Source: Xanthomonas sp. NCPPB 1128 (GTDB taxonomy: Bacteria; Pseudomonadota; Gammaproteobacteria; Xanthomonadales; Xanthomonadaceae). From it: DNA of 64,000 nt. Positions 1 through 64,000 of this stretch are shown one piece after another. The position numbers and the translations under genes are program-made. Position 1 is the stretch's first letter; each line of letters opens with the position of its first letter. A model generated the notes under the pieces. The model did not search any database. It was not told the origin of the DNA and worked only from the letters and a program-made list of their open reading frames with translations. The DNA lies in assembly GCF_001043115.1 (NCBI RefSeq), contig NZ_LFME01000003.1, positions 62,001 through 126,000 on the forward strand, read 5' to 3'.

Positions 1-373
1 GTTGCGGCGCAACGCCCTCGAGGTACGGCGCCAGTAGGCCGCCTGCGTGATCGAAGTGCAGGTGGCTCAGCACCACCACGTCGATGTCGGTGTGGGCGAA
101 GCCGGCGGCCTGCAGCGAATCCAGCAGCACGTGCCGCGCCTCCTGTACGCCGTAGCGCTCGCGCAGCGCCGGCGGAAAGAACGCGCCGATGCCGGTCTCG
201 AACAACACCGTCTTGCCGGCCAGCGGGCTGGCCAGCAGCGCGCGGCAGGCCAGCGCGATGCGGTTGCCGTCGTCGGGTGCGGCCCACTGCTGCCACATCG
301 CCTTGGGCGCGTTGCCGAACATCGCCCCGCCGTCGAGTTTCTGCGAGTTGCCTTGGATGGACCAGAGTTTCAT
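1..373 (-). CDS. MBL-fold metallo-hydrolase, N-terminal part only
   Basis: Only the first 124 codons lie in the window; the gene runs off the left edge. The protein starts MKLWSIQGN at the ATG at 371-373 and holds the metallo-beta-lactamase signature [10 protein letters not shown] (H-x-H-x-D-H), which binds two metal ions in this superfamily. The preceding DIDVVVLSH strand fits a glyoxalase II or lactonase-like hydrolase, but the substrate cannot be told from this part. It is the last gene of the minus-strand run that begins with rsmD, 44 bp beyond the ggt stop codon. The fold call is firm, the function open. Confidence 0.8.
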
Positions 374-417
374 GGGCGGGGATTCGGAAGTCGGGATCGG
401 GGATTCGGAAAAGCGCG

Positions 418-2175
418 TCAGGGCGCCGGAGCGGCCAGCAGAATCTCGGCGCTGCCGACCTCGTTGCGCGGGTCGCTGCCGCCGCTGAGCACGTTGCGGC
501 GCTTGTCCCATTCCACCGTCTGCAGGTTGCCCCAGACGTGGCTGGAGCCGTGACCCTCCTCGGCCGTGTCGCCGGGCAGCTTGAGCGTATGCCCCATCGC
601 TTCCAGGCCCTTCGCCGTGGCCGCGTCGAAGGTGCCGGTCTCGGCTTCGATCACGTCCGGCAGCCATTGGTGGTGGTAACGCGGCAGCGCGGCGACCTGC
701 TGTGCGCTGAGGCCGTCGTCATAGCCGAGGATGCCGAGCAGCACCATGGTGATGATGCGGCTGCCGCCCGGGGTGCCGAGCACGATGGCCTTGTCCGCGT
801 TTTCCATGAAGGTGGGCGACATCGAGCTGAGCGGGCGCTTGCCCGGCTTGGGCGCGTTGGCCGCGTAGCCCATCACCCCGAACGCATTGGGCGTGCCCGG
901 ACGCAGCGCGAAATCGTCCATCTCGTTGTTGAGCAGCACGCCGGTGCCCTTGGGGATCAGGCCGGAGCCGTACAGCAGGTTGACCGTCTGGGTGGCGCCG
1001 ACGCGGTTGCCTTCGCCATCGATGATGGAGAAATGCGTGGTCTCGTCGTCTTCCAGCGGGGTCGGCTGGCCCGACAGCAGGTCGCTGGGCGTGGCCTTGT
1101 CCGGGTTGATGGTCGAGCGCAGGCCCACCGCATAGTCCTTGCTGAGCAGGATGCGCTGCGGCACGTGGGTGAAATCCGGATCGCCCAGGAAGAAGGTGCG
1201 GTCGCGGTAGGCGCGGCGCATCGCTTCCACGGTCAGGTGCACGCGGTGCACCGGGTCCATCGCCTTGAGGTCGTAGCCCTCCAGGATCTGCAGCATGCTG
1301 GCCAGGGCGATGCCGCCGGAGGACGGCGGCGGCGCGGTGGTGATGGTCCAGCCCTTGTAGTCGAAGCGGATCGGCGTGCGTTCCTTGACCGTGTAGCCGG
1401 CCAGTTCCTGCGCGGTCCAGCGCCCGCCGGCCTGCTTGACTCCGGCCAGCAGCTTCTTGGCGGTGGCGCCGCGGTAGAAGCCGTCGAAGCCCTTGTCGGC
1501 CAGCAACTGCAGCGTGTTGGCCAGTTCCGGCTGCTTGAACACGTCGCCCTCGGCGATCGGGCGGCCGTTGCGCAGGTAGACCTCGCGGGTGCCGGGATAG
1601 CGCTCCATCACCTTGCGCCGCGACTGGTAGCCCTCGGCCATGCGTGCGTACACCGGGAAGCCGTCGCGGGCGATGCGGATCGCCGGCGCCAGCGACTGCC
1701 GCAGCGGCAGCCGGCCGTGCTTGGTCGCCAGTTCCACCAGCGCCGCCGGCAGCCCGGGGATGCCGGCCGACCACGGGCCGTTGATCGAGCGGTCGCGGTC
1801 CAGTTCGCCCTTGGCGTCCAGGAACGCGGCCGGCGTCGCCGATTCCGGCGCGGTCTCGCGCGCGTCCAGCATCACGTCCTTGCCGGTCCTGGCGTCGTGC
1901 AGCAGGAAGAAGCCGCCGCCGCCGAGGCCGGAACTGATCGGTTCGACCACCGACAGCGTCGAGGACACCGCCACCGCGGCGTCGAAGGCATTGCCGCCCT
2001 CGCGCAGGATCTGCAGGCCGGCCTCGGTGGCCAGGCGGTGGCCGCTGGCGATCGCGGCGCCAGGCGGATGCGCGGCCGGGGCGGTGGCGGTCGCCTCGGC
2101 GACAGGCGCCTCGGCCCACGCCGACGGCGTCAGGACCAGGGCGAGCAGCAGGACACGGCGGACGAGGCTTCTCAT
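418..2175 (-). CDS. ggt: Gamma-glutamyltransferase / glutathione hydrolase precursor
   Basis: A 585-residue periplasmic gamma-glutamyltransferase that would cleave glutathione and other gamma-glutamyl peptides. The N-terminus [21 protein letters not shown] is a signal peptide. The family signature runs through [10 protein letters not shown] (about residue 83) and [10 protein letters not shown] (about 282). Autoprocessing should occur before Thr379 in ETTHFS, the conserved nucleophile of the small subunit, and the late GTPGGSRI oxyanion-loop region is intact. The start is the ATG at 2173-2175, whose ATGA overlaps the yfhL stop, so the two are probably translationally coupled. The open frame continues upstream only because of high GC; the signal peptide fixes the start. 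Length and motifs are those of a complete active enzyme. Confidence 0.96.
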
Positions 2176-2456
2176 GCGGCGGGGGGCTCCTGTGGGTACA
2201 ACTCGGGGTGGTCGCGCTGCAGGCGTTGCAGCTTGGCCAGCAATTGCGCGTGGGTCTCCGGGATGGCCGGGTCCGGGTCGATGCACTCCACCGGGCACAC
2301 CACCACGCACTGCGGCTCGTCGAAATGGCCGACGCATTCGGTACAGCGGGCCGGGTCGATCACGTAGATCGTCTCGCCCATGGCGATGGCCTGGTTCGGG
2401 CAGGCCGGCTCGCAGACGTCGCAGTTGACGCAGAGCTCGTTGATCTTGAGGGACAT
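2172..2456 (-). CDS. yfhL: YfhL-family 4Fe-4S dicluster ferredoxin
   Basis: A 94-residue ferredoxin starting MSLKINELCVNCD. It has the first cluster motif CVNCDVCEPACP and a second Cys group CTECVGHFDEPQCVVVCP, with the short insert between cysteines typical of the YfhL branch, so two [4Fe-4S] clusters are expected. It would be a small cytoplasmic electron carrier. I start at the ATG at 2454-2456; an in-frame ATG three codons upstream (2465) is possible but would break the usual N-terminus. The stop overlaps the ggt start by ATGA. In related genomes this ferredoxin sits downstream of coaD and rsmD, as here, although two extra genes now separate them. Confidence 0.93.
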   Translation of the reverse strand: MSLKINELCVNCDVCEPACPNQAIAMGETIYVIDPARCTECVGHFDEPQCVVVCPVECIDPDPAIPETHAQLLAKLQRLQRDHPELYPQEPPAA

Positions 2457-2803
2457 GTGGCGCACTTCGGCACTGACCGGTGCAGTTTACCGGATCGGGG
2501 CGGGACGGCCCCGCGAAGGCGGCGCCACGGCGCGGAACGCTGTATCGCCGCCGCGCCGGAACCGGTTGCGCGACAAGCCTGTCGCGATTGACGCCGGCGT
2601 TGGCCGCGCCTAGAGTCGCCGCGTCGAAAATGGCTGGCCTGGTCTCGGTAGGCCCAGGCCCTTCTCCGCGCTGGCGGAGAGGCTCTGTTCGCGCCGTGCT
2701 GCGCGATTCCCCGACAGTCCCCGTGTCCATCGTCCCGGGGTCTGTCCGTGGGCCGCCTTCGACCGGGCTAGCTGCGGCGGATCCCTCCAGCAGGAGCCAA
2801 CCC

Positions 2804-3754
2804 ATGTCCCCGATTCCGCTTTCCGGCCCCCTCCTCGTCTCTCTCGGCAACGGTGTGCAGGGCGGTGCCGTGGTCCGCGCCGCACGCCGGCACGGGCTCG
2901 CCGTCCGCGCCCTTGTCCGTGTCGGCGCTCCCACCGCGGCGCTGCATGCACTGGGCGCGGAGGTGGTCGAAACCGACCTGGACGATGCCACCGCCGTGCA
3001 CGCGGCCAGCCGCGGCGTCGCCCACGCGGTGCTGCAATTTCCCGCCGGCCCCGGCGAGACGACGCTGGCCCGGGCCCGGCTTGCGCTGGAGGCCGCGCGC
3101 GCGGCGCGACTGCATTCGCTGGTGCTGAAGCTGAGCAGCGCGCCGCTGCCGGCGCCGTGCCCCGAACCCAGCCTGCGCAGCAACGCCGCGCTCGCGGCGC
3201 TGGCGCTGGCGCGCGGCGCCGGCCTGCCCTGCGCAGTCCTGTGGCCGACGCTATACCTGGACAACCTGCTGAAGCCCTCCGCGCGCACCGAGATCGTCGC
3301 GCATGGCGTGTTCGCGCCGCCGATCGCCGCCACGCAACGCATCGCCTGGACCTCGGCCGACGCCTGCGCCGAGGCCGCGCTGGCGCTGCTGCGGCACGGC
3401 GCGCACGGCGGCAGCTACCGCATCGCCGGCACCGAGAGCCTGACTGGCGCGGAACTGGTGCAGCGGCTCAGCGCCGGGCTCGGCCGCCCGGTGTGCTATC
3501 GCGCGCAATCGCTGGACGCGTTCGAGCGTGAAGTCGATGCCGCGCTGGGCGCCGGCCATGGCCGCGTGGTGGCATCGAAGTTTCGCTTCTTCGCCGAGTA
3601 TCCGCAGCAGGCCGATGCGCTGCTGGCTGAGCCGCTGCAGGCACAGCCTGGACTGGAGGATTTCCAGCCTGGGTCGATCGACGACTGGATCGTCGCGCAT
3701 CGGCAGGCCTTCCTGGCGTCATCCTTCGCGCCGAGCGGTCCGCCCGCCGACTAG
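2804..3754 (+). CDS. NmrA-like NAD(P)-binding Rossmann oxidoreductase
   Basis: A 316-residue SDR-superfamily protein of the atypical NmrA type. The N-terminal LLVSLGNGVQGGAVVRAARRHG is a glycine-rich dinucleotide-binding loop after the first strand, followed by VRALVR and a second acidic strand. The late GSYRIAGTESLTGAELV segment matches the nucleoside-diphosphate-sugar epimerase/NmrA C-terminal pattern. No YxxxK catalytic pair stands out, so it may be a redox sensor or quinone reductase rather than a classical dehydrogenase. The ATG at 2804 has a clear AGGAG (2792-2796) seven bases upstream. The gene stands alone on the plus strand inside an otherwise minus-strand cluster and ends convergently with the kinase gene, sharing CTAG at 3751-3754. 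Confidence 0.78.
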   Translation: MSPIPLSGPLLVSLGNGVQGGAVVRAARRHGLAVRALVRVGAPTAALHALGAEVVETDLDDATAVHAASRGVAHAVLQFPAGPGETTLARARLALEAARAARLHSLVLKLSSAPLPAPCPEPSLRSNAALAALALARGAGLPCAVLWPTLYLDNLLKPSARTEIVAHGVFAPPIAATQRIAWTSADACAEAALALLRHGAHGGSYRIAGTESLTGAELVQRLSAGLGRPVCYRAQSLDAFEREVDAALGAGHGRVVASKFRFFAEYPQQADALLAEPLQAQPGLEDFQPGSIDDWIVAHRQAFLASSFAPSGPPAD

Positions 3755-4248
3755 TCCAGCGGCGGCGGCAACCGCGCGCGGCTGTGGCGGATCAGCAGGG
3801 TCTTGGCGCGAAACGGAGCCAATTTGGCCAGCAGCAGCGCGCGCTCCTGGCTGTAGTAGTCGCTGCTCCAGTCCAGCATCCGCGGCAGCCGTGCCAGGGT
3901 CGGCCGGTAGGCGGCGGCCTCCAGGCCCAGCCATTGCCGACCCAGCCGCAGCACGATCTGCAGGGTGGTGCGCCAGGGGGCCGCATCGATCACCACGATG
4001 TGGTCGGCACGCGCGATCGCCGCGTCGGCCCATTTGAATTGCACGCCTTCGACGATCCAGCGCTCGCCCTCGACGATGCGCTGCAGCAGCGGCAGCTTCT
4101 CCTCGAGCGGGCGACGCACGGCGCCCTCGGGGTGGCGGACCCAGTGCAGATCGTCCAACGCATGGCAGGCAATGCCGTGACGGCGGCCGAGCCGGCGCGC
4201 CAGGGTGGTCTTGCCGGCGCCGGTGGGGCCGGTGATGAAGATCCGCAT
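3751..4248 (-). CDS. P-loop NTPase, adenylate kinase-like (topology-modulation type)
   Basis: A 165-residue soluble protein starting MRIFITGPTGAGKTTLARRL, a Walker A loop of the adenylate kinase-like nucleotide kinase group. The following HALDDLHW and ERWIVEGV segments match the small AAA_17/AAA_18 family often labelled DNA topology modulation protein; the true substrate is unknown. I prefer the ATG at 4246-4248 because the fold begins there. A longer frame to 4296 adds a Gln/Arg-rich tail with no fold support. The stop codon overlaps the NmrA-like stop on the other strand. The NmrA-like gene and this one form an inserted pair between the coaD lipoprotein and yfhL. Confidence 0.75.
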   Translation of the reverse strand: MRIFITGPTGAGKTTLARRLGRRHGIACHALDDLHWVRHPEGAVRRPLEEKLPLLQRIVEGERWIVEGVQFKWADAAIARADHIVVIDAAPWRTTLQIVLRLGRQWLGLEAAAYRPTLARLPRMLDWSSDYYSQERALLLAKLAPFRAKTLLIRHSRARLPPPLD

Positions 4249-4377
4249 CGCCTGTGCCTGCCTGGAACCGCGGAACTGCGCGACGGCACCCGGCACGTCC
4301 GCGCAACGCGGCCGCCCGTTGCGGGCGGCGCGGGATGGCGGGACCGGCGCGCATCGGCGCGCCGGCCCGCGCGGGGC

Positions 4378-4872
4378 TTACTTTGCTTCGACGAAGATGT
4401 AGTCGGCGCCGGTCGGCTTGACCACGGCCTCGACGCGGGCGTTGTCGGCCGGAGCGCCGATGTAGACCACGCGCACGCCCTTCATGCTGTTCGGCTCGAC
4501 CTTGGCGAACGCCGCGGCGATCAGGTCGGCCATCTTGGCCGAGGCCGAGGAGCCGAACGCCAGCATGTTGCCCGGCTGGATGCCGCGGCCGATGGCGGTG
4601 GTGGCGCTTTCGACCTGGCGCTCGTACTTGGCCTGGAACTCCGGATCCGATTCCGGCGGCAGGTAGTACAGGAACGGGCTGTTGGTGACGGTGCCCATGT
4701 TCTGGATCGCCACTTCCTGCAGGTACTTCTTCCAGCCGGCGTCGTCGTCCTTGGCCGGGGCGGTCAGCGCGGGCTGCGCGTTGGCGGCCGGCTTGGCGGC
4801 CTCTTCCTTCTTGCAGGCGGTGAAGCCCAGGGCCAGCGAAGCGATCAGCAACGCGCGTGCGGTGGTGTTCAT
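4378..4872 (-). CDS. Putative periplasmic lipoprotein of the coaD-ggt cluster
   Basis: A 164-residue protein with a lipoprotein-type signal peptide: MNTTARALLIASLALGFTAC places the lipidated Cys at residue 20, followed by a Lys/Glu/Ala/Pro-rich tether. The mature part contains IQNMGTVTNSPFLYYLPPESDP and ends ADYIFVEAK. It resembles conserved xanthomonad proteins I know only as hypothetical, and no catalytic motif is visible. It lies 40 bp downstream of coaD on the same strand, so it is probably co-transcribed. Function is not inferred. Confidence 0.75.
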   Translation of the reverse strand: MNTTARALLIASLALGFTACKKEEAAKPAANAQPALTAPAKDDDAGWKKYLQEVAIQNMGTVTNSPFLYYLPPESDPEFQAKYERQVESATTAIGRGIQPGNMLAFGSSASAKMADLIAAAFAKVEPNSMKGVRVVYIGAPADNARVEAVVKPTGADYIFVEAK

Positions 4873-4912
4873 GGAACGGCTCCCTCTGTGTCGTCAGTGA
4901 ATGGTGGACGGC

Positions 4913-6226
<1,314 letters not shown>

Positions 6227-6243
6227 TCATGGAGCACCTACCG

Positions 6244-8148
<1,905 letters not shown>

Positions 8149-8175
8149 GCCTTGATTGCGAAATGTGTGTGAGAA

Positions 8176-8206
8176 CGAAGCCGGCGACTTGCCGGCTTCG
8201 CTTTTT
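8176..8206 (+). terminator. Intrinsic terminator of htpG
   Basis: A perfect 10-bp stem (CGAAGCCGGC pairing with GCCGGCTTCG) around a 5-base loop, then GC-rich closure and five T at 8202-8206. It starts 28 bases after the htpG stop codon. Confidence 0.88.
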
Positions 8207-8391
8207 CTGGATCGTGCGTAAGCGAACGGGGATCGCGAGGCAGATTGGCCGGGAGACCACCTCGCCGGCGAAAAACTTGCAGTACGGGTGATCCATCCAG
8301 CGGTCGTATAAAACCGACAGACCACTTCCCGTTAACGCAAAGGCTTGCCATACAAGATGATGCGAAGCTTTGAGAGACGGCTACTAACCAG

Positions 8392-8919
8392 CTACTTCGA
8401 GCCTCTCGCACCTGACAGAGATTCAATTAAATTCTCGAAGTCAGGCTCGACAACCGCATTGGTCAAATATTTATCACCCTCAAAGTCAACAATCACCTGC
8501 GCCTCCGGGGATCCAACCCGATATACATCAGACCCAATTTCTTCAAACGCGCCATCCAGATCGACAACGAGAGGGCACCTTTTTGAATCACCGGTGTTGA
8601 ATTCACTGGCGGGTTCCAAGAACAACGTATACGTCTCACCCACCTCAAGCTGAACATTCGAGCAAAATTTATCAGACCCCAGCAAGGAGGCTCCAGGTGA
8701 CTTCAACATCGACATAGTCGCCCGTTCAAGTGACACCACATATATTCGATTGCAATACCCGGCTTCAGGACACGATCCGTTAATCCCCACGACTTTTCCA
8801 GCGATCACGGCGGCTGATCTTTCGAATAGCTTATCCACTGATCTGCCTGAAGGAGATGACCCATACGCCAAAAAAAGAAAGCCGAGCAATCCAAAAGCCA
8901 ACATTAATGCATTTCTCAC
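8392..8919 (-). CDS. Orphan exported protein in an AT-rich patch
   Basis: A 175-residue protein I do not recognise. The open frame begins at a TTG (8943), but I place the start at the GTG at 8917-8919 because a perfect AAGGAG (complement of 8926-8931) stands six bases before it. That start gives MRNALMLAFGLLGFLFLAYG, a clean signal or anchor segment. The mature part has four cysteines in two groups (SCPEAGYCNRIYVVSLER and KFCSNVQLEVGETYTLFLEP), spaced as in secreted disulfide proteins. The ERSAAVIAGKV...GETYTLFL pattern faintly resembles NTR/TIMP-like folds, which is a weak inference. Codon use is AT-rich compared with neighbours, suggesting transfer. Confidence 0.6.
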   Translation of the reverse strand: MRNALMLAFGLLGFLFLAYGSSPSGRSVDKLFERSAAVIAGKVVGINGSCPEAGYCNRIYVVSLERATMSMLKSPGASLLGSDKFCSNVQLEVGETYTLFLEPASEFNTGDSKRCPLVVDLDGAFEEIGSDVYRVGSPEAQVIVDFEGDKYLTNAVVEPDFENLIESLSGARGSK

Positions 8920-8995
8920 CCAGCTCTCCTTGCCATTATTCAAAAACCCCTAACATATCAACCTCCAAAGACACTACCATCCAACGATTTGCAAT

Positions 8996-9277
8996 CTAAA
9001 TCAAAGTATTGTTTATTGATTTCAACAAAACCCCGCAAATCAGCAAGAGAAGAAATCCTATGCCGGTCGCAGCGTTCATTAAAAAGAGATCAAGCCAACT
9101 CAAAAACACCACATGCCCATGCTGATTATATTCGTAGATCTTGCCAATCGCGTAATTTGCAACACCTGGACTCTCTGAAATGAACACCCGCGCAATGTAA
9201 GGCCTGACAACAAAAATCATGACCGTCCCGAAAAGAAAAGTAGGGATTACGAAAAATCTTGCAAATTTCGCCTTCAT
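8996..9277 (-). CDS. Small two-helix membrane protein, orphan
   Basis: A 93-residue protein with two long hydrophobic segments, FFVIPTFLFGTVMIFVV (residues 8-24) and LFLMNAATGIGFLLLLICGVLL (about 64-85). They flank a hydrophilic stretch containing ESPGVANYAIGKIYEYNQHGH. No family recognised. A GGTGA stands a few bases before the ATG at 9275-9277. It is 76 bp upstream of the orphan exported protein on the same strand and shares its low GC, so the two are probably a transferred pair. Partner or immunity roles are possible but unsupported. Confidence 0.5.
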   Translation of the reverse strand: MKAKFARFFVIPTFLFGTVMIFVVRPYIARVFISESPGVANYAIGKIYEYNQHGHVVFLSWLDLFLMNAATGIGFLLLLICGVLLKSINNTLI

Positions 9278-9358
9278 TGATCACCAATCCATAATTGCAT
9301 GCCGGCATGAGTTAAAGTTTCCGCACTAACCGGTCAGACGAAATCCTTGCGAGAGCCT

Positions 9359-9526
9359 ATGATGATACTCTCGAACTATCGATTCAGTTCGGGGACGGAT
9401 GTCAAGGAATTTCAGGTGCCAGATGAGTGGTCTCGCCTACGCGAAAGGTTAAACGTCCTGATTAGGTCAGCTGCGCAAATCCTGAGTGATCAGTCATTCC
9501 TCGGGTTCGGATGGGGCGCACGGTAG
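9359..9526 (+). CDS. Possible 55-residue small ORF or gene remnant
   Basis: An open frame from ATG 9359 (second ATG at 9362) to TAG 9524-9526. The predicted peptide begins MMILSNYRFSSG, has an amphipathic middle with SRLRERLNVLIRSAAQIL, and ends FGFGWGAR. Composition is protein-like, but there is no strong ribosome-binding site and no recognised family. It may be a remnant of a transferred gene. Apart from this frame I see nothing in 9278-9639. Confidence 0.2.
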   Translation: MMILSNYRFSSGTDVKEFQVPDEWSRLRERLNVLIRSAAQILSDQSFLGFGWGAR

Positions 9527-9639
9527 ATACGGCAATGCCCATTCCGCAGGCAGGGCCTCCAGATGGCGTGGCGCCCCCGGACTTCTCACGAGGCGCCGTG
9601 GGCGCGAGAATCCACGACATTTCCGGACCGTCCTCTTCG

Positions 9640-10662
9640 ATGACCACCAGCGACACCACCATCCTGTCCATGGACCAGGCCACCGCCCTGGTCGAGCGCA
9701 TCCTCTCCCACGCCGGCTTCAGCCCGCCGCACGTGCAGGCCCTCACCCACACCATCGTCGCGGGCGAACGCGATGGCTGTGCTTCGCACGGGCTGTACCG
9801 GACACTTGGCTGCGTGGCGACGCTGCGCAACGGCAAGGTGGTGGGCGACGCCGAGCCTGTCGTGCACGACCATGCGCCCGGCATCGTCCGGGTCGATGCG
9901 TGCGGCGGGTTTTCGCTGCTGGCGTTCGAGCGTGGGCTACCGCTGTTGATCGAGAAGACCCGTGCCAATGGCCTGGCGGCGCTGGCGATCAACCAGTGCG
10001 TGCACTTCTCCGCGCTATGGCCGGAAGTCGAACGCATCACCGAGGCCGGTCTGGTCGCGCTGATCTGCAATCCCAGCCATGCCTGGGTCACGCCGGCCGG
10101 CGGGCGCACGCCACTGCTGGGCACCAACCCGCTGGCGTTCGGCTGGCCGCGTGTGGACGCGCTGCCCTTCGTGTTCGATTTCGCCACCAGCGCGGTGGCG
10201 CGCGGCGAGATCGAGCTGCGCCGCCGTGCCGGCCAGCCGATTCCCGAAGGCTGGGGCGTCGACGCGGCGGGCGCGCCGACCACCGATCCGGCCGCGGTCG
10301 CCGACGGCGGCGCGATGCTGACCTTCGGCGGGCACAAGGGTTCGGCGCTGTCGGCGATGATCGAGCTGATCGCCGGCCCCTTGATCGGCGACCTCACCAG
10401 CGCCGAGTCGCTGGCCCACGACGCCGGCGCCGGCGCGGCGCCCTATCATGGCGAACTCATCCTGGCGCTGGATCCGGCGCGCTTCCTCGGCGCCGACCGG
10501 GCCGCGCATCTAGCCCGTGCGGAAGCCTTTTTTGCGGCCTACGAGGCCACCGGTGCGCGCTTGCCGTCGCAACGCCGTTACCAGGCGCGGGAACGCAGCC
10601 AAAGAGAAGGCGTGCGGATTCCGCACGCCCTGCATCAGGATCTGCAGGCCTTGCTCGATTGA
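9640..10662 (+). CDS. Delta1-pyrroline/piperideine-2-carboxylate reductase-type NAD(P)H oxidoreductase (Ldh2 family)
   Basis: A 340-residue member of the malate/L-lactate/ureidoglycolate dehydrogenase (Ldh2/ComC) superfamily, which has its own non-Rossmann NAD(P) fold. Seen: the catalytic-His motif ASHGLYR (about residue 51), the GTNPLAFGWPR segment, FDFATSAVARGEI, and FGGHKGSALSAMIEL near residue 230. These last features and the length match bacterial pyrroline/piperideine-2-carboxylate reductases, which act on cyclic imines such as those from trans-3-hydroxyproline or D-lysine. I choose ATG 9640 (MTTSDTTILSMDQA) since the longer frame from 9511 adds an unconserved leader. It stands alone on the plus strand, convergent with a TonB receptor. 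The neighbouring hydroxyproline genes make an imino-acid substrate likely; exact specificity is inferred. Confidence 0.75.
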   Translation: MTTSDTTILSMDQATALVERILSHAGFSPPHVQALTHTIVAGERDGCASHGLYRTLGCVATLRNGKVVGDAEPVVHDHAPGIVRVDACGGFSLLAFERGLPLLIEKTRANGLAALAINQCVHFSALWPEVERITEAGLVALICNPSHAWVTPAGGRTPLLGTNPLAFGWPRVDALPFVFDFATSAVARGEIELRRRAGQPIPEGWGVDAAGAPTTDPAAVADGGAMLTFGGHKGSALSAMIELIAGPLIGDLTSAESLAHDAGAGAAPYHGELILALDPARFLGADRAAHLARAEAFFAAYEATGARLPSQRRYQARERSQREGVRIPHALHQDLQALLD

Positions 10663-10717
10663 AGGGCGCCGCTAGTCACCCGCTTTGCCGGGACTCGGCG
10701 GGACACGGCGTTGTCGT

Positions 10718-10784
10718 GTAGGAGCGGCTTCAGCCGCGACAAGCATCACCGTTAATGCCGCGTCGCGGCTGAAGCCGCTCCTAC
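10718..10784. repeat. Palindromic intergenic repeat, copy 1
   Basis: GTAGGAGCGGCTTCAGCCGC begins at 10718 and its exact reverse complement ends at 10784: two 23-base arms around a 21-base centre. Copies 2 and 3 lie at 32102 and 49959. The rest of the 318-bp gap 10663-10980 between the convergent genes holds nothing I can name. The repeat probably forms a hairpin at the convergent transcript ends. Confidence 0.85.
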
Positions 10785-10980
10785 GAGTGGCCTTCCGTCT
10801 TTACCGGGTACGCGGCGCAATCGTGTAACGCGCCGCGCCAGATGCAGCAGCCAACCCGCGCAATCCGCACGCCGTGCTTGCTCAACGCCAACGGTGCAGA
10901 ATCGCATCAACCGAGCGTACCGCGGCGAGCTCCACCGCCACGGCACTGTCATCCGCTCGCCTGTGCAAACAGACCCCGAC

Positions 10981-13854
10981 TCAGAACTTCACCGTCGCCC
11001 GCGCCCAGTAGTAGCGGCCAAGCAGGTCGTAGGTGGCCACGTCGGTGTTGGCGTTGGTGACGTTGTTGGCGTAGTACAGCGGTGGCTGGCGGTCGGCCAG
11101 GTTGTCCACGCCGACTTCGAAGCGCGTGTTCCACGGCTTGACCTGATAGCCCAGCTGCACGCTGTGATAGACGTAGGTACCGATGTCGCGGACCACGGCG
11201 GGCTGGTCGGCATCGGCCGACAGGCTCTGGCGGGTATCGGCGCTGCCGATCTCGGTGCGGCCGATGTAGCGGACGCGCCACGACGCGCTCCAGTCCCCGA
11301 GGTTCCAGTTCAACGTCCCCAGTGCGCGCCAGCGCGGGAAGTTGCCGTAGGCGTAGGTGTACTTGCCGGCATTGTGGATGGTGACGGTGCTGGCGTCGGT
11401 GGTGTCGGGGTTGATGTCGTAGCGGATCACGTAGGTGCCGTTGAGGCCGGCGCTGAAGCTGCCCCAGGTGGTGTCCGGCAGGCGGTAGTTGAGGCTGAAG
11501 TCCGCGCCGCTGGCCCACAGCTTGCCGAGGTTCACCGTCGGCTCTGCGATGTAGTTGACGGTGCCGTTGTCGTTGCGGTGGATCAGCGCGCAGAACGCAC
11601 TGGCGTCGTTGGCGTAGCACTGGTTGAGCACGGTCTGCGCAGAGACCTGGGTGATGGTGTCCTTGAGGTTGATCTTCCACAGGTCCGCGCTCATCGACAG
11701 GCCCTCGACCCAGCCCGGGTCGTAGACCACGCCGAAGTCGTAGGACATGCCGGTCTCCGGCTTGAGCTGGTAGCCGGCCACCGCGGCGCCGGAGGCCTTG
11801 GCCCCGACCTGGTTGTCGGCCTGCTGGTAGCTGCCGTCGGTGGGCACATTGGCGCAGGCCGCGGCATGGCCGCCGGTATAGCCGTTGCACGGATCGGTGA
11901 CCGACGGCGAGTCGCCTGCCACGCCGGCATACAGTTCGCTGATGTTGGGCGCGCGGAACACCTGCGAGGCGGTGCCGCGCAGCAGCAGGTTCTCGATCGG
12001 GCGGTACTCCAGCGAGACCTTGCTGTTGGTCTTGCTGCCGACGGTGTCGTAGTTGGAGAAGCGGGTGCCCACGGTCAGGTTGAGCGAGTGCACGCCGGGC
12101 AGGCCGGCCAGCAGCGGGAACAGCGCTTCGGCATAGGCTTCCTTGACGCTGAAGCTGCCGCCGAGCACGGAAGCGCAGTACTCGAGCACGCCGCACATGC
12201 CGTTCTCGTCGCCGGTCCACAGCGGATCGGCGGCGGTGCTGGTGCTTTCCTTGCGATAGGAAACGCCCACTGCCAGGCTCGCGGTGCCGGCAGGCAGCGC
12301 GAACAGCTCGCCATTGGCATTGGCCTCGAACTGCTTGAGCGTGTAGACGTTGGTGACGATCGGGTTGACCACCAGCGCTTCCAGCGCGGCCTTGTTGCTG
12401 GCGGCGTTGAGGTTGAACACGTCGATCGGGGTGCAGCCGGCGATCACCGCGCCGGCGCTGCCGCACTTGACCGTGCCGTCGGCGGCGAGGAACGACGGTC
12501 CCACCGCGGCATTGAAGCCGGCGTAGTCGAGGAAGCCCTGGTTGATCGACTTCTGCTTGACCTTGCCGTAGTTGAGGCTGGCATCCCACTGCCAGGAACT
12601 GTCGCCGAAGCTGCCACGCAGGCCCGGATTGATCTGGAAATTGTAGGTGTTGTACTGGTATTGCCGGTTTCCGAGCACCGTGGCGCGCGTATTGAAGTTG
12701 TTGTACGAGGTGCCGGTGCTGCGGTCGGTGCCGAAGTTGACCCCGAACGGGTTGTAGTAGCTGGCGGAGGAGACCAGGAAGTTGTCGCCGTTGGCGAAGA
12801 TCGGGATCGGCGCGATGATCGAGGACGAAGTCGTCTTGCTGAAATAGGTGTTGACGTAGCCTTCCAGGTGATCGCTGAAGCGGTAGCTGCCGAGCACGAA
12901 GGCGTTGGTGCGCTCCTGCGGAGTCTGCAGCAGGTTGAACGGCTGGTAGTTGTAGGAATCGGTCGAGGCGACGTAGCAGTGATACTGGCTGGCGTTGGTC
13001 GGGCTGCTGCCGCCGTTGAAGGTGACCCGCGAACACCCGTTGCGCGCCGCCAGCGCCTTGGCCGCGGCCGAGCCGTCGTTGAAGCTGATGCTGCCGGTCG
13101 GCGTGGCCGAGGAGCCCTGCTTCACCCCGACGCCGTCGATCAGCGACAGCGCATCCTTGGAATAGGCGCGCTCGCCGGCCGAGACCGGGTCGATGTCGTG
13201 ATAGGACAGGCCGGCGACGATGCTGCCGCGCTCGCCAGTCGTGCCCGCGGTCAGCGAGAAATTGCGGCGGTTGCCGTCGCTGCGCGAACTGGTGCCGAAG
13301 TCGGCGCTGGCCTCGACGCCGTCGAAGCCCTTGCGCAGGATGAAGTTGACCACCCCGCCGATCGCGTCCGAGCCATACACCGCCGAGGCGCCGTCGCTGA
13401 GTACTTCCACCCGCTCGATCATGATCGCCGGGATCGCATTGACGTCGTTGCTGGCCAGGCGCGTGCCGTTGACCAGGACCAGGGTGCGCTTCTCGCCGAG
13501 GCCGCGCAGCGAGATCACCGAGGCGCCGGTGCCGCCGCCGTTGTTGGTGTTCGGGTTGGTGGCGTTGCCGGCGATCGACGGCAGTTCCTGCACCAGGTCG
13601 CCGAGCGTGGCCTTGCCGGTGGCTTCGATCTGCGCGCGGCTGATGGTCACCACCGGGTTGGCGGTCTCGGTGTCGACGCGGCGCAGGCGCGAGCCGGTGA
13701 CCACGATGCTGTCCAGGGTCTGCGTGGCGCTGTCTGCGCTCGCCTCCTGCGCCTGCGCCGTTGCCGCGCTGCCCAGCGACAAGACGGTGGCGACCGCCAG
13801 CGCCAGCGGCGTGGCGGCATGACGGAAAGAGGGACGTGGCGACGAAAACGACAT
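10981..13854 (-). CDS. TonB-dependent outer-membrane receptor 1
   Basis: A 957-residue receptor. A signal peptide (residues 1-35, ending TAQAQ) is followed by the TonB-box-like DSIVVTGSRLRRVDTETANP. The plug domain contains RTLVLVNGTR and VERVEVLSDGASAVYGSDAIGGVVN. A 22-strand barrel follows and ends in Phe (RATVKF), the usual BamA recognition end. There is no STN domain and no SusD partner. Start ATG 13852-13854 has AGGAG (complement of 13862-13866) seven bases upstream. The protein should import oligosaccharides or glycopeptides. Its location beside the arabinosidases and the shared upstream element at 14182-14223 suggest arabino-oligosaccharides or Hyp-glycopeptides. The substrate is inferred, the receptor call is firm. 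Confidence 0.93.
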   Translation of the reverse strand: MSFSSPRPSFRHAATPLALAVATVLSLGSAATAQAQEASADSATQTLDSIVVTGSRLRRVDTETANPVVTISRAQIEATGKATLGDLVQELPSIAGNATNPNTNNGGGTGASVISLRGLGEKRTLVLVNGTRLASNDVNAIPAIMIERVEVLSDGASAVYGSDAIGGVVNFILRKGFDGVEASADFGTSSRSDGNRRNFSLTAGTTGERGSIVAGLSYHDIDPVSAGERAYSKDALSLIDGVGVKQGSSATPTGSISFNDGSAAAKALAARNGCSRVTFNGGSSPTNASQYHCYVASTDSYNYQPFNLLQTPQERTNAFVLGSYRFSDHLEGYVNTYFSKTTSSSIIAPIPIFANGDNFLVSSASYYNPFGVNFGTDRSTGTSYNNFNTRATVLGNRQYQYNTYNFQINPGLRGSFGDSSWQWDASLNYGKVKQKSINQGFLDYAGFNAAVGPSFLAADGTVKCGSAGAVIAGCTPIDVFNLNAASNKAALEALVVNPIVTNVYTLKQFEANANGELFALPAGTASLAVGVSYRKESTSTAADPLWTGDENGMCGVLEYCASVLGGSFSVKEAYAEALFPLLAGLPGVHSLNLTVGTRFSNYDTVGSKTNSKVSLEYRPIENLLLRGTASQVFRAPNISELYAGVAGDSPSVTDPCNGYTGGHAAACANVPTDGSYQQADNQVGAKASGAAVAGYQLKPETGMSYDFGVVYDPGWVEGLSMSADLWKINLKDTITQVSAQTVLNQCYANDASAFCALIHRNDNGTVNYIAEPTVNLGKLWASGADFSLNYRLPDTTWGSFSAGLNGTYVIRYDINPDTTDASTVTIHNAGKYTYAYGNFPRWRALGTLNWNLGDWSASWRVRYIGRTEIGSADTRQSLSADADQPAVVRDIGTYVYHSVQLGYQVKPWNTRFEVGVDNLADRQPPLYYANNVTNANTDVATYDLLGRYYWARATVKF

Positions 13855-14181
13855 GAGCGGACTCCTGGGCGATGGCGAGACGGGACAGCGGGAAACGCAG
13901 GCCGAACGACCCCGTGCCGGCGCCATGCCGACGGACGGACCTGCTGGACGGTGGCGCCTGCACGGCGCCTGCGGTGGCATGCCTGCGCCAAGCCATGACG
14001 GCTTGGCGCACCGCGGGGAGGCCGATGTCCTGCGCGCACGGCCGGTGCGCGGCTCCCCGCTCCTGCGATGACGTCCGACGACGATGGCGGCGCTCCGGTG
14101 GCGCGCGCCGGCGCCACGGCCGGTACGACGATGCGATCAGAATTTCATCACGCGGTCACACTGTGCCGTGGATGCGCGGCC

Positions 14182-14223
14182 GCGTCTTGTCGCGATTCGC
14201 GGTTTCGCGTGCGGAATCATGCA
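14182..14223 (-). promoter_or_regulatory. Shared bipartite element, site A (upstream of TonB receptor 1)
   Basis: On the plus strand: GCGTCTTG (14182-14189), 19 bases, GTGCGGAA (14209-14216), then TCATGCA, so the palindrome is TGCG-N6-TGCA (14210-14223). It lies about 330 bases upstream of the receptor start, in a 489-bp gap (13855-14343) with no other recognisable feature. Three further copies with identical spacing lie at 16901, 26033 and 28536. In gene orientation it reads TTCCGCAC-N19-CAAGACGC. Whether it is an operator or part of a promoter is not known. Confidence 0.65.
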
Positions 14224-14343
14224 TGGTCGCGCGTTGCTGCGCACTGCACGCGGCGGCCATGCTGAGGCATGGCGCTGTGTCGCGCGGATGCGACCACGAC
14301 AGGCACACGCTGCAACCATACGAGGCGATGCCGATGGTTCGCA

Positions 14344-16758
14344 TCACACCGGGATCAACCAGCCGCCGAACAGCGGGCCGGCGGTGTCGCCGTGCTGCGG
14401 TTCGATGCGCACGGTCAGCGGCTGCGCATCGCGGGTCAGCGCCGGTGGCAGCGGATAGTCGCGGTTGACGAAATCGATCACCTGGCCGCGCTCCACCGCC
14501 ACTTCCACGGCCAGTTTCCCATTGACCAGGATGTTGAAGCGGCCCTTGTCGCTGCCCCAGAAGCGCAGGCGCAGCGCCAGCGGCTGCGCGCTGCCGCGCA
14601 TGCGGAACTCGACGAAGCCCTTGCCGCGCACGTCGCGGCACTGCTGGCGGCGGTAGGCACCGCCGAAGGAGGTATCGCTGCGCAGCTGATGGGCCTGCTC
14701 GGAGGCCTCGTCGCCGAACTGGATCATGTCCACCGCGGTCGCGCGCAGGCTGTCCTGCTCGGCCTGGCGACGCGCCCGCTGCTGCGCCTCCTGCGCCCAC
14801 TGCGCGGGCCCCATGCGCTTGAAGTACAGCGCGCTGCGCCGCTCGTACTGTGCGTAGAACGGCACGAAGGTCAGGCCCGGCGGCTGCGTGCTGTTGGACA
14901 GGAAATGGCCGGACTGCGGCAGCTCGGCGAAGCCGCGCAGCGGATCGGCCGCGGCCACCAGCGCCGGGTCCGGCGCATCGTAGGGCGTACTCACCGGCCC
15001 CAGGTCCGCGGCCAGCGCCAATGGCCCCCGCATCACCACCACCGTGTCCGCGTCGCCTGCGGCGTGCTCCAGCCGCAGCGGCGTGGCCAGGTCCAGGTCG
15101 ATGACGTCGCCAGCGCGCCAGGCGCGCTCCAGCGTGAGGTAACCATCCGCCAGCGCCGCGTGTGCCGGCTTGCCGTTCACGCGCAGGGTGTAGCGGCCCT
15201 GGCACCAGGCCGGCACCCGCAACAGCAGCCGCCGCGGCGCGCGCGCGCCGGCGCGCAGCACCTGCAGGCGTACCTTGCCGTTGTCGGGTACGCCGCTGTC
15301 GAGTTCCAGCGCCAGGTCGCGCTCGCTCCACTCGAGCTGCGAGGGAATGTAGAGATTCACGTACAGCGAGGTGTCGTCCTGCCAGTAGATCGCGTCGCCG
15401 AACTGCGCATGCGCTTCCATGCCGCTGCCCACGCAGCACCAGAACGAATCGAACTTGTCGGAGAAGCCGCGCTCGCCGCCGCTGATCATCGGCGTCATGT
15501 AGGTGAACATGCCGGTGGCCGGGTGCTGCGCGGCCATGGTGTGGTTGTGCAGCGTGCGCTCGTAGTAGTCGAAATAGCGCGCCTGCGGCGTCCACTGGTA
15601 CAGGTGCCGGGTCAGCTTGAGCATGTTGTAGCTGTTGCAGTGCTCGCAGGTCTGCTCGGTCAGGAACGCGGCGATGGTGTCCGGCTCCTGGAAGTATTCG
15701 CGGTCGGCGTTGCCGCCGATCACGTAGCTGTAGTGCGCGGTCACCGTTTCCCAGAAGAAGCGTGCCGCCGCGGCCGCATCGGCATCGCCGGCGACCTCGA
15801 ACTGGCGCGCCTCGCCGATGAACTTGGGCACCTGGGTGTTGGCGTGGATGTGCGGCAATGCATCGCGCCCGGCCGCGGCGGGGTCGATCACCTTCTCGTG
15901 GCGCAGGCGCTTGCCGATGGCGATCCAGCGCGCATCGCCGGTGCGCGCGCCGAGTTCGATGTAGGACTCGTTGAGGCCGCCGAACTCGGTGTCCAGCAGG
16001 GTCTGCATCTGCGCATGGTCGAGCGCGTCGAACACCCCGGCGGTGTAGGTAGCCAGCGGCAACAGCACCGCCAATGCCTGCGTGCTGCCAGCCAGTGCAT
16101 GCGCGTCGAGCAGGCCTGCGAACAGCTTGTGCTGGGTGTACAGCGGCGACCAGCTGCCGTTGAGGTTGAACTTGCTGCCCTTGATGATGCCGCGGCGCAC
16201 GTCCTCCAGCACCGCCTTGCCACCCTCGATCGCGCCCGCGTCGGTCTTGCGGGTGAAGCCGCCGACGTAGCCGTCAGGGTCCTGCGCCTGCGCGCGCGCC
16301 AGCTCGGCGACGATGTAGTCGATGCGCTCGCGCAGCACGGGATCGCGGGTCTGCGCGTGCATCTTGGACAGCGCGCTGAGGTAGTGACCCAGCGTATGGC
16401 CGGCGATGGTGTCGCCCTCCCAGCCGCCGTACACCGCGCCCTTCGGCGGCAGGCCGGCGTACTGCAGGAAGTTGTGCAGCAGGCGGTCCGGCTCCAGTTC
16501 CAGCAGGTAGCGGCGGTTGGTCTGCAGCGAATCCAGGAACAACGACGGCTTCAGCGTGACCTGCTGCAGGGGCAGCGCCTGCACCCGCCCGGGCGTGGAC
16601 GCGGCGGCGTCCAGCGGGAAGCGCAGCAGCCCGGCGGCCACCGCCAGCGCACTCCATTGCAGGAAGCGGCGGCGCGAGGGATCCAATGCGTCGCCCGTCG
16701 CGTCGGCGCCGCCATGCGCGCACGCGGCGCTGTGCCGATGCACGCCGTGCCCACTCAT
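14344..16758 (-). CDS. Tat-exported GH127/GH146-type beta-L-arabinofuranosidase
   Basis: An 804-residue enzyme expected to remove terminal beta-L-arabinofuranose, for example from Hyp-linked arabino-oligosaccharides. A twin-arginine signal SRRRFLQWSALAVAAGLL (residues 29-45) indicates folded export. The catalytic (alpha/alpha)6 domain holds the cysteine/zinc centre of the DUF1680 clan: Glu372 and Cys374 in CEHCNSYN, then Cys441-Cys442 in FWCCVGSGME, matching the Glu-x-Cys...Cys-Cys set of characterised GH127 enzymes. Beta domains follow to the end (GPLFGGWLIPV). The longer size favours GH146-like members. I take ATG 16756-16758; an in-frame ATG at 16803 is the alternative. It is 252 bp downstream of the GH43 gene and has its own copy of the shared element. 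Confidence 0.87.
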   Translation of the reverse strand: MSGHGVHRHSAACAHGGADATGDALDPSRRRFLQWSALAVAAGLLRFPLDAAASTPGRVQALPLQQVTLKPSLFLDSLQTNRRYLLELEPDRLLHNFLQYAGLPPKGAVYGGWEGDTIAGHTLGHYLSALSKMHAQTRDPVLRERIDYIVAELARAQAQDPDGYVGGFTRKTDAGAIEGGKAVLEDVRRGIIKGSKFNLNGSWSPLYTQHKLFAGLLDAHALAGSTQALAVLLPLATYTAGVFDALDHAQMQTLLDTEFGGLNESYIELGARTGDARWIAIGKRLRHEKVIDPAAAGRDALPHIHANTQVPKFIGEARQFEVAGDADAAAAARFFWETVTAHYSYVIGGNADREYFQEPDTIAAFLTEQTCEHCNSYNMLKLTRHLYQWTPQARYFDYYERTLHNHTMAAQHPATGMFTYMTPMISGGERGFSDKFDSFWCCVGSGMEAHAQFGDAIYWQDDTSLYVNLYIPSQLEWSERDLALELDSGVPDNGKVRLQVLRAGARAPRRLLLRVPAWCQGRYTLRVNGKPAHAALADGYLTLERAWRAGDVIDLDLATPLRLEHAAGDADTVVVMRGPLALAADLGPVSTPYDAPDPALVAAADPLRGFAELPQSGHFLSNSTQPPGLTFVPFYAQYERRSALYFKRMGPAQWAQEAQQRARRQAEQDSLRATAVDMIQFGDEASEQAHQLRSDTSFGGAYRRQQCRDVRGKGFVEFRMRGSAQPLALRLRFWGSDKGRFNILVNGKLAVEVAVERGQVIDFVNRDYPLPPALTRDAQPLTVRIEPQHGDTAGPLFGGWLIPV

Positions 16759-16900
16759 CGGCGACCTCGCGCGCGCGGCGCGGAAAGCGGGAAGGAAACG
16801 CATCGAGGCATGGCCTGCTCCTGTGTGATGTGCCGCATCGCGGCCGGTGCGTGGCGCCGGATCGGCGAACCCGCTGTCACTGTGGCATCCGGGTGACAGT

Positions 16901-16942
16901 GCGTCTTGTCGCCTGTGCCGCGCCGCGATGCGGATTTGCGCC
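16901..16942 (-). promoter_or_regulatory. Shared bipartite element, site B (upstream of GH127/146)
   Basis: GCGTCTTG (16901-16908), 19 bases, ATGCGGAT (16928-16935). The palindromic part TGCG-N6-CGCC is imperfect here. It sits about 140 bases upstream of the arabinofuranosidase start, in the 252-bp gap after the GH43 gene, so this gene may be transcribed separately from the GH121-GH43 pair. Confidence 0.65.
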
Positions 16943-17010
16943 GAATCGCGGCATGCGCGCCATCACCGCCGTATCGTGAATGGCGAGCCACGTGGCGTCA
17001 TCCGCGCGCA

Positions 17011-18609
17011 TCACGGCGCATCGTCGCAGCGCTGCGCATCCGCCGCCGTGGCCTGCGGCAGGCGCAGGGCCTGTGGCGCCAGCATCTCCCACTCCTGTAC
17101 CGCAAGCGCGGCGTGGCGCTCGCCAGCGCCGGCGGCGTCCAGCACGGCGCGCACGCAGCGCGTGGTCACCGGTGCGAAGCGCAGCGTCTGCCAGCGGCCG
17201 GCAGCAGGCGGGCGCGTGCTCTCCGCCAACGGCCACCAGCGCCCGTCGCGACGGTATTCCAGCCGCCAGCGCACCGGCGGCGCCACGCCGCTGTCGGCGC
17301 CCGGCGGATGATCGGCCCAGAACAGGATGCGGCTGCGCTGCAGCGTCACCGGTTGCGCCCAGCTGTACTGCAGCCATTGCTGCGGTGGGTTGTGCGGCGT
17401 CCAACTGCCCCATAGCTGCGGCGGCAAGGGATTGCGCTTGACCCGGCCATCGTTGAGCGCGGCGATCCAGTACTGGTGCGGGATGTCGGGGCCGTTGGAC
17501 GCGCTGGCCTGCGCGTAGCGCGCCAGGTTGCGCTGCGGCGGCAGCGGTGGTTGCGGCCGGCGTGTGGCCACCACCGGAAGGATCCGCGCCGGTTGCACGG
17601 AATCGTCCCACTGCAGCCGGTCGATCGCCACGCTGCGGCGGAAATGCCCGCCACCCTTGGCGTCGGCGGTGTGGTAGACCAGGTACCACTGGCCCTTGAA
17701 TTCGACGATGCCCGAATGCGAGGTGGTCGAGGACACCGGCGGCAGGAGGACCCCGCGGTAGGTCCACGGCCCCAGCGGCGAGGGTGCGCTGCCATAGGCG
17801 ATGCAGGCGTGGTACAGCGTCGGCGTGCAGTCCGACGCCGGCCCGGCGCGGTTGCCGGCGTAGGCCATGTAGTAGGTATCGCCGCGCTTGAACAGCCACG
17901 GCGCCTCGAAGTAGCCGTCCAGCGTGGTCACCGCCACCGCCTGCCCCTTCGGCGTGACCATGTCGCGTTCCAGTTCGATGCCGAACAGCTTGCCGAAGGT
18001 GCCCCAGTACAGGTACACGCGGCCGTCGTCGTCGACCAGCACGGTCGGGTCGATGTTCTGGATGGCGTTGGGCGCCGGCAGCGATTGCGACAGGATCGGC
18101 CCCTGCGGATGCGCATCGCGCCACGGCCCCAACGGACTGTCGGCCACCGCCACGCCGATCGCGAACGGATCGGCATTGCGCGAGTGCGCTTCCTGCACCG
18201 GCGCATACAGGTAGTAGCGTTTATCCGGTCCCTGCACGATCTGCGCGGCATAGGCGTGGCCGGGCGCCGCCCAGGCAAAGACCTGCTGCGGGCGCAGCAG
18301 CGTCGGGTAGTGGGTCCAGTGGCCGCTGCCGACGTCGTCGGTGACCAGCAATTGCCAGCGGTCCATGACGAAGTCGTTGACCTCCGGCGGCGCTTCGTCG
18401 CGGCCGGCGATGATGTAGAGCTTGCCGTCGGCAACCAGCGGCGCCGGATCGGCCGCATAGTCGCGGCCGTCGGCCAGGATGGGATTCCCCGGCGCATGCA
18501 CCTGCCGCGACCACGGCACCGTCTGTGCTGCGGCCGCGGCCAGGCTGATGCAAGCGGTGCAGGCCGCGAGCAGGCAAGCGACCAAGGCGCCTACTGGCTT
18601 CCCGCTCAT
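17011..18609 (-). CDS. GH43 glycosidase with C-terminal discoidin-like module (probable alpha-L-arabinofuranosidase)
   Basis: A 532-residue exported protein. The N-terminal hydrophobic segment contains LLAAC, so it may be lipidated. A five-bladed propeller GH43 domain (about 40-350) has all three acidic residues: Asp54 in YAADPAPL (base), Asp187 in NIDPTVLVDDDG (pKa modulator) and Glu235 in FEAPWLF (acid). The C-terminal 150 residues (from IAALNDG through WGSW to EWEML) form a galactose-binding-like module. The same module recurs in the neighbouring GH121-like enzyme. Hydroxyproline-arabinan clusters pair a GH43 alpha-1,3-arabinofuranosidase with GH121 and GH127 enzymes, which I take as its role. 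The ATG overlaps the GH121 stop by ATGA, so the pair is coupled. Confidence 0.88.
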   Translation of the reverse strand: MSGKPVGALVACLLAACTACISLAAAAAQTVPWSRQVHAPGNPILADGRDYAADPAPLVADGKLYIIAGRDEAPPEVNDFVMDRWQLLVTDDVGSGHWTHYPTLLRPQQVFAWAAPGHAYAAQIVQGPDKRYYLYAPVQEAHSRNADPFAIGVAVADSPLGPWRDAHPQGPILSQSLPAPNAIQNIDPTVLVDDDGRVYLYWGTFGKLFGIELERDMVTPKGQAVAVTTLDGYFEAPWLFKRGDTYYMAYAGNRAGPASDCTPTLYHACIAYGSAPSPLGPWTYRGVLLPPVSSTTSHSGIVEFKGQWYLVYHTADAKGGGHFRRSVAIDRLQWDDSVQPARILPVVATRRPQPPLPPQRNLARYAQASASNGPDIPHQYWIAALNDGRVKRNPLPPQLWGSWTPHNPPQQWLQYSWAQPVTLQRSRILFWADHPPGADSGVAPPVRWRLEYRRDGRWWPLAESTRPPAAGRWQTLRFAPVTTRCVRAVLDAAGAGERHAALAVQEWEMLAPQALRLPQATAADAQRCDDAP

Positions 18610-21600
18610 GGCGTCGCCTCCGCCTCGATCACCAGGTCCAGCCGCACCGGCAGCGCGCCGCTGCCCTCGCGCCCCTGCGCCTGCCCGATCACGCTCAGGC
18701 GGCCGGGCCTGGCGTAGGCGGCCGGCGCCAGCGGCGACCACTGCACCGGCACGCGCTCGCGCGAGCCGTCGTTGTACTGCACGGAGACCCGCTCCGGCAG
18801 CGCCGGCGTCTGCCCGGCGCGCACGTGCAGCGGCGGCGGTGCCTGCACCGTGGTGAGCTGGCCCGGCGCGGTCGCACGGACCCACACGCTGGCGGTTACC
18901 GGCACGCCGCCATCGGCCAGGCCCTGCACCTGTACGCGGCCCTCGCCGGCCAGCGCAGCCGGATCCGGAGACGACCAACGCACGCCCAGCCAAGCCCAAC
19001 TGCCGTCGGCGAAGGTGCCGGCGATGCGCGCCGGCAATGTCGGCACCTGTCCGGGCGCGATGCGCACGTCCACCGCTTCGGTCGCCACCGCGCGCTCGGC
19101 GAACACCTGCCATTCGTCCAGGCCGACGGCGTAGTGGCCCTCGCCCTGTGCCGCGGTCTGCAGCACCGCGCGTAATGCGGCGGTGACTACCGGCGCGAAC
19201 GCCACCCGGCTCGGCGCGCCTTCGCCATGCACCGGATAGCCGCCGCGCACGACGATATCGCGCCACTGCGTGCCGTCGAGGTATTGCAGCGTCCACGCGC
19301 GGGGTAGCGCGACACCGCCCTGCGGCTGGTCGTCCCAGAAATACAGCGCCGCCGCGCTCAGCCGTTGCGGTTGCGGCCACTGATATTGCACCCACACCGA
19401 GGCAGGCTGCGCGCGTCCCCAGCTGCCCCAGCGGCGATCGGCGGCCGGCACTTGGTCCGGCGCCGGCAGCAGCCCATCGTTGAGCGCCTGCAGGCGGTGG
19501 TGGCCTGCAGTGAACTGCGCGCTCGGCGTGGCCTCGCCCTGCACCTGCAGCGTCTGCCCGACCGGCGTGGCCGCGGCGATCACCGCGACCTCGGCGTGCC
19601 CCTGCAACGCGCCATCGTCGGCCTGCAACTGCAGGGTGTAGGCGCCGGGCGCGGTGAAGCGCACCTGGGTCGTGGCCGCCTGCGGCTGCTCGAACAGCGC
19701 CGCGCCATCGGGTGGTGCCCGCAGCGTGCGCCAGTGCAGTGAAAGCCTGCCGTTCGGCAGCGCATCGTCGCCGACCCGGCCGAACAGGCGCACCACGCCA
19801 CCGGCACTGCTGCCGTCTTCCTGCCAGACCTCGACCTGCGGCGCCTGGTTGCCATGTATCGCCGTGACCGCAGCACCGCTGGCATAGGCCTGGACCTCCT
19901 TGATCCCGGTGCGCAGCGCGCCGGCATGCGTCACCTGCACGCGCCAGCGCTGCGCGCGCAGCGGCGGGAAGCGGATGCGGTTGCGGTTGCCCTGCGCGAT
20001 CGGCGTATCGCGCACCTGGCCCGGCACGGTCTTCCACACGCCGGCGTCGAAGTACTGCAGCACGTACAGCCACGGCGGCGCGTAGCCGGCGCGCGTGCCG
20101 GACGGGAAACCATGCTGCTCGCCCGGCGGCGACGAGCTGCGATAGAAGTACACGCGCACGTCGTCGAGGGTCTGTGGGCGCTGCAGATCCAGCTCCAGCC
20201 AGTCGCTGGCGGCAGGCGAACCGGCGGTACCCCAGAACGGTTCGTTGGCGGTGCTGCCGTCGACCGCCGCGGTGGCCGGGAATCCCTCGGTCGCGTAGCT
20301 GGCGCTGACCGCCGCGCCCGCCGCCAGATTGCGCGCGCCGGGCGGCAGCGCGATGTCCAGCCCGGCATCGGCGAGTACCGCGCCGATCCGCGCCGCGGCA
20401 GGAAACCGCACCTGCTGCGGCGCCTGCAGCGCCAGCCGATGCGCGGCCAGCACGCGCAGCGACGCCGCATCGGCATTGACCGCATCCGGCAAGGCCTGCA
20501 CGCGGCCACTGGCCGGGTCGTACAGCACGTGTGCCAGGCGGTCGACGGTGAAGGCCAAATGCCCGTCCAGGTACAGCGAATAGCCCTTCGGCGCGGCCCC
20601 GCCGTAGCGATGACCGTCGCGATCCCAGACGATGCTCAGGTCGCGATCGCGGTAGCGCAGACGGTCGGCGGCGAAATGGTCCCAGCCGATGTCGATCGGA
20701 TACAGCTCGATCAAGGCGTCGCTGCGCGGACGCAGGCCCATCGCATCCTCGATCACGGTGAAGTTGGTGGCGCCGAGCTGGGTGTGATGGATCCACGAGC
20801 GGTAGCCGATGTGGCCGCCATCGGCGGCGCTGCCCTGTGCCCAGAATTCGTTCTGGTCCGGGTAGCGGTTGTCGCCGTCGATGTAGTGCGCCCAGGCATT
20901 CCAGTACAGCAGCTTGCGGTAGCTGGACGCGTCCAGGTATGGGCTGGGGTAGTCGCGCAACGCGCTCCCCAGCAGGCGGAACGCCACGGTGGAATTGATC
21001 ACCGAGAAATTGTTGCTGCCGCCCTCGCCGCGCGCCTGCGCATCGGCCTGGTTGGCGGTGTAGAACGGGAACAGCGGGAACTGCCGGGCGTCGGCGAACA
21101 GGCGCAGCGCACGCACGTACTTGGGATCGGCGTCGGCATCGCCTTGCCTGGGCATCAGGCCGACGCTGAAGGGGTAATAGTTGTTGGTCTCCTTCCAGTC
21201 CACCGGCAGGCGCGGCCCATCGGCCTGGCGCTGCTTGAGCAGGTCGCCGTGCAGGCCCATGCCATCGGCCTGCGCGCTGTGGTCCTGCCACAGCACGTCG
21301 AGCACGGCACGGCGGATCTTCGCAGCCAGCGCCTGCATACGCACCGCCGTGGCGGCATCGCCGGCCAGTTGCGCGGCCTGCGCGGCGGCCAGCGCATTGG
21401 CGTACACGTACGCGCTCTCGCTGCGGTCCATGCGCGGCGTGCCATGGCGCTTGGCCCAGTCGAAGGACACCGCATCGGCGTCGTTGCCGGTCATCGCCGC
21501 CCAGTCGTATTCGATCAGGCCGTTGCCGTTGCGGTCGTAGGCGCGCAGCAGCGCCTCCACGTCTTGGCTGGCGTAGCGCGCCAGTTGTGCGGCGATCGCC

Positions 21601-22919
21601 GGCGGCCCGCCATGCACCTGGTAGGCACGCCAGGCGGCGGCACTGAGGTACTGGGCGTAGGAATTGGACCAGTTCTCCGGCGCGCCGGGATTGTCCACGT
21701 ACTTGCCGCCACCGGCGGTCTCGCCGGCGCCGAGCCAGGAGCCGTACGCGTAGAGCGGATCGCGCAGGTACTTGAGGTCGTCGATGAACATGCCGGTGGT
21801 GAGCACGATGGCGTTGTCGTAGCCGAGTACGCCTTCGATCGCCACCGGGAACTGGTAGTCGTTGCCGGGGACCGCGGCATCGAGAAAATTGAAGCGCAGC
21901 AGCCACCAGCGGTAGAACAGGGTCTTGTCGATGTTGTCGTCGGGCGTGTCCAGGTATGGCAGGCTGTCGGCCCACCAGCGGTTGTAGGCGACGACGTGCT
22001 CGCGATAGGCCTGCTGCGGCGACTGTGCGGCGATGCGCCGGTATTCCTGCAGCGAGGCAGGCAGCTCGCGCGCGATCAGCCCCAGCTGCACCTTCAGCGT
22101 CGGCGCCGCGCCTTGTGCGGGCACCACCAAATGCCGCGCGATGCTCGCGCCATCCACCGCGAAACCGTCGCCGGACAACCGCGGAAACAACGTGGTGATG
22201 GCGTTGTGGGTGACGAACGCACCGGTCAGTTCGGTGCCTTGCGCATGCGTGGCCATTGGCGAGACCGCGCGCAGGACTAGCGTGCGCGCCACGCCATCGG
22301 TGCTGGACACGGTGGCCTCGGCCACCGCCACGTTCTGCTCGCTGATGAACTTGACCAGTTGCAGGCGCACGCCGCCGCCTGCGTACACGCTGCTGAAGTA
22401 GCTCGGCATCTGCCGCCGCTGCGCACTGTCCTCGACCAGCACGATCGGCTTGCCATCGCGCTCCAGTTGCAGGCGGAACAGCGCGTCGTGACCGGTCTTG
22501 TGCACATAGGCCACGTCGCCGACGAAGCCGGGTTCCTCCGGCTTGTGCGTGTACAGGTAGGCGGCGCGACCGCGGGTGAACAGCCAGTTGTTGCTGTCGC
22601 CGAAGCCGCCGCCGGTGCCCTGCCGCGCCAGCAGGCGGTCGATCCAGAAATCGCGGCCGGGCGCGCTGCCGGCACCCACGGCAAGGTCGGCGGCGAACAC
22701 CCGCTGCAACTGGCCCTGCCCCTGCCCCGGCGCGAACGCCACGCCGCTATCGGGCAACGGCTGCGCGTCGCCGGTGAAACGCGGCATGCCGATCGCGGCA
22801 TTGCTGGGCTGCAGGCCTTCGCCGTCGCGATCCAACTGATCGCCAGCGTTAGCCGCTGCCGTCACCGCGGCAGCGACGAACAGCAGGCGCCGCAGGAGGA
22901 CGGTGGCGCCGCACCGCAC
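18606..22919 (-). CDS. Large multidomain GH121-like beta-L-arabinobiosidase
   Basis: A 1437-residue exported enzyme. The GTG at 22917-22919 gives VRCGATVLLRRLLFVAAAVTAAANA as signal peptide; no better start is visible and no strong Shine-Dalgarno is seen. Domain order: N-terminal beta-sandwich (about 30-330), an (alpha/alpha)6 glycosidase domain (about 340-800; NRWWADSLPYL, AYDRNGNGLIEYDW, NNYYPFSVG, YRSWIHH), an F5/8C-like domain (about 900-1050; AVDGSTANEPFWGT), an Ig-like PKD-type stretch, a second discoidin-like module shared with the GH43 enzyme, and two bacterial Ig-like repeats at the end. Size, architecture and position beside GH43 and GH127/146 genes fit the HypBA2-type GH121 arabinobiosidases that act on Hyp-linked arabinans. 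The family assignment is from pattern memory and unconfirmed. Confidence 0.72.
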   Translation of the reverse strand: MRCGATVLLRRLLFVAAAVTAAANAGDQLDRDGEGLQPSNAAIGMPRFTGDAQPLPDSGVAFAPGQGQGQLQRVFAADLAVGAGSAPGRDFWIDRLLARQGTGGGFGDSNNWLFTRGRAAYLYTHKPEEPGFVGDVAYVHKTGHDALFRLQLERDGKPIVLVEDSAQRRQMPSYFSSVYAGGGVRLQLVKFISEQNVAVAEATVSSTDGVARTLVLRAVSPMATHAQGTELTGAFVTHNAITTLFPRLSGDGFAVDGASIARHLVVPAQGAAPTLKVQLGLIARELPASLQEYRRIAAQSPQQAYREHVVAYNRWWADSLPYLDTPDDNIDKTLFYRWWLLRFNFLDAAVPGNDYQFPVAIEGVLGYDNAIVLTTGMFIDDLKYLRDPLYAYGSWLGAGETAGGGKYVDNPGAPENWSNSYAQYLSAAAWRAYQVHGGPPAIAAQLARYASQDVEALLRAYDRNGNGLIEYDWAAMTGNDADAVSFDWAKRHGTPRMDRSESAYVYANALAAAQAAQLAGDAATAVRMQALAAKIRRAVLDVLWQDHSAQADGMGLHGDLLKQRQADGPRLPVDWKETNNYYPFSVGLMPRQGDADADPKYVRALRLFADARQFPLFPFYTANQADAQARGEGGSNNFSVINSTVAFRLLGSALRDYPSPYLDASSYRKLLYWNAWAHYIDGDNRYPDQNEFWAQGSAADGGHIGYRSWIHHTQLGATNFTVIEDAMGLRPRSDALIELYPIDIGWDHFAADRLRYRDRDLSIVWDRDGHRYGGAAPKGYSLYLDGHLAFTVDRLAHVLYDPASGRVQALPDAVNADAASLRVLAAHRLALQAPQQVRFPAAARIGAVLADAGLDIALPPGARNLAAGAAVSASYATEGFPATAAVDGSTANEPFWGTAGSPAASDWLELDLQRPQTLDDVRVYFYRSSSPPGEQHGFPSGTRAGYAPPWLYVLQYFDAGVWKTVPGQVRDTPIAQGNRNRIRFPPLRAQRWRVQVTHAGALRTGIKEVQAYASGAAVTAIHGNQAPQVEVWQEDGSSAGGVVRLFGRVGDDALPNGRLSLHWRTLRAPPDGAALFEQPQAATTQVRFTAPGAYTLQLQADDGALQGHAEVAVIAAATPVGQTLQVQGEATPSAQFTAGHHRLQALNDGLLPAPDQVPAADRRWGSWGRAQPASVWVQYQWPQPQRLSAAALYFWDDQPQGGVALPRAWTLQYLDGTQWRDIVVRGGYPVHGEGAPSRVAFAPVVTAALRAVLQTAAQGEGHYAVGLDEWQVFAERAVATEAVDVRIAPGQVPTLPARIAGTFADGSWAWLGVRWSSPDPAALAGEGRVQVQGLADGGVPVTASVWVRATAPGQLTTVQAPPPLHVRAGQTPALPERVSVQYNDGSRERVPVQWSPLAPAAYARPGRLSVIGQAQGREGSGALPVRLDLVIEAEATP

Positions 22920-22954
22920 ATGCGAGGCGGCGCCACCTGGAGCAGGCGTGCGGA

Positions 22955-25783
22955 TCAAAACTCGGTCCTGATCCGTGCCCAGAAGTAACGTCCCAGCGTG
23001 TCGTAGGTGAACGCGTCGGTGTTGGCGGCACTGGCATAGCCGTAGTAGCGCGGCGGCGTGCGATTGCCCAGGTTGTTCACGCCCAGCGCCAGGGTGCTGT
23101 GCAGGCTCTCGAACTTCCGGCTCACGCTGGCGTCGTGATAGGTCACCGTGCCGACCGGGAAGTACACGCAACTGCCGTCGGCGGCGGTGTTGACGCAGAA
23201 GTCCTCGTAGGCGCTGCCGACCGTGGTGCGCCCGATCAGGCGGGTGTTCCAGTTCGCGTGCCAGGGGCCGTTGTCCCAGTCGAGCGTGACGTTGGCGCGC
23301 CAGCGCGGCAGGTTGCCGTAGCTGGATTGTTCGCCCACGTAGTTGTGCGGATCGCCGCTGAACTTGTAGCTGGACAGGTAAGTGGCATCGATCCCTGCGC
23401 GGAAGCGCCCCCACGCCGTCTCCGGCAAGGCGTACTTGATGCCGATGTCGTCGCCGCGGATGTCGACCTTGCCGCTGTTGATCGCGAACGGCACGGTGAC
23501 GCTGACCAGTTGCCCGGTGGGGCCGCGCTTGATCAGCGGACAGTAGGCGCTCTGGCCGTCGTAGCAGTTCTGCAGCACCTGATCCAGGCCGGTGCCGTTG
23601 ATCATGTCGTCCAGGGTGACGCGCCAGCTGTCCAGATTCAGCGACAGGCCCTCGGCCCAGCCCGGGTCGTACACCGCGCCGATGTTGTAGGAGCGGCCCT
23701 GCTCGGGCTTGATCGCGAAGCCGGCGTTGGCCGAGCCGGTGGTGAGCACGGTGAAGGAAGAGCTGTTGACGAAGCTGCCGTTGGTCGGCACGTTGGCGCA
23801 GGCTGCGGGATTGCCGCCGCCGGTGTAGCCGTTGCACGGATCGGTATAGGTACCGGCGTCGTCGACCACACCGTTGAACGGCGAGCCGTACAGATCGCCC
23901 AGCGCCGGCGCGCGGAACACCTGCGAGCCGGTGGCGCGGATCAGCAGGTTGTCGATCGGCCGCCATTCCAGCGCCACCTTGCTGTTGGTGGTGCTGCCCC
24001 AGTAGTCGTAGCGCGAGTAGCGCGTGCCCAGGTTGAGATTCAGCGCCTGCGCGCCGGTCACGCCCTTGAGCAGCGGCACCAGCACTTCGGCGTAGGCCTC
24101 CTTGATGGTCTCGTCGTGGCCCTGGTTCATGATGCAGCCATCGTTGTAATCGCAGTTGCCGTCCGCATCGGCCGCCGCCACCGGGTTGCTGGTGCCCTGC
24201 GAGAAGCCGTTCTTGCGGAACGACAGGCCGAACGCGGCCTGCACCGCGCCGGCCGGCATCGCGAACAAGTCACCGTTGATGCTGGCCTCGGCGAATTTCA
24301 TCGTGCTTTCGTCGATCAGGTCGACCGCGCTCTGGGTGGCCTTGATGGCGGCGATGGTGGCCGGATCGTCCGGGTTGAACACGTTGATCGGGGTACAGCC
24401 GGCGATCACGTTGCCGGGCGTGCCGCACTTGATGGTGCCGTCGCTGTCGCGGAACGAGGCGCCCACCGCGTTGTTCAGCGCCGAGGTGATGGAGAAGCCG
24501 TTGCGCACCAGGGTGTCCTTGTAGTGCGCGTAGCCGGCCGCCGCGTCCCACTGCCAGCTGCTGTCGCCGAACTTGCCGCGCAATCCGGCGACGATGTTGG
24601 TCTGGTACATCGTGGAGGTGTAGACGCGGGTGTTGGCCGGCACCGAGCGCAGCAGGTAGCGGCTGAGCTGGGCGCCGAAGGGGTTGTAGTAGTTCTGCAT
24701 CGCGTTGGGCAGTTCCAGGCCGTAGGCGGTGAGCTGCGAGGTGGTCTCGCTGCGGGTCCAGAACATGTCCAGGTAGCCCTGCACGTTCGGAGTGAAATCG
24801 AAACTGGCGTGTGCGGAGGCGTTGGTGCGCTGCACCGGGGTGATCAGGTACTGCCCGGTGTAGGAGTTGTAGCCTTCCACCGCCTGGCTGTAGGTGTGGA
24901 AGTCGCTGGCGTTGACCTGGCCTGGCGGCAGATCGGCATTCGGGGTGAGCACGCTGCCGTTGCGCAGGAAGGCGCGGGTACCGTTGCCGCGGCGCTCGAC
25001 CACCTGGCCGTTGAGGTAGTTCTGCGCAGTGCGCGCATAGTCGCGGTCGCTGTCGTACAGCGCGTTCATCGAACTGCGGCTCACGCCCAGGATCAGCCCG
25101 CCGCGGTCCCAGGTCTTGCCCCACTCCAGGCCGAGCGAGCGGCGGTTGCCGTCGCCGTGGGTGCTCAGGCCGTAGTCGGCGGTGGCGGCGAAACCATCGT
25201 ACTTGTCCTTGAGGATGATGTTGACCACGCCGGCGATGGCGTCGGAGCCGTACACCGACGAGGCGCCATCGGTGAGCACCTCGATACGCTCGACCATCGC
25301 CGCCGGAATCGCGTTGACGTCCACGCCGGGCGCGGCGGCGACGCTGCTGGCCGGCCCGGCCATGCGATGGCCGTTGACCAGCACCAGCGTGCGCTCGGGC
25401 CCGAGGTTGCGCAGCGACACCAGCGCACGGCCGTGGCTGAAGCCGGAGTTGAGCGCGACGTTGGGCATGTTGCCGGCCATCGCCGGCAGTTGCTGCAGCA
25501 ACTGGCCGAGGGTGTCCTGGCCGCTGTCCTCGATGCGTTGGCGATCGATGGTGATGACCGGGCTGGCGGTCTCCGCATCGACGCGGCGCAGGTGGCTGCC
25601 GGTGACGCTGATCCGTTCCAGGGTGGTCGCCTGCGCGTCCTGGGTCTGTGCATCCTGCGCCTGCGCCGCCGGCGCGAGCAGGGCCAGGGCGGTGCAGATG
25701 GCCGCGGCCAGCGCACCGGGCTGCGGCGCGGCGCGCCAGGAACACGGGAACAGCGGCGCAACGCGTTCGAGCAAAGACGGCAT
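22955..25783 (-). CDS. TonB-dependent outer-membrane receptor 2
   Basis: A 942-residue receptor and paralogue of the one at 10981-13854. The signal peptide ends APAAQAQD, then comes the TonB-box region ERISVTGSHLRRVDAETASP. The plug holds RTLVLVNGHRMAG and VERIEVLTDGASSVYGSDAIAGVVNIIL, and the barrel ends IRTEF. Shared landmarks with receptor 1 include DPCNGYTGG and FRAPxxxxLY. The ATG at 25781-25783 has AGGAG seven bases upstream. It is the first gene of a probable operon with the GH121-like (35 bp downstream) and GH43 genes, preceded by shared element site C. Likely substrate: arabino-oligosaccharides or Hyp-glycopeptides, inferred from context. Confidence 0.93.
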   Translation of the reverse strand: MPSLLERVAPLFPCSWRAAPQPGALAAAICTALALLAPAAQAQDAQTQDAQATTLERISVTGSHLRRVDAETASPVITIDRQRIEDSGQDTLGQLLQQLPAMAGNMPNVALNSGFSHGRALVSLRNLGPERTLVLVNGHRMAGPASSVAAAPGVDVNAIPAAMVERIEVLTDGASSVYGSDAIAGVVNIILKDKYDGFAATADYGLSTHGDGNRRSLGLEWGKTWDRGGLILGVSRSSMNALYDSDRDYARTAQNYLNGQVVERRGNGTRAFLRNGSVLTPNADLPPGQVNASDFHTYSQAVEGYNSYTGQYLITPVQRTNASAHASFDFTPNVQGYLDMFWTRSETTSQLTAYGLELPNAMQNYYNPFGAQLSRYLLRSVPANTRVYTSTMYQTNIVAGLRGKFGDSSWQWDAAAGYAHYKDTLVRNGFSITSALNNAVGASFRDSDGTIKCGTPGNVIAGCTPINVFNPDDPATIAAIKATQSAVDLIDESTMKFAEASINGDLFAMPAGAVQAAFGLSFRKNGFSQGTSNPVAAADADGNCDYNDGCIMNQGHDETIKEAYAEVLVPLLKGVTGAQALNLNLGTRYSRYDYWGSTTNSKVALEWRPIDNLLIRATGSQVFRAPALGDLYGSPFNGVVDDAGTYTDPCNGYTGGGNPAACANVPTNGSFVNSSSFTVLTTGSANAGFAIKPEQGRSYNIGAVYDPGWAEGLSLNLDSWRVTLDDMINGTGLDQVLQNCYDGQSAYCPLIKRGPTGQLVSVTVPFAINSGKVDIRGDDIGIKYALPETAWGRFRAGIDATYLSSYKFSGDPHNYVGEQSSYGNLPRWRANVTLDWDNGPWHANWNTRLIGRTTVGSAYEDFCVNTAADGSCVYFPVGTVTYHDASVSRKFESLHSTLALGVNNLGNRTPPRYYGYASAANTDAFTYDTLGRYFWARIRTEF

Positions 25784-26032
25784 CGGAAATCTCCTGAGCG
25801 GCAGCCTGGCGTTCGCCGGAGCGCCGCCCTTCCCCAGGCGGCCGCCCCGTCGCCAGCGCGTGTGGCGGATACGAAAACGGACGTGTCCACGCATGCGCCG
25901 CCGGACGGGACGATCCCGACGCCGCCTGCACGGCGACGCGCACGACCCATGCGCTGCGTCCCCGGTGACGTGCGGTGAATCTCCCCCTGGACATTCACTG
26001 CACGGCCACAATGTGCGCGTAGGATGCGCGCG

Positions 26033-26075
26033 GCGTCTTGTCGTATTTATCGGGAAAACGTGCGGAATACCGCAC
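26033..26075 (-). promoter_or_regulatory. Shared bipartite element, site C (upstream of TonB receptor 2 operon)
   Basis: GCGTCTTG (26033-26040), 19 bases, GTGCGGAA (26060-26067). Here the second half is the best palindrome of the set: GTGCGG-AATA-CCGCAC (26060-26075), which is TGCG-N6-CGCA at its core. It is about 250 bases upstream of the receptor start in a 333-bp gap (25784-26116) that shows no other feature. Confidence 0.68.
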
Positions 26076-26116
26076 TGCCCCGCACACTGGCGGGACGTTT
26101 CCGACTTTTTCGCCAC

Positions 26117-28483
26117 TCAGCCGTAGACGGCCGAAATCGCCACCGTCGCGGCGCTGCCGGCCGGGACCAGCACGCGCTCGTTGCGCGGCCCGGACAGCGC
26201 CGCCGGCTGCCCGTCCAGCCGCACCTCCTGCAGGCGGGTGCCGGCCGGCACGCGCAGGGTCAGCCAGGTCCGTGCCGGCCGCTGCGCCGGCAGCGTGACG
26301 CTACCTGCGATGCGCTTGCGCGCCGGATCCGCGTGCAGCGCCAGCGACACCTTGCCCCAGCGCGTCGGCGCCGCATCGATCGCGATCGGCTCACCGCTGC
26401 CCAGCCAGTCGCGCGGCAGCGCCCGCGCCAGGAACAGTTCCTCGCCGGCGCTGTCCTCGAACACCAGCATCCAGCGCAGCAGCAGCGGGATGGTCATCTG
26501 CGCGGGGATGCAGAACAGCGGCATGCCGCCGGTGATGCCGCTCACCTCGCCCGCCGTCCAGCTGCCGCGGGTGTGCACGTGGTAGCGGTGCGCGTACAGG
26601 AACAGCAGGTATTCCTCGATGCGATCCAGGCGCAGCAACTGCTGCGCGTAGCCGTAGGAGATGAAGCCGAGCAGGTCGCGCGCCTCCGGCGTCGGCGCGG
26701 TGATGTTGCCGACCACGCCGAGACTGGTGCCGCCGTGGCCACGCACGCAGTCGATGACTAGGTGCGCCAGGTCGTCGGGCAGCACATCGGCCTGCAGCAG
26801 TTCGGCGTGGGCGCGGTGCGGCCAGCCCTGCTCGCTGGGGTGTTCCTGCTGCAAGGACTGGCGGAAGGTGAGCTTCACCCCGGGCAGCGGGCCGATGTAG
26901 GGCGGTTGCAGATCGCGGCGGACGTTGCCGCGCAGGGTACGCAACAGCTGCGCGGACAGTTGCTGCGCGCGGCGCTGCCACTGCGCCGCGGCGGCCTGCG
27001 CGCCCGGCCCGGCGATGCCGCTCCACACCGCCGCCAGATCCTGCCAGCCGCGCACCGCCAGCGCGCTGTTGGCGTAGTACGGCTTCCACCACACCTGCGG
27101 ATCGGGGAACAGGCAGGCGTCGGATTCGTTCCAGCCATGGATCAGGCCGTGCCCGGGCGCAGACGCCGGTAGCTTGAGACTGGCGTCGTGCAGTTCGACC
27201 AACACCTGTGCGGTGGCGGCGATCTTGTCGCGGTGCTTGCGCAGCAGCGCGGCATCGCCGGTGTAGCGCAGGTAGCGCGCCAGCAGCGACAGGGTCAGGC
27301 CGAACTGGCCGGTCTCCGGGCCGCGCATGTTGACCATGCCGTCGGCCTGCACGAAATCGCTGAAGTAGCCGTCCAGCACTGCCGCGGCCTGGGCGAAGCG
27401 GCCCCACTCCAGGTTGGCGTACAGGGAACTGGTGAAGGTGTCCTGGAAGCCGTCGTACTCGTTGCCGTAGTAGTCGCGATCCACCGCGCCGTACTTGGGA
27501 TAGGTGCCGCCCGGGCGCACCACCAGTTCGCGGGCGAAGGCGAAGCGGGCCATGTCGCGCCAGCTCGGGTCCGGGGTCTGCGCCTGCAAGGTATCGGCGA
27601 GTTGCGCCTGCCAGTAGCCGGCGAAGGCGAGCAGGCCGCGATAGAAGTCCTCGGCGCTGCGCGGGCCGCGCCGCGGCGGGTAGTCGGGATAGCTGTAGCC
27701 GTACACCACCTTGCTGACCTTGCCGTGCTCGACCAGCGCGCTGCGGTGCCAGGTCTGCACCACGAAGCGGTCCTCGGCCAGCACGTCGGCGAACAGCAGG
27801 ATGTCGTAGTAGCGGCCCTCGCCGGCCGGCACCACCTTGCGCACCGCCGGCATCCAGCCGCCGAGCAGGCCTTCGCTGCGGTTCCGCACCAGTTCGTCCT
27901 TGCCCAGCTCAGGAAACGACTGGATGGCGCGATAGCAACGGGTGCGCCCGTCCGAGTACACCGGCATGGTGTCGGCGCATTCGCGGGTGCCGACGAAGGT
28001 GGTCCACGGCAGGCGCCCGTTGTAGTCCTTGGGATCCAGTTGCGAGGCCGGCGGCGGCGCGACGTCGCGCACCTCCGCAGCCTGCGGGTCGCCGTCGCGC
28101 AGCAGGCGATCGGCGAGCAGGTCGGCATCGGCCATGGCCACCTCGGCCAGCGCCATGCCGAAGTACGGCGCTTGCGCCGCCGGGAACACCGCCTCGGTGC
28201 GCTTGCCCAGCACCAGCGCGCCGCCCGGCCCACGCAGGGTCAGATCGCCGTCGGGCTGGCGCAGGTCTTCGTACACCTCCCAGGTCGCACCGGCCTCGAC
28301 GAAACGGCATTGCAGGGTGTGCCCGGCCAGCGCGTCGGCCGCCAGCGGCTGCAGTTGTGGCGGTGCAGGCGCACGCGCGACGCTGGCCGCCGCCGGTGCC
28401 GCGGCGGCACGCCCGGCCAGCGCTTCCACGCCGGCGACCGCACCGACCGCCAGGCCCTGACGCAGGAAATCTCTCCGATCCAT
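26117..28483 (-). CDS. Tat-exported putative (alpha/alpha)6 glycoside hydrolase, family not recognised
   Basis: A 788-residue protein with a twin-arginine signal (MDRRDFLRQGLAVGAVAGVEAL). The N-terminal third looks beta-rich. The middle has repeated helical-hairpin landmarks of an (alpha/alpha)6 glycosidase: RDYYGNEYDGFQDTFTSSLY, NMRGPETGQFGLTLSLLARYLRY, HGLIHGWNESDACL and WWKPYYANSALAVRGW. The C-terminus ends in a small beta domain. Candidate acids include the Glu and Asp residues in NEYDGFQD and GWNESDAC. I cannot assign a CAZy family. It belongs to the locus by strand, export type and the shared element 53 bases before its ATG. Possible substrates include the Hyp-arabinan core or Ser-galactose of extensin; this is speculative. 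Confidence 0.65.
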   Translation of the reverse strand: MDRRDFLRQGLAVGAVAGVEALAGRAAAAPAAASVARAPAPPQLQPLAADALAGHTLQCRFVEAGATWEVYEDLRQPDGDLTLRGPGGALVLGKRTEAVFPAAQAPYFGMALAEVAMADADLLADRLLRDGDPQAAEVRDVAPPPASQLDPKDYNGRLPWTTFVGTRECADTMPVYSDGRTRCYRAIQSFPELGKDELVRNRSEGLLGGWMPAVRKVVPAGEGRYYDILLFADVLAEDRFVVQTWHRSALVEHGKVSKVVYGYSYPDYPPRRGPRSAEDFYRGLLAFAGYWQAQLADTLQAQTPDPSWRDMARFAFARELVVRPGGTYPKYGAVDRDYYGNEYDGFQDTFTSSLYANLEWGRFAQAAAVLDGYFSDFVQADGMVNMRGPETGQFGLTLSLLARYLRYTGDAALLRKHRDKIAATAQVLVELHDASLKLPASAPGHGLIHGWNESDACLFPDPQVWWKPYYANSALAVRGWQDLAAVWSGIAGPGAQAAAAQWQRRAQQLSAQLLRTLRGNVRRDLQPPYIGPLPGVKLTFRQSLQQEHPSEQGWPHRAHAELLQADVLPDDLAHLVIDCVRGHGGTSLGVVGNITAPTPEARDLLGFISYGYAQQLLRLDRIEEYLLFLYAHRYHVHTRGSWTAGEVSGITGGMPLFCIPAQMTIPLLLRWMLVFEDSAGEELFLARALPRDWLGSGEPIAIDAAPTRWGKVSLALHADPARKRIAGSVTLPAQRPARTWLTLRVPAGTRLQEVRLDGQPAALSGPRNERVLVPAGSAATVAISAVYG

Positions 28484-28535
28484 TTACCGTCCCCGATGCA
28501 ATGCGATCGTCGCATCGTGCGCCGCGCGCGCCGCA

Positions 28536-28577
28536 GCGTCTTGTGCGCTGTGCCGAGGATCGGTGCGGAAAATCGCA
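28536..28577 (-). promoter_or_regulatory. Shared bipartite element, site D (upstream of unassigned glycosidase)
   Basis: GCGTCTTG (28536-28543), 19 bases, GTGCGGAA (28563-28570), continuing as TGCG-N6-CGCA (28564-28577). It lies 52 bases from the start codon, the closest of the four sites, which limits how long the leader can be if the element is a promoter. Confidence 0.66.
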
Positions 28578-28633
28578 TAGCCGCGTGGTCGCGGCGGTGC
28601 TGCGCTGCGGGAATGCAACGCGTCGGTGACCGC

Positions 28634-28942
28634 CTACGCGAGCACGTCGAGCAGGCTGCCGATGCTGTCGTCGGCCGCGCGCAGCACGCGCGCATTGGCC
28701 TGGAACGCGGTGCGCTCGGTCAGGGTGCCGACCATGTCGTCGACCAGATCGCTACCCTGCATGTCGGCCTGCTGCACCTGGCCGACCACGCCGCCACCGG
28801 CGCTCGCCTGGTTCACCGGCACGGAACGCTGGAAGCCCTCGGTGGCAAGGTTGGCGATGTTGTTGGCACGCACCTGCAACCCGGACGCCGCCGCGCGCAT
28901 GCCGGACAGCGCGATCGAGGAAGTGGGAGCGATGGCGGTCAT
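28634..28942 (-). CDS. Orphan flagellar rod/hook-like short protein (FlgC/FlgG-type ends)
   Basis: A 102-residue protein with the N-terminal flagellar axial-protein signature SSIALSGMRAAASGLQVRANNIANLATEGFQ and a C-terminal amphipathic helix DDMVGTLTERTAFQANARVLRAADDSIGSLLDVLA. Rod and hook proteins pair these two ends. At this size it resembles a minimal FlgC/FlgB-like protein lacking the central domain. No other flagellar structural gene is nearby, although cheW and chemoreceptors occur at 56-60 kb. It lies 150 bp upstream of the glycosidase gene, on the other side of shared element D. It may be a real minor rod protein or a domesticated duplicate. Confidence 0.7.
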   Translation of the reverse strand: MTAIAPTSSIALSGMRAAASGLQVRANNIANLATEGFQRSVPVNQASAGGGVVGQVQQADMQGSDLVDDMVGTLTERTAFQANARVLRAADDSIGSLLDVLA

Positions 28943-29067
28943 GACGGGCCTGGGGTGCAGGGAGACGTGCCGGGATATCGGCTGGTTTGGCGATGTCTTT
29001 AGTTTGGGGATTTGGGAGTGGGGATTTGGGATTCGCAAGAGCGGATGCGTCGGCACTGACAGCGAAA

Positions 29068-29700
29068 GCCCCTCTCCCACCGAGGCGACAGCGCACGGCT
29101 TGCGCGCCACTGGCGCGCGTGCCCTGGAGCGCCCGCGCCGCAAGCGCGGGCCGGGGCGCGGAGCGGGTGTTGGGGTGAGGGTCCGGTAGCACCGCGCCGC
29201 TTCCGAACTCACTGCTGCACCCGTACCCTCATCCGCCCCTGCGGGGCACCTTCTCCCGAGGGGAGAAGGAATCATCGCGGGAGACCAAAGCCCCTCTCCC
29301 TTCGGGGCGACAGGGCACGGCTTGCGCGCCACTGGCGCGCGTGCCCTGGAGCGCCCGCGCCGCAAGCGCGGGCCGGGGCGCGGAGCGGGGGTTGGGGTGA
29401 GGGTCCGGTAGCACCGCGCCGCTTCCGAACTCATTGCTGCACCCGTACCCTCATCCGCCCCTGCGGGGCACCTTCTCCCGATGGGAGAAGGGAAAAGCTA
29501 GCCCCTCTCCCACCGGGGCGACAGCGCACGGCTTGCGCGCCACTGGCGCGCGTGCCCTGGAGCGCCCGCGCCGCAAGCACGGGCCGGGGCGCGGAGCGGG
29601 GGTTGGGGTGAGGGTCCGGACGCCGCGATGCCTCCGAAACGCCAGTGCACCACCCGTACCCTCATCCGCCCCTGCGGGGCACCTTCTCCGATGGGAGAAG
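29068..29700. repeat. Three near-identical 211-222 bp tandem intergenic repeats
   Basis: Units begin at about 29068, 29290 and 29501. Each has a CCCCTCTCCC hairpin half, then GGCTTGCGCGCCACTGGCGC, CGCCGCAAGCGCGGGCC, a GGGGTTGGGGTGAGGGTCCGG segment, a short variable linker, and a TACCCTCATCCGCCCCTGCG hairpin ending in GAGAAGG. Single copies of the same family lie at 46550 and, in part, at 33836 and 48293. It fills the 810-bp gap between the flagellar-like gene and the S9 peptidase. Short GGGATTTGGGA-type runs flank both sides. No coding role. Confidence 0.85.
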
Positions 29701-29752
29701 GGAATCATCGCGCCTTACGAATCCCCAATTCCCAATTCCCAATCCCGGCTCC

Positions 29753-32065
29753 CTACAGCCGATTCCACGCCGGCGTCGGCTCCCCAAGCAGATGCCGCAC
29801 GAAGAAGTCGTACTGGCGACGCTGCACGTAGTCGATGGGGCCGGTGGAGCGGCCAACGGTGTGTTCGCCACCGGGGACGACCAGCAGGTCGAAGTCCTTG
29901 CCGGCCTTGATCAGGGCGTCCACCACCTGCCCGGTCGAAGCCGGGTCGACGTTGCTGTCCTGCTCGCCGACGATCAGCAACAGGTCGCCGCGCAGCTTGG
30001 CCGCATTGTCCACGCCGGACGCGCGCGCATAGCTGGCGTCCACCGGCCAACCCATCCACTGTTCGTTCCAACTGATCTTGTCCATGCGGTTGTCGTAGCA
30101 CCCGGCATAGGCCACGCCCACTTTGTAGAAGTCCGGGTGCCGCTCCAGCGCGCCCAGCGTGCTCTGCCCGCCGGCCGATGCGCCATAGATGCCGACACGG
30201 CCGATGTCGTAGGAAGGATCCTGCGCGGCCAGCGCCTTGTGCCAGGCGATGCGGTCGGGGAAGCCGGAATCGCCGAGGTTCTTCCAGGCCACGTCGTGGA
30301 AGGCCTTGGAGCGGTTGGCGGTGCCCATGCCGTCGATCATCACCACGATGAAGCCCAGGTCGGCCTGCGCCTGCATGCCGATCTGCTTGTCGCCGCCGGA
30401 GTGGTAGCCGAACGGCCAGAAGGTCTTGGGCACGAAGGAATCGTGCGGGCCGGCGTAGATGTTCTCGATCACCGGGTACTTCTTGTGCGGGTCGTAGTCG
30501 CGCGGGCGCACCACCATGCCCCAGATGTCGGTCTTGCCGTCGCGACCCTTGGCGACGAAGGTCTGCGGCGCGCGCCAGCCGGCGGCCTGCAACTTGCGGA
30601 TGTCGCCGCGCTCCACCACCTGCAGGAGCTTGCCGTCGATGGCGTGCAGCTCCATCACCGGCGCCATGTCCGGACGCGAGTACACGTCCACGTAATGGCG
30701 GCCGTCGTCGGCGATGGCCACATCGTGATCGGCATCGACCTCGGTCAGCCGGGTCAGGTGGCCGCCGTCGAAATCCACCGCAAACAGCTGCCGATAGTAC
30801 GGATCCTTGCCCGCATCCATGCCGCTGGCGGTGAACCAGATGCGCCGCTGCGCGTCGTCCACGCGCAACACGTCGCGCACGATCCACTCGCCCTTGGTGA
30901 TCTGCGTCTTGATCCGGCCGCTGGCGCCGTCGAACAGGTACAGATGGCGCCAGCCGTCGCGTTCGGAGATCCACAGGATCTCCTGGCCCAAACCATCGAC
31001 ATCGTGGTGGTAGCTGCGGTCGGCATAGACGAAGGTCGTCGCGTCCTCGCCCACCGCCACGTGTGCCTTGCCGGTGGCCGCGTCCACCGCGATCGCGCGC
31101 ATGCGCTGGAAACCGCGCTGCACATAATCGAACACGAAACTGGCGCTGTCGCGGCGCCACTGGATCGGTGAGAGCTGGTAGGGGTTGGCGAACAAGGCAT
31201 CGTCGATGGGCAGGCGCTTGGGCGTGCCACCACGTGCCAATGCACTGAGGTCGAACAGCACCGGCCGCTCGATGTCCACTGCATCACCGGGCTTGGGATA
31301 CAACTGGGTGCGCACCACCGGCTGGCCGCCGCCGGGCGGCGCCGCCTCCACCCGGGTGACACGCCGCGGAAAGCCGGGCTTCACCCGGTACAACGCCAGC
31401 CGCTGCGAATCCGGCGACCAGGCGATCGTTTCCGGATCGTAGAAATCGTCGCTGCGGCCATCGTCGGCCAGGCGCAGCGTGCGCCCGTCGGCCACCGCGC
31501 GCAGCAGCACCGCATTGCCGTCGACATAGGCCTCCCAGCGCCCGTCCGGCGAGCGCCGCGGGGTGGCGTCGGCCGGCACGCTGAGATCGCGCACCACGCC
31601 GAAGCCGCGCGGCCGCGGCTGCGGGCCGCTGTCGGCGCGCGCGCAGACGTAGCTGGTGAGCGTGCAGCGCCACGGCATTTCATCGATCTCGAAGGCGATC
31701 GCCGCCTGCGGCTGGCCGCCCTCGGCGACGTAGGCGAAGCGCGCGAACGGCAGGCGCAGCGCAGGATAGGCGGTGCCGGTCGCCGCGCTCAGCGCGCTTG
31801 CCAGCCGGTCCTCGTCGAACGCCGGCTGCTTGCGCTGGCTGGCCACGTCCTCGACCACGAAGGCGAAGCCGCCCGGCACGGTCTTGCGATAATAGAACGC
31901 GCCATCGTCGCGCCACTGCGCTGGCCAGGTCACGTTCTCGGTCAGACCGATCCAGGCCTCGCGCAGGCCCAGCGAACGCTGGTAGTCGGCGACGCTGGGC
32001 GTGGCCTGGGCGGTGCCGGCGCAGCACGCCAAGGCAACGACGATCGATGCAACGAACTTGTTCAT
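29753..32065 (-). CDS. S9 family dipeptidyl peptidase IV-like serine peptidase
   Basis: A 770-residue exported serine peptidase. Signal peptide MNKFVASIVVALACCAGTAQA (start ATG 32063-32065; the longer frame to 32140 has no support). A beta-propeller of the DPP4 type follows (SPDGRWEAYVDG, AWSPDSQRLALYR), then an alpha/beta-hydrolase with Ser630 in GASAGGQS, Asp703 in GEQDSNVDP and His735 in GGEHTVGR. DPP4-like enzymes cut after Xaa-Pro at the N-terminus, and some accept Hyp. The Glu pair near EDVASQRKQ in the propeller may anchor the substrate N-terminus. It would shorten extensin-type peptides in the periplasm. The context supports this; exact specificity is unproven. Confidence 0.87.
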   Translation of the reverse strand: MNKFVASIVVALACCAGTAQATPSVADYQRSLGLREAWIGLTENVTWPAQWRDDGAFYYRKTVPGGFAFVVEDVASQRKQPAFDEDRLASALSAATGTAYPALRLPFARFAYVAEGGQPQAAIAFEIDEMPWRCTLTSYVCARADSGPQPRPRGFGVVRDLSVPADATPRRSPDGRWEAYVDGNAVLLRAVADGRTLRLADDGRSDDFYDPETIAWSPDSQRLALYRVKPGFPRRVTRVEAAPPGGGQPVVRTQLYPKPGDAVDIERPVLFDLSALARGGTPKRLPIDDALFANPYQLSPIQWRRDSASFVFDYVQRGFQRMRAIAVDAATGKAHVAVGEDATTFVYADRSYHHDVDGLGQEILWISERDGWRHLYLFDGASGRIKTQITKGEWIVRDVLRVDDAQRRIWFTASGMDAGKDPYYRQLFAVDFDGGHLTRLTEVDADHDVAIADDGRHYVDVYSRPDMAPVMELHAIDGKLLQVVERGDIRKLQAAGWRAPQTFVAKGRDGKTDIWGMVVRPRDYDPHKKYPVIENIYAGPHDSFVPKTFWPFGYHSGGDKQIGMQAQADLGFIVVMIDGMGTANRSKAFHDVAWKNLGDSGFPDRIAWHKALAAQDPSYDIGRVGIYGASAGGQSTLGALERHPDFYKVGVAYAGCYDNRMDKISWNEQWMGWPVDASYARASGVDNAAKLRGDLLLIVGEQDSNVDPASTGQVVDALIKAGKDFDLLVVPGGEHTVGRSTGPIDYVQRRQYDFFVRHLLGEPTPAWNRL

Positions 32066-32101
32066 GCAATTTCCGAGAGTTTCGATGGCAAGCTTATTTC
32101 T

Positions 32102-32188
32102 CGTAGGAGCGGCTTCAGCCGCGACGGGCGTTACCGACAACGTCTGTCGCAGCTAAGCCCACAAAAAGCGACAAGCGCCGCTCCTACG
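32102..32188. repeat. Palindromic intergenic repeat, copy 2 (one arm interrupted)
   Basis: The left arm CGTAGGAGCGGCTTCAGCCG starts at 32102 as in the other copies. The right arm is split: GTCGCAGCTAA then about 20 extra bases including ACAAAAAGCGACAAGC before GCCGCTCCTACG ending at 32188. It lies between the permease and the S9 peptidase. Confidence 0.75.
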
Positions 32189-32207
32189 CACACATACACG
32201 CAACGGG

Positions 32208-33779
32208 CTATTCCCCGTCATCCTCCTCCAGCGCCAGCTCCTCAGCACGCAGGCCGCTGCGCGCACCCCAGTGGTAGCACCCCAAGGCGATCGCCGCCAC
32301 GCACAGCGTGTCCCAGGGATGCGCGATCCAGCCGCTGCCGCCAAAGGTGCCCAGGCGCGACACCACCAGCACCATCGCGAAGAACACGATCAGCCACAGC
32401 ACGCCGCGCACCTGCCGCCACAGCCGCGCGCGGCCAGCGGCGTTGGGCAGGCGGTACAGCACATACAGCGCGAACATCGCGATCTGCAGGCCGAGCAGCC
32501 ACGACAACGTGTTCCAGGTCGACCAGTACACGATCAGCCCGGCGACGATGAACGACAGCGGCCCGAGCAGCGCCATGCCGCGCAGCCGGAACGGCCGCGG
32601 CAGCTCCGGCGCGCTGCGCCGCAGCGCGGCCACGGTCACCGGCGCCACCGCATAGCTCAACACCAACGCCGCGGACACCACGTTGATCAGCGCCTCCCAC
32701 GAGGGGAACGGCAGGGTCCAGAACACCGACAGGCCCAGGCTCAGCCACAGCGCCGGGCGCGGAATGCCGGAGGCGGCATCCACCTTGGTCAGCACCGGCA
32801 GGAAGCCGCCGCTGCGCGCCCAACCGTAGACCACCCGCGGCGTGGCGTTCATGTAGATGTTGCCGGTGCCGCTGGGCGAGATCATCGCGTCGCAGATCAC
32901 CAGCGCCGCCAGCCAGCCCATGCCCAGCGCCAGCGCGATGTCCAGGTACGGCAGCGAGAACGCCTTGTCGATGCCGCCCCAGCCGTTGGCCAGATGCTGC
33001 GCCGGCACCCCGCCGAGGAAGGCGAGTTGCAGCAGCACGTAGATCACCGTGGACAGCGCCACCGACAGGATCAGCGCGATCGGGATGTTGCGCTGCGGAT
33101 CGCGCACTTCGCTGGCGACCGACACGATCGGAGTCAGCCCTAGGTAGGCGAAGATGATGCCGCCGGCGGAGATCGCCGCTTCCACCCCGGCCGCGCCGAA
33201 CGGCGCGAAGCCCTGCACGTGCAGATTGCGCGCATCGAAGTGCGCCATCAGCAGCGCGATCACCAGCACCGGCACCAGGAACTTGAACACGCTGACGATG
33301 TTGTTGGCGGTGGCGAAGGTCTTGACGCTGTAGTAGTTGAGCAGGAAGAACGCCACCAGCAGCGCCAGTTGCAGCAGCCAGCCGGCGACGCTGGGATGAG
33401 TGCTGCCGGCCTGGTTGAGCCAGGGAAACCACGCCGCGGCGTATTGCCGCGCCGCCTCCACCTCGATCGCGATCAGGCTGGAGAAGGCGATCAGGGTGAT
33501 GAAGCCCATCAGCCAGCCGAGCAGCACGCCGTGCGAATACTCCGGATAGCGCACCACGCCGCCGGCGCGCGGCAGCGCCGCACCCAGTTCGCAGTACACC
33601 AGTCCCAGCAGCAGGACCGCCACACCGCCGGCGATCCAGGACACGATGCCGGCCGGACCGGCGATCGCCGAAACATGGCTGGCCGAAAACAGCCAACCGG
33701 AGCCGAAGATCGAGCCCAGACCGATGAAGGTCAGATCGGTCAGGCTCAAGCGCTTGTGGAACTTGCCTTGTGCGGCCAT
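32208..33779 (-). CDS. APC-superfamily amino-acid permease (candidate proline/hydroxyproline importer)
   Basis: A 523-residue inner-membrane transporter with 12 or more hydrophobic segments. The first helix region LTDLTFIGLGSIFGSGWLFSA carries the unwound Gly-rich G-S-G motif of APC permeases that binds the substrate carboxylate and amine. Further landmarks are GAALPRAGGVVRYPEY, LGLTPIVSVASEVRDPQRNIPIA and MISPSGTGNIYMNATPR. The tail is acidic (ELALEEDDGE). It would take up an amino acid with protons. Its place between the S9 peptidase and the DUF885 peptidases, close to the hydroxyproline operon, suggests proline or hydroxyproline, which the sequence alone cannot prove. Confidence 0.85.
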   Translation of the reverse strand: MAAQGKFHKRLSLTDLTFIGLGSIFGSGWLFSASHVSAIAGPAGIVSWIAGGVAVLLLGLVYCELGAALPRAGGVVRYPEYSHGVLLGWLMGFITLIAFSSLIAIEVEAARQYAAAWFPWLNQAGSTHPSVAGWLLQLALLVAFFLLNYYSVKTFATANNIVSVFKFLVPVLVIALLMAHFDARNLHVQGFAPFGAAGVEAAISAGGIIFAYLGLTPIVSVASEVRDPQRNIPIALILSVALSTVIYVLLQLAFLGGVPAQHLANGWGGIDKAFSLPYLDIALALGMGWLAALVICDAMISPSGTGNIYMNATPRVVYGWARSGGFLPVLTKVDAASGIPRPALWLSLGLSVFWTLPFPSWEALINVVSAALVLSYAVAPVTVAALRRSAPELPRPFRLRGMALLGPLSFIVAGLIVYWSTWNTLSWLLGLQIAMFALYVLYRLPNAAGRARLWRQVRGVLWLIVFFAMVLVVSRLGTFGGSGWIAHPWDTLCVAAIALGCYHWGARSGLRAEELALEEDDGE

Positions 33780-33835
33780 GGCGTCTCCCGCTGGATTGGT
33801 ATAACCGGCGATTCACAACAACCTGCAGCTGTTCC

Positions 33836-34384
33836 CTTCTCCCTCCGGGAGAAGGTGCCCCGCAGGGGCGGATGAGGGTACGGGCGCAGCCTCGTGCAGC
33901 TGAAACACCGCATGCGCTTCGCGCCCCTACCCTCACCCCAACCCCTCTCCCGGAGGGAGAGGGGCTTAAAGCAAACCAGCCGAAGCCGGCTCTTCCCTTC
34001 TCCCTCCGAGAGAAGGTGCCCCGCAGGGGCGGATGAGGGTACGCGCGCAGCCTCGTGCAGCTGAAACACCGCATGCGCTTCGCGCCCCTACCCTCACCCC
34101 AACCCCTCTCCCGAAGGGATAGGGGCTAAAGCAACCAGCCGAAGCCGGCTCTTCCTTCTCCCTCCGGGAGAAGGTGCCCCGCAGGGGCGGATGAGGGTAC
34201 GGGCGCAGCCTCGTGCGGCTGAAACACCGAATGCGCTTCGCACCCCTACCCTCACCCCAACCCCTCTCCCGAGGGGAGAGGGGCTAAAGCAACCAGCCCG
34301 AAGCCTGCCCTTCCTTCTCCCACCGGGAGAAGGTGCCCCGCAGGGGCGGATGAGGGTACGGGTGCAGCCTCGTGCCAGTTCCAC
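33836..34384. repeat. Tandem array of ~160-bp intergenic repeats, about 3.3 units
   Basis: Units start at 33836, 33997, 34155 and 34314 (spacing 161, 158 and 159). Each holds CTTCTCCCTCCGGGAGAAGG, a GCCCCGCAGGGGCGGATGAG hairpin, GCGCAGCCTCGTGCAGCTGA, CCTACCCTCACCCCAACCCC and a CTCTCCC...GGGAGAG hairpin. Units are nearly identical, implying recent expansion. The array occupies most of the 712-bp gap between the permease and the first DUF885 gene, and the many hairpins may act as transcript ends. Confidence 0.88.
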
Positions 34385-34491
34385 CGCTCAAGAGACCGCA
34401 CCACGTCCCCTCACTCGCATCTCCGCCCTGCCCCATGGCCTCGAACGGCGGCGAGAACCGTTCGCCATCCCGGCGCGTGGCGACGCGTTCG

Positions 34492-36333
34492 TCATGGAGC
34501 CGTCGGTGCGTTCGTTGCGGCGCCCCAAGGCGATTTCCCACCCTCGGCAATGAACCGATCGATGCGCTGTTCCAGTACCGGCAGCGGCACCGAGCCGGTT
34601 TCCAGCACCGCGTCGTGGAAGGCGCGCAGGTCGAACTTCTCACCCAGCGCTTGCTCCGCCTTGCGCCGCAGCTCCAGGATCTTCAGCTCGCCCAGGTAGT
34701 ACGACAGCGCCTGGCCGGGCCAGGCGATGTAGCGGTCGACCTCGGTGGTCACTTCGTGCTCGCTGAGCGCGGTGTTGTCGCGCAGGAACGCCTGCGCCTG
34801 CTCGCGCGTCCAGCCGTCATGGTGGATGCCGGTATCGATCACCAGCCGGCACGCGCGCCACATCTGATAGGTCAGGTAGCCGAAGCGGTCGTACGGGGTG
34901 TCATACATCCCCATCTCCTGCCCCAGGTATTCCGAGTACACCGCCCAGCCCTCGCCGTACGCGGAAATGAAGGTGTAGCGGCGGAAATCCGGCAGGTCGC
35001 CCTGCTCGGCCGCCAGCGGCATCTGCAGCGCATGCCCGGGCGAAGACTCATGCAGGGTCAGCGCGGTGAGGTTGTACAGCGGCCGCGACGGCAGGTCGTA
35101 GGTGTTGACCAGGTAGATTCCGGGCCCACCGCGGCCGCCGGTGTAGAACGGCGCCAGGTCCGCCGGCACCGGCTCGATCGCGAAGCGCTGCCGCGGCAAC
35201 CGGCCGATGTAGTCGCCGATCTTGCCGTCCACGCGCTTGGCGATCCACGCCGCGTCCTTGAGCAGCTCCTCGGGAGTCTTGGCGTAGAACTTGGGATCGG
35301 TGCGCAGGTAGTGCAGGAACGCTGGGAAGGTCTGCTGCCCGGGCGGGGTCTTGAAGCCGCTGTCGACGATCGCCTGGTCCATCTCCTTGCGCAGCCGCGC
35401 CACTTCCTTCAACCCCACCGCGTGGATCTGCTCGGGGCTGAGGTCGAGCGTGGTGTATTCGCGGATCTGCGCGCGGTAGTACGCCGCGCCATCGGGCAGC
35501 GATTCGGCGGCCAGCGCCGGACGCGCCTTGGGCAGGTATTCCTCGCGCATGAACCGCAGCAACTTGGCGTAGGCCGGCACCACCTGCTGGGCGATCGCCA
35601 TGCGCGCCTGCGCGCGCAACTGCGCCTGCAGCGGCGCGGGGATCGTCGCCGGCATCTGCTTGAACGGGGTGTAGAACAGATTGGTCTCGCCCGGCGCCTG
35701 CGCGACCTCGGCGATCGACTGATCGCGGCCCTGCAGGGTCACCGCCGGCTGCGCGAAACCGCGCGCCAGGCCGGCGCGCATGTTGGCGATCTGCTCGTCG
35801 AAGTAGCGCGGGATGTCCGCGAGCTGCCCCAGGTAGCGCTGGTAGTCCTCGCGGTTGCGCAGGGTGGCGCGTGCGGTGAACCCCAGGTCGCTCCAGAACG
35901 CGGTGTCGCTGTTGAACGGCATCTCCCAGGCGCGGAACCGCTGCTGGTCGAGCAGCACCTGCAGTTGCTGGCGATAGACCTGGTAGTTGACCTGGTCCTG
36001 TGCCGACAACTGCGCCGGGTCGATCGCGTCCAGGTCGTGCAGCGCCTGCTGCCAGTACGCGGTGCGCTGCGCCTGCGTGTCCGGATCGACCTTGGGCAGG
36101 TGATCGGCGGCCTGCCCCTGCGCGTCCTCGTCATCGGCGCCGGCGAACTGCGCCTGGCGCCATGTCCATTCGCGCTGATACAGCGCCTTGAAGCGCGCGC
36201 CGGCATCGCCGGCGGGCGCAGCGGAGGCCGGCGCGGACGTCTTTGCCGGCGCGGCGGCGGCAGCGCCCTGCCAGGCCAGGGTACAGGCGATGGCCAGGGC
36301 CAGCGCCGTGCGCAGTCGGGAACGGGAGGTCAT
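34492..36333 (-). CDS. DUF885 family exported metallopeptidase-like protein, second of pair
   Basis: A 613-residue protein with a signal peptide (MTSRSRLRTALALAIACTLAWQGAAAAAP). The DUF885 domain is all-helical with the zinc-type motif LHESSPGHALQ, followed by SAYGEGWAVYSE, the HExxPGH...GEGW pattern of this M32/M2-related fold. The C-terminal half keeps YIAWPGQALSYYLGELKILELR, also a family mark. These are regarded as carboxy- or dipeptidyl-peptidases, but few have been tested. The ATG at 36331-36333 overlaps the upstream DUF885 stop (ATGA), so the two are coupled. It should be periplasmic and could finish digestion of proline-rich peptides. Confidence 0.85.
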   Translation of the reverse strand: MTSRSRLRTALALAIACTLAWQGAAAAAPAKTSAPASAAPAGDAGARFKALYQREWTWRQAQFAGADDEDAQGQAADHLPKVDPDTQAQRTAYWQQALHDLDAIDPAQLSAQDQVNYQVYRQQLQVLLDQQRFRAWEMPFNSDTAFWSDLGFTARATLRNREDYQRYLGQLADIPRYFDEQIANMRAGLARGFAQPAVTLQGRDQSIAEVAQAPGETNLFYTPFKQMPATIPAPLQAQLRAQARMAIAQQVVPAYAKLLRFMREEYLPKARPALAAESLPDGAAYYRAQIREYTTLDLSPEQIHAVGLKEVARLRKEMDQAIVDSGFKTPPGQQTFPAFLHYLRTDPKFYAKTPEELLKDAAWIAKRVDGKIGDYIGRLPRQRFAIEPVPADLAPFYTGGRGGPGIYLVNTYDLPSRPLYNLTALTLHESSPGHALQMPLAAEQGDLPDFRRYTFISAYGEGWAVYSEYLGQEMGMYDTPYDRFGYLTYQMWRACRLVIDTGIHHDGWTREQAQAFLRDNTALSEHEVTTEVDRYIAWPGQALSYYLGELKILELRRKAEQALGEKFDLRAFHDAVLETGSVPLPVLEQRIDRFIAEGGKSPWGAATNAPTAP

Positions 36334-38162
36334 CGCGAAGTCTCCGGAGTGGCGGGGGCGCCGGCCTGGACCTGGGCGATCCAGGCGTCGATGCGCGCGT
36401 CCAGCAGGTCCAGCGGCATCGCACCGCCGCCGAGGATGGCATCGTGGAAGGCGCGGATGTCGAAGCGCTCGCCCAGCGCGCGCCTGGCCTTCTCGCGCAG
36501 GGCCAGGATGTCCAGTTCGCCGAGCTTGTAGCCCAGTGCCTGGCCCGGCCAGACGATGTAGCGGTCGGTCTCGGACTGGATGCTGGGCTCGTCGTCGGAC
36601 GGATGCGCGTGGAAGAAGTCGATCATCTGTTGCCGCGTCCAGCGCTTGTAGTGCACGCTGGTATCCAGCACCAGCCGGTTGGCACGCAGCAGTTCGCCGG
36701 CCAGGCGGCCATAGTCGCTGTAAGGATCGCGGTAGAAGCCCACTTCCTTGCCCAGCCGCTCGGCGTACAGCGCCCAACCTTCCACGTAGGCGTTGTAGCC
36801 GGATTGCTGGCGGAACGGCGGCAGCGGCAGGGTCTGCGCAAGCGAGATCTGCAGGTGATGGCCGGGCACACCTTCGTGATATGCGGTGGCCTCGATGTTG
36901 ACCAGGGTGCGGTGCGCGTAGTCGCTGGTGTTGACCATCACCAGCCCCGGCTTGCTGCCCTGCGCATCGCTCTGCCAGTACTCGGCACCGGGCGCGGTGG
37001 CGCGGAAGGCGGGCATCGCGCGCACCTCCAGCGGCGTCTTCGGCAGCGTGCCGAACAACGTCGGCAGCTTCGGCTGCATCTGCGCGATGTCGTCGCGGTA
37101 GCGCTGCAGGATCTGCTCGGACGAGGTGGCGAAGAACTTGCGGTCATGGGCCACCGCCTTGCGCAGCGCAGCCAGGTCGGCATAGCCAAGCTGCTTGGCA
37201 ATGACGCCCATCTCGCCCTCGATGCGCGAGACCTCGGCCAGGCCGGTCTGGTGGATCTGCTCGGGCGACTGATCGGTGGTGGTCTGCGTGTGGATCGCGT
37301 AGCGGTAGCGGCGCTCGCCATCGGGCAGCGACCACAGGCCCTCGTGGGCGCGGCCCTGCGGAGCGTATTCGTTGGCGACGAAATCGGCCAGCTTGCGATA
37401 GGCCGGCCGCACCTGCTGGTCGATCGCCGCGATCATCGCCGCGCGCAGGCGCGGCCGCTCCGCCGCGGGCACGGCCGCGGGGAACTGCTGCAGCGGGGCG
37501 GCGAACGGGCTGTCGGCGCCGGCCGGCGCGGCGATCTCGCGCACCTGTGCGGGGATGCGCTCGAGCAGGTACTTCGGCTGCACCAGCCCGTCCTTGGCGC
37601 CGACGCGCGACAGCGCCACCACCTGGTCGAGCAGCGCCGGGATCGCCTGCAGGCGCTTGATGTAGTCCTCGTAGTCCTTGACGCTGGCGAACGGAAACGC
37701 CTGCGCGTAGCCCGGCAGCGCGACCTGGATACCGCCCACCGGCTCCAGCGGCATCTCGTCGTTCTTCAGCGCGATCGCCTCCAACCGGTCGCGCAACTGC
37801 CGCTGCATCATCTGCAGGCTCAACTGCTCCTGCGCCGACAGCGCCTTGGCATCGACCGCATCGAAGCGCGCCAGGAACGCGGCGGTGGCCTGACGTTCGG
37901 CTTCCAGCGCGGCCGGCGAGTAGTCGGTCCAGCGATCGTTGTAGCGGCTGTCACCGATGATGCTGGCGAACTCGGGATGGTGGGCGAGCTGGTACTGCCA
38001 CTGCGCATCGAGCAGCGCGGCAAACGCCTGCGCTGGTGGCACCGCGGCCTTGGCCGGGTCTGCCGCAGCCGGCGCCGCGGATGTTGGCGCCGCGGACGGC
38101 TGGCAGGCCGCCAGCAGGCTCAGCAGCAGCACGCCGGCGGCGGGCAGAGGCATGCGTTTCAT
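36330..38162 (-). CDS. DUF885 family lipoprotein metallopeptidase-like protein, first of pair
   Basis: A 610-residue lipoprotein: MKRMPLPAAGVLLLSLLAAC puts the lipidated Cys at residue 20, followed by an Ala/Pro-rich tether. The DUF885 core shows YHEGVPGHHLQISLA (HExxPGHH), NAYVEGWALYAERLG and YIVWPGQALGYKLGELDILALR. It is clearly homologous to the downstream protein but diverged, so this is an old tandem duplication with one lipid-anchored and one soluble copy. The start ATG 38160-38162 is fixed by the lipobox. It lies 82 bp downstream of the M24 peptidase on the same strand, probably within the long minus-strand transcription unit from the hydroxyproline operon. Confidence 0.86.
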   Translation of the reverse strand: MKRMPLPAAGVLLLSLLAACQPSAAPTSAAPAAADPAKAAVPPAQAFAALLDAQWQYQLAHHPEFASIIGDSRYNDRWTDYSPAALEAERQATAAFLARFDAVDAKALSAQEQLSLQMMQRQLRDRLEAIALKNDEMPLEPVGGIQVALPGYAQAFPFASVKDYEDYIKRLQAIPALLDQVVALSRVGAKDGLVQPKYLLERIPAQVREIAAPAGADSPFAAPLQQFPAAVPAAERPRLRAAMIAAIDQQVRPAYRKLADFVANEYAPQGRAHEGLWSLPDGERRYRYAIHTQTTTDQSPEQIHQTGLAEVSRIEGEMGVIAKQLGYADLAALRKAVAHDRKFFATSSEQILQRYRDDIAQMQPKLPTLFGTLPKTPLEVRAMPAFRATAPGAEYWQSDAQGSKPGLVMVNTSDYAHRTLVNIEATAYHEGVPGHHLQISLAQTLPLPPFRQQSGYNAYVEGWALYAERLGKEVGFYRDPYSDYGRLAGELLRANRLVLDTSVHYKRWTRQQMIDFFHAHPSDDEPSIQSETDRYIVWPGQALGYKLGELDILALREKARRALGERFDIRAFHDAILGGGAMPLDLLDARIDAWIAQVQAGAPATPETSR

Positions 38163-38244
38163 CGAGGGACTCCGCAGGGCGGCACGCGCCCGTGGCACGC
38201 CGCGGCGGCCGCTGGGCAAAGGGTGGAGGCGGCCGCCCTGCGCA

Positions 38245-39453
38245 TCAGGCGAACGGCCGGTCGATCGCCGGCGACGGCGGCGTGAACCACTGCGCACCGT
38301 CTTCGGTGACGTAGAAATGATCCTCCAGGCGCACGCCGAATTCGCCTGGCACCACGATCATCGGCTCGTTGCTGCAGCACATGCCCGGGGCCAGCGCCAG
38401 CGCATTGCCGCGCACCAGGTAAGGCGCCTCGTGGATGCTCATGCCACAGCCGTGGCCGGTGCGGTGCGGCAGCCCCGGCAACTGGTAGTCCGGGCCGAGT
38501 CCGGCGCGCTGCAGCACCTTGCGCGCCGCTTCGTCCACCACCGCGCAAGCCACGCCCGGCCGCACCGCGGCGAACGCCGCCGCCTGCGCGTCGTGCTCCA
38601 GTTGCCAGATGCGCCGCTGCTTCTCGCTGGGCTCGCCGAAGATGTAGGTGCGGGTGATGTCAGAGTGGTAGCCCTGCACCGTGCAGCCGGTGTCGATCAG
38701 CACCAGTTCGCCCGGCCGCAGCGCCTGCACGCCGGGGATGCCGTGCGGATATGCAGTGGCGTGGCCGAACTGCACGATGCAGAAGGTCGAGCCGTTGTCG
38801 GCGCCGAGCGCGCGGTGCGCCTGGTCGATGAAGCGGGTCAGTTCCGCGGTGGTGATGCCCTCGCGGACCAGCCCGGCCGCCAACCGCTGCACCTGCAGGG
38901 TCATGTCGCAGGCCTGCTGCATCAGCGCCAGTTCCGCCGGCGACTTGCGCATGCGGCAGCCGTCGACGATGGCCGCCGCATCGCGGATCGCGATCCGTCC
39001 CAGCACCGCCGCCAGCCCGGTGTGCACCGCGAAGGCCACGCCCGGGTCCAGCGCCAGGCTCTGCGCGTCCAGTTCCAGCAAGGCCTCGGCGACCAGCGCG
39101 TGCGGATCCTCGTGTTCCTGCCACAGGCGCTTGCGCACCGGCACAGACAGCACCGCGTCCAGCGAGCCTTCCTCGAACGCCGGGCAGATCAGCAGCGGAT
39201 CGCCTTCGGCGGTCAGCAGCATCGCCACCAGGCGCTCGCTGGCGCCCCACGGCACGCCGGTGAAGTAGCGCAGCGAGGCGCCGGCGCCGATCAGCACCTC
39301 GCCGGCGCCGTGCGCGCGCATCAGCGCACGCGCGTTGGCCAGGCGTTGCCGGTACTCCTGCTCCTGGATCGCAGGCGCCAGCTGCGGCCACGGCGCCAGT
39401 TGTGCGTGCGCCTGCTCCAGGGTCAGTCCGCCGATCTGGGGTTGCTCGCTCAT
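38245..39453 (-). CDS. M24 family Xaa-Pro aminopeptidase/prolidase-like metallopeptidase
   Basis: A 402-residue cytoplasmic protein with a creatinase-like N-terminal domain and a pita-bread catalytic domain. The five metal ligands are visible: Asp in LIDTGC, Asp in YHSDITRTY, His in GHGCGMSIHEAP, Glu in CSNEPMI and Glu in VRLEDHFYV. It would bind two metal ions and split imido bonds before proline or hydroxyproline (Xaa-Pro, perhaps Xaa-Hyp). Its ATG overlaps the stop of the aldehyde dehydrogenase by ATGA, placing it inside the hydroxyproline operon and tying peptide breakdown directly to imino-acid catabolism. No signal peptide. Confidence 0.9.
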   Translation of the reverse strand: MSEQPQIGGLTLEQAHAQLAPWPQLAPAIQEQEYRQRLANARALMRAHGAGEVLIGAGASLRYFTGVPWGASERLVAMLLTAEGDPLLICPAFEEGSLDAVLSVPVRKRLWQEHEDPHALVAEALLELDAQSLALDPGVAFAVHTGLAAVLGRIAIRDAAAIVDGCRMRKSPAELALMQQACDMTLQVQRLAAGLVREGITTAELTRFIDQAHRALGADNGSTFCIVQFGHATAYPHGIPGVQALRPGELVLIDTGCTVQGYHSDITRTYIFGEPSEKQRRIWQLEHDAQAAAFAAVRPGVACAVVDEAARKVLQRAGLGPDYQLPGLPHRTGHGCGMSIHEAPYLVRGNALALAPGMCCSNEPMIVVPGEFGVRLEDHFYVTEDGAQWFTPPSPAIDRPFA

Positions 39454-41039
39454 GCGCGCGGCTCCACGTCGGCGGTCGTCCAGCAGCCGTCGATCAGCCG
39501 CTGCACGCTGCCGGGATTACGGTCGCGCAGCAGCGCCGGCAGCAGCGCGTCGGGCACGCCGTCGTAGCTGTGCAGCGCGGCGAAGCGGCGGATCGCCGCA
39601 GGCATGCCGACGGCCGTGAAGCCGGGATGGCCGGTGCTCGGATACGGGCCGCCATGGTTCATCGCCGGGCTCACTGCCACGCCGGTCGGCATCTTGTTGC
39701 AGATCAGGCGCCCCACCCGCGGGCGCAACGCCGCGGCCAGCGCGGCGAAGGCCGGATCGTCGCTGCCGTCGGCGGCGCGATAGATCGTGCCGGTGAGATT
39801 GCCCTCGAAGCTGCGCGCCAGGGCGGTCAACTGCCCCAGCCCGCCGCGCACGATCAGGCTGACCGGGCCGAACGCCTCGGTCTGCAGCGCTTCGGGCTGC
39901 TGCAGGAACGCCTCGGCCGACACCTCCAGCAGGGTCGGCGCATGCCGATAGCCAGGGCCGGCATCGGCCTGGCCGCCGGCCAGCACCGCGGCGCCGGCAT
40001 CGCGCAGCGTGGCCACGCTGCGCTGCAGGTGCTCCAGCACGCCGCGCGAGAACAGCAGAGACGGCGCGGCCCCAGCGAAATGCGCAGTGGTCGCGGCGAC
40101 GAAGGCATCGCCGGCCTCGCCCTTGGGCACCACCACGATGCCGGGATTGGTGCAGAACTGGCCGCTGCCCATGGTGCAGGAGGCGAAGAACTCCTGCGCC
40201 AGCGCCGCGCCGCGTTCGGCCAGCGCGCCCGGCAGCACGAACACCGGATTGACGCTGGACAGCTCGACGTAGGCCGGCACCCCGGCACGGTCGACGGCGG
40301 CCTTCAGTGCCAGGCCGCCGGCGCGGCTGCCGGTGAAGCCGATCGCGCCCAGCCGCGGATCGCCGGCCAGTTCCAGGCCCAGCGTGTTGTCGAAGTGATA
40401 GAGCAACTGCACCGTCGCCGCCGGCAGATCGTTGGCCAACAACGCTTGGTGCGCGAGCTGCGCCAGACGCTGGCTGGTGGCCGGATGCGAGGGATGCGCC
40501 TTGGCGATGACCGGATTGCGCGCGGCGATGGCCGAGGCGAAATCGCTGCCGGCCACCGCGTTGAACGCGAACGGGAAATTGTTTGGGCCGAACACCAGTA
40601 CCGGCTTGTGCAGCGGCCCCAACTGCGCGCGCAGGCCGGCCGCGGTGTCGATCACCGGCTGCGTCCAGCTGTGGCTGCGCGCCGCCTGCGCGGCCTGGCG
40701 CAACTGCCCGCTGGCGCGCGGCAGCTCCACCTTGGCCAGGCGCGGCTCCACCGGCAGGCCGGTTTCGGCATGCGCCAGTGCCACCAGGCGCTCGACGTCG
40801 GCGTCGATCGCGTCCGCATACGCATCCAGGAACGCGGCGATGCGTTCCGGCGCGGCCGCGGCCAGCGCATCGGCGCTCAGCGCCGCCGCGCTCAGCGCCG
40901 CTTCCAGATCGGCGGCGCCGCTGATCGGGAACGACGGACCGAATTCGCTCCCGTCGCGCGGATCCTCGGCGCGGAAGCTGCCGCGCTCTTCCAGCGAGGC
41001 CTGCCAATGGCCGGCCAGCAACAGCGGTTGCATGCTCAT
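39450..41039 (-). CDS. 2,5-dioxopentanoate (alpha-ketoglutarate semialdehyde) dehydrogenase
   Basis: A 529-residue aldehyde dehydrogenase. Catalytic Cys296 is in GSGQFCTNPG, the general base Glu259 in AYVELSSVNP, the cofactor loop in FTGSRAGG, and GPNNFPFAFN is the N-terminal cofactor contact. The SSVNPVFVLPGAL and GSGQFC context is that of the alpha-ketoglutaric semialdehyde branch that uses NADP. The reaction, 2,5-dioxopentanoate to 2-oxoglutarate, is the last step of trans-4-hydroxy-L-proline breakdown and feeds the TCA cycle. Its neighbours are the deaminase one base upstream and the M24 peptidase overlapping downstream. It could also serve arabinose or glucarate routes, but the operon makes the Hyp role clear. 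Confidence 0.92.
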   Translation of the reverse strand: MSMQPLLLAGHWQASLEERGSFRAEDPRDGSEFGPSFPISGAADLEAALSAAALSADALAAAAPERIAAFLDAYADAIDADVERLVALAHAETGLPVEPRLAKVELPRASGQLRQAAQAARSHSWTQPVIDTAAGLRAQLGPLHKPVLVFGPNNFPFAFNAVAGSDFASAIAARNPVIAKAHPSHPATSQRLAQLAHQALLANDLPAATVQLLYHFDNTLGLELAGDPRLGAIGFTGSRAGGLALKAAVDRAGVPAYVELSSVNPVFVLPGALAERGAALAQEFFASCTMGSGQFCTNPGIVVVPKGEAGDAFVAATTAHFAGAAPSLLFSRGVLEHLQRSVATLRDAGAAVLAGGQADAGPGYRHAPTLLEVSAEAFLQQPEALQTEAFGPVSLIVRGGLGQLTALARSFEGNLTGTIYRAADGSDDPAFAALAAALRPRVGRLICNKMPTGVAVSPAMNHGGPYPSTGHPGFTAVGMPAAIRRFAALHSYDGVPDALLPALLRDRNPGSVQRLIDGCWTTADVEPRA

Positions 41040-41040
41040 C

Positions 41041-41946
41041 TCAGTGCCCGGGATGGGTGGCGATGGCGTGGTCGATGACCTTCAGCGCGGCCTCGCGCTC
41101 GGCGCCTTCCAGCACCAGCCGCGGCGCGCGCACGCGCTCGCTGCCCAGGCCGACCTTCTCCTGCACCAGCTTGATCAGCTGCACGAACTTGGGCACGGTG
41201 TCCAGGCGCAGCAGCGGCAGGAACCAGTCGTACAGCGCCTTGGCCGCGGGGTAGCCGCCGTCGCGGGCCAGCTCGAACAGCTTCACCGACTCCTTCGGGT
41301 AGGCATTGACCAGGCCGGCGATCCAGCCCTTGGCGCCCATGCTCAGGCCTTCGACGATCGCATCGTCCATGCCCACCAGCAGCACCAGGCGGTCGCCGAG
41401 CAGTTCGCCCAGCGCGGCGAAGCGGCGCACGTCGCCGGAGGATTCCTTGACCGCCTGCAGGTTCGGGAACTCGGCCGCCAGCTCGGCGATCTGCGCCGGG
41501 CTGAAATCGGTCTTGTAGGCGATCGGGTTGTTGTACAGGATCGCCGGCAGGTCGGTGGCGGCGATCACCGCGCGCATGTGCGCGCCCATCTCGCGCCAGT
41601 CGGTGGAATACACGTACGGCGGTAGCACCATGAGGCCACCGCAGCCGACCTGCTTGGCCGCCTGCGCCAGGCGCACGGCCTCGTCGGTGGACAGCGCGGC
41701 GATGCCCGGCACCACCGGGATGCGGCCGTCGACCGCCTGCACCAGGGTCTTCAGGATCGCCAGCTTGTCGTCGAAGCTCAGCGTGGCCGCCTCGCCCAGC
41801 GAGCCCAGCGGCACGATCGCGGTGCAGCCGGCGTCGACCATCACCTGCGCATGCTTGGCCAGGAACGCGTGGTCGATGCTGCCGTCGGCGTTGAACGGAG
41901 TGGTGATGGCCGGCAGCACGCCGTACCAGAAGGAAGCCTTGCTCAT
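41041..41946 (-). CDS. 1-pyrroline-4-hydroxy-2-carboxylate deaminase (DHDPS/NAL superfamily)
   Basis: A 301-residue TIM-barrel class I aldolase-fold enzyme. The Schiff-base lysine is Lys167 in LQAVKESSGD, with Tyr138 in AILYNNP as proton relay and the GSLGEAATLS loop at about 48-57. In this operon it should deaminate and dehydrate delta1-pyrroline-4-hydroxy-2-carboxylate to 2,5-dioxopentanoate and ammonia. The setting between the dehydrogenase subunits and the semialdehyde dehydrogenase separates it from lysine-pathway DapA. Start ATG 41944-41946 overlaps the preceding stop by ATGA, and the gap to the next gene is one base. Confidence 0.9.
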   Translation of the reverse strand: MSKASFWYGVLPAITTPFNADGSIDHAFLAKHAQVMVDAGCTAIVPLGSLGEAATLSFDDKLAILKTLVQAVDGRIPVVPGIAALSTDEAVRLAQAAKQVGCGGLMVLPPYVYSTDWREMGAHMRAVIAATDLPAILYNNPIAYKTDFSPAQIAELAAEFPNLQAVKESSGDVRRFAALGELLGDRLVLLVGMDDAIVEGLSMGAKGWIAGLVNAYPKESVKLFELARDGGYPAAKALYDWFLPLLRLDTVPKFVQLIKLVQEKVGLGSERVRAPRLVLEGAEREAALKVIDHAIATHPGH

Positions 41947-43313
41947 GGATGTACACCTTGTGGAGAGTTGCGAAGGGATGCCGCGCGCGACGGCGCGGCG
42001 CAAGCGGTGTCCGGACCGGGGTCCGGACAGGGATGGGCCAGCGCGTCCAACCGCGCCGGGAACAGCGGCGGCCGGCGGCCGTCGTCGGAGAAATCGTAGG
42101 CGCGCGCGGCCAGGCCCAGTTCGGTCAGCGCGCTGCCGCAGATGCGGCCCTGGCAGGCGCCCATGCCGCAGCGCGAGGCCAGCTTGGCGTCGCGCAGGTC
42201 GGCATGGCCCTGCAGCGCGGCCAGCGGCACGTCCTCGCAGCGGCACACCAGCGTGTCCGGCGCGGCCAAGGCATGGATCCGCGGGTCCAGCGCGAACTGC
42301 CGCTGCAGCAGCGCGGCGAAGGCGCGCGCGCGGCGTCGCTGCGGCTGCAGCGCCTGCGCATCGGCGTCCTGGCCGGCGGCCAGGTGGCCGGCGATGGCGC
42401 CTTCCACCCGCGCGCAATCGCGCCCGCCGATGCCCAGCGCCTCGCCGGCGGCGTACACGCCGTCCACGCTGGTACGCAGCTGCGCATCCACCGCCACGCA
42501 CGGATGCGCGCCGCTGCGGTCCAGGCGGCAGCCCAGCAGTTGCGCCAGTTCCACGTTCGGCACCAGGCCGTAGCCCACCGACAGTTGATCGCAGGCGAGA
42601 CGGCGGCGCCCGCGCGGCCCGTCGATCTCCACCTCCTGCACGCGGCCCTCGCCGTGCGCGGCGATCACCACGCTGCCGGCGTGGTAACCGACCCCGGCCA
42701 GTTGCGTGCGCAGCGCCAGCGCCTGCAGCGCCTTGTCCGGCCAACGCAGCGGCAGCTGCGCAGCGAAGGCCGCCAGCGCGCGCCACGGCGCCTGTTCGAC
42801 GATGCCCAGCACCTGCGCGCCATGGCGATGCAGCGTCGCCGCCGAGGCCAGCAGCAGCGGTCCGCTGCCGGCGACCAGCACGCGCCGCCCGCGCAGCGGC
42901 CAGCCCTGCTTGGCCAGCGCCTGGGCGCCGCCAGCGCCGGTCACCCCCGGCAGGGTCCAGCCCGGGAACGGCAACAGCAATTCGCGTGCGCCGGTGGCCA
43001 GCACCAGCGCGTCGTAGCCCAGCCAGCGCGGGCCATCGGGACCATCGGTGAGCAACTGCCGGTCCTGCGCCAGCAACACCTGGGTCTGCGGCAGGAACGT
43101 CACCGCGCTGGCTGCCAGCTGCGCCAGCGCGCGCGCGGCCAGGCGCGGCGGCGCGTGGGCGACATCGTGGCGCCAGATCTGGCCGCCGGCACGCGCCTGC
43201 AGATCGACCAGGCCGACGCGGCGGCCATGCCCGGCCGCGGCCAGCGCCGCCGCCAGCCCGGCCGGGCCGGCGCCGATCACCAGTACCTCGTAGTGGGCGC
43301 GCGATTCAGCCAT
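41943..43313 (-). CDS. D-hydroxyproline dehydrogenase, FAD/NAD and Fe-S binding subunit
   Basis: A 456-residue flavoprotein with the N-terminal dinucleotide fold VLVIGAGPAGLAAALAAA, a second Rossmann motif VLVAGSGPLLLASAATL, and the ATG motif VLATGARE. The C-terminal part carries a BFD-like cysteine set, CRCEDVP then CGMGACQGRICG, for a [2Fe-2S] cluster. This architecture is that of the alpha (HcnB-like) subunit of multi-subunit D-amino-acid and opine dehydrogenases. With the two genes directly upstream it should form the heteromeric cis-4-hydroxy-D-proline dehydrogenase that passes electrons to an acceptor other than oxygen. It overlaps the small ferredoxin-like gene by 8 bp and the deaminase by ATGA. 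Confidence 0.87.
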   Translation of the reverse strand: MAESRAHYEVLVIGAGPAGLAAALAAAGHGRRVGLVDLQARAGGQIWRHDVAHAPPRLAARALAQLAASAVTFLPQTQVLLAQDRQLLTDGPDGPRWLGYDALVLATGARELLLPFPGWTLPGVTGAGGAQALAKQGWPLRGRRVLVAGSGPLLLASAATLHRHGAQVLGIVEQAPWRALAAFAAQLPLRWPDKALQALALRTQLAGVGYHAGSVVIAAHGEGRVQEVEIDGPRGRRRLACDQLSVGYGLVPNVELAQLLGCRLDRSGAHPCVAVDAQLRTSVDGVYAAGEALGIGGRDCARVEGAIAGHLAAGQDADAQALQPQRRRARAFAALLQRQFALDPRIHALAAPDTLVCRCEDVPLAALQGHADLRDAKLASRCGMGACQGRICGSALTELGLAARAYDFSDDGRRPPLFPARLDALAHPCPDPGPDTACAAPSRAASLRNSPQGVHP

Positions 43314-43554
43314 CGGTCCACACCTGCATGCCGTCGCGCGCCGGGGTGATGCAGGCGCGCAACTGGCCGACGCGGTCGATGCGTACCCGGCACTCGGCGC
43401 ACACGCCCATGCCGCACAGCGGCGCGCGCGGCTGGCCGCTGCGCGAACGGCGGAAATGCGTGGCGACCTGCGCCACCGCCGCGGCCACGCTGCTGCCGTC
43501 GACCACTTCGACGTCGCGGCCGTCCACCTGCAGGCGCAGCATCCGCGCGCTCAT
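43306..43554 (-). CDS. D-hydroxyproline dehydrogenase, small [2Fe-2S] subunit
   Basis: An 82-residue ferredoxin-like protein. The cysteines in LCGMGVCAECRVRI plus a later Cys in LRACITPARDG form the plant-type C-x4-C-x2-C-x(n)-C set, except that the first positions are compressed as in HcnA/SoxX-like subunits. It should bind one [2Fe-2S] cluster and relay electrons between the two flavin subunits. The start ATG 43552-43554 is fixed by an ATGA overlap with the upstream FAD subunit, and its end overlaps the next gene by 8 bp. Such packing indicates equal-amount synthesis of one complex. Confidence 0.87.
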   Translation of the reverse strand: MSARMLRLQVDGRDVEVVDGSSVAAAVAQVATHFRRSRSGQPRAPLCGMGVCAECRVRIDRVGQLRACITPARDGMQVWTDG

Positions 43555-44651
43555 GCCAGCGCCCGCGCCGGCGCGTACGGCGCCGGGTCGATGGCCGTGG
43601 GCCGCTGCAGCAGTTGGTCCAGCAACAGGCGCGCACTGCCCAACGCCGTGGTCACGCCCAGGCCTTCGTGGCCGGCCGCGACCCACACGTCGCGCCGCTC
43701 CGGCACCGCGCCCAGGTACGGACGCCCGTCCGGCGTGGCCGGGCGCAGGCCGGTCCACACCCGGATCGCCTGCAGTTGCCGCAGGCCCGGCAGGAACGCG
43801 AAGGCGCGCTCCAGCATCCGCTGCAGCATCGGCATCGACACTGCGCGGTCGGTCGCGTCGAATTCGCGCGAGGAGCCGATCAGGATCTGCCCGGTCGGCC
43901 GCGGCTGCACGTTGAACGCCACGCTGCTGCCGTCGCTGCCGTGCGCGCTGTCGGCATAGCCCAGCTCCAGCAATTGATGGGCGACGAAACCCGGATAGCG
44001 GTCGGTGATCACCAACTGCCCCTTGCGCGCGCGCATCGGCAGTTCCGGCAACAGCTCCGGCACGGCGCAGCCGGTGGCGACCAGCACCGGGCCATGCAGC
44101 GCGCTGCCGTCGTCCAGGCGCACACCGGCATCGAGCAGCGCGGTGGCGCGGCGTCCGGCGTACAGCTGCGCGCCAGCGGCGCAGGCGCGCTCGACCAGGT
44201 AGCGCGCCATCCGCGGCGGATACACCACCGCCTCGGCGGCCACGCGCATGCCGCCGGCCAGGCCCGGCACCAGCGCCGGCTCCAGTTGATACAACCGCTG
44301 CGCATCGAGCGCTTCGGCGTGCACCCCGGCCGCGGCCAGGCGCTGGATCTTGGCCGGAATCGCCTCCAGCTCGCGCGCCTGCCGCGCCACCCACAGCGTG
44401 CCGCAGCGGCTGAACTCCGCCTCCGGCAGCGGCGCGAATTCCTCCCACAGGCGCAGCGAATAGGCCGACAACGCCAGTTCCGCCGGATCGTCGTCCATCG
44501 CCACCAGGTGGCCCATCGCCGCGGCGGTGGAACCGCCGCCGATGCTGCCCGACTCGACGATCGCCACGCGCAGGCCGGCGGCCGCCGCCGCATCGGCGCA
44601 GGCCGCGCCGACGATGCCGGCGCCGACGACGATCAGGTCGAAACCGCTCAT
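43551..44651 (-). CDS. D-hydroxyproline dehydrogenase, catalytic DAO-type FAD subunit
   Basis: A 366-residue DadA/DAO-family flavoprotein. The N-terminal FAD motif is [21 protein letters not shown], followed by [13 protein letters not shown]. The C-terminal part carries [14 protein letters not shown] and [19 protein letters not shown], the flavin-proximal motifs of glycine oxidase-like enzymes. It should oxidise cis-4-hydroxy-D-proline to the cyclic imine. The short Cys-rich and BFD-type genes immediately downstream mark it as the catalytic subunit of a heteromeric dehydrogenase rather than a free oxidase. Both ends overlap neighbours by ATGA. Confidence 0.9.
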
Positions 44652-45589
44652 GCGGCGCCGATGCCCCAGGCGAACGGATCCTGCGGATCGATCAGCAACT
44701 GCGTGCGCGCGGTGAGGAAGGCCTGCCCGGTGATGCGCGGCAGCACGCCGCGGGTGCCGGCCGCATAGCTGCCCTCGAACACGCTGCCGAGGATGCCCTG
44801 CTGGCGCCACACCTGGCCCGGCGCCAGCTTGCCGTCGGCAGCCAAACACGCCAGCTTGGCGCTGGTGCCGGTGCCGCACGGCGACCGGTCGTAGGCCAGG
44901 CCCGGGCACAGCACGAAGTTGCGCGCATCGGCGCTGGCGTCCGGCGCCGGCCCGTTGATCTCGATGTGATCGATCTCGCCACCATCGGCGCCGCGGATGC
45001 CGGCCGCCTCCAGCGCCAGCCGCACCGCCTCGGTGTAGGCGGTCAGCGCGCGCTGGTGGCGCAATTCCAGCGCGCACGGCGTCTGCTCGGTGATGAAGAA
45101 CCAGTTGCCGCCCCAGGCCACGTCGCCGCGCACGCGCCCGTACTCGGGCACCTGCACGTCGATGCCGGTGGCATGGCGGTAGCTCTCGACATTGTCGACC
45201 GACACGCGGCCGTCGGCATGCAGTTCCACGCCGACCGTGCCCACCGGCGTCTCGATGCGGTGCGTGCCCGCGCTCAGCCGGCCCAGTTCGGCCAGCGTGC
45301 GCACCAGGCCGATGGTGCCGTGGCCGCACATGCCCAGGTAGCCGACGTTGTTGAAGAAGATCACCGCCGCGCAGGCATCGGCGGCCACCGGCGGCAGCAG
45401 CAGCGCGCCGACCATGGTGTCCGAGCCGCGCGGCTCGCAGGCGATGGCGCTGCGCCAGGCGTCGAAGCGCGTGCGGAACAGTTCACGGCGCTCGGCCAGG
45501 GAACCGGTCCCCAGATCGGGGAAGCCGGAGACGACGACACGGGTCGGTTCGCCGGCGCTGTGCGAGTCGATGACATCGAGTGTATGCAT
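44648..45589 (-). CDS. 4-hydroxyproline 2-epimerase (proline racemase family)
   Basis: A 313-residue enzyme interconverting trans-4-hydroxy-L-proline and cis-4-hydroxy-D-proline, the entry step of the pathway. Both acid/base cysteines are present: Cys88 in GMCGHGTIG and Cys238 in [10 protein letters not shown] Thr at the first position would have meant a trans-3-hydroxyproline dehydratase, so the epimerase reading is favoured. The N-terminal [14 protein letters not shown] is typical of the hydroxyproline branch. The ATG at 45587-45589 ([15 protein letters not shown]) is chosen on conservation; no strong Shine-Dalgarno is visible. It is first in the operon and divergent from the PAS-AraC regulator. 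Confidence 0.93.
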
Positions 45590-45645
45590 GGGGCCATGCT
45601 CACATTCGGCATCGCTGCCGGCTAGCAGCGTTTGCCTGTCGCGAA

Positions 45646-45659
45646 TGCGGAAGTTCGCA
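45646..45659. promoter_or_regulatory. TGCG-N6-CGCA palindrome in the divergent hydroxyproline/AraC promoter region
   Basis: TGCGGAAGTTCGCA, a perfect TGCG/CGCA inverted repeat sharing the TGCGGAA core with sites A, C and D of the glycan block. It lies 56 bases upstream of the epimerase ATG and about 103 bases before the araC-type ATG. A GCGTTTG occurs upstream (45629-45635), but ten bases from ATGCGGAA rather than 19. Candidate operator for the divergent regulator. Confidence 0.5.
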
Positions 45660-45761
45660 CAACCCGGCCACGCCCGACGGCGCCGACTTGAGCTAGCATC
45701 GGCATTCAGGGGACGCGCGGCGGCGCGCCCGCACCGCCGCCCACTTCCGCAGGTGAACGCC

Positions 45762-46469
45762 ATGGACACTCTGATTTCGGCACTGGAACTGCAGACGCTG
45801 TTCGACGCCCTGCCGGACGTGGTGTTCTTCGTGAAGGACCGCGACGGCCGCTACACCCACGTCAACCTGACCCTGGTGCGGCGGCTGGGCAAGAAGTACC
45901 GCGCCGACCTGATCGGCAAGTCGGCCGCGGACGTGTTCCCGCTGCCGCTGGGCGGCAGCTACCTGATGCAGGACCGGCGCGTGCTGTGCGGCGAGGTGAT
46001 CGAGAACCAGTTGGAAGTGCACCTGTTTCCGAACCGCACCCCGGGCTGGTGCCTGACCTTCAAGCGCCCGCTGTGCGAGGGCGAGGAGGTGATCGGCGTG
46101 GTCGGCATCTCCCGCGACCTGGGCCAGCCGGACAGCCGCCATTCCGCCTACGAGCGCATCAGCCGCGCCATGGAGCACATGCAGACGCACTACGGCGACA
46201 ACCTGCGCGTGCAGACCCTGGCCGACCTGGCCGAGCTGTCGGTGGCGCAACTGGAGCGGCACTTCCGCCGCGTGTTCCAGCTGACCCCGCAGCAGTTGCT
46301 GACCAAGATGCGCATCGAAGCGGCGATGCGCCTGCTGCACGGCGACGACAGCATCGCCAGCATCGGCCAACTGTGCGGCTTCGCCGACCAGAGCGCCTTC
46401 GCCCGCCAGTTCAAGGCCACCGTCGGCATGACCCCGCGCGACTACCGGTCGATGAAGGGCAAGCTGTGA
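45762..46469 (+). CDS. PAS-AraC transcriptional regulator of hydroxyproline use
   Basis: A 235-residue regulator. Residues about 8-115 form a PAS domain ([43 protein letters not shown]). Residues about 130-235 form an AraC-type double helix-turn-helix with [20 protein letters not shown] and [21 protein letters not shown] ending [13 protein letters not shown] rather than a cupin sensor is less usual among short AraC proteins. AGGTGA stands five bases before ATG 45762. It is divergent from the epimerase operon, so it most likely controls it, perhaps sensing a pathway compound through the PAS pocket. Ligand and sign of control are unknown. Confidence 0.9.
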
Positions 46470-46549
46470 AGAGCCGGGAGTGGGGAATCGGGAATGGGGA
46501 TTCGTTTTTGAGCTGAATGCGCGCGTTGAGATCGCGACGCTGCGGATGC

Positions 46550-46671
46550 AAAGCCCCTCTCCCTCCGGGGCGAAAGGGCACGGTTTGCGCGCCACTGGCG
46601 CGCGTGTCCTTGAGCGCCCGCGCCGCAAGCGCGGGCCGGGGCGCGGAGCGGGGGTTGGGGTGAGGGTCCGG
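46550..46671. repeat. Single copy of the 29-kb repeat family
   Basis: Same segments as at 29068-29700: CCCCTCTCCC, TTTGCGCGCCACTGGCGCGC, CGCCGCAAGCGCGGGCC and GGGGTTGGGGTGAGGGTCCGG. It fills part of the 437-bp gap between the PAS-AraC gene and ftsY. A GGGAATCGGGAATGGGGATT run precedes it at about 46484. The remaining bases up to 46906 show no clear gene. Confidence 0.8.
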
Positions 46672-46906
46672 CGCAGCCGATCGCATCCACATGCCGTGAC
46701 ACATCCGCATCTACGCTGCGATCTTGCTGCACCAGGATGCCCGGTCGCGGTTGGTCCGGTGATGGGATAGACGCCGCGCCAACGATGCATACACGTTCGT
46801 GAGGGACGAATTCCACCCTCCGCCAATCATCCCAGCCTGCCCCCGCTGCACCGGCCGCTCAGGTCGCAAGTGGTAGCATTCTTCGTTTCCGGTCCACGCG
46901 TCATCC

Positions 46907-48286
46907 ATGGTCAGCCTATTCCGCCGCAACAAGCCCCAGGACAACGCCGGCGAGAGCCGCACGCAGCGCTACAGCATCGAGGAACTGGCCGCCGCCTTCC
47001 CCAAGCCGGCAAGCGCCGAACCCGCTGCGCCCGTGCCGTCGGCGCCGCCTGCCGCTGAGGCAGCGCCCGTTGCTCCAGCGCCCGCCACCACCCCGGAACC
47101 GACGCCCGCGCCGGTGGCCGAGCGCAACGTGCAGGCGCCCGCCCCGGTCGCGGTCCCGCAGCCGCACCCGGCGCCGCTGCCGCCGGCAGCGCCCACGCCT
47201 CCGCCGCAGGCCTATATGCCGGCGCCGGCCGCCGCGCCTGCGCCGAGTGTGCCGCAGCCGACGCCGGCCCCCGTTCAGCCGCCCGCAGCGGTGCCGCCGA
47301 CGCCTGTCGCCGCATCCGCCGCCGACGCCGACCTGGTGCGCAGCGATGCCCTGCCCGCCGCCCCGGCCGGCAAGCCCGGCTGGCGCGAGCGGCTGCGCAA
47401 CAGCAGCTTCGCGCGCAGCGTCGGCAGCCTGTTCTCGCGCAATCCCAAGCTCGACGACGACCTGCTCGACGAGATCGAGACCGCGCTGATCACCGCAGAT
47501 GTCGGCATCCCCGCCACCACCGCGCTGATCGAGGGCCTGCGCAAGCGCATGAAGGCGCGCGAGTTCGCCGACGCCAGGGCGCTGCAGCAGGCGCTGCGCG
47601 CCGACCTGCTGGCGATCCTGCAGCCGGTGGCCAGGCCGCTGCAGATCGACCGCAACGCCAAGCCCTTCGTGGTGCTGACCGTCGGCGTCAACGGCGTCGG
47701 CAAGACCACCACCATCGGCAAGCTGGCCAAGCGCTTCAAGGACGAGGGCCACAGCCTGATGCTGGCCGCCGGCGACACCTTCCGCGCCGCCGCCGTGGCG
47801 CAGTTGCAGGCCTGGGGCGAGCGCAACGGCGTCACCGTGATCGCGCAGGGCCAGAACGCCGATGCCGCCTCGGTGGCCTTCGACGCGCTGCAGGCCGGCA
47901 AGGCGCGCGGCACCGAGGTGCTGATCGCCGACACCGCCGGCCGCCTGCATACCCAGACCGGGCTGATGAACGAACTGGGCAAGATCCGCCGCGTGCTCGG
48001 CAAGCTAGACCCCAGCGCCCCGCACGAAGTGCTGATGGTCATCGACGGCACCACCGGCCAGAACGCGCTGTCGCAACTGCGCCAGTTCCACGCCGCGGTC
48101 GGCGTCACCGGCCTGGTGGTGACCAAGCTCGACGGCACCGCCAAGGGCGGCGTGGTGTTCGCGCTGGCCCGCGAGTTCGGCATCCCGATCCGCTTCGCCG
48201 GCATCGGCGAGCGCCCCGAAGACCTGCGCGTTTTCGACGCTGAGGCCTTCGTCGACGCCTTGCTGCCCGCCGCCCTGGGCGCGTGA
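46907..48286 (+). CDS. ftsY: Signal recognition particle receptor FtsY
   Basis: A 459-residue SRP-receptor GTPase that docks ribosome-SRP complexes at the inner membrane. The N-terminal 140 residues are an extreme Pro/Ala-rich acidic A domain, longer in proline runs than in enterobacteria. The NG domain follows: N-domain LRNSSFARSVGSLFSRNPKLD, G1 GVNGVGKTTTIGKLAKR, GDTFRAAAVAQLQAW, G3 IADTAGRLHT and G4 TKLDGTAKGG, ending IPIRFAGIGERPEDLRVFDAEAFVDALL. All GTPase motifs are intact. It is followed by a repeat block and then mutY on the same strand. Confidence 0.96.
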   Translation: MVSLFRRNKPQDNAGESRTQRYSIEELAAAFPKPASAEPAAPVPSAPPAAEAAPVAPAPATTPEPTPAPVAERNVQAPAPVAVPQPHPAPLPPAAPTPPPQAYMPAPAAAPAPSVPQPTPAPVQPPAAVPPTPVAASAADADLVRSDALPAAPAGKPGWRERLRNSSFARSVGSLFSRNPKLDDDLLDEIETALITADVGIPATTALIEGLRKRMKAREFADARALQQALRADLLAILQPVARPLQIDRNAKPFVVLTVGVNGVGKTTTIGKLAKRFKDEGHSLMLAAGDTFRAAAVAQLQAWGERNGVTVIAQGQNADAASVAFDALQAGKARGTEVLIADTAGRLHTQTGLMNELGKIRRVLGKLDPSAPHEVLMVIDGTTGQNALSQLRQFHAAVGVTGLVVTKLDGTAKGGVVFALAREFGIPIRFAGIGERPEDLRVFDAEAFVDALLPAALGA

Positions 48287-48292
48287 GATTGA

Positions 48293-48480
48293 AGCCCCTC
48301 TCCCTCCGGGAGAGGGGTTGGGGTGAGGGTACGGCGCGAAGCGTCTCGCAGAATCAAGTGCACGAGGCTTCGCCCGTACCCTCATCCGCCCCTTCGGGGC
48401 ACCTTCTCCCGCCGGGAGAAGGAACAGCACAGCCCCTCATCCGGTCCTTCGGGCCACCTTCTCCCGAGGGGAGAAGGAAC
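48293..48480. repeat. Intergenic hairpin repeats between ftsY and mutY
   Basis: A perfect hairpin, CCCCTCTCCC with GGGAGAGGGG around a 3-base loop, at about 48295-48317 is followed by GGGGTTGGGGTGAGGGTACGG. After it come TACCCTCATCCGCCCC, GGGGCACCTTCTCCCGCCGG and another variant CCCCTCATCC...GAGGGGAGAAGG. Same family as at 33836-34384, but mixed and shorter. No T-run follows, so it is not a clear intrinsic terminator. Confidence 0.75.
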
Positions 48481-48492
48481 TTTGAAGCCAGC

Positions 48493-49554
48493 ATGCGCCA
48501 GCCTCCCGACACCTTCCCCACCCGCCTGCTCGCCTGGTTCGACCGCCACGGGCGCCATGACCTGCCCTGGCAGCATCCGCGCAGCCCGTACCGGGTGTGG
48601 CTGTCGGAAATCATGCTGCAGCAGACCCAGGTGGCGGTGGTCATCCCCTACTTCCTGCGCTTCCTGCAGCACTTCCCGACCCTGCCGGCGCTGGCCGCCG
48701 CCGACAACGACGCGGTGATGGCGCAATGGGCCGGGCTGGGCTACTACGCCCGCGCGCGCAATCTGCATGCCGCTGCCAAGCGCTGCGTGGAACTGCACGA
48801 CGGCGACCTGCCGCGCGATTTCGATGCCCTGCATGCGCTGCCCGGCATCGGCCGCAGCACCGCCGGCGCGATCCTCAGCCAGGCTTGGAACGACCGCTCC
48901 CCGATCCTCGACGGCAACGTCAAGCGCGTGCTGACCCGCTACCACGGCGTCGCCGGCTACCCTGGCCTGCCGGCGGTGGAAAAGCCGCTGTGGACGCTTG
49001 CGCAGTCGCATGTGGACGCCGTGCCCGACGGACGCATGGCCGACTACACCCAGGCGCAGATGGATTTCGGCGCCACCCTGTGCACCCGCGCCAATCCGGC
49101 CTGCGTGCTGTGCCCGCTGCAGGACGACTGCGTGGCGCGCCGCGACGGTCTGGTCGAGGCGCTGCCCACGCCCAAGCCGGGCAAGACCCTGCCCGAGCGC
49201 GAAGCCCTGGCGCTGCTGCTGGAGAACGCCGCCGGCGAACTGCTGCTGCAGCGGCGCCCGCCGAGCGGCATCTGGGCCTCGCTGTGGACCCTGCCGCAGG
49301 CCGACACCGACAGCGAACTGCGCGCCTGGTACGCGCGTTGGATGCATGGGCGCGATTACGAGGATGCCGAGGCGCTGCCGCCGATCGTGCACACCTTCAG
49401 CCACTACCGCCTGCACCTGCAGCCGCTGCGCCTGCGCAAGGTCGCCATGGGCGATGCGCTGGGCGACAATGGCGACCTGCGCTGGGTGGCGCGCGCCGAC
49501 CTGTCGACGCTGGGCCTGCCCGCACCGATCCGCAAACTGCTCGACGGCCTCTAG
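48493..49554 (+). CDS. mutY: A/G-specific adenine DNA glycosylase
   Basis: A 353-residue base-excision repair enzyme that removes adenine opposite 8-oxoguanine. The helix-hairpin-helix glycosylase domain has [24 protein letters not shown] with the catalytic Glu, then [17 protein letters not shown] and the catalytic Asp in [14 protein letters not shown]-like context ([12 protein letters not shown]). The [4Fe-4S] cysteines follow as C-x6-C-x2-C-x5-C in [17 protein letters not shown]. The C-terminal NUDIX-like 8-oxoG-recognition domain contains [16 protein letters not shown] and [13 protein letters not shown] 48493 ([20 protein letters not shown]) is chosen by conservation; the longer frame reads through repeat DNA. 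It is followed 41 bp later by yggX, the usual mutY-yggX pairing. Confidence 0.96.
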
Positions 49555-49595
49555 CGCACCAGCGTGGGGCCGTGTGCGCATCGCCAGGAATTGCC

Positions 49596-49874
49596 ATGTC
49601 CCGCACCGTCTTCTGCCAGTACCAGCAACGCGACGCCGAAGGGCTCGATTACGTGCCGTATCCCGGCGAGCTCGGCAAGCGCGTGTTCGCGCACATCGGC
49701 AAGGCCGGCTGGCAGGCGTGGCTGGCGCACCAGACCATGCTGATCAACGAAAACCGCCTGTCGCCGCGCGACCCCAAGCACCGCGCCTTCCTGGAAGCGG
49801 AACTGGAAAAGTTCCTGTTCCAGGGCGGCGCCGACAAGCCCGAAGGCTACGTGGCGCCAGAGCAGGCGCTCTGA
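49596..49874 (+). CDS. yggX: YggX family Fe(II)-trafficking / oxidative damage protection protein
   Basis: A 92-residue small protein beginning [18 protein letters not shown] with the conserved Cys7, then [32 protein letters not shown] and [25 protein letters not shown]. The family helps protect Fe-S enzymes and limits iron-driven damage, which suits its pairing with the Fe-S protein MutY. AGGAA stands five bases before ATG 49596. Length and motif spacing are normal. Confidence 0.95.
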
Positions 49875-49958
49875 GCGGCGCCGCGTCGTGCAGTCACGCG
49901 CACACACCGACGCTCAGACACCACCAAGCGCCTGCTTTCGTCGCGCCTCCCCCGATCT

Positions 49959-50027
49959 CGTAGGAGCGGCTTCAGCCGCGACAGGGCCTTGCCAGGAACG
50001 CCTGTCGCGGCTGAAGCCGCTCCTACG
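49959..50027. repeat. Palindromic intergenic repeat, copy 3
   Basis: A near-perfect palindrome with arms of about 27 bases: CGTAGGAGCGGCTTCAGCCG at 49959 and its complement ending at 50027, here extended inward by GACAGG/CCTGTC. It sits in the 314-bp gap between convergent yggX and the DUF6491-like gene. The rest of the gap ends with a GGGATT-type simple run near 50160-50180. Confidence 0.87.
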
Positions 50028-50188
50028 CTTGCGCCCTGCGGCTATCAGGCCTTGCCGCACTCCGCGTTGCCGCTGCAGCCAACGCAACAGGTTCCCCGCT
50101 GCACCAGCAAGCGACGGCGCGACATCACACTCGCCACACCGCCGCCCACCGCTCGCGAATCCCAAATCCCGATTCCCTAATCCCCGCC

Positions 50189-50647
50189 TCAGCCACCCGG
50201 CGCCTGCTGCGCCCGTTCCTGCACCTTGGCCTCGCGCAGCTCCTTCTCCGAAGTGCGCAGCGCCTTGACGTCGAGCGGGCGGATGCTGTCGATGCGGCAC
50301 GGCAGGCGGATCGCGGCGGGGCCGCCGCCGAGCACCAGCACGTCGTCGAACTTCGCCGAGACCTGGCTGCCGAAATGGGTGATGGCGATGCTGGGGGCGA
50401 AATCCAGGTCCTGGCAGGTGCCGGCGAATTCCAGCAGATAGGCCTGGTTCGGACGCGTCCACACCGCCAGCGCACTGTCGCCGAGCGCGGTCCAGCCACT
50501 GAGCCGGTTGAAGTACTGGAAATCGCGCACCGGCGCGCCGGCATGGGCGCGGTACAGGGTCAGGCGCTCGTCGTCGCTGAGCCGGTTGGTGGCGCAGCCG
50601 GCCAGCATGGCCGTGGCGACGAGAGAAGACAGCAGCAGGCGTTTCAT
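50189..50647 (-). CDS. DUF6491-like lipoprotein
   Basis: A 152-residue lipoprotein; MKRLLLSSLVATAMLAGC sets the lipidated Cys at 18. The mature part has ERLTLYRAHAGAPVRDFQYFNRLSGWTALGDSALAVWTRPNQAYLLEF, then CQDLDFAPSIAITHFGSQVSAKFDDVLV and a second Cys in IRLPCRIDSIRPLD. This is the pattern of the DUF6491 family, common and uncharacterised in xanthomonads. The Arg/Gln/Glu-rich tail ends AQQAPGG. Function unknown. Confidence 0.8.
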   Translation of the reverse strand: MKRLLLSSLVATAMLAGCATNRLSDDERLTLYRAHAGAPVRDFQYFNRLSGWTALGDSALAVWTRPNQAYLLEFAGTCQDLDFAPSIAITHFGSQVSAKFDDVLVLGGGPAAIRLPCRIDSIRPLDVKALRTSEKELREAKVQERAQQAPGG

Positions 50648-50764
50648 GGCAGTGCTCCTGATGGTGTGGAGCGCATCATGCGCCTGCCGCCGTGCACGCG
50701 AGCGTGGGCGCGGGTGCGGCGTTCAGCGACAAGGCAGCCAACGCACGCGCGACGCGCGTATCGC

Positions 50765-51679
50765 TCAGCGCGCGGCAGTGCGCGCCGACGCGCAGAAGCG
50801 TTGCCGATACTCCAGCGCCTTGGGCATCAGCGCCTGCAGGTTCTGGATGCGGGTGCCCGGATTAGGATGGGTGGAGGCGAATTCCGGCGGCGCCTGGCCG
50901 CCGCTGCTGGCGCTCATCCGCTCCCACAGCGGCACCGCTTCGCGCGGGTCGAAACAGGCCGCCGCGGCCAGCATCAGGCCCACTTCGTCGGCCTGGGTTT
51001 CGTGGCTGCGCGCGTACGGCAACAGATAGCCGTAGCCCATCGCCGCCATCGCCATCTGCTGCTGTTGCGGATCCAGGCCACCGGCGGCGCCGGCCATCTG
51101 CCCGATCTGGGTCAGCTTCTGCTGGGCCATGCGCTGCGCGCCATGCCGCAGCAGCGCGTGCGCGATCTCGTGGCCCATCACCACCGCCATCGCATCGGCG
51201 TTCCTGGCCACCGGCAGCAGCCCGGTGTAGACCGCCATCTTGCCGCCGGGCAGGCAGAACGCATTGGCCTGGTCGGACTCGATCACGTTGACGTCCCAGT
51301 CGAAGCCGCGCGCGTAATGCTTGGCCTGCATGCCGTGCTCGGCGGCCAGCGCGTCCTCGACCACGTCGACCTTGGCGATCAGCCGCTGCGCGATCGCACG
51401 CACCTGCTGCGCCACCTGCGACTGCGGATCGACCGGACGTTCCTGCGCCAGGATCTCCTGATAGGCCTGCAGACCCAGCGCCTTCTCGTCCTCCACATTC
51501 AACGAGCGGTCGATCAGCACCTGCTCGCCGGTGTACGGATCCTCGCTGCGGTTGGAGAACCAGTAGAACCCGGCATACACGGCAAAGCCCAGCAGTACCA
51601 GCCAGCGCACCCCGCCCAGCGGTCCACGGCGGCCGCCGCCCGGTTGGCCGCCGCCCTGGCGGCCGAAGATCTCGTTCAT
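50765..51679 (-). CDS. M48-family zinc metallopeptidase, membrane-anchored
   Basis: A 304-residue protein. A Gly/Arg-rich N-terminus is followed by one membrane segment (about 24-41, WLVLLGFAVYAGFYWF). The peptidase domain carries the zinc motif GHEIAHALL (His170, Glu171, His174) and the third ligand Glu in SHETQADEVG, as in Ste24/LoiP/BepA-like enzymes. It likely acts in the periplasm on misfolded or envelope proteins. ATG 51677-51679 has an AGGA about eight bases upstream; the frame opens at 51709 without support. It is followed by the DUF6491-like gene and preceded 57 bp upstream by the FGE-like lipoprotein, all on the minus strand. Confidence 0.9.
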   Translation of the reverse strand: MNEIFGRQGGGQPGGGRRGPLGGVRWLVLLGFAVYAGFYWFSNRSEDPYTGEQVLIDRSLNVEDEKALGLQAYQEILAQERPVDPQSQVAQQVRAIAQRLIAKVDVVEDALAAEHGMQAKHYARGFDWDVNVIESDQANAFCLPGGKMAVYTGLLPVARNADAMAVVMGHEIAHALLRHGAQRMAQQKLTQIGQMAGAAGGLDPQQQQMAMAAMGYGYLLPYARSHETQADEVGLMLAAAACFDPREAVPLWERMSASSGGQAPPEFASTHPNPGTRIQNLQALMPKALEYRQRFCASARTAAR

Positions 51680-51736
51680 CCCGTTTCCTCTCCCCGACTG
51701 GTGCGCCAATCTAGCGCCGGCACCGGCGCGACGGCG

Positions 51737-53623
51737 TCAAATGCCGCGCACCAGGCGGAAGCCGACGCGCGCACTGGTACTGTCCGAATCCTGCATCAGC
51801 CGCCAGGCCGCGCGCGTTTGCTCCGGCGCATTGGCCCAGTTGCCACCGCGCACGACACGCGAGCGGCAGCCCGGGTTGTACCAGGCCGCGCCGTCGGCCG
51901 GCGCGCGGCGGTAGCTGGCATGCCAGCAGTCGGCGACCCACTCGCTGAGGTTGCCGGCCATGTCGTGCAGGCCCCAGGCATTGGCGGAAAAACTGGCCAC
52001 CGGGGCCGGCCCCCAGAATCCGTCGGTGTAGCCGACGAAGGCGTTGCGCCAGTGCCGGCCGCGGGGCGAGACGTCGCCGCCGCCGGTGAAGTTGCCGCTG
52101 CCGCGCGGCGGCGTGCCGGCATTGCCCCAGGGATAGCGGCCGCGGCCGCCGGCGCGCAGGGCGTATTCGAACTCGGCCTCGCTGGGCAGCCGGTAGTGGC
52201 GCCCGGTCTGCTGCGACAGCCAGGCCGCGTAAGCTTCGGCGTCGCGCACGCTGACGTGCATCACCGGGCTGTTCGGCGCCGCCCGCGCGCCCTGGTAGTC
52301 GGACTGCCAGTCCACGCCGTTGCGGCGCACGAAGTTGCCGCTGCGCTCGTCGTAGACGGTGGAATGGCCGCGCCGGGTGGCGCGCGGACGCGCATTGGTG
52401 GCCTCCACGAAGCGGCGGAACTCGGCCACGGTGACCTCGGTGATCGACATGGCGAAACCGCGGTCGAAGCGCACGTAGTGCTGCGGCATTTCCGCCGGCG
52501 AGGCCCCGGGTTCGGTCTCGGCCGCACCCATGCGGAAGCCGCCGTGCGGCACCACCATCATCTGCGGGCCGCGCCCGCCGTCGTGCATGCCGTCGGTGAA
52601 CACCTGACCAGGGCGGAAGCTGCCGTAGTGGGTGGCCAGGTCGATGCGTTCGCGCAGCATCGCCGCCACCGGATCGCCGGGGTCGGCGATGCGCAGCACG
52701 TCGCCCAGGCGCTCGCGCGCCGACTTCAATCCGGCCGGCGTGGCCAGATCGCGCAACCCGGCATCGCGCAAGGCGGCGATGCGCGCCACGCGCACCTGCT
52801 CCACGCGCGCCCGCGCGTCGCGCACCGTGGCCGCGTCCTCGCGCACGCGCGCCGCACGCGCCAACCAGCTGCCGGCGGCGGCGAAATCCGAGGCCGCTGC
52901 GGCCGTCTCGGCGCGACGGATCAGCGCGCTCTCCACCGCTGCCACGCCCTGCCGCGCGCGCGCATCGTCCGTATCCAGCAGCAACGCCTCACGGAAATTG
53001 GCCAGCGCGCCGTTGCCGTCCTCGCCCAGGCGGCCGCCGCGCAGGTCGTCCTCGCCAGCGCGGTTGTAGGCCAGCACCCGCGACGCAGTCTCCACCTGCT
53101 GCTGCAGGCGCCGCACTGCCGGATCGTCGGCGTCCAGCCACAGCGCCACCATGGCGATGCGCGTGGCCTGCTCGAGCGTGCGCTCGGATCGCTCCGGATC
53201 GCCCAGCGCCTGCGCGCCGAGCTGCAACAACCGCCGCCGCGCCTTGCGCAGGCCGTCCTGGGCGACGCGATCGTTCGGCGCCAGGCTGCGGATCGCCAGG
53301 TACAGCGGAATCGCCGATTGCGCATCCTCGAACAGGCGATCCTCGGCGAGCGCGTGCGCCGCCTGGCGCCGCGCCTGCGGCAGGCCGCTGCGGGTCAAGG
53401 TCGGCAACGGCGGCTGCCAGCGCGCCACGGTCTCGGCCGCGTCCTCGCCACCGATGGTCACGCTGGGTGCCTGCACCGGCCTGGCCGGTGTCGACCGCGC
53501 CGGCACCGTGGCAGCGGCGGTCGCAGGTGCGTGATCGGCGACCGGCGCCGGCGGCTGCCGCGCGCAGCCGACCAGCACCGCCGCATACATGCTCCAGACC
53601 ATCACAACGCCGCTGCTGCGCAC
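51737..53623 (-). CDS. Formylglycine-generating-enzyme (SUMF1)-fold lipoprotein, probably non-catalytic
   Basis: A 628-residue lipoprotein. I choose the GTG at 53621-53623, just after GGAGG, giving MRSSGVVMVWSMYAAVLVGC with the lipidated Cys at 20; an ATG at 53602 is the alternative. Residues about 60-360 are helical repeats rich in Ala/Arg. The C-terminal 250 residues are the C-type-lectin-like SUMF1 fold: MVVPHGGFRMGA, ITEVTVAEFRRFVEATN, YRLPSEAEFEYALRAGG, NAWGLHDMAGNLSEWVADCW and VVRGGNWANAPEQTRAAWR. The paired active-site cysteines of true formylglycine enzymes are absent, so a binding role is more likely. The M48 peptidase gene follows. Confidence 0.85.
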   Translation of the reverse strand: MRSSGVVMVWSMYAAVLVGCARQPPAPVADHAPATAAATVPARSTPARPVQAPSVTIGGEDAAETVARWQPPLPTLTRSGLPQARRQAAHALAEDRLFEDAQSAIPLYLAIRSLAPNDRVAQDGLRKARRRLLQLGAQALGDPERSERTLEQATRIAMVALWLDADDPAVRRLQQQVETASRVLAYNRAGEDDLRGGRLGEDGNGALANFREALLLDTDDARARQGVAAVESALIRRAETAAAASDFAAAGSWLARAARVREDAATVRDARARVEQVRVARIAALRDAGLRDLATPAGLKSARERLGDVLRIADPGDPVAAMLRERIDLATHYGSFRPGQVFTDGMHDGGRGPQMMVVPHGGFRMGAAETEPGASPAEMPQHYVRFDRGFAMSITEVTVAEFRRFVEATNARPRATRRGHSTVYDERSGNFVRRNGVDWQSDYQGARAAPNSPVMHVSVRDAEAYAAWLSQQTGRHYRLPSEAEFEYALRAGGRGRYPWGNAGTPPRGSGNFTGGGDVSPRGRHWRNAFVGYTDGFWGPAPVASFSANAWGLHDMAGNLSEWVADCWHASYRRAPADGAAWYNPGCRSRVVRGGNWANAPEQTRAAWRLMQDSDSTSARVGFRLVRGI

Positions 53624-53741
53624 TTTTCCTCCGAACCATGGTCCTGGCGACGCCGCCCCACCCGGCACGCCGTGCGGCCGGCGGAGCGACGTTAGGCTAT
53701 TCTCGCCTGCCTGAGCAAACCCTGCAGTCAACGGAAATCAC

Positions 53742-54827
53742 GTGCCTTATTGGATCAAGCAACCCGCCGAGCTGAGCGAACGGCTGGCGCAGCGGCCGAC
53801 CCGCATCGGCCTGGATACCGAATTCGTCCGCGAACGGACCTACTGGCCGCAACTGGCGCTGGTGCAGATGGCGGTGGGCGATGAAATCCTGCTGATCGAC
53901 CCGCTGATCCCGGGCATGCCGCAGGCGCTGGCGCCGTGGCTGAGCGATCCGGGCATCCTCAAGATCATGCACAGCGCCAGCGAAGACCTGGTCGCCTTCA
54001 AGTGCGCCTGCGGCACCCTGCCGCGGCCGCTGTTCGACACCCAGATCGCCGCCGGCCTGGCCGGGCTCGGCGCCGGCATGGGCTACCAGAAGCTGGTGCT
54101 GGAGATCACCGGCGTGCACCTGGCCAAGGGCGAGACCCGCTCGGACTGGCTGCGCCGCCCGCTGTCGCCGGCGCAGTTGGAATACGCCGCCGACGACGTG
54201 CGCCATCTGTTCGCGCTGCACGACGATCTGCAGGCGCGGTTGCAGACCCTGGAGCGCGTCGACTGGCTGCACGAGGACGGCGAGCGCCTGCTCGGCACCG
54301 TCGAGCACGACGACGGCGAGCGCTGGCCGCACATGGGCATGCGCTCGGCACAGTTCATGGACCGCCCCGCGCAACTGCGCCTGCTGCGCCTGTTGCGCTG
54401 GCGCGACGCCCAGGCCCGGCACAGCGACAAACCGCGCAGCTGGATCCTGGACAACGAACTGGCCGCCACCCTGGCGCGCTTCCCGCCGCAGGACCAACCG
54501 GCCATGCTGGCACTGTTCGATAAACACCCCAAAGCGCCGCGCAAGCTCAGCGATGCGGTGTGGCAGGCGCTGACCACCCCACTGGCCGACGAAGCCGACG
54601 CGCCGCAGGCGCTGGCCGCCAGCGACGACAACAAGGCCGCGCTGAAACGGCTGCAGGACGCGGTGGCCGCACGCAGCGCCGAACTCGGCCTGCCCGATGG
54701 CCTGCTGGCCTCGCGCAAGCACCTGGAAGCCCTGCTGGAAAGCGCGCAATGGCCGACGCCGCTGGCGGGCTGGCGTCGGCGCGAACTGGAGCAGCGGCTG
54801 CAGCCGTTGCTCGCCAGCGCGCGCTGA
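53742..54827 (+). CDS. rnd: Ribonuclease D
   Basis: A 361-residue 3'-5' exoribonuclease that trims tRNA precursors. DEDDy residues are visible: LDTEFVRERTYWP (Asp/Glu of motif I), KIMHSASEDLVAF (motif II) and LEYAADDVRHL (motif III with Tyr and Asp). The HRDC domains follow (RDAQARHSDKPRSWILDNE and later PDGLLASRKHLEALL). The start is a GTG at 53742 (MPYWIKQPAEL), supported by the family N-terminus. It ends before a strong bidirectional terminator. Confidence 0.95.
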   Translation: MPYWIKQPAELSERLAQRPTRIGLDTEFVRERTYWPQLALVQMAVGDEILLIDPLIPGMPQALAPWLSDPGILKIMHSASEDLVAFKCACGTLPRPLFDTQIAAGLAGLGAGMGYQKLVLEITGVHLAKGETRSDWLRRPLSPAQLEYAADDVRHLFALHDDLQARLQTLERVDWLHEDGERLLGTVEHDDGERWPHMGMRSAQFMDRPAQLRLLRLLRWRDAQARHSDKPRSWILDNELAATLARFPPQDQPAMLALFDKHPKAPRKLSDAVWQALTTPLADEADAPQALAASDDNKAALKRLQDAVAARSAELGLPDGLLASRKHLEALLESAQWPTPLAGWRRRELEQRLQPLLASAR

Positions 54828-54893
54828 GCGGGCCCGGCCCGGCCGATCGCGCCGCCTCATACTCGCAGCGCGATCGAGTAAACGGTCGGGTAT

Positions 54894-54923
54894 AAAAAAG
54901 GCCAGGAATTCCTGGCCTTTTTT
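54894..54923. terminator. Bidirectional intrinsic terminator between rnd and the H-NS gene
   Basis: A perfect 30-base palindrome: six A, GGCCAGGAATTCCTGGCC, six T. It gives a GC-rich stem with a T-run in either direction and lies between the convergent rnd and H-NS-like genes, so it should stop transcripts from both. Confidence 0.93.
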
Positions 54924-54930
54924 CGTTCGC

Positions 54931-55335
54931 TCAGTACTTGAAGAGCGGGAACTTCAGATCCGGATGGCGCGCCTTCCATTCGTTGTAGGCGGCGGTGCCT
55001 TCCCAGGCGGCGAACGCCTTCGGCGTGCGACCGCGGCCGGACCAGGTTTCGCCGGTGTGCGGCAACTGGTACTTCGGCTTGACCTCGCTGCGGCCGCCGG
55101 CGGACTTGCTGCTGGCCGGCTTGGGCGCCGCGCTGGTCACGTAGGCGGCGATCTCGTTGCGCTGCTTGGCGCTGAAGAACTCGGCGAACTGCTCCAGCAG
55201 CGACAGCACGTTGGCATGCGCCGCATTGGTTTCGCCCTCGCGCGCCTGCCGCTCCTGCTCCTCCAGCTTGCGCATTTCTTCCTGCAGCTTGGCCTTGGCT
55301 TCGGCGATCTGTTGCAAGTTGCGAACTTCCGTCAT
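54931..55335 (-). CDS. H-NS family nucleoid-associated protein
   Basis: A 134-residue DNA-binding protein. Residues 1-60 form a charged coiled coil (LQQIAEAKAKLQEEMRKLEEQERQ) for oligomerisation. A Lys/Ser/Ala-rich linker leads to the C-terminal DNA-binding domain with YQLPHTGETWSGRGRTPKAFAAW, the H-NS/XrvA-type minor-groove loop. It would silence AT-rich or acquired DNA and shape virulence-gene expression; the AT-rich patch at 8.3-9.5 kb is a possible type of target. It is convergent with rnd. An inverted repeat and AT-rich stretch lie upstream. Confidence 0.9.
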   Translation of the reverse strand: MTEVRNLQQIAEAKAKLQEEMRKLEEQERQAREGETNAAHANVLSLLEQFAEFFSAKQRNEIAAYVTSAAPKPASSKSAGGRSEVKPKYQLPHTGETWSGRGRTPKAFAAWEGTAAYNEWKARHPDLKFPLFKY

Positions 55336-55380
55336 GTGTAAAAGACCTGTCTTGAGTCAAAGGTGTGAAGCGGACGGTAT

Positions 55381-55399
55381 ATTTCGTCCGGAACGAAAT
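55381..55399. promoter_or_regulatory. Inverted repeat upstream of the H-NS gene
   Basis: TTTCGT-N5-ACGAAA (core of 55381-55399), 46 bases upstream of the H-NS-like ATG and next to a TATACC hexamer in gene orientation (complement of 55376-55381). A matching -35 box is not clear. It could be an operator or autoregulatory site. Confidence 0.4.
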
Positions 55400-55523
55400 C
55401 ACTGCGGGGGGATTTCGGCCGTCGAGTATATCGACTCCATGCGAGCGCTGTAGACAAAAGGCGAGCACGTTTCCCGGCCCGGCCGGCCCCCTGCCCCAGC
55501 GCCGCCGATGTTGCACTGCCCCC

Positions 55524-55552
55524 TTGGCACGCGGCCCCGTGCCCTTTACACT
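55524..55552 (+). promoter_or_regulatory. Sigma-70 promoter of tRNA-Ala
   Basis: TTGGCA (55524-55529), a 17-base spacer, TACACT (55547-55552), with a GC-rich stretch after the -10 as in stable-RNA promoters. The mature tRNA starts 14 bases later. The spacer contains a GGCACG/CGTGCC inverted repeat. Confidence 0.6.
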
Positions 55553-55565
55553 ACGCGTCTGATGT

Positions 55566-55641
<76 letters not shown>

Positions 55642-55832
55642 TCTTGCCGTCTTCGACGGTGCAAACGAGGTCAGACAGCCACCAGGCTCTCTGGCCTTTT
55701 TTGTTGGCCGATCCTGCGCCCGGCCGCGTTCGATCGCGTGGGGTGCGCCATCCGCTGGCGCGCTGTGCAGTCCTTGGCCGTCGCCCTGACGGAACGGGTA
55801 GCGAATGCACTCCGTTCCCGCCGCCGCATCGC

Positions 55833-56015
55833 TCAGTCGTGGTCGTCCTGCGCGGCCTCGCCCTGGCCGGAGCGCGGGCCGCGCTCGTGCGCCTCGCGCA
55901 GCTTCTGGTCTTCCAGGCCGGGCCGCTGCTTGGCGGTGTCGTCCTGGGCACGGTCCTGCCGGCCCTCGTGGATGCCCTGCTGCTTGCCCGACTGGGTGGT
56001 CTCGTCTTTTGCCAT
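55833..56015 (-). CDS. Small, highly charged hydrophilic protein
   Basis: A 60-residue peptide, MAKDETTQSGKQQGIHEGRQ at the start and rich in Gln, Asp, Glu, Arg and Gly, with almost no hydrophobic residues. The composition resembles intrinsically disordered stress (hydrophilin-like) proteins. ATG 56013-56015 is preferred; three codons more (to 56024) are possible. It is 84 bp upstream of cheW's end on the same strand, with no further links. I do not recognise a named family. Confidence 0.55.
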   Translation of the reverse strand: MAKDETTQSGKQQGIHEGRQDRAQDDTAKQRPGLEDQKLREAHERGPRSGQGEAAQDDHD

Positions 56016-56099
56016 GGTCTGCACCTCGCTGGGGCGGATGCCCGTTTGTCGCCACCCTAGCGAGGCCGCCGTGATGCAAGGATCACGGCGTGTCGTGCG

Positions 56100-56621
56100 T
56101 CACGCCGCCAGCGCCGGCGCGCCGGCCTCGGCGATGTCGTCGCTGCGCAGCAGCCGCGCGCGGTCGAGCAGGATCACCAGCCGATCCTCGAGCTTGCCCA
56201 TGCCCTGCAACAGATCCCGGCGGATGTCGCTGCCGAAGGCCGGCGGTGCCTCGATCTGCTGTGGTGGCAGTTCCAGCACCTCGTTGACCGCATCCACCAG
56301 CAGGCCGAAGGACTGCGTGCCGCCGCCCTCGTCGGTGGCGGCAGTGGCGATGACGATGCAGCTGCGCCGGGTGACCTCACTGGGCCCGCGGCCGAGCCGC
56401 GACTGCAGATCCACCACCGGCACCACCGCGCCACGCAGGTTGATCACCCCGCGCACGCAGGCCGGCATGGTCGGCACCGGGGTCGGCGTGCGGTACTCGA
56501 TGATCTCGTGAATGCCGGCGATGTTGAGCCCGAACAGTTCGCGATCCAGCTGGAAGGTCAGGAACTGGCAGCCACTCTGCGGCGCGTCCCCGGCCGCGGT
56601 CTCGTAGCGATCGTTGTGCAT
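56100..56621 (-). CDS. cheW: Chemotaxis coupling protein CheW
   Basis: A 173-residue CheW. The SH3-like double beta-barrel is marked by CQFLTFQLDRELFGLNIAGIHEIIEY, PTMPACVRGVINLRGAVVPVVDL and FGLLVDAVNEVLELPPQQI. It links chemoreceptors to the CheA kinase. The N-terminal extension with an extra Cys is slightly long. AGGGGAAG precedes ATG 56619-56621. It lies 11 bp after the first chemoreceptor gene, so the two are certainly co-transcribed. Confidence 0.95.
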   Translation of the reverse strand: MHNDRYETAAGDAPQSGCQFLTFQLDRELFGLNIAGIHEIIEYRTPTPVPTMPACVRGVINLRGAVVPVVDLQSRLGRGPSEVTRRSCIVIATAATDEGGGTQSFGLLVDAVNEVLELPPQQIEAPPAFGSDIRRDLLQGMGKLEDRLVILLDRARLLRSDDIAEAGAPALAA

Positions 56622-56632
56622 GATCTTCCCCT

Positions 56633-58315
56633 TCAGAAGTTGACGAACTGGCCTTCGTCCGGCGCATCCGCCAGCGCGTAGGCCGGCACCTGGCGCGCAC
56701 GCGGGCGCAAGGCCTTGCCGGCGTTGCGCAGCGGGCGCGTGGCCGCCGCCCTGGGCGCCACCGGCGCAGCACGGCGTGGCGCGGCCAGATCCTGTTCGCG
56801 GTTGAGGCGGAAGAAGCCCATCGCCTGCTGCAGCGATTCGGCCTGGGTGCTCATCTGCTCGGCGGTCGCCGCCAGCTGCTCGGAGGCCGCCGCGTTCTGC
56901 TGCGTGGCCTGGCTGAGCTGGGCCACTGCCAGGTTGATCTGGGTGACGCCGGAGGACTGCTCCTGCGAGGCCGAAGCGATCTCCTGCACCAGATCCGAGG
57001 TTTTCTTGATGCTCGGCACGATGGTACCGAGCAGGTTGCCGGCGCGATCGGCCAGGCCCACGCTGCTGGCGGCGACTTCGCCGATCTCCTGTGCCGCCAC
57101 CTGGCTGCGCTCGGCCAGCTTGCGCACTTCCGCCGCCACCACCGCGAAGCCCTTGCCGTGCTCGCCCGCGCGCGCGGCTTCGATCGCCGCGTTCAGCGCC
57201 AGCAGGTTGGTCTGGTAGGCGATGTCGTCGATGATGCCGATCTTCTGTGCGATCTGCTTCATCGCATGGGTCGAGGCCAGCACCGCTTCGCCGCCCTCCA
57301 CCGCCTCCTTGGCCGCCTGCGCCGACATGCCCTCGGTGACCTTGGCGTTGTCGGTGTTCTGCGCGATGGACGCGGTCATCTGTTCCAGCGAGGCGCTGGT
57401 CTCCTCGACGCCGGAGGCCTGCTCGGTGGCGGCCTGGCTCAGCGATTGCGCGGTGGCGCTGACTTCTTCCGAGGAGCCGGCCAGCGATTGCGCGCTGGCG
57501 TTGACCTCGCCCACCACCTCCGCCAGCCGCTCGACCATCGCCTGCAGCGCCACCATCGCGCTGGTGCTGTCGTTGGGCCGGGTCGGCACCTGCACGGTGA
57601 GATCGCCACGCGCGATCCGCGAGGCCACTTCCATCACCGTGCTCGGCTCGCCGCCGAGTTCGCTCATCAGCGAGCGCGCGATCAGGAAGCCGATCAGCGA
57701 CGCGCACAGCGCCGCAACCAGGCTGCCGACGATCAGGGTGAGGTTGGTGCGCTGCTGCAGTTGCTCGGCCTCGGCGGCACGCACGGCCAGCAGTTCGCTC
57801 TCGGCGCGGCGCACTTCGGCCATGCGGTCGCGCATCGCGTCCATGTAGGCCTTGCCCTTGGAGGCACGCACCGATGCGGCCAGCGCCTCCATCGTCGCCT
57901 GGCCGTCGTTGACGTTCTTGCGCAGCGCGATCTGCGGATGCACCGCCTGGCTGAGCCATTGCGCCTGGGTCTGCTTCAGCGCGTTCAGGCGCTCCTGCTG
58001 CTTGGGATTGTCGGCGGTCAGCTCCTGCGCCGTGCGCAGGTGGCTGTCGAAGCTGGCGACGCCGTCGCGGTAGGGCTGCAGGAACGCGTCCTCGCCGGTC
58101 AGCGAGAAGCCGCGCGTGCCGGTCTCGATGTTGATCAGGCTGCTGAGCGCGGCATCGACTTCGGCGATCACCTTGTAGGTGTGGGTGTTCCAGTAGTTGG
58201 CCTGCGACAACGCGGACACGTTGAAGTAGGCGACGCCGGCCAACGCCAGCAGGATGCACAGGACCACGGCGAAGCCACCGTAGAGTTTGGTTGCGATCTT
58301 GAGATTCTTCAGCAC
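56633..58315 (-). CDS. Methyl-accepting chemotaxis protein 1
   Basis: A 560-residue transmembrane chemoreceptor. TM1 (about 10-31, [20 protein letters not shown]), a periplasmic CHASE3-like four-helix sensor (about 32-185) with [26 protein letters not shown]2 (about 188-210), HAMP ([22 protein letters not shown]), then the signalling rod with the hairpin tip [43 protein letters not shown]. The CHASE3 motif is clear. There is no C-terminal NWETF tether; it ends GQFVNF. The ligand is unknown. It is followed by cheW. Confidence 0.95.
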
Positions 58316-58396
58316 GGCACTCTCCCGACATGGGGCAGTTGTGACAACGACAGCGACACGGAACTGGCGGCGCGACCGGCGCCGCCAGGGAATGGA

Positions 58397-60064
58397 TCAG
58401 GCGCGGCCCAGCAGCGCGTCGCTGCGGTCGCGATTGCCTGCGCCGGGACGGCGCGCGGCGTTGGACGGCGCACGCGTCGCCCAGCGCGAGCCGGCGGCAC
58501 GCAGCGACAGCGCCGCCTCGCCCTCATCCGGCATCTGCGCGGCGCGGCGCGTGGCGGCGGACAACTGGAAGAAGGCCATGCTGTCCTGCAACTGCACGGC
58601 CTGCGTGCTCATCGATTCGGCGGTGGCCGCCAGCTCTTCGGAGGCGGTCGCGTTCTGCTGGGTGATCTGGCTCAGTTGCACCACCGCCGCATTGATCTGG
58701 GTGACGCCGGACGACTGTTCCTGCGAGGCGGCGGCGATTTCCTGCACCAGGTCCGAGGTCTTCTTGATGCTGGGCACGATGGTTTCCAGCAGCTGACCGG
58801 CGCGTTCGGCCAGTTCCACGCTGGAGCCGGCGACCTCGCCGATCTCCTGCGCGGCCACCTGACTGCGCTCGGCCAGCTTGCGCACTTCCGCCGCCACGAC
58901 AGCAAAGCCCTTGCCGTGCTCGCCGGCACGCGCGGCCTCGATCGCCGCGTTCAAGGCCAGCAGGTTGGTCTGGTAGGCGATGTCGTCGATGATGCCGATC
59001 TTGTGTGCGATCTGCTTCATCGCCGCCACCGTGGCCACCACGGCCTCGCCGCCTTCCAGGGTCTCGCGGGCCGCCTGCGCGGCCATGCCGTCGGTGATCT
59101 TGGCGTTGTCGGTGTTCTGCGCGATCGAGGCGGTCATCTGCTCCAGCGAGGCGCTGGTCTCCTCCACGCCGGCGGCCTGCTCGGTCGAGGCCTGGCTCAA
59201 CGACTGCGCAGTGGCGCTGACTTCCTCCGACGCGCCGGCCAGGCTCTGCGCACTGGCATTGACCTCGCCGACCACCTGCTGCAGCTTGGCGACCATGCGC
59301 TGCATCGCCTGGAGCAACTGTGCGGTCTCGTCGCGGCCACGCACGTCGATCGACATGCTCAGATCGCCCTCGGACAGCGCATTGGCCACGTTGACCGCCT
59401 TGCCGATCGGCCGGGTCACGCTGCGGCTGATGAACACGCCCAGGCCCACGCCGAGCAGCACGCCGCCGATCACGATGGCCAGCATGGTGCGGGTGCTGCT
59501 GGCGTAGATCGCGTCGGTGGCATCGTTGGCCAGCGCGGCATTGGTCTCCTTGGTTTCGCTCAGCTCCGACATCAGCGCATCCAGTTCGTCGGAACTGCTG
59601 CGCACGCCCTTCGACAGTTCCGCCAGCTGCGCATTGCCTTCCGGCAGCGGCTCGCGCATCACCGAGTCGACGAACTGGCCGCGCCGCTCCAGATAGGTCT
59701 TCCACACCTGGTCGAAGCGGGCCAGCTTGGCCAGCGTGTCCGGGTCGTCGAACGAGGTCCTGGCCTTGTCCATGTGCTCGACCACCTTGGCGGTGTACTT
59801 GTCGAGGCTGGCCACATGCTTGGCGCGATCTTCCGCCGTGCTGGCCAACTGCAGGTTGGCGCGCGCACGGCCGGCGTTGATCAGATTGATGTTGGCCTCT
59901 TTCAGGTGCGACAGGCCGAGCAACTCGCGCTCGTACAGCGCCGTGGCGTAGTCATTGATCCGGCCCGAGTTGCGGATGCCGACCCAGCCGATGCATGCGC
60001 CGATCGCCGCCACGATCAGGAATGCCGCCGTCAGCCTGACCCCGATTTTCATATTGCCCAACAT
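58397..60064 (-). CDS. Methyl-accepting chemotaxis protein 2
   Basis: A 555-residue chemoreceptor. TM1 (about 9-29), a four-helix-bundle MCP sensor (about 30-188; [31 protein letters not shown]), TM2 ([20 protein letters not shown]), HAMP ([24 protein letters not shown]) and a signalling domain almost identical to MCP1 from [13 protein letters not shown] to [13 protein letters not shown]. The periplasmic domains differ, so sensing differs. ATG 60062-60064 ([15 protein letters not shown]) is preferred to the longer frame. A sigma-28 promoter lies 135 bases upstream. It is first of the MCP2-MCP1-cheW unit. Confidence 0.95.
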
Positions 60065-60198
60065 GGTGTACCCCGATTCTGTGTGTGTCCGGTTGCGCCA
60101 GGCAGCGCCTCCGGCCGTCTTCCGCAGTGCCTCGCGGAGTGGACACATTCGCTCCGTTGCGAGCGAGAACGCTGCGCCGCAACGTCTGTGCGTGAGGG

Positions 60199-60225
60199 CT
60201 ATCGGCGCCATTGACGGCGCCTTTA
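60199..60225 (-). promoter_or_regulatory. Sigma-28 (FliA) promoter for the MCP2-MCP1-cheW unit
   Basis: In gene orientation: TAAA (complement of 60222-60225), exactly 15 bases, GCCGATAG (complement of 60199-60206), matching the flagellar/chemotaxis consensus TAAA-N15-GCCGATAA in all but the last base. It is 135 bases upstream of the MCP2 start, in a 439-bp gap (60065-60503) with no gene. Confidence 0.78.
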
Positions 60226-60503
60226 AATCGCTTGAAAACTGCAGAATCCTGCATATCGCGCGCATTGCCTCGGCGCTGCATGAATGCGCAACAGGCGTTG
60301 CACTGCAGCACTTGGCGCGTGTGAAGACGCTTTATCGGCGCTTGTGGCGCGGATGCCGCAGTTGTTCTGCAATGGCAGATGCGCGCGGTTTTGCATCGAA
60401 AGCGAAGTGGGATGCCAACCCCTTTAATTTGTAGACAGAACGTGAAAGCAGCGCCGATATACCCGCCGGTGCCATGCGCGAGCGCGTGCATGGCCCCGTG
60501 CCT

Positions 60504-63500
60504 TCACACCATCGAAAGCGCCGCGACCGTTCGCCGTTCCGCCGCAGTGCCGCCGCGCAACAGTCGCTGCGCACGCGCGAGCTCCTCGGCATTCATGTCC
60601 TGCAGCGGCTCGAAGCGCTCGCCGACCCAGCTCGCCATCGGCACGCCATCCCGATACAGCACGCGCGCGCCTGCCACCCGCGGCACGCGCGTGCCGGGCA
60701 GCACGCTGCCGAGCAGATTGGCCGGGTCGGCGGCGGCCACGCACACCCAACTGCCGTCGCCGGGCTGGCGGCGCAGTTGCCGCAGCAGGCCGATCGCCTC
60801 CGGCAAGGCGAACTGTTCGCCGGACAGGCCGTCGATGAAGCGCCCGCCGCGGATCTCGCCGCGCGCCTCCAGGCGCTGGTAGACCCGCAGCAACTCGCGC
60901 CACGGTGGCAACCACGCCGCCTCGCGCTCGAGCAGGCGCCAGCAGACCACGCCGTAGCGGCGCAGCAGGGTCCGCGCGACGTGCTCGACCGCCTCGCTGC
61001 GCGCGGTGGGGTCGTCGGCCTCGGCGCCGGCCCGCAACAGCGTCCAGCGCCCGGCGTCCTGGATGCCGCCGTACAACGCCATGCGCGGCCGTCGCCGCGA
61101 CAGCGCCGACGGTCGCTTCGATGGCGGCACCAGCAGTGCGCGCAGGCCGGCGTAGCTGTCGCAATGGACCCGGCCAGCGGCGACCAGCTCGGCCAGCGCC
61201 GTCTCCAGTTCGGTGGACAGCAGCCGGGTGGCCTCGGCGATCTCATCGAAGAACGAAGCGCCGTGCGTGGCGAGATGGTCGGCGACCTTGCGCGCGCGCG
61301 AGCCCAGCGCATCGGCTTCCGGAGGCGGCGACAGCCGCGACCACTGTCCGGCGTTGCGCCGCGGCAGCAGCAGGATCGGCGTACTGCGCAACGTCGGCGC
61401 GGCGCCACCGGCGCCGGGGCGCAGCCGCGTCCACAGCGTGCGTCCGGCGCTGCAGGCATCGTCCAGCCAGGCCGGGCGGTAGTCGCGTACACGTGCCGGC
61501 AACAGCTCCGCCTCCCACAACGGCGCCGCGGCCTCGACACCTTCCAGTTGCGCCAGTACCCCGGCCAGCGCCTCGGCGCCCTCCACCTGGCCCTGCGCAT
61601 CCAGGTGCTGCCAACGGAACAGGAAGCGGGCGTAGTCGCGCGGCGCCACTGGCTCGATCTCGCGACGCAGGCGGCCGAGGGTGTAGCGGTGGATGCGCGC
61701 CAGCAGGTGCCGCTCGCACCATTCCTCGGCATCGGCGTCGGTGCTGAACCGCCCGCCGAGCACATAGCCGTCCTGCTGCAGCGCCAGCAACCCGGCTTGC
61801 ACCTCGCGCAGCGGCAGGTGCAGCGGCGCTGCCAGCGCCTCGGCGGTGACCGGGCCCAGGCCGGCCAAGCGCCAGCGCAGCAACTCGCGCAACGCGCTGT
61901 CGCGCTCCCAGTCGGCCACCGCGTAGCCGTCGGGCACGGCGATCACCGGCTGCGCGCTGGCCTGCGGGTACAGCGGCGCCACCGCTGCCAGCGCTTCGGC
62001 CGTTACCCACAGCGCTGCGGCGGCGCCGTCGACGCCATGCAGGCAGGTGGCGCGCGCATCGGCGGCCAGTTCGCCCAACCACTGTCGCCACTGCGGCTGC
62101 GCGGCGGCCTCGTCCGTGCTCAGCACGCCGAGCGTGAGCAGCGCCTCGTGCATCTCGTCGCGGCTGCGCGGCTGCGGCCAGGCCTCCTCGCGCACGGCGG
62201 CGATCGCCTGCGGATCCAACTGGCCCAGATCGTCGGCGCTGTCCGGATCCTGGTAGCGGCGGCTATTCACCGCCTGGGTCCGCCGCTCCTCCAGCGGGGC
62301 GTCGTCGAGAAAGGCATAGGGCCGCGCGTCCAGCGCCTCGGCCGCCAGCGGCGAGGGCGCTGTCAGTTCGCGCGCCAGCACGCGCACCTCGCCAGCCTCG
62401 ATGCCGCGCAGCAGTTGCAGCCAACCTGCGCTGTCCATCGCCTCGTCCAGGCAGTCGCGCAAGGTCTGCGCCACCAGCGGATGCTCGGGAATCTCGCGCT
62501 CGCCGACCAGGTTCTCCGCGCAGGCCACCTGGTCGGGGAACACCGTGGCCAGCAGATCCTCGGACTTCATCCGCTGCAGTTGCGGCGCGACCTTGCGGCC
62601 GCCGGTGAAGCGCGGCAATGCCAGCGCATTGGTGGCGTTCCAGCGCCAGCGCACGCCGAACAGCGGCGCGTCCAGCAGTGCCTGCACCAGCACGTCCAGC
62701 GCCGAGGCGGCGCGCAGGTAACGCGCCACCTCGTCCAGGGCGAAGCTGTGCCGGGTCGACAGCGACAGTACGATCGCATCCTCGGTCGCGGCAGCCTGCA
62801 GTTCGAAATTGAAGGTGCGGCAGAAGCGCTTGCGCAGGGCCAGGCCCCAGGCGCGGTTGATGCGGCTGCCGTAGACGCTGTGGATCACCAGCTGGGTACC
62901 GCCGGTGGCGTCGAAGAAGCGCTCCAGCACGATGCACTGCTGGGTCGGCAAGGCGCCCAGCGCCGCATGCGCGCGGCCCAGGTAATCGACGATCTGCTGC
63001 GCGGCGGCGGCATCCAGCGCCAGTGGTCCGCACAGCCACTGCAACGCCTGCGCCGCCCCGCCCTGCTCCAACGCCTGTTGGACTTCGGCACGCAGCCGCG
63101 ACACGCCCAGCGACAAGGCGTCGCTGCGCCCGGGCGCTTCGCCGATCCAGAACGGGATGTTGGGCGGCGCACCGCGCGCGTCCTCCACCCGCACCCGCCC
63201 CGCTTCCACGCGCAGGATGCGGTAGCTGGCGTTGCCGAGCTGGAACACGTCGCCGCCCAGGCTTTCCACCGCGAAATCCTCGTTGACCGTGCCGATGGTC
63301 TGCGCCTGCGGCTCCAGCACCACGCTGTAGTCGCCGGTCTCGGGGATGGTGCCGCCGGAGGTGAGCGCCGCCATCCGCGCGCCGCGGCGCTGGCGCACGC
63401 GGCGATGTACCGCATCGCGATGCAGGTAGCCGGCGCGCGGCCCCAGCCGCGTGCTGAACCCTTCGCTGAGCATGCGCAGCACCGCGTCGAACTGCGCGCG

Positions 63501-64000
63501 CGGCAATCCCGCATACGGCCAGGCGCCACGCACCAGCGCGTACAGCGCGTCCTCCTCCCACTCCTGACAGGCCACCTCGGCGACGAGCTGCTGGGCGAGC
63601 ACGTCCAGCGGCGCATCGAGCATGCGCAGCGCATCCAGTTCGCCGCGGCGCACGCAATCCAGCAGGGCCGCGCACTCGACCAGGTCGTCGCGCGATTGCG
63701 GAAACAGCCGCGCCTTCGGCGTGCCGCCCACCGCATGCCCGGAACGGCCGGCCCGCTGCAGGAACGCGGCGATCGAACGCGGCGAGCCGAGCTGGCAGAC
63801 CAGGTCGACGTCGCCGATGTCCAGGCCCAGTTCCAGCGACGCGGTGGCCACCAGCACCTGCAGTTCGCCGGCCTTGAGCCGGCGCTCGGCGAGCAGCCGG
63901 GTCTCGCGCGCCAGGCTGCCGTGATGCGCCGCCACCGCTTGCGTGCCGAGCAGCTCGCCGAGATGCCGCGCGGTGCGCTCGGCCATGCGCCGGGTGTTGA
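60504..64000 (-). CDS. Lhr-like DEAD/DEAH-box DNA repair helicase, N-terminus beyond the window
   Basis: The last 1164 codons of a large helicase; the reading frame continues off the right edge (NTRRMAERTARHLGELL), so the ATP-binding RecA-1 motifs are not seen. RecA-2 motifs are present: LQVLVATASLELGLDIGDVDLVCQLG and QRAGRSGH (motif VI). Next come the Lhr winged-helix and core region with SGGTIPETGDYSVVLE, VEDARGAPPNIPFWIGEAPGRS and VIHSVYGSRINRAWGLALRKRFC, and a long C-terminal extension with DUF-type helical repeats. The family unwinds RNA-DNA and DNA 3'-5' and is linked to DNA damage repair. It is not coupled to the chemotaxis genes. Confidence 0.9.
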   Translation of the reverse strand, partial: NTRRMAERTARHLGELLGTQAVAAHHGSLARETRLLAERRLKAGELQVLVATASLELGLDIGDVDLVCQLGSPRSIAAFLQRAGRSGHAVGGTPKARLFPQSRDDLVECAALLDCVRRGELDALRMLDAPLDVLAQQLVAEVACQEWEEDALYALVRGAWPYAGLPRAQFDAVLRMLSEGFSTRLGPRAGYLHRDAVHRRVRQRRGARMAALTSGGTIPETGDYSVVLEPQAQTIGTVNEDFAVESLGGDVFQLGNASYRILRVEAGRVRVEDARGAPPNIPFWIGEAPGRSDALSLGVSRLRAEVQQALEQGGAAQALQWLCGPLALDAAAAQQIVDYLGRAHAALGALPTQQCIVLERFFDATGGTQLVIHSVYGSRINRAWGLALRKRFCRTFNFELQAAATEDAIVLSLSTRHSFALDEVARYLRAASALDVLVQALLDAPLFGVRWRWNATNALALPRFTGGRKVAPQLQRMKSEDLLATVFPDQVACAENLVGEREIPEHPLVAQTLRDCLDEAMDSAGWLQLLRGIEAGEVRVLARELTAPSPLAAEALDARPYAFLDDAPLEERRTQAVNSRRYQDPDSADDLGQLDPQAIAAVREEAWPQPRSRDEMHEALLTLGVLSTDEAAAQPQWRQWLGELAADARATCLHGVDGAAAALWVTAEALAAVAPLYPQASAQPVIAVPDGYAVADWERDSALRELLRWRLAGLGPVTAEALAAPLHLPLREVQAGLLALQQDGYVLGGRFSTDADAEEWCERHLLARIHRYTLGRLRREIEPVAPRDYARFLFRWQHLDAQGQVEGAEALAGVLAQLEGVEAAAPLWEAELLPARVRDYRPAWLDDACSAGRTLWTRLRPGAGGAAPTLRSTPILLLPRRNAGQWSRLSPPPEADALGSRARKVADHLATHGASFFDEIAEATRLLSTELETALAELVAAGRVHCDSYAGLRALLVPPSKRPSALSRRRPRMALYGGIQDAGRWTLLRAGAEADDPTARSEAVEHVARTLLRRYGVVCWRLLEREAAWLPPWRELLRVYQRLEARGEIRGGRFIDGLSGEQFALPEAIGLLRQLRRQPGDGSWVCVAAADPANLLGSVLPGTRVPRVAGARVLYRDGVPMASWVGERFEPLQDMNAEELARAQRLLRGGTAAERRTVAALSMV

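Follow-up and report, generated by a model that had tools for sequence, protein, structure and literature searches.

The window, i.e. the whole stretch of DNA analysed, comprises 64,000 nucleotides (64 kb) of Xanthomonas sp. NCPPB 1128, and contains a block of genes that lie on one strand (minus), with a divergent regulator gene at its end, as placed by Pfam. The gene set named in an earlier sequence-only reading (GH127/146, GH43 and GH121 glycosidases, two TonB receptors, peptidases, a permease, a trans-4-hydroxyproline set and a PAS-AraC regulator) was fully recovered with Pfam. However, the block does not begin at position 9640, as had been supposed, since the first gene there is an Ldh_2 gene (9640..10662, plus strand) that is not part of the core. 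Within the stretches examined, this gene was present in only three of 13 mapped GH121 genomes, including that of the window; its candidacy as a hydroxyproline (Hyp)-related reductase was dropped, as it is not conserved.

The Hyp half starts with a 4-hydroxyproline 2-epimerase of the proline racemase family (HypE, 44648..45589; PF05544, 351 bits; PDB 4juu, E 3e-166). It retains both catalytic cysteine motifs, MCGHG and SPCGTG; a Cys/Cys pair, rather than Cys/Thr, is the mark of 4-hydroxyproline 2-epimerases. Next come the D-Hyp dehydrogenase subunits, i.e. a DAO-type FAD subunit (43551..44651; PF01266, 220 bits), a 2Fe-2S subunit (43306..43554; PF13510) and a FAD/NAD subunit of the Pyr_redox type (41943..43313; PF07992), and a predicted pyrroline-hydroxycarboxylate deaminase (41041..41946; PF00701, 204 bits), one of only two DHDPS-family members found in the window genome. 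The aldehyde dehydrogenase (39450..41039; PF00171) is a predicted alpha-ketoglutarate-semialdehyde dehydrogenase by gene position, with no NCBIfam cut-off reached among the matches listed. The lhp operon of Pseudomonas aeruginosa reportedly has the same content: epimerase, three-subunit dehydrogenase, deaminase and semialdehyde dehydrogenase. From HypE up to an M24 Xaa-Pro-type dipeptidase, for which no leader was seen (38245..39453; PF00557, 201 bits), adjacent genes share a few bases or are separated by 1 bp, in an operon-like manner. Wider gaps are found beyond M24, of about 80 bp to two DUF885 proteins, designated a (36330..38162; lipobox-like leader; PF05960, 580 bits; 3o0y, E 1e-80) and b (34492..36333; Sec-type leader; PF05960, 535 bits), about 710 bp to an APC-family amino-acid permease (32208..33779; PF13520, E 1e-44), and about 140 bp to an S9 prolyl-peptidase-family protein with DPPIV_N and S9 domains, a signal-peptide-like leader and the serine motif GASAGG (29753..32065). 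An HExxH motif is absent from both DUF885 proteins, and the PDB relatives of protein a carry no functional name.

The divergent regulator gene (PF08448 and PF12833, plus strand) had been given a frame start at 45348, which would overlap HypE; the true start is probably at about 45762, with the gene ending at 46469. It adjoins HypE in all 22 mapped relatives and in ten of ten further genomes. Judged by its PAS and AraC domains and its site beside the Hyp operon, the predicted protein is of the LhpR type. LhpR of P. aeruginosa, which binds L-Hyp, belongs to the activators of the AraC family (PMC6608401) and carries a PAS domain (PMC8694187). In that species, too, the regulator gene stands beside the lhp operon.

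The glycan half, also on the minus strand, comprises a TonB-dependent receptor (TBDR1, 10981..13854; PF00593/PF07715), a predicted GH146-like beta-L-arabinofuranosidase with a twin-arginine-like leader (14344..16758; PF07944, 417 bits; 5opj, E 2e-130), a predicted GH43 alpha-L-arabinofuranosidase of the HypAA type (17011..18609; PF04616, E 3e-34), a predicted GH121 beta-L-arabinobiosidase of the HypBA2 type (18606 to about 22940, start approximate; 6m5a, 708 bits, E 1e-211) and a second receptor (TBDR2, 22955..25783, start provisional; PF00593/PF07715). The earlier label GH127/146 was right as to family, but the protein matches the GH146 entry 5opj (439 bits) far better than HypBA1 (3wkw, 60 bits). 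Its ETCN and WCCVGSG motifs, which we take to have a catalytic or zinc-binding role in GH127 and GH146 enzymes, align to 5opj, and related motifs occur in 8k7x. In the alignment of GH121 with 6m5a, the motifs IEGVLGY, GNDADAV and QNEFW are retained, corresponding to E383, D515 and E713 of HypBA2, the residues named in the available part of PMC7263609. The start of GH43 overlaps the end of GH121 (18606-18609), placing it downstream of GH121 in one operon, and it is 73% identical to the GH121-adjacent GH43 of X. euvesicatoria ATCC 11633. The X. euvesicatoria enzymes of this kind are XeHypBA1, XeHypBA2 and XeHypAA (XCV2724, XCV2729 and XCV2728, respectively; PMC6085000, in part). The window GH146 and XeHypBA1 are probably paralogues, because mapped loci of Xanthomonas sensu stricto have a version with 55-57% identity at the place expected for XCV2724, a correspondence drawn from gene order; genome G186 has two such copies, with 90% and 57% identity.

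Between the two halves lies a gene missed in the earlier reading, encoding a protein of 788 residues (U788, 26117..28483, minus strand) with a twin-arginine-like leader, which is a frequent partner of the block. It has no sequence relative in Pfam, NCBIfam or the PDB, and its sole Pfam trace is a sub-cut-off TAT_signal match. A structure model (pLDDT 76) predicts an (alpha/alpha)6-barrel, and its fold matches are glycosidases scattered over several families (GH78, GH95, GH65, GH94, GH121 and GH127 were considered). Assignment to one of these was abandoned, as none of the families compared stood clear of the others. The acidic residues E342, D344, D348, E453, D455, E551 and E646 of U788 are invariant. 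According to the model, U788 is a glycosidase-fold protein without sequence relatives in these three databases, and is new here. Of the 47 loci with at least 9 kb of upstream sequence, 46 show linkage of U788 to the Hyp/peptidase operon: in 44 the Hyp/peptidase genes lie upstream in the same orientation, and in two more the linkage is at 25-28 kb. Relatives of TBDR1 accompany U788 in loci of Xanthomonas, Dyella, Luteibacter and Rhodanobacter.

The distribution of GH121 is nested within that of HypE, a co-occurrence and linkage first reported here. Among 198 genomes of the family, GH121 was found in 19 and HypE in 40, and all 19 are among the 40; 21 of these 40 are without GH121, and GH121 without HypE did not occur. 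All 30 sampled GH121 genomes also carry HypE, at a distance of 20.8-37.2 kb in each of the 27 same-contig pairs. Among U788 loci with at least 9 kb of downstream sequence, 8 of the 32 named from Xanthomonas and 16 of the 19 from other genera lack GH121, and the set is broken in genome G208; GH121-GH43-TBDR2 is therefore an accessory set, and was found in only five of 54 genera. The steadier core consists of the Hyp operon, U788, a TonB receptor and GH127/146. Independent gain or loss of the halves, named in the earlier reading as part of what would refute it, is thus observed in one direction only: the GH121 set can be missing where HypE is kept, but GH121 is never seen without HypE in the 198 genomes.

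Two separate neighbouring systems, a Hyp/peptide operon and an arabinan-stripping locus for virulence or arabinose, could owe their position to inherited synteny. This would agree with the block being flanked by htpG and ftsY in several Xanthomonas-type genomes, with the absence of the GH121 set alone as described above, and with the control of the X. euvesicatoria GH121-GH43 operon by HrpX (PMC6085000, in part). A loose scan of the window for PIP boxes (TTCGB-N14-16-TTCGB) gave nine matches against three expected, with none before GH121 or TBDR2. We nevertheless find separate systems quite improbable. GH121 never occurs without HypE in the 198 genomes, and both halves are preceded by the same operator (see below), even on different contigs in one Lysobacter genome. 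Moreover, the halves are linked in Dyella, Luteibacter and Rhodanobacter, and no ftsY match was found beside HypE-AraC in ten named non-Xanthomonas genomes (12.6-14 kb read), so they are more than fixed neighbours. MutY matches in the mapped loci were weak and short, and were disregarded.

The many HypE loci that have peptidases without GH121, and the few genera with the GH121 set, would also suit a general scavenger of Pro/Hyp-rich proteins of plant, algal or animal (collagen) origin, with the arabinan enzymes as a later plant add-on and extensin as one substrate of several. This possibility seems to us somewhat on the unlikely side, since in Dyella, Luteibacter and Rhodanobacter, too, the Hyp operon is accompanied by U788, by a TonB receptor and, in most cases, by a GH127/146-like gene; the glycan part therefore appears to be old in the lineage.

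A putative palindromic operator, approximately TGTGCGGATTTCCGCAT, precedes HypE in all genomes read, at 63-68 bp in 23 of 23 mapped genomes and at 63-66 bp in ten of ten held-out genomes. A score of 35.7 at the HSP90 promoter of genome G064 was disregarded as an artefact arising at the edge of a sequence piece. The candidate in the window, TTGTGCGAACTTCCGCATT (45644..45662, minus strand; matrix score 32.9), precedes both HypE and the divergent AraC gene, and is the one match in 64 kb when up to three mismatches are allowed. The second-best site of the HypE-trained matrix in the 64 kb is a candidate copy, TGCGATTTTCCGCA (28564..28577, minus strand; score 15.2), about 88 bp from the start of U788. 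Weak candidates are found before TBDR2 (TGCGGAATACCGCA, 26061..26074, no strand assigned; score 8.6), where relatives also have one, and before GH146 (8.1, versus 32.9 for HypE). Over the window and its relatives, the operator, which is new here, recurs before U788, TonB-receptor and GH146 genes; a strict pattern occurs before U788 in 30, TBDR2 in eight and GH127/146 in five of 55 named loci. In nine held-out genomes, 14 of 44 genome-wide sites fell inside the block against 0.44 expected, nine of them at most 450 bp before the start of a block gene or HypE. A Lysobacter genome with U788 and HypE on separate contigs still has the operator before U788. A common regulatory site is therefore present across the locus as a sequence feature, with exceptions. 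No strict match precedes U788 in 25 of the 55 loci (one of the 25 has almost no upstream DNA), and in genomes G043 and G174 the matrix gives no site there. The block is devoid of strict sites in G174, G028, G214 and G215, and in G001 none occurs at all. Because the TBDR2 and GH146 sites of the window are weak, and because for 20 of 500 column-shuffled matrices the top-scoring site other than that of HypE likewise falls in one of five GH/S9 promoters, the case for the operator rests on the relatives, which share ancestry. Nested co-occurrence, conserved linkage and, above all, the shared operator lend strong computational support to the earlier claim that the two halves are one system, except that GH121-GH43-TBDR2 is only accessory to it.

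Many AraC sites are direct repeats. The near-perfect palindrome could therefore belong to another, global regulator, in which case control would be common to the genes yet no Hyp signal would be implied; this would agree with further copies elsewhere in the genomes and with the weaker copy upstream of ftsY in five of them. We consider this unlikely, as all 23 mapped and ten further genomes have the site between HypE and the AraC gene, and the five strict sites outside the block in the window genome have no obviously related target. The site upstream of the housekeeping gene ftsY, seen at 370-460 bp in five Xanthomonas sensu stricto genomes, scores 14-15 and fails the strict pattern; its strength is about that of the U788 site of the window.

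We propose, as the likely reading, that the block forms a single regulon for feeding on plant Hyp-rich glycoproteins of the extensin type. GH43, GH121, GH146 and U788, secreted or periplasmic, would remove arabinose from Hyp, and the two TonB receptors would carry glycopeptides or sugars across the outer membrane. The bared Pro/Hyp peptides would be cut in the periplasm by S9 and perhaps the DUF885 proteins, and the permease and the cytosolic M24 dipeptidase would yield free trans-4-Hyp, to be converted to 2-oxoglutarate by HypE, the three-subunit dehydrogenase, the deaminase and the semialdehyde dehydrogenase. The LhpR-like protein, the expected L-Hyp sensor, would act at the palindromic operator common to the Hyp operon and the glycan genes. 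If it activates, the backbone imino acid would switch on the removal of its own sugar coat, and since one Hyp sensor would drive both deglycosylation and Hyp catabolism, the backbone Hyp would be a main prize. More tentatively, Hyp and not sugar may induce the arabinan strippers in such an amino-acid-sensor regulon, with U788 as a new glycosidase family for Hyp- or Ser-linked wall-protein sugars, and the HypBA enzymes serving protein scavenging rather than arabinose supply. Hyp-rich wall glycoproteins would then be a possible carbon and nitrogen source, not a mere barrier, and U788 would point to an unknown enzyme family tied to this diet.

Each half is already known, as such glycosidases have been characterized in X. 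euvesicatoria and the X. campestris Hyp epimerase has been solved; no paper joining the halves was found among the titles and abstract openings listed, drawn from a collection with few subscription journals. The X. euvesicatoria enzymes strip Ara4-Hyp in vitro, and their set agrees with the window in the types and the order of GH121 and GH43, with a prolyl-oligopeptidase gene beside HypAA; the available text of that paper, however, lacks the words epimerase and TonB and concludes no role for the enzymes (PMC6085000). The Bifidobacterium HypBA1/HypBA2/BauABC and BauT loci likewise direct GH121 and GH127 at Hyp-linked beta-arabino-oligosaccharides, and their GPH symporter and GH127 pair resembles the MFS_2 and GH127 pair of G043 and G174, but in the available text they are sugar-directed, under LacI-type BauR control, and Hyp catabolism is not named (PMC5928203); the glycan genes of the window block have an operator in common with Hyp catabolism. 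Degradation of Hyp-rich glycoproteins was proposed in silico for Latescibacteria, with GH127 for extensin arabinose and peptidases in one organism, although as a gene inventory, the available text naming neither one locus nor a regulon nor Hyp catabolism (PMC4454575). Compared with the P. aeruginosa lhp system, the proposed regulon additionally takes in glycosidases and TonB receptors, and peptidases are part of the operon.

Nakamura et al. (2018) found that X. euvesicatoria cannot use L-arabinose and that deletion of the enzymes leaves disease unchanged; puzzled why the three Hyp-arabinoside enzymes had been kept, they suggested, in the part available, that these may now be useless (PMC6085000). 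If our proposal is true, the operator shared with Hyp catabolism answers this puzzle, the enzymes serving to uncap protein food. The earlier claim was that the system uses both glycan and imino acid; the Hyp pathway is complete in the block, but use of the sugar is not encoded there. An oxidative cluster of the L-arabinose type lies away from the block in the window genome, with an L-arabinonate-dehydratase-like gene (860 bits, against a cut-off of 882) near SDR, LysR, ALDH and sugar-transporter genes. With these found, the statement that arabinose cannot be used was dropped for the window species, which probably can oxidise L-arabinose through this cluster, a point in favour of two separate systems. 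AraA (PF02610) was looked for in g1, the genus group to which the window belongs, and was absent from all 20 genomes. The dehydratase was absent from seven of eight Xanthomonas sensu stricto (g17) genomes tested, and present in all nine tested from g1.

The block is an unusual union of ordinary parts. In the window, which belongs to a genome of 4.95 Mb (nearest named relative by U788, Xanthomonas sp. F10 at 96%), genes picked by codon-position GC and Pfam bore out the gene list of the sequence-only reading. The core genes are all encoded on the minus strand, with the PAS-AraC regulator gene divergent, and adjacent genes from HypE (4-hydroxyproline 2-epimerase) to M24 overlap or almost touch. 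The GH121 protein matches HypBA2 (6m5a) with an E-value of 1e-211 and retains the three essential acids, while the best match of the GH127/146 gene is 5opj, which we take to be a GH146 entry. HypE has a match in 4juu, an X. campestris structure (E 3e-166) and one of the 4HypE structures in PMC4113996. The hydroxyproline (Hyp) path of the window is completed by DAO, 2Fe-2S and Pyr_redox subunits, a DHDPS-type deaminase and an ALDH; a search of the window genome recovered just two genes of the DHDPS family. Between the two halves lies U788, a 788-residue protein (26117-28483, minus strand) with a predicted glycosidase fold. It is separated from S9 by an orphan protein of about 102 residues (28634-28942, minus strand) whose N terminus shows a flagellar rod/hook motif (Flg_bb_rod, E 6e-5), found in the same place in many Xanthomonas relatives, and by a spacer (about 29080-29434) with near-duplicate stretches visible in translation. 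At the edge of the region, an Ldh_2 oxidoreductase gene (9640-10662, plus strand; under all NCBIfam cut-offs shown) is not conserved with the block in the map of relatives.

Of 198 family genomes, 40 carry HypE (E up to 1e-60). GH121 was detected in 19 (E up to 1e-30), every one of them a HypE genome, so that genomes with the glycan set form a subset of the Hyp users. At genus level, GH121 occurs in 5 of 54, all inside the 13 with HypE (about 4 in 10,000 by hand arithmetic that ignores kinship). Both genes are present in 20/20 genomes of the window's own genus group; in one of these (G208, L016-L017) GH121 is fragmented with an internal stop and GH43 gave no match, and the catabolic Hyp genes match near full length. 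The two genes occur together in 30 genomes, on the same contig and 20.8-37.2 kb apart in 27, the remaining three being assemblies of 130-520 contigs. The co-retention that the sequence-only reading proposed to check held in one direction, GH121 always accompanying HypE in these 30 genomes, but not in the other, as GH121 was not found in 21 of the 40 HypE genomes.

A tblastn map of 22 relatives gave the common run HypE-DAO-2Fe2S-PyrR-DHDPS-ALDH-M24-(DUF885)-DUF885-permease-S9, at whose far end genes have been lost or moved. Next to this run comes the GH part in those mapped genomes with GH121 that belong to g1 (the window's group), g17 (here called Xanthomonas s.s., a label of our own inference) and g43, and in G174 (Pseudoxanthomonas). 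A second S9 gene (46-50% identical) adjoins GH43 in 8 of these 13 mapped GH121 genomes; the window has none there.

The HypE-AraC intergenic space contains a single strongly conserved block, about TTGTGCGRANTTCCGCATT, which occurs once in the window with up to 3 mismatches. Its distance from HypE is 63-68 bp in 23/23 mapped genomes and 63-66 bp in 10/10 held-out genomes. With a matrix trained on 13 HypE-AraC spaces only, the U788 promoter was the second-best site in the 64 kb (15.2 versus 32.9 for HypE); the TBDR2 and GH146 promoters scored weakly (8.6 and 8.1), and no site was identified at the S9 and permease starts of the window. In 20/500 cases a column-shuffled matrix had its top site apart from HypE within one of five GH/S9 promoters; the window alone is therefore weak evidence, and the case is carried by the relatives, in which the same promoters often score higher. 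The U788 promoter scores 14-24 in 13 of 15 mapped U788 genomes including the window (exceptions G043 and G174), the GH146 promoter 24-25 in G170 and G043, and the TBDR2 promoter 20 in G043. TonB-receptor promoters score 21-28 in G016, G091, G028 and G029, all without GH121. A site scoring 14-15, located 370-460 bp before ftsY in G159, G064, G017, G092 and G140, counts against a shared operator; it is of the TCCTGCCGAATTCGGCATTT type and falls close to where the PAS-AraC gene ends.

A strict pattern, TGCRNWHTWCCGCA, was drawn up once the matrix sites in relatives were known. It matches 8 distinct sites across the window genome (the reversed pattern matches 2), of which 3 belong to the block; for the five outside it, no obviously related target was apparent. 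Across 28 genomes (29 searched, G208 omitted), which are related and hence not independent, 61 of 150 distinct sites fell in the block against 1.5 expected, and five genomes had none there. Nine genomes outside the training of matrix and pattern gave 14/44 (0.44 expected). Among 55 named loci, the pattern precedes U788 in 30, at 72-98 bp (once 185), TBDR2 in 8 and GH127/146 in 5, and 43/49 sites lie at most 450 bp before a block gene. In one Lysobacter genome the operator is found 89 bp upstream of U788, and HypE has its own site (score 27.6 in G012, taken as the same assembly since its HypE coordinates equal those of G218).

The PAS-AraC gene adjoins HypE in 22/22 mapped relatives and 10/10 further genomes. 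LhpR of P. aeruginosa, an activator of the AraC family, binds L-Hyp (PMC6608401) and carries a PAS domain (PMC8694187). The operator is probably bound by the PAS-AraC protein of the window, and we propose extensin as natural substrate and Hyp as inducer.

Leaders judged by eye suggest that GH43, GH146 (RRRFL), U788 (RRDFL), S9 and both DUF885 proteins act outside the cytosol, and M24 inside. The sugar coat would be stripped first, the peptides would then be cut, and Hyp would be converted to 2-oxoglutarate. In X. euvesicatoria, XCV2724, XCV2728 and XCV2729 break down Ara4-Hyp stepwise, HrpX controls the GH121-GH43 operon, deletions of these enzymes leave disease unaltered, and a neighbouring prolyl-oligopeptidase gene is disrupted (PMC6085000). 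The word 'epimerase' did not occur in a word search of the text of that paper, and searches of an open-access library listed no paper that, by title or abstract opening, unites the glycan and Hyp halves. What appears to be new is the union of the halves, their common operator and the predicted enzyme U788.

Species may differ in whether arabinose is a by-product or serves as a second food. X. euvesicatoria cannot use L-arabinose (PMC6085000). Arabinonate dehydratase, which marks only the oxidative arabinose route, was not found in 7 of 8 g17 genomes tested, and 6 of these 7 retain GH121. The window genome has an oxidative-type pentose cluster outside the block (L116, G000:C39:8000-27999), with an arabinonate-dehydratase-like gene, SDR, LysR, ALDH and a sugar-binding protein, and an ABC gene next in L117; it is adjoined by a TonB receptor, FecR and a sigma factor. 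G174 carries its arabinonate-dehydratase gene within the block, where it sits between U788 and S9, together with SDR, GH127 and an MFS_2 carrier (L025, G174:C1:705000-724999), so that sugar and Hyp catabolism are physically joined. Both G043 and G174 have, behind U788, an extra GH127 (no clear leader) together with an MFS_2 sugar carrier, a pair resembling the bifidobacterial BauT-HypBA1 (PMC5928203). In G043 this pair is adjoined by a GH35-like gene with a DUF5597 domain (L022:9353-10999, minus strand), which may target the galactose in wall glycoproteins.
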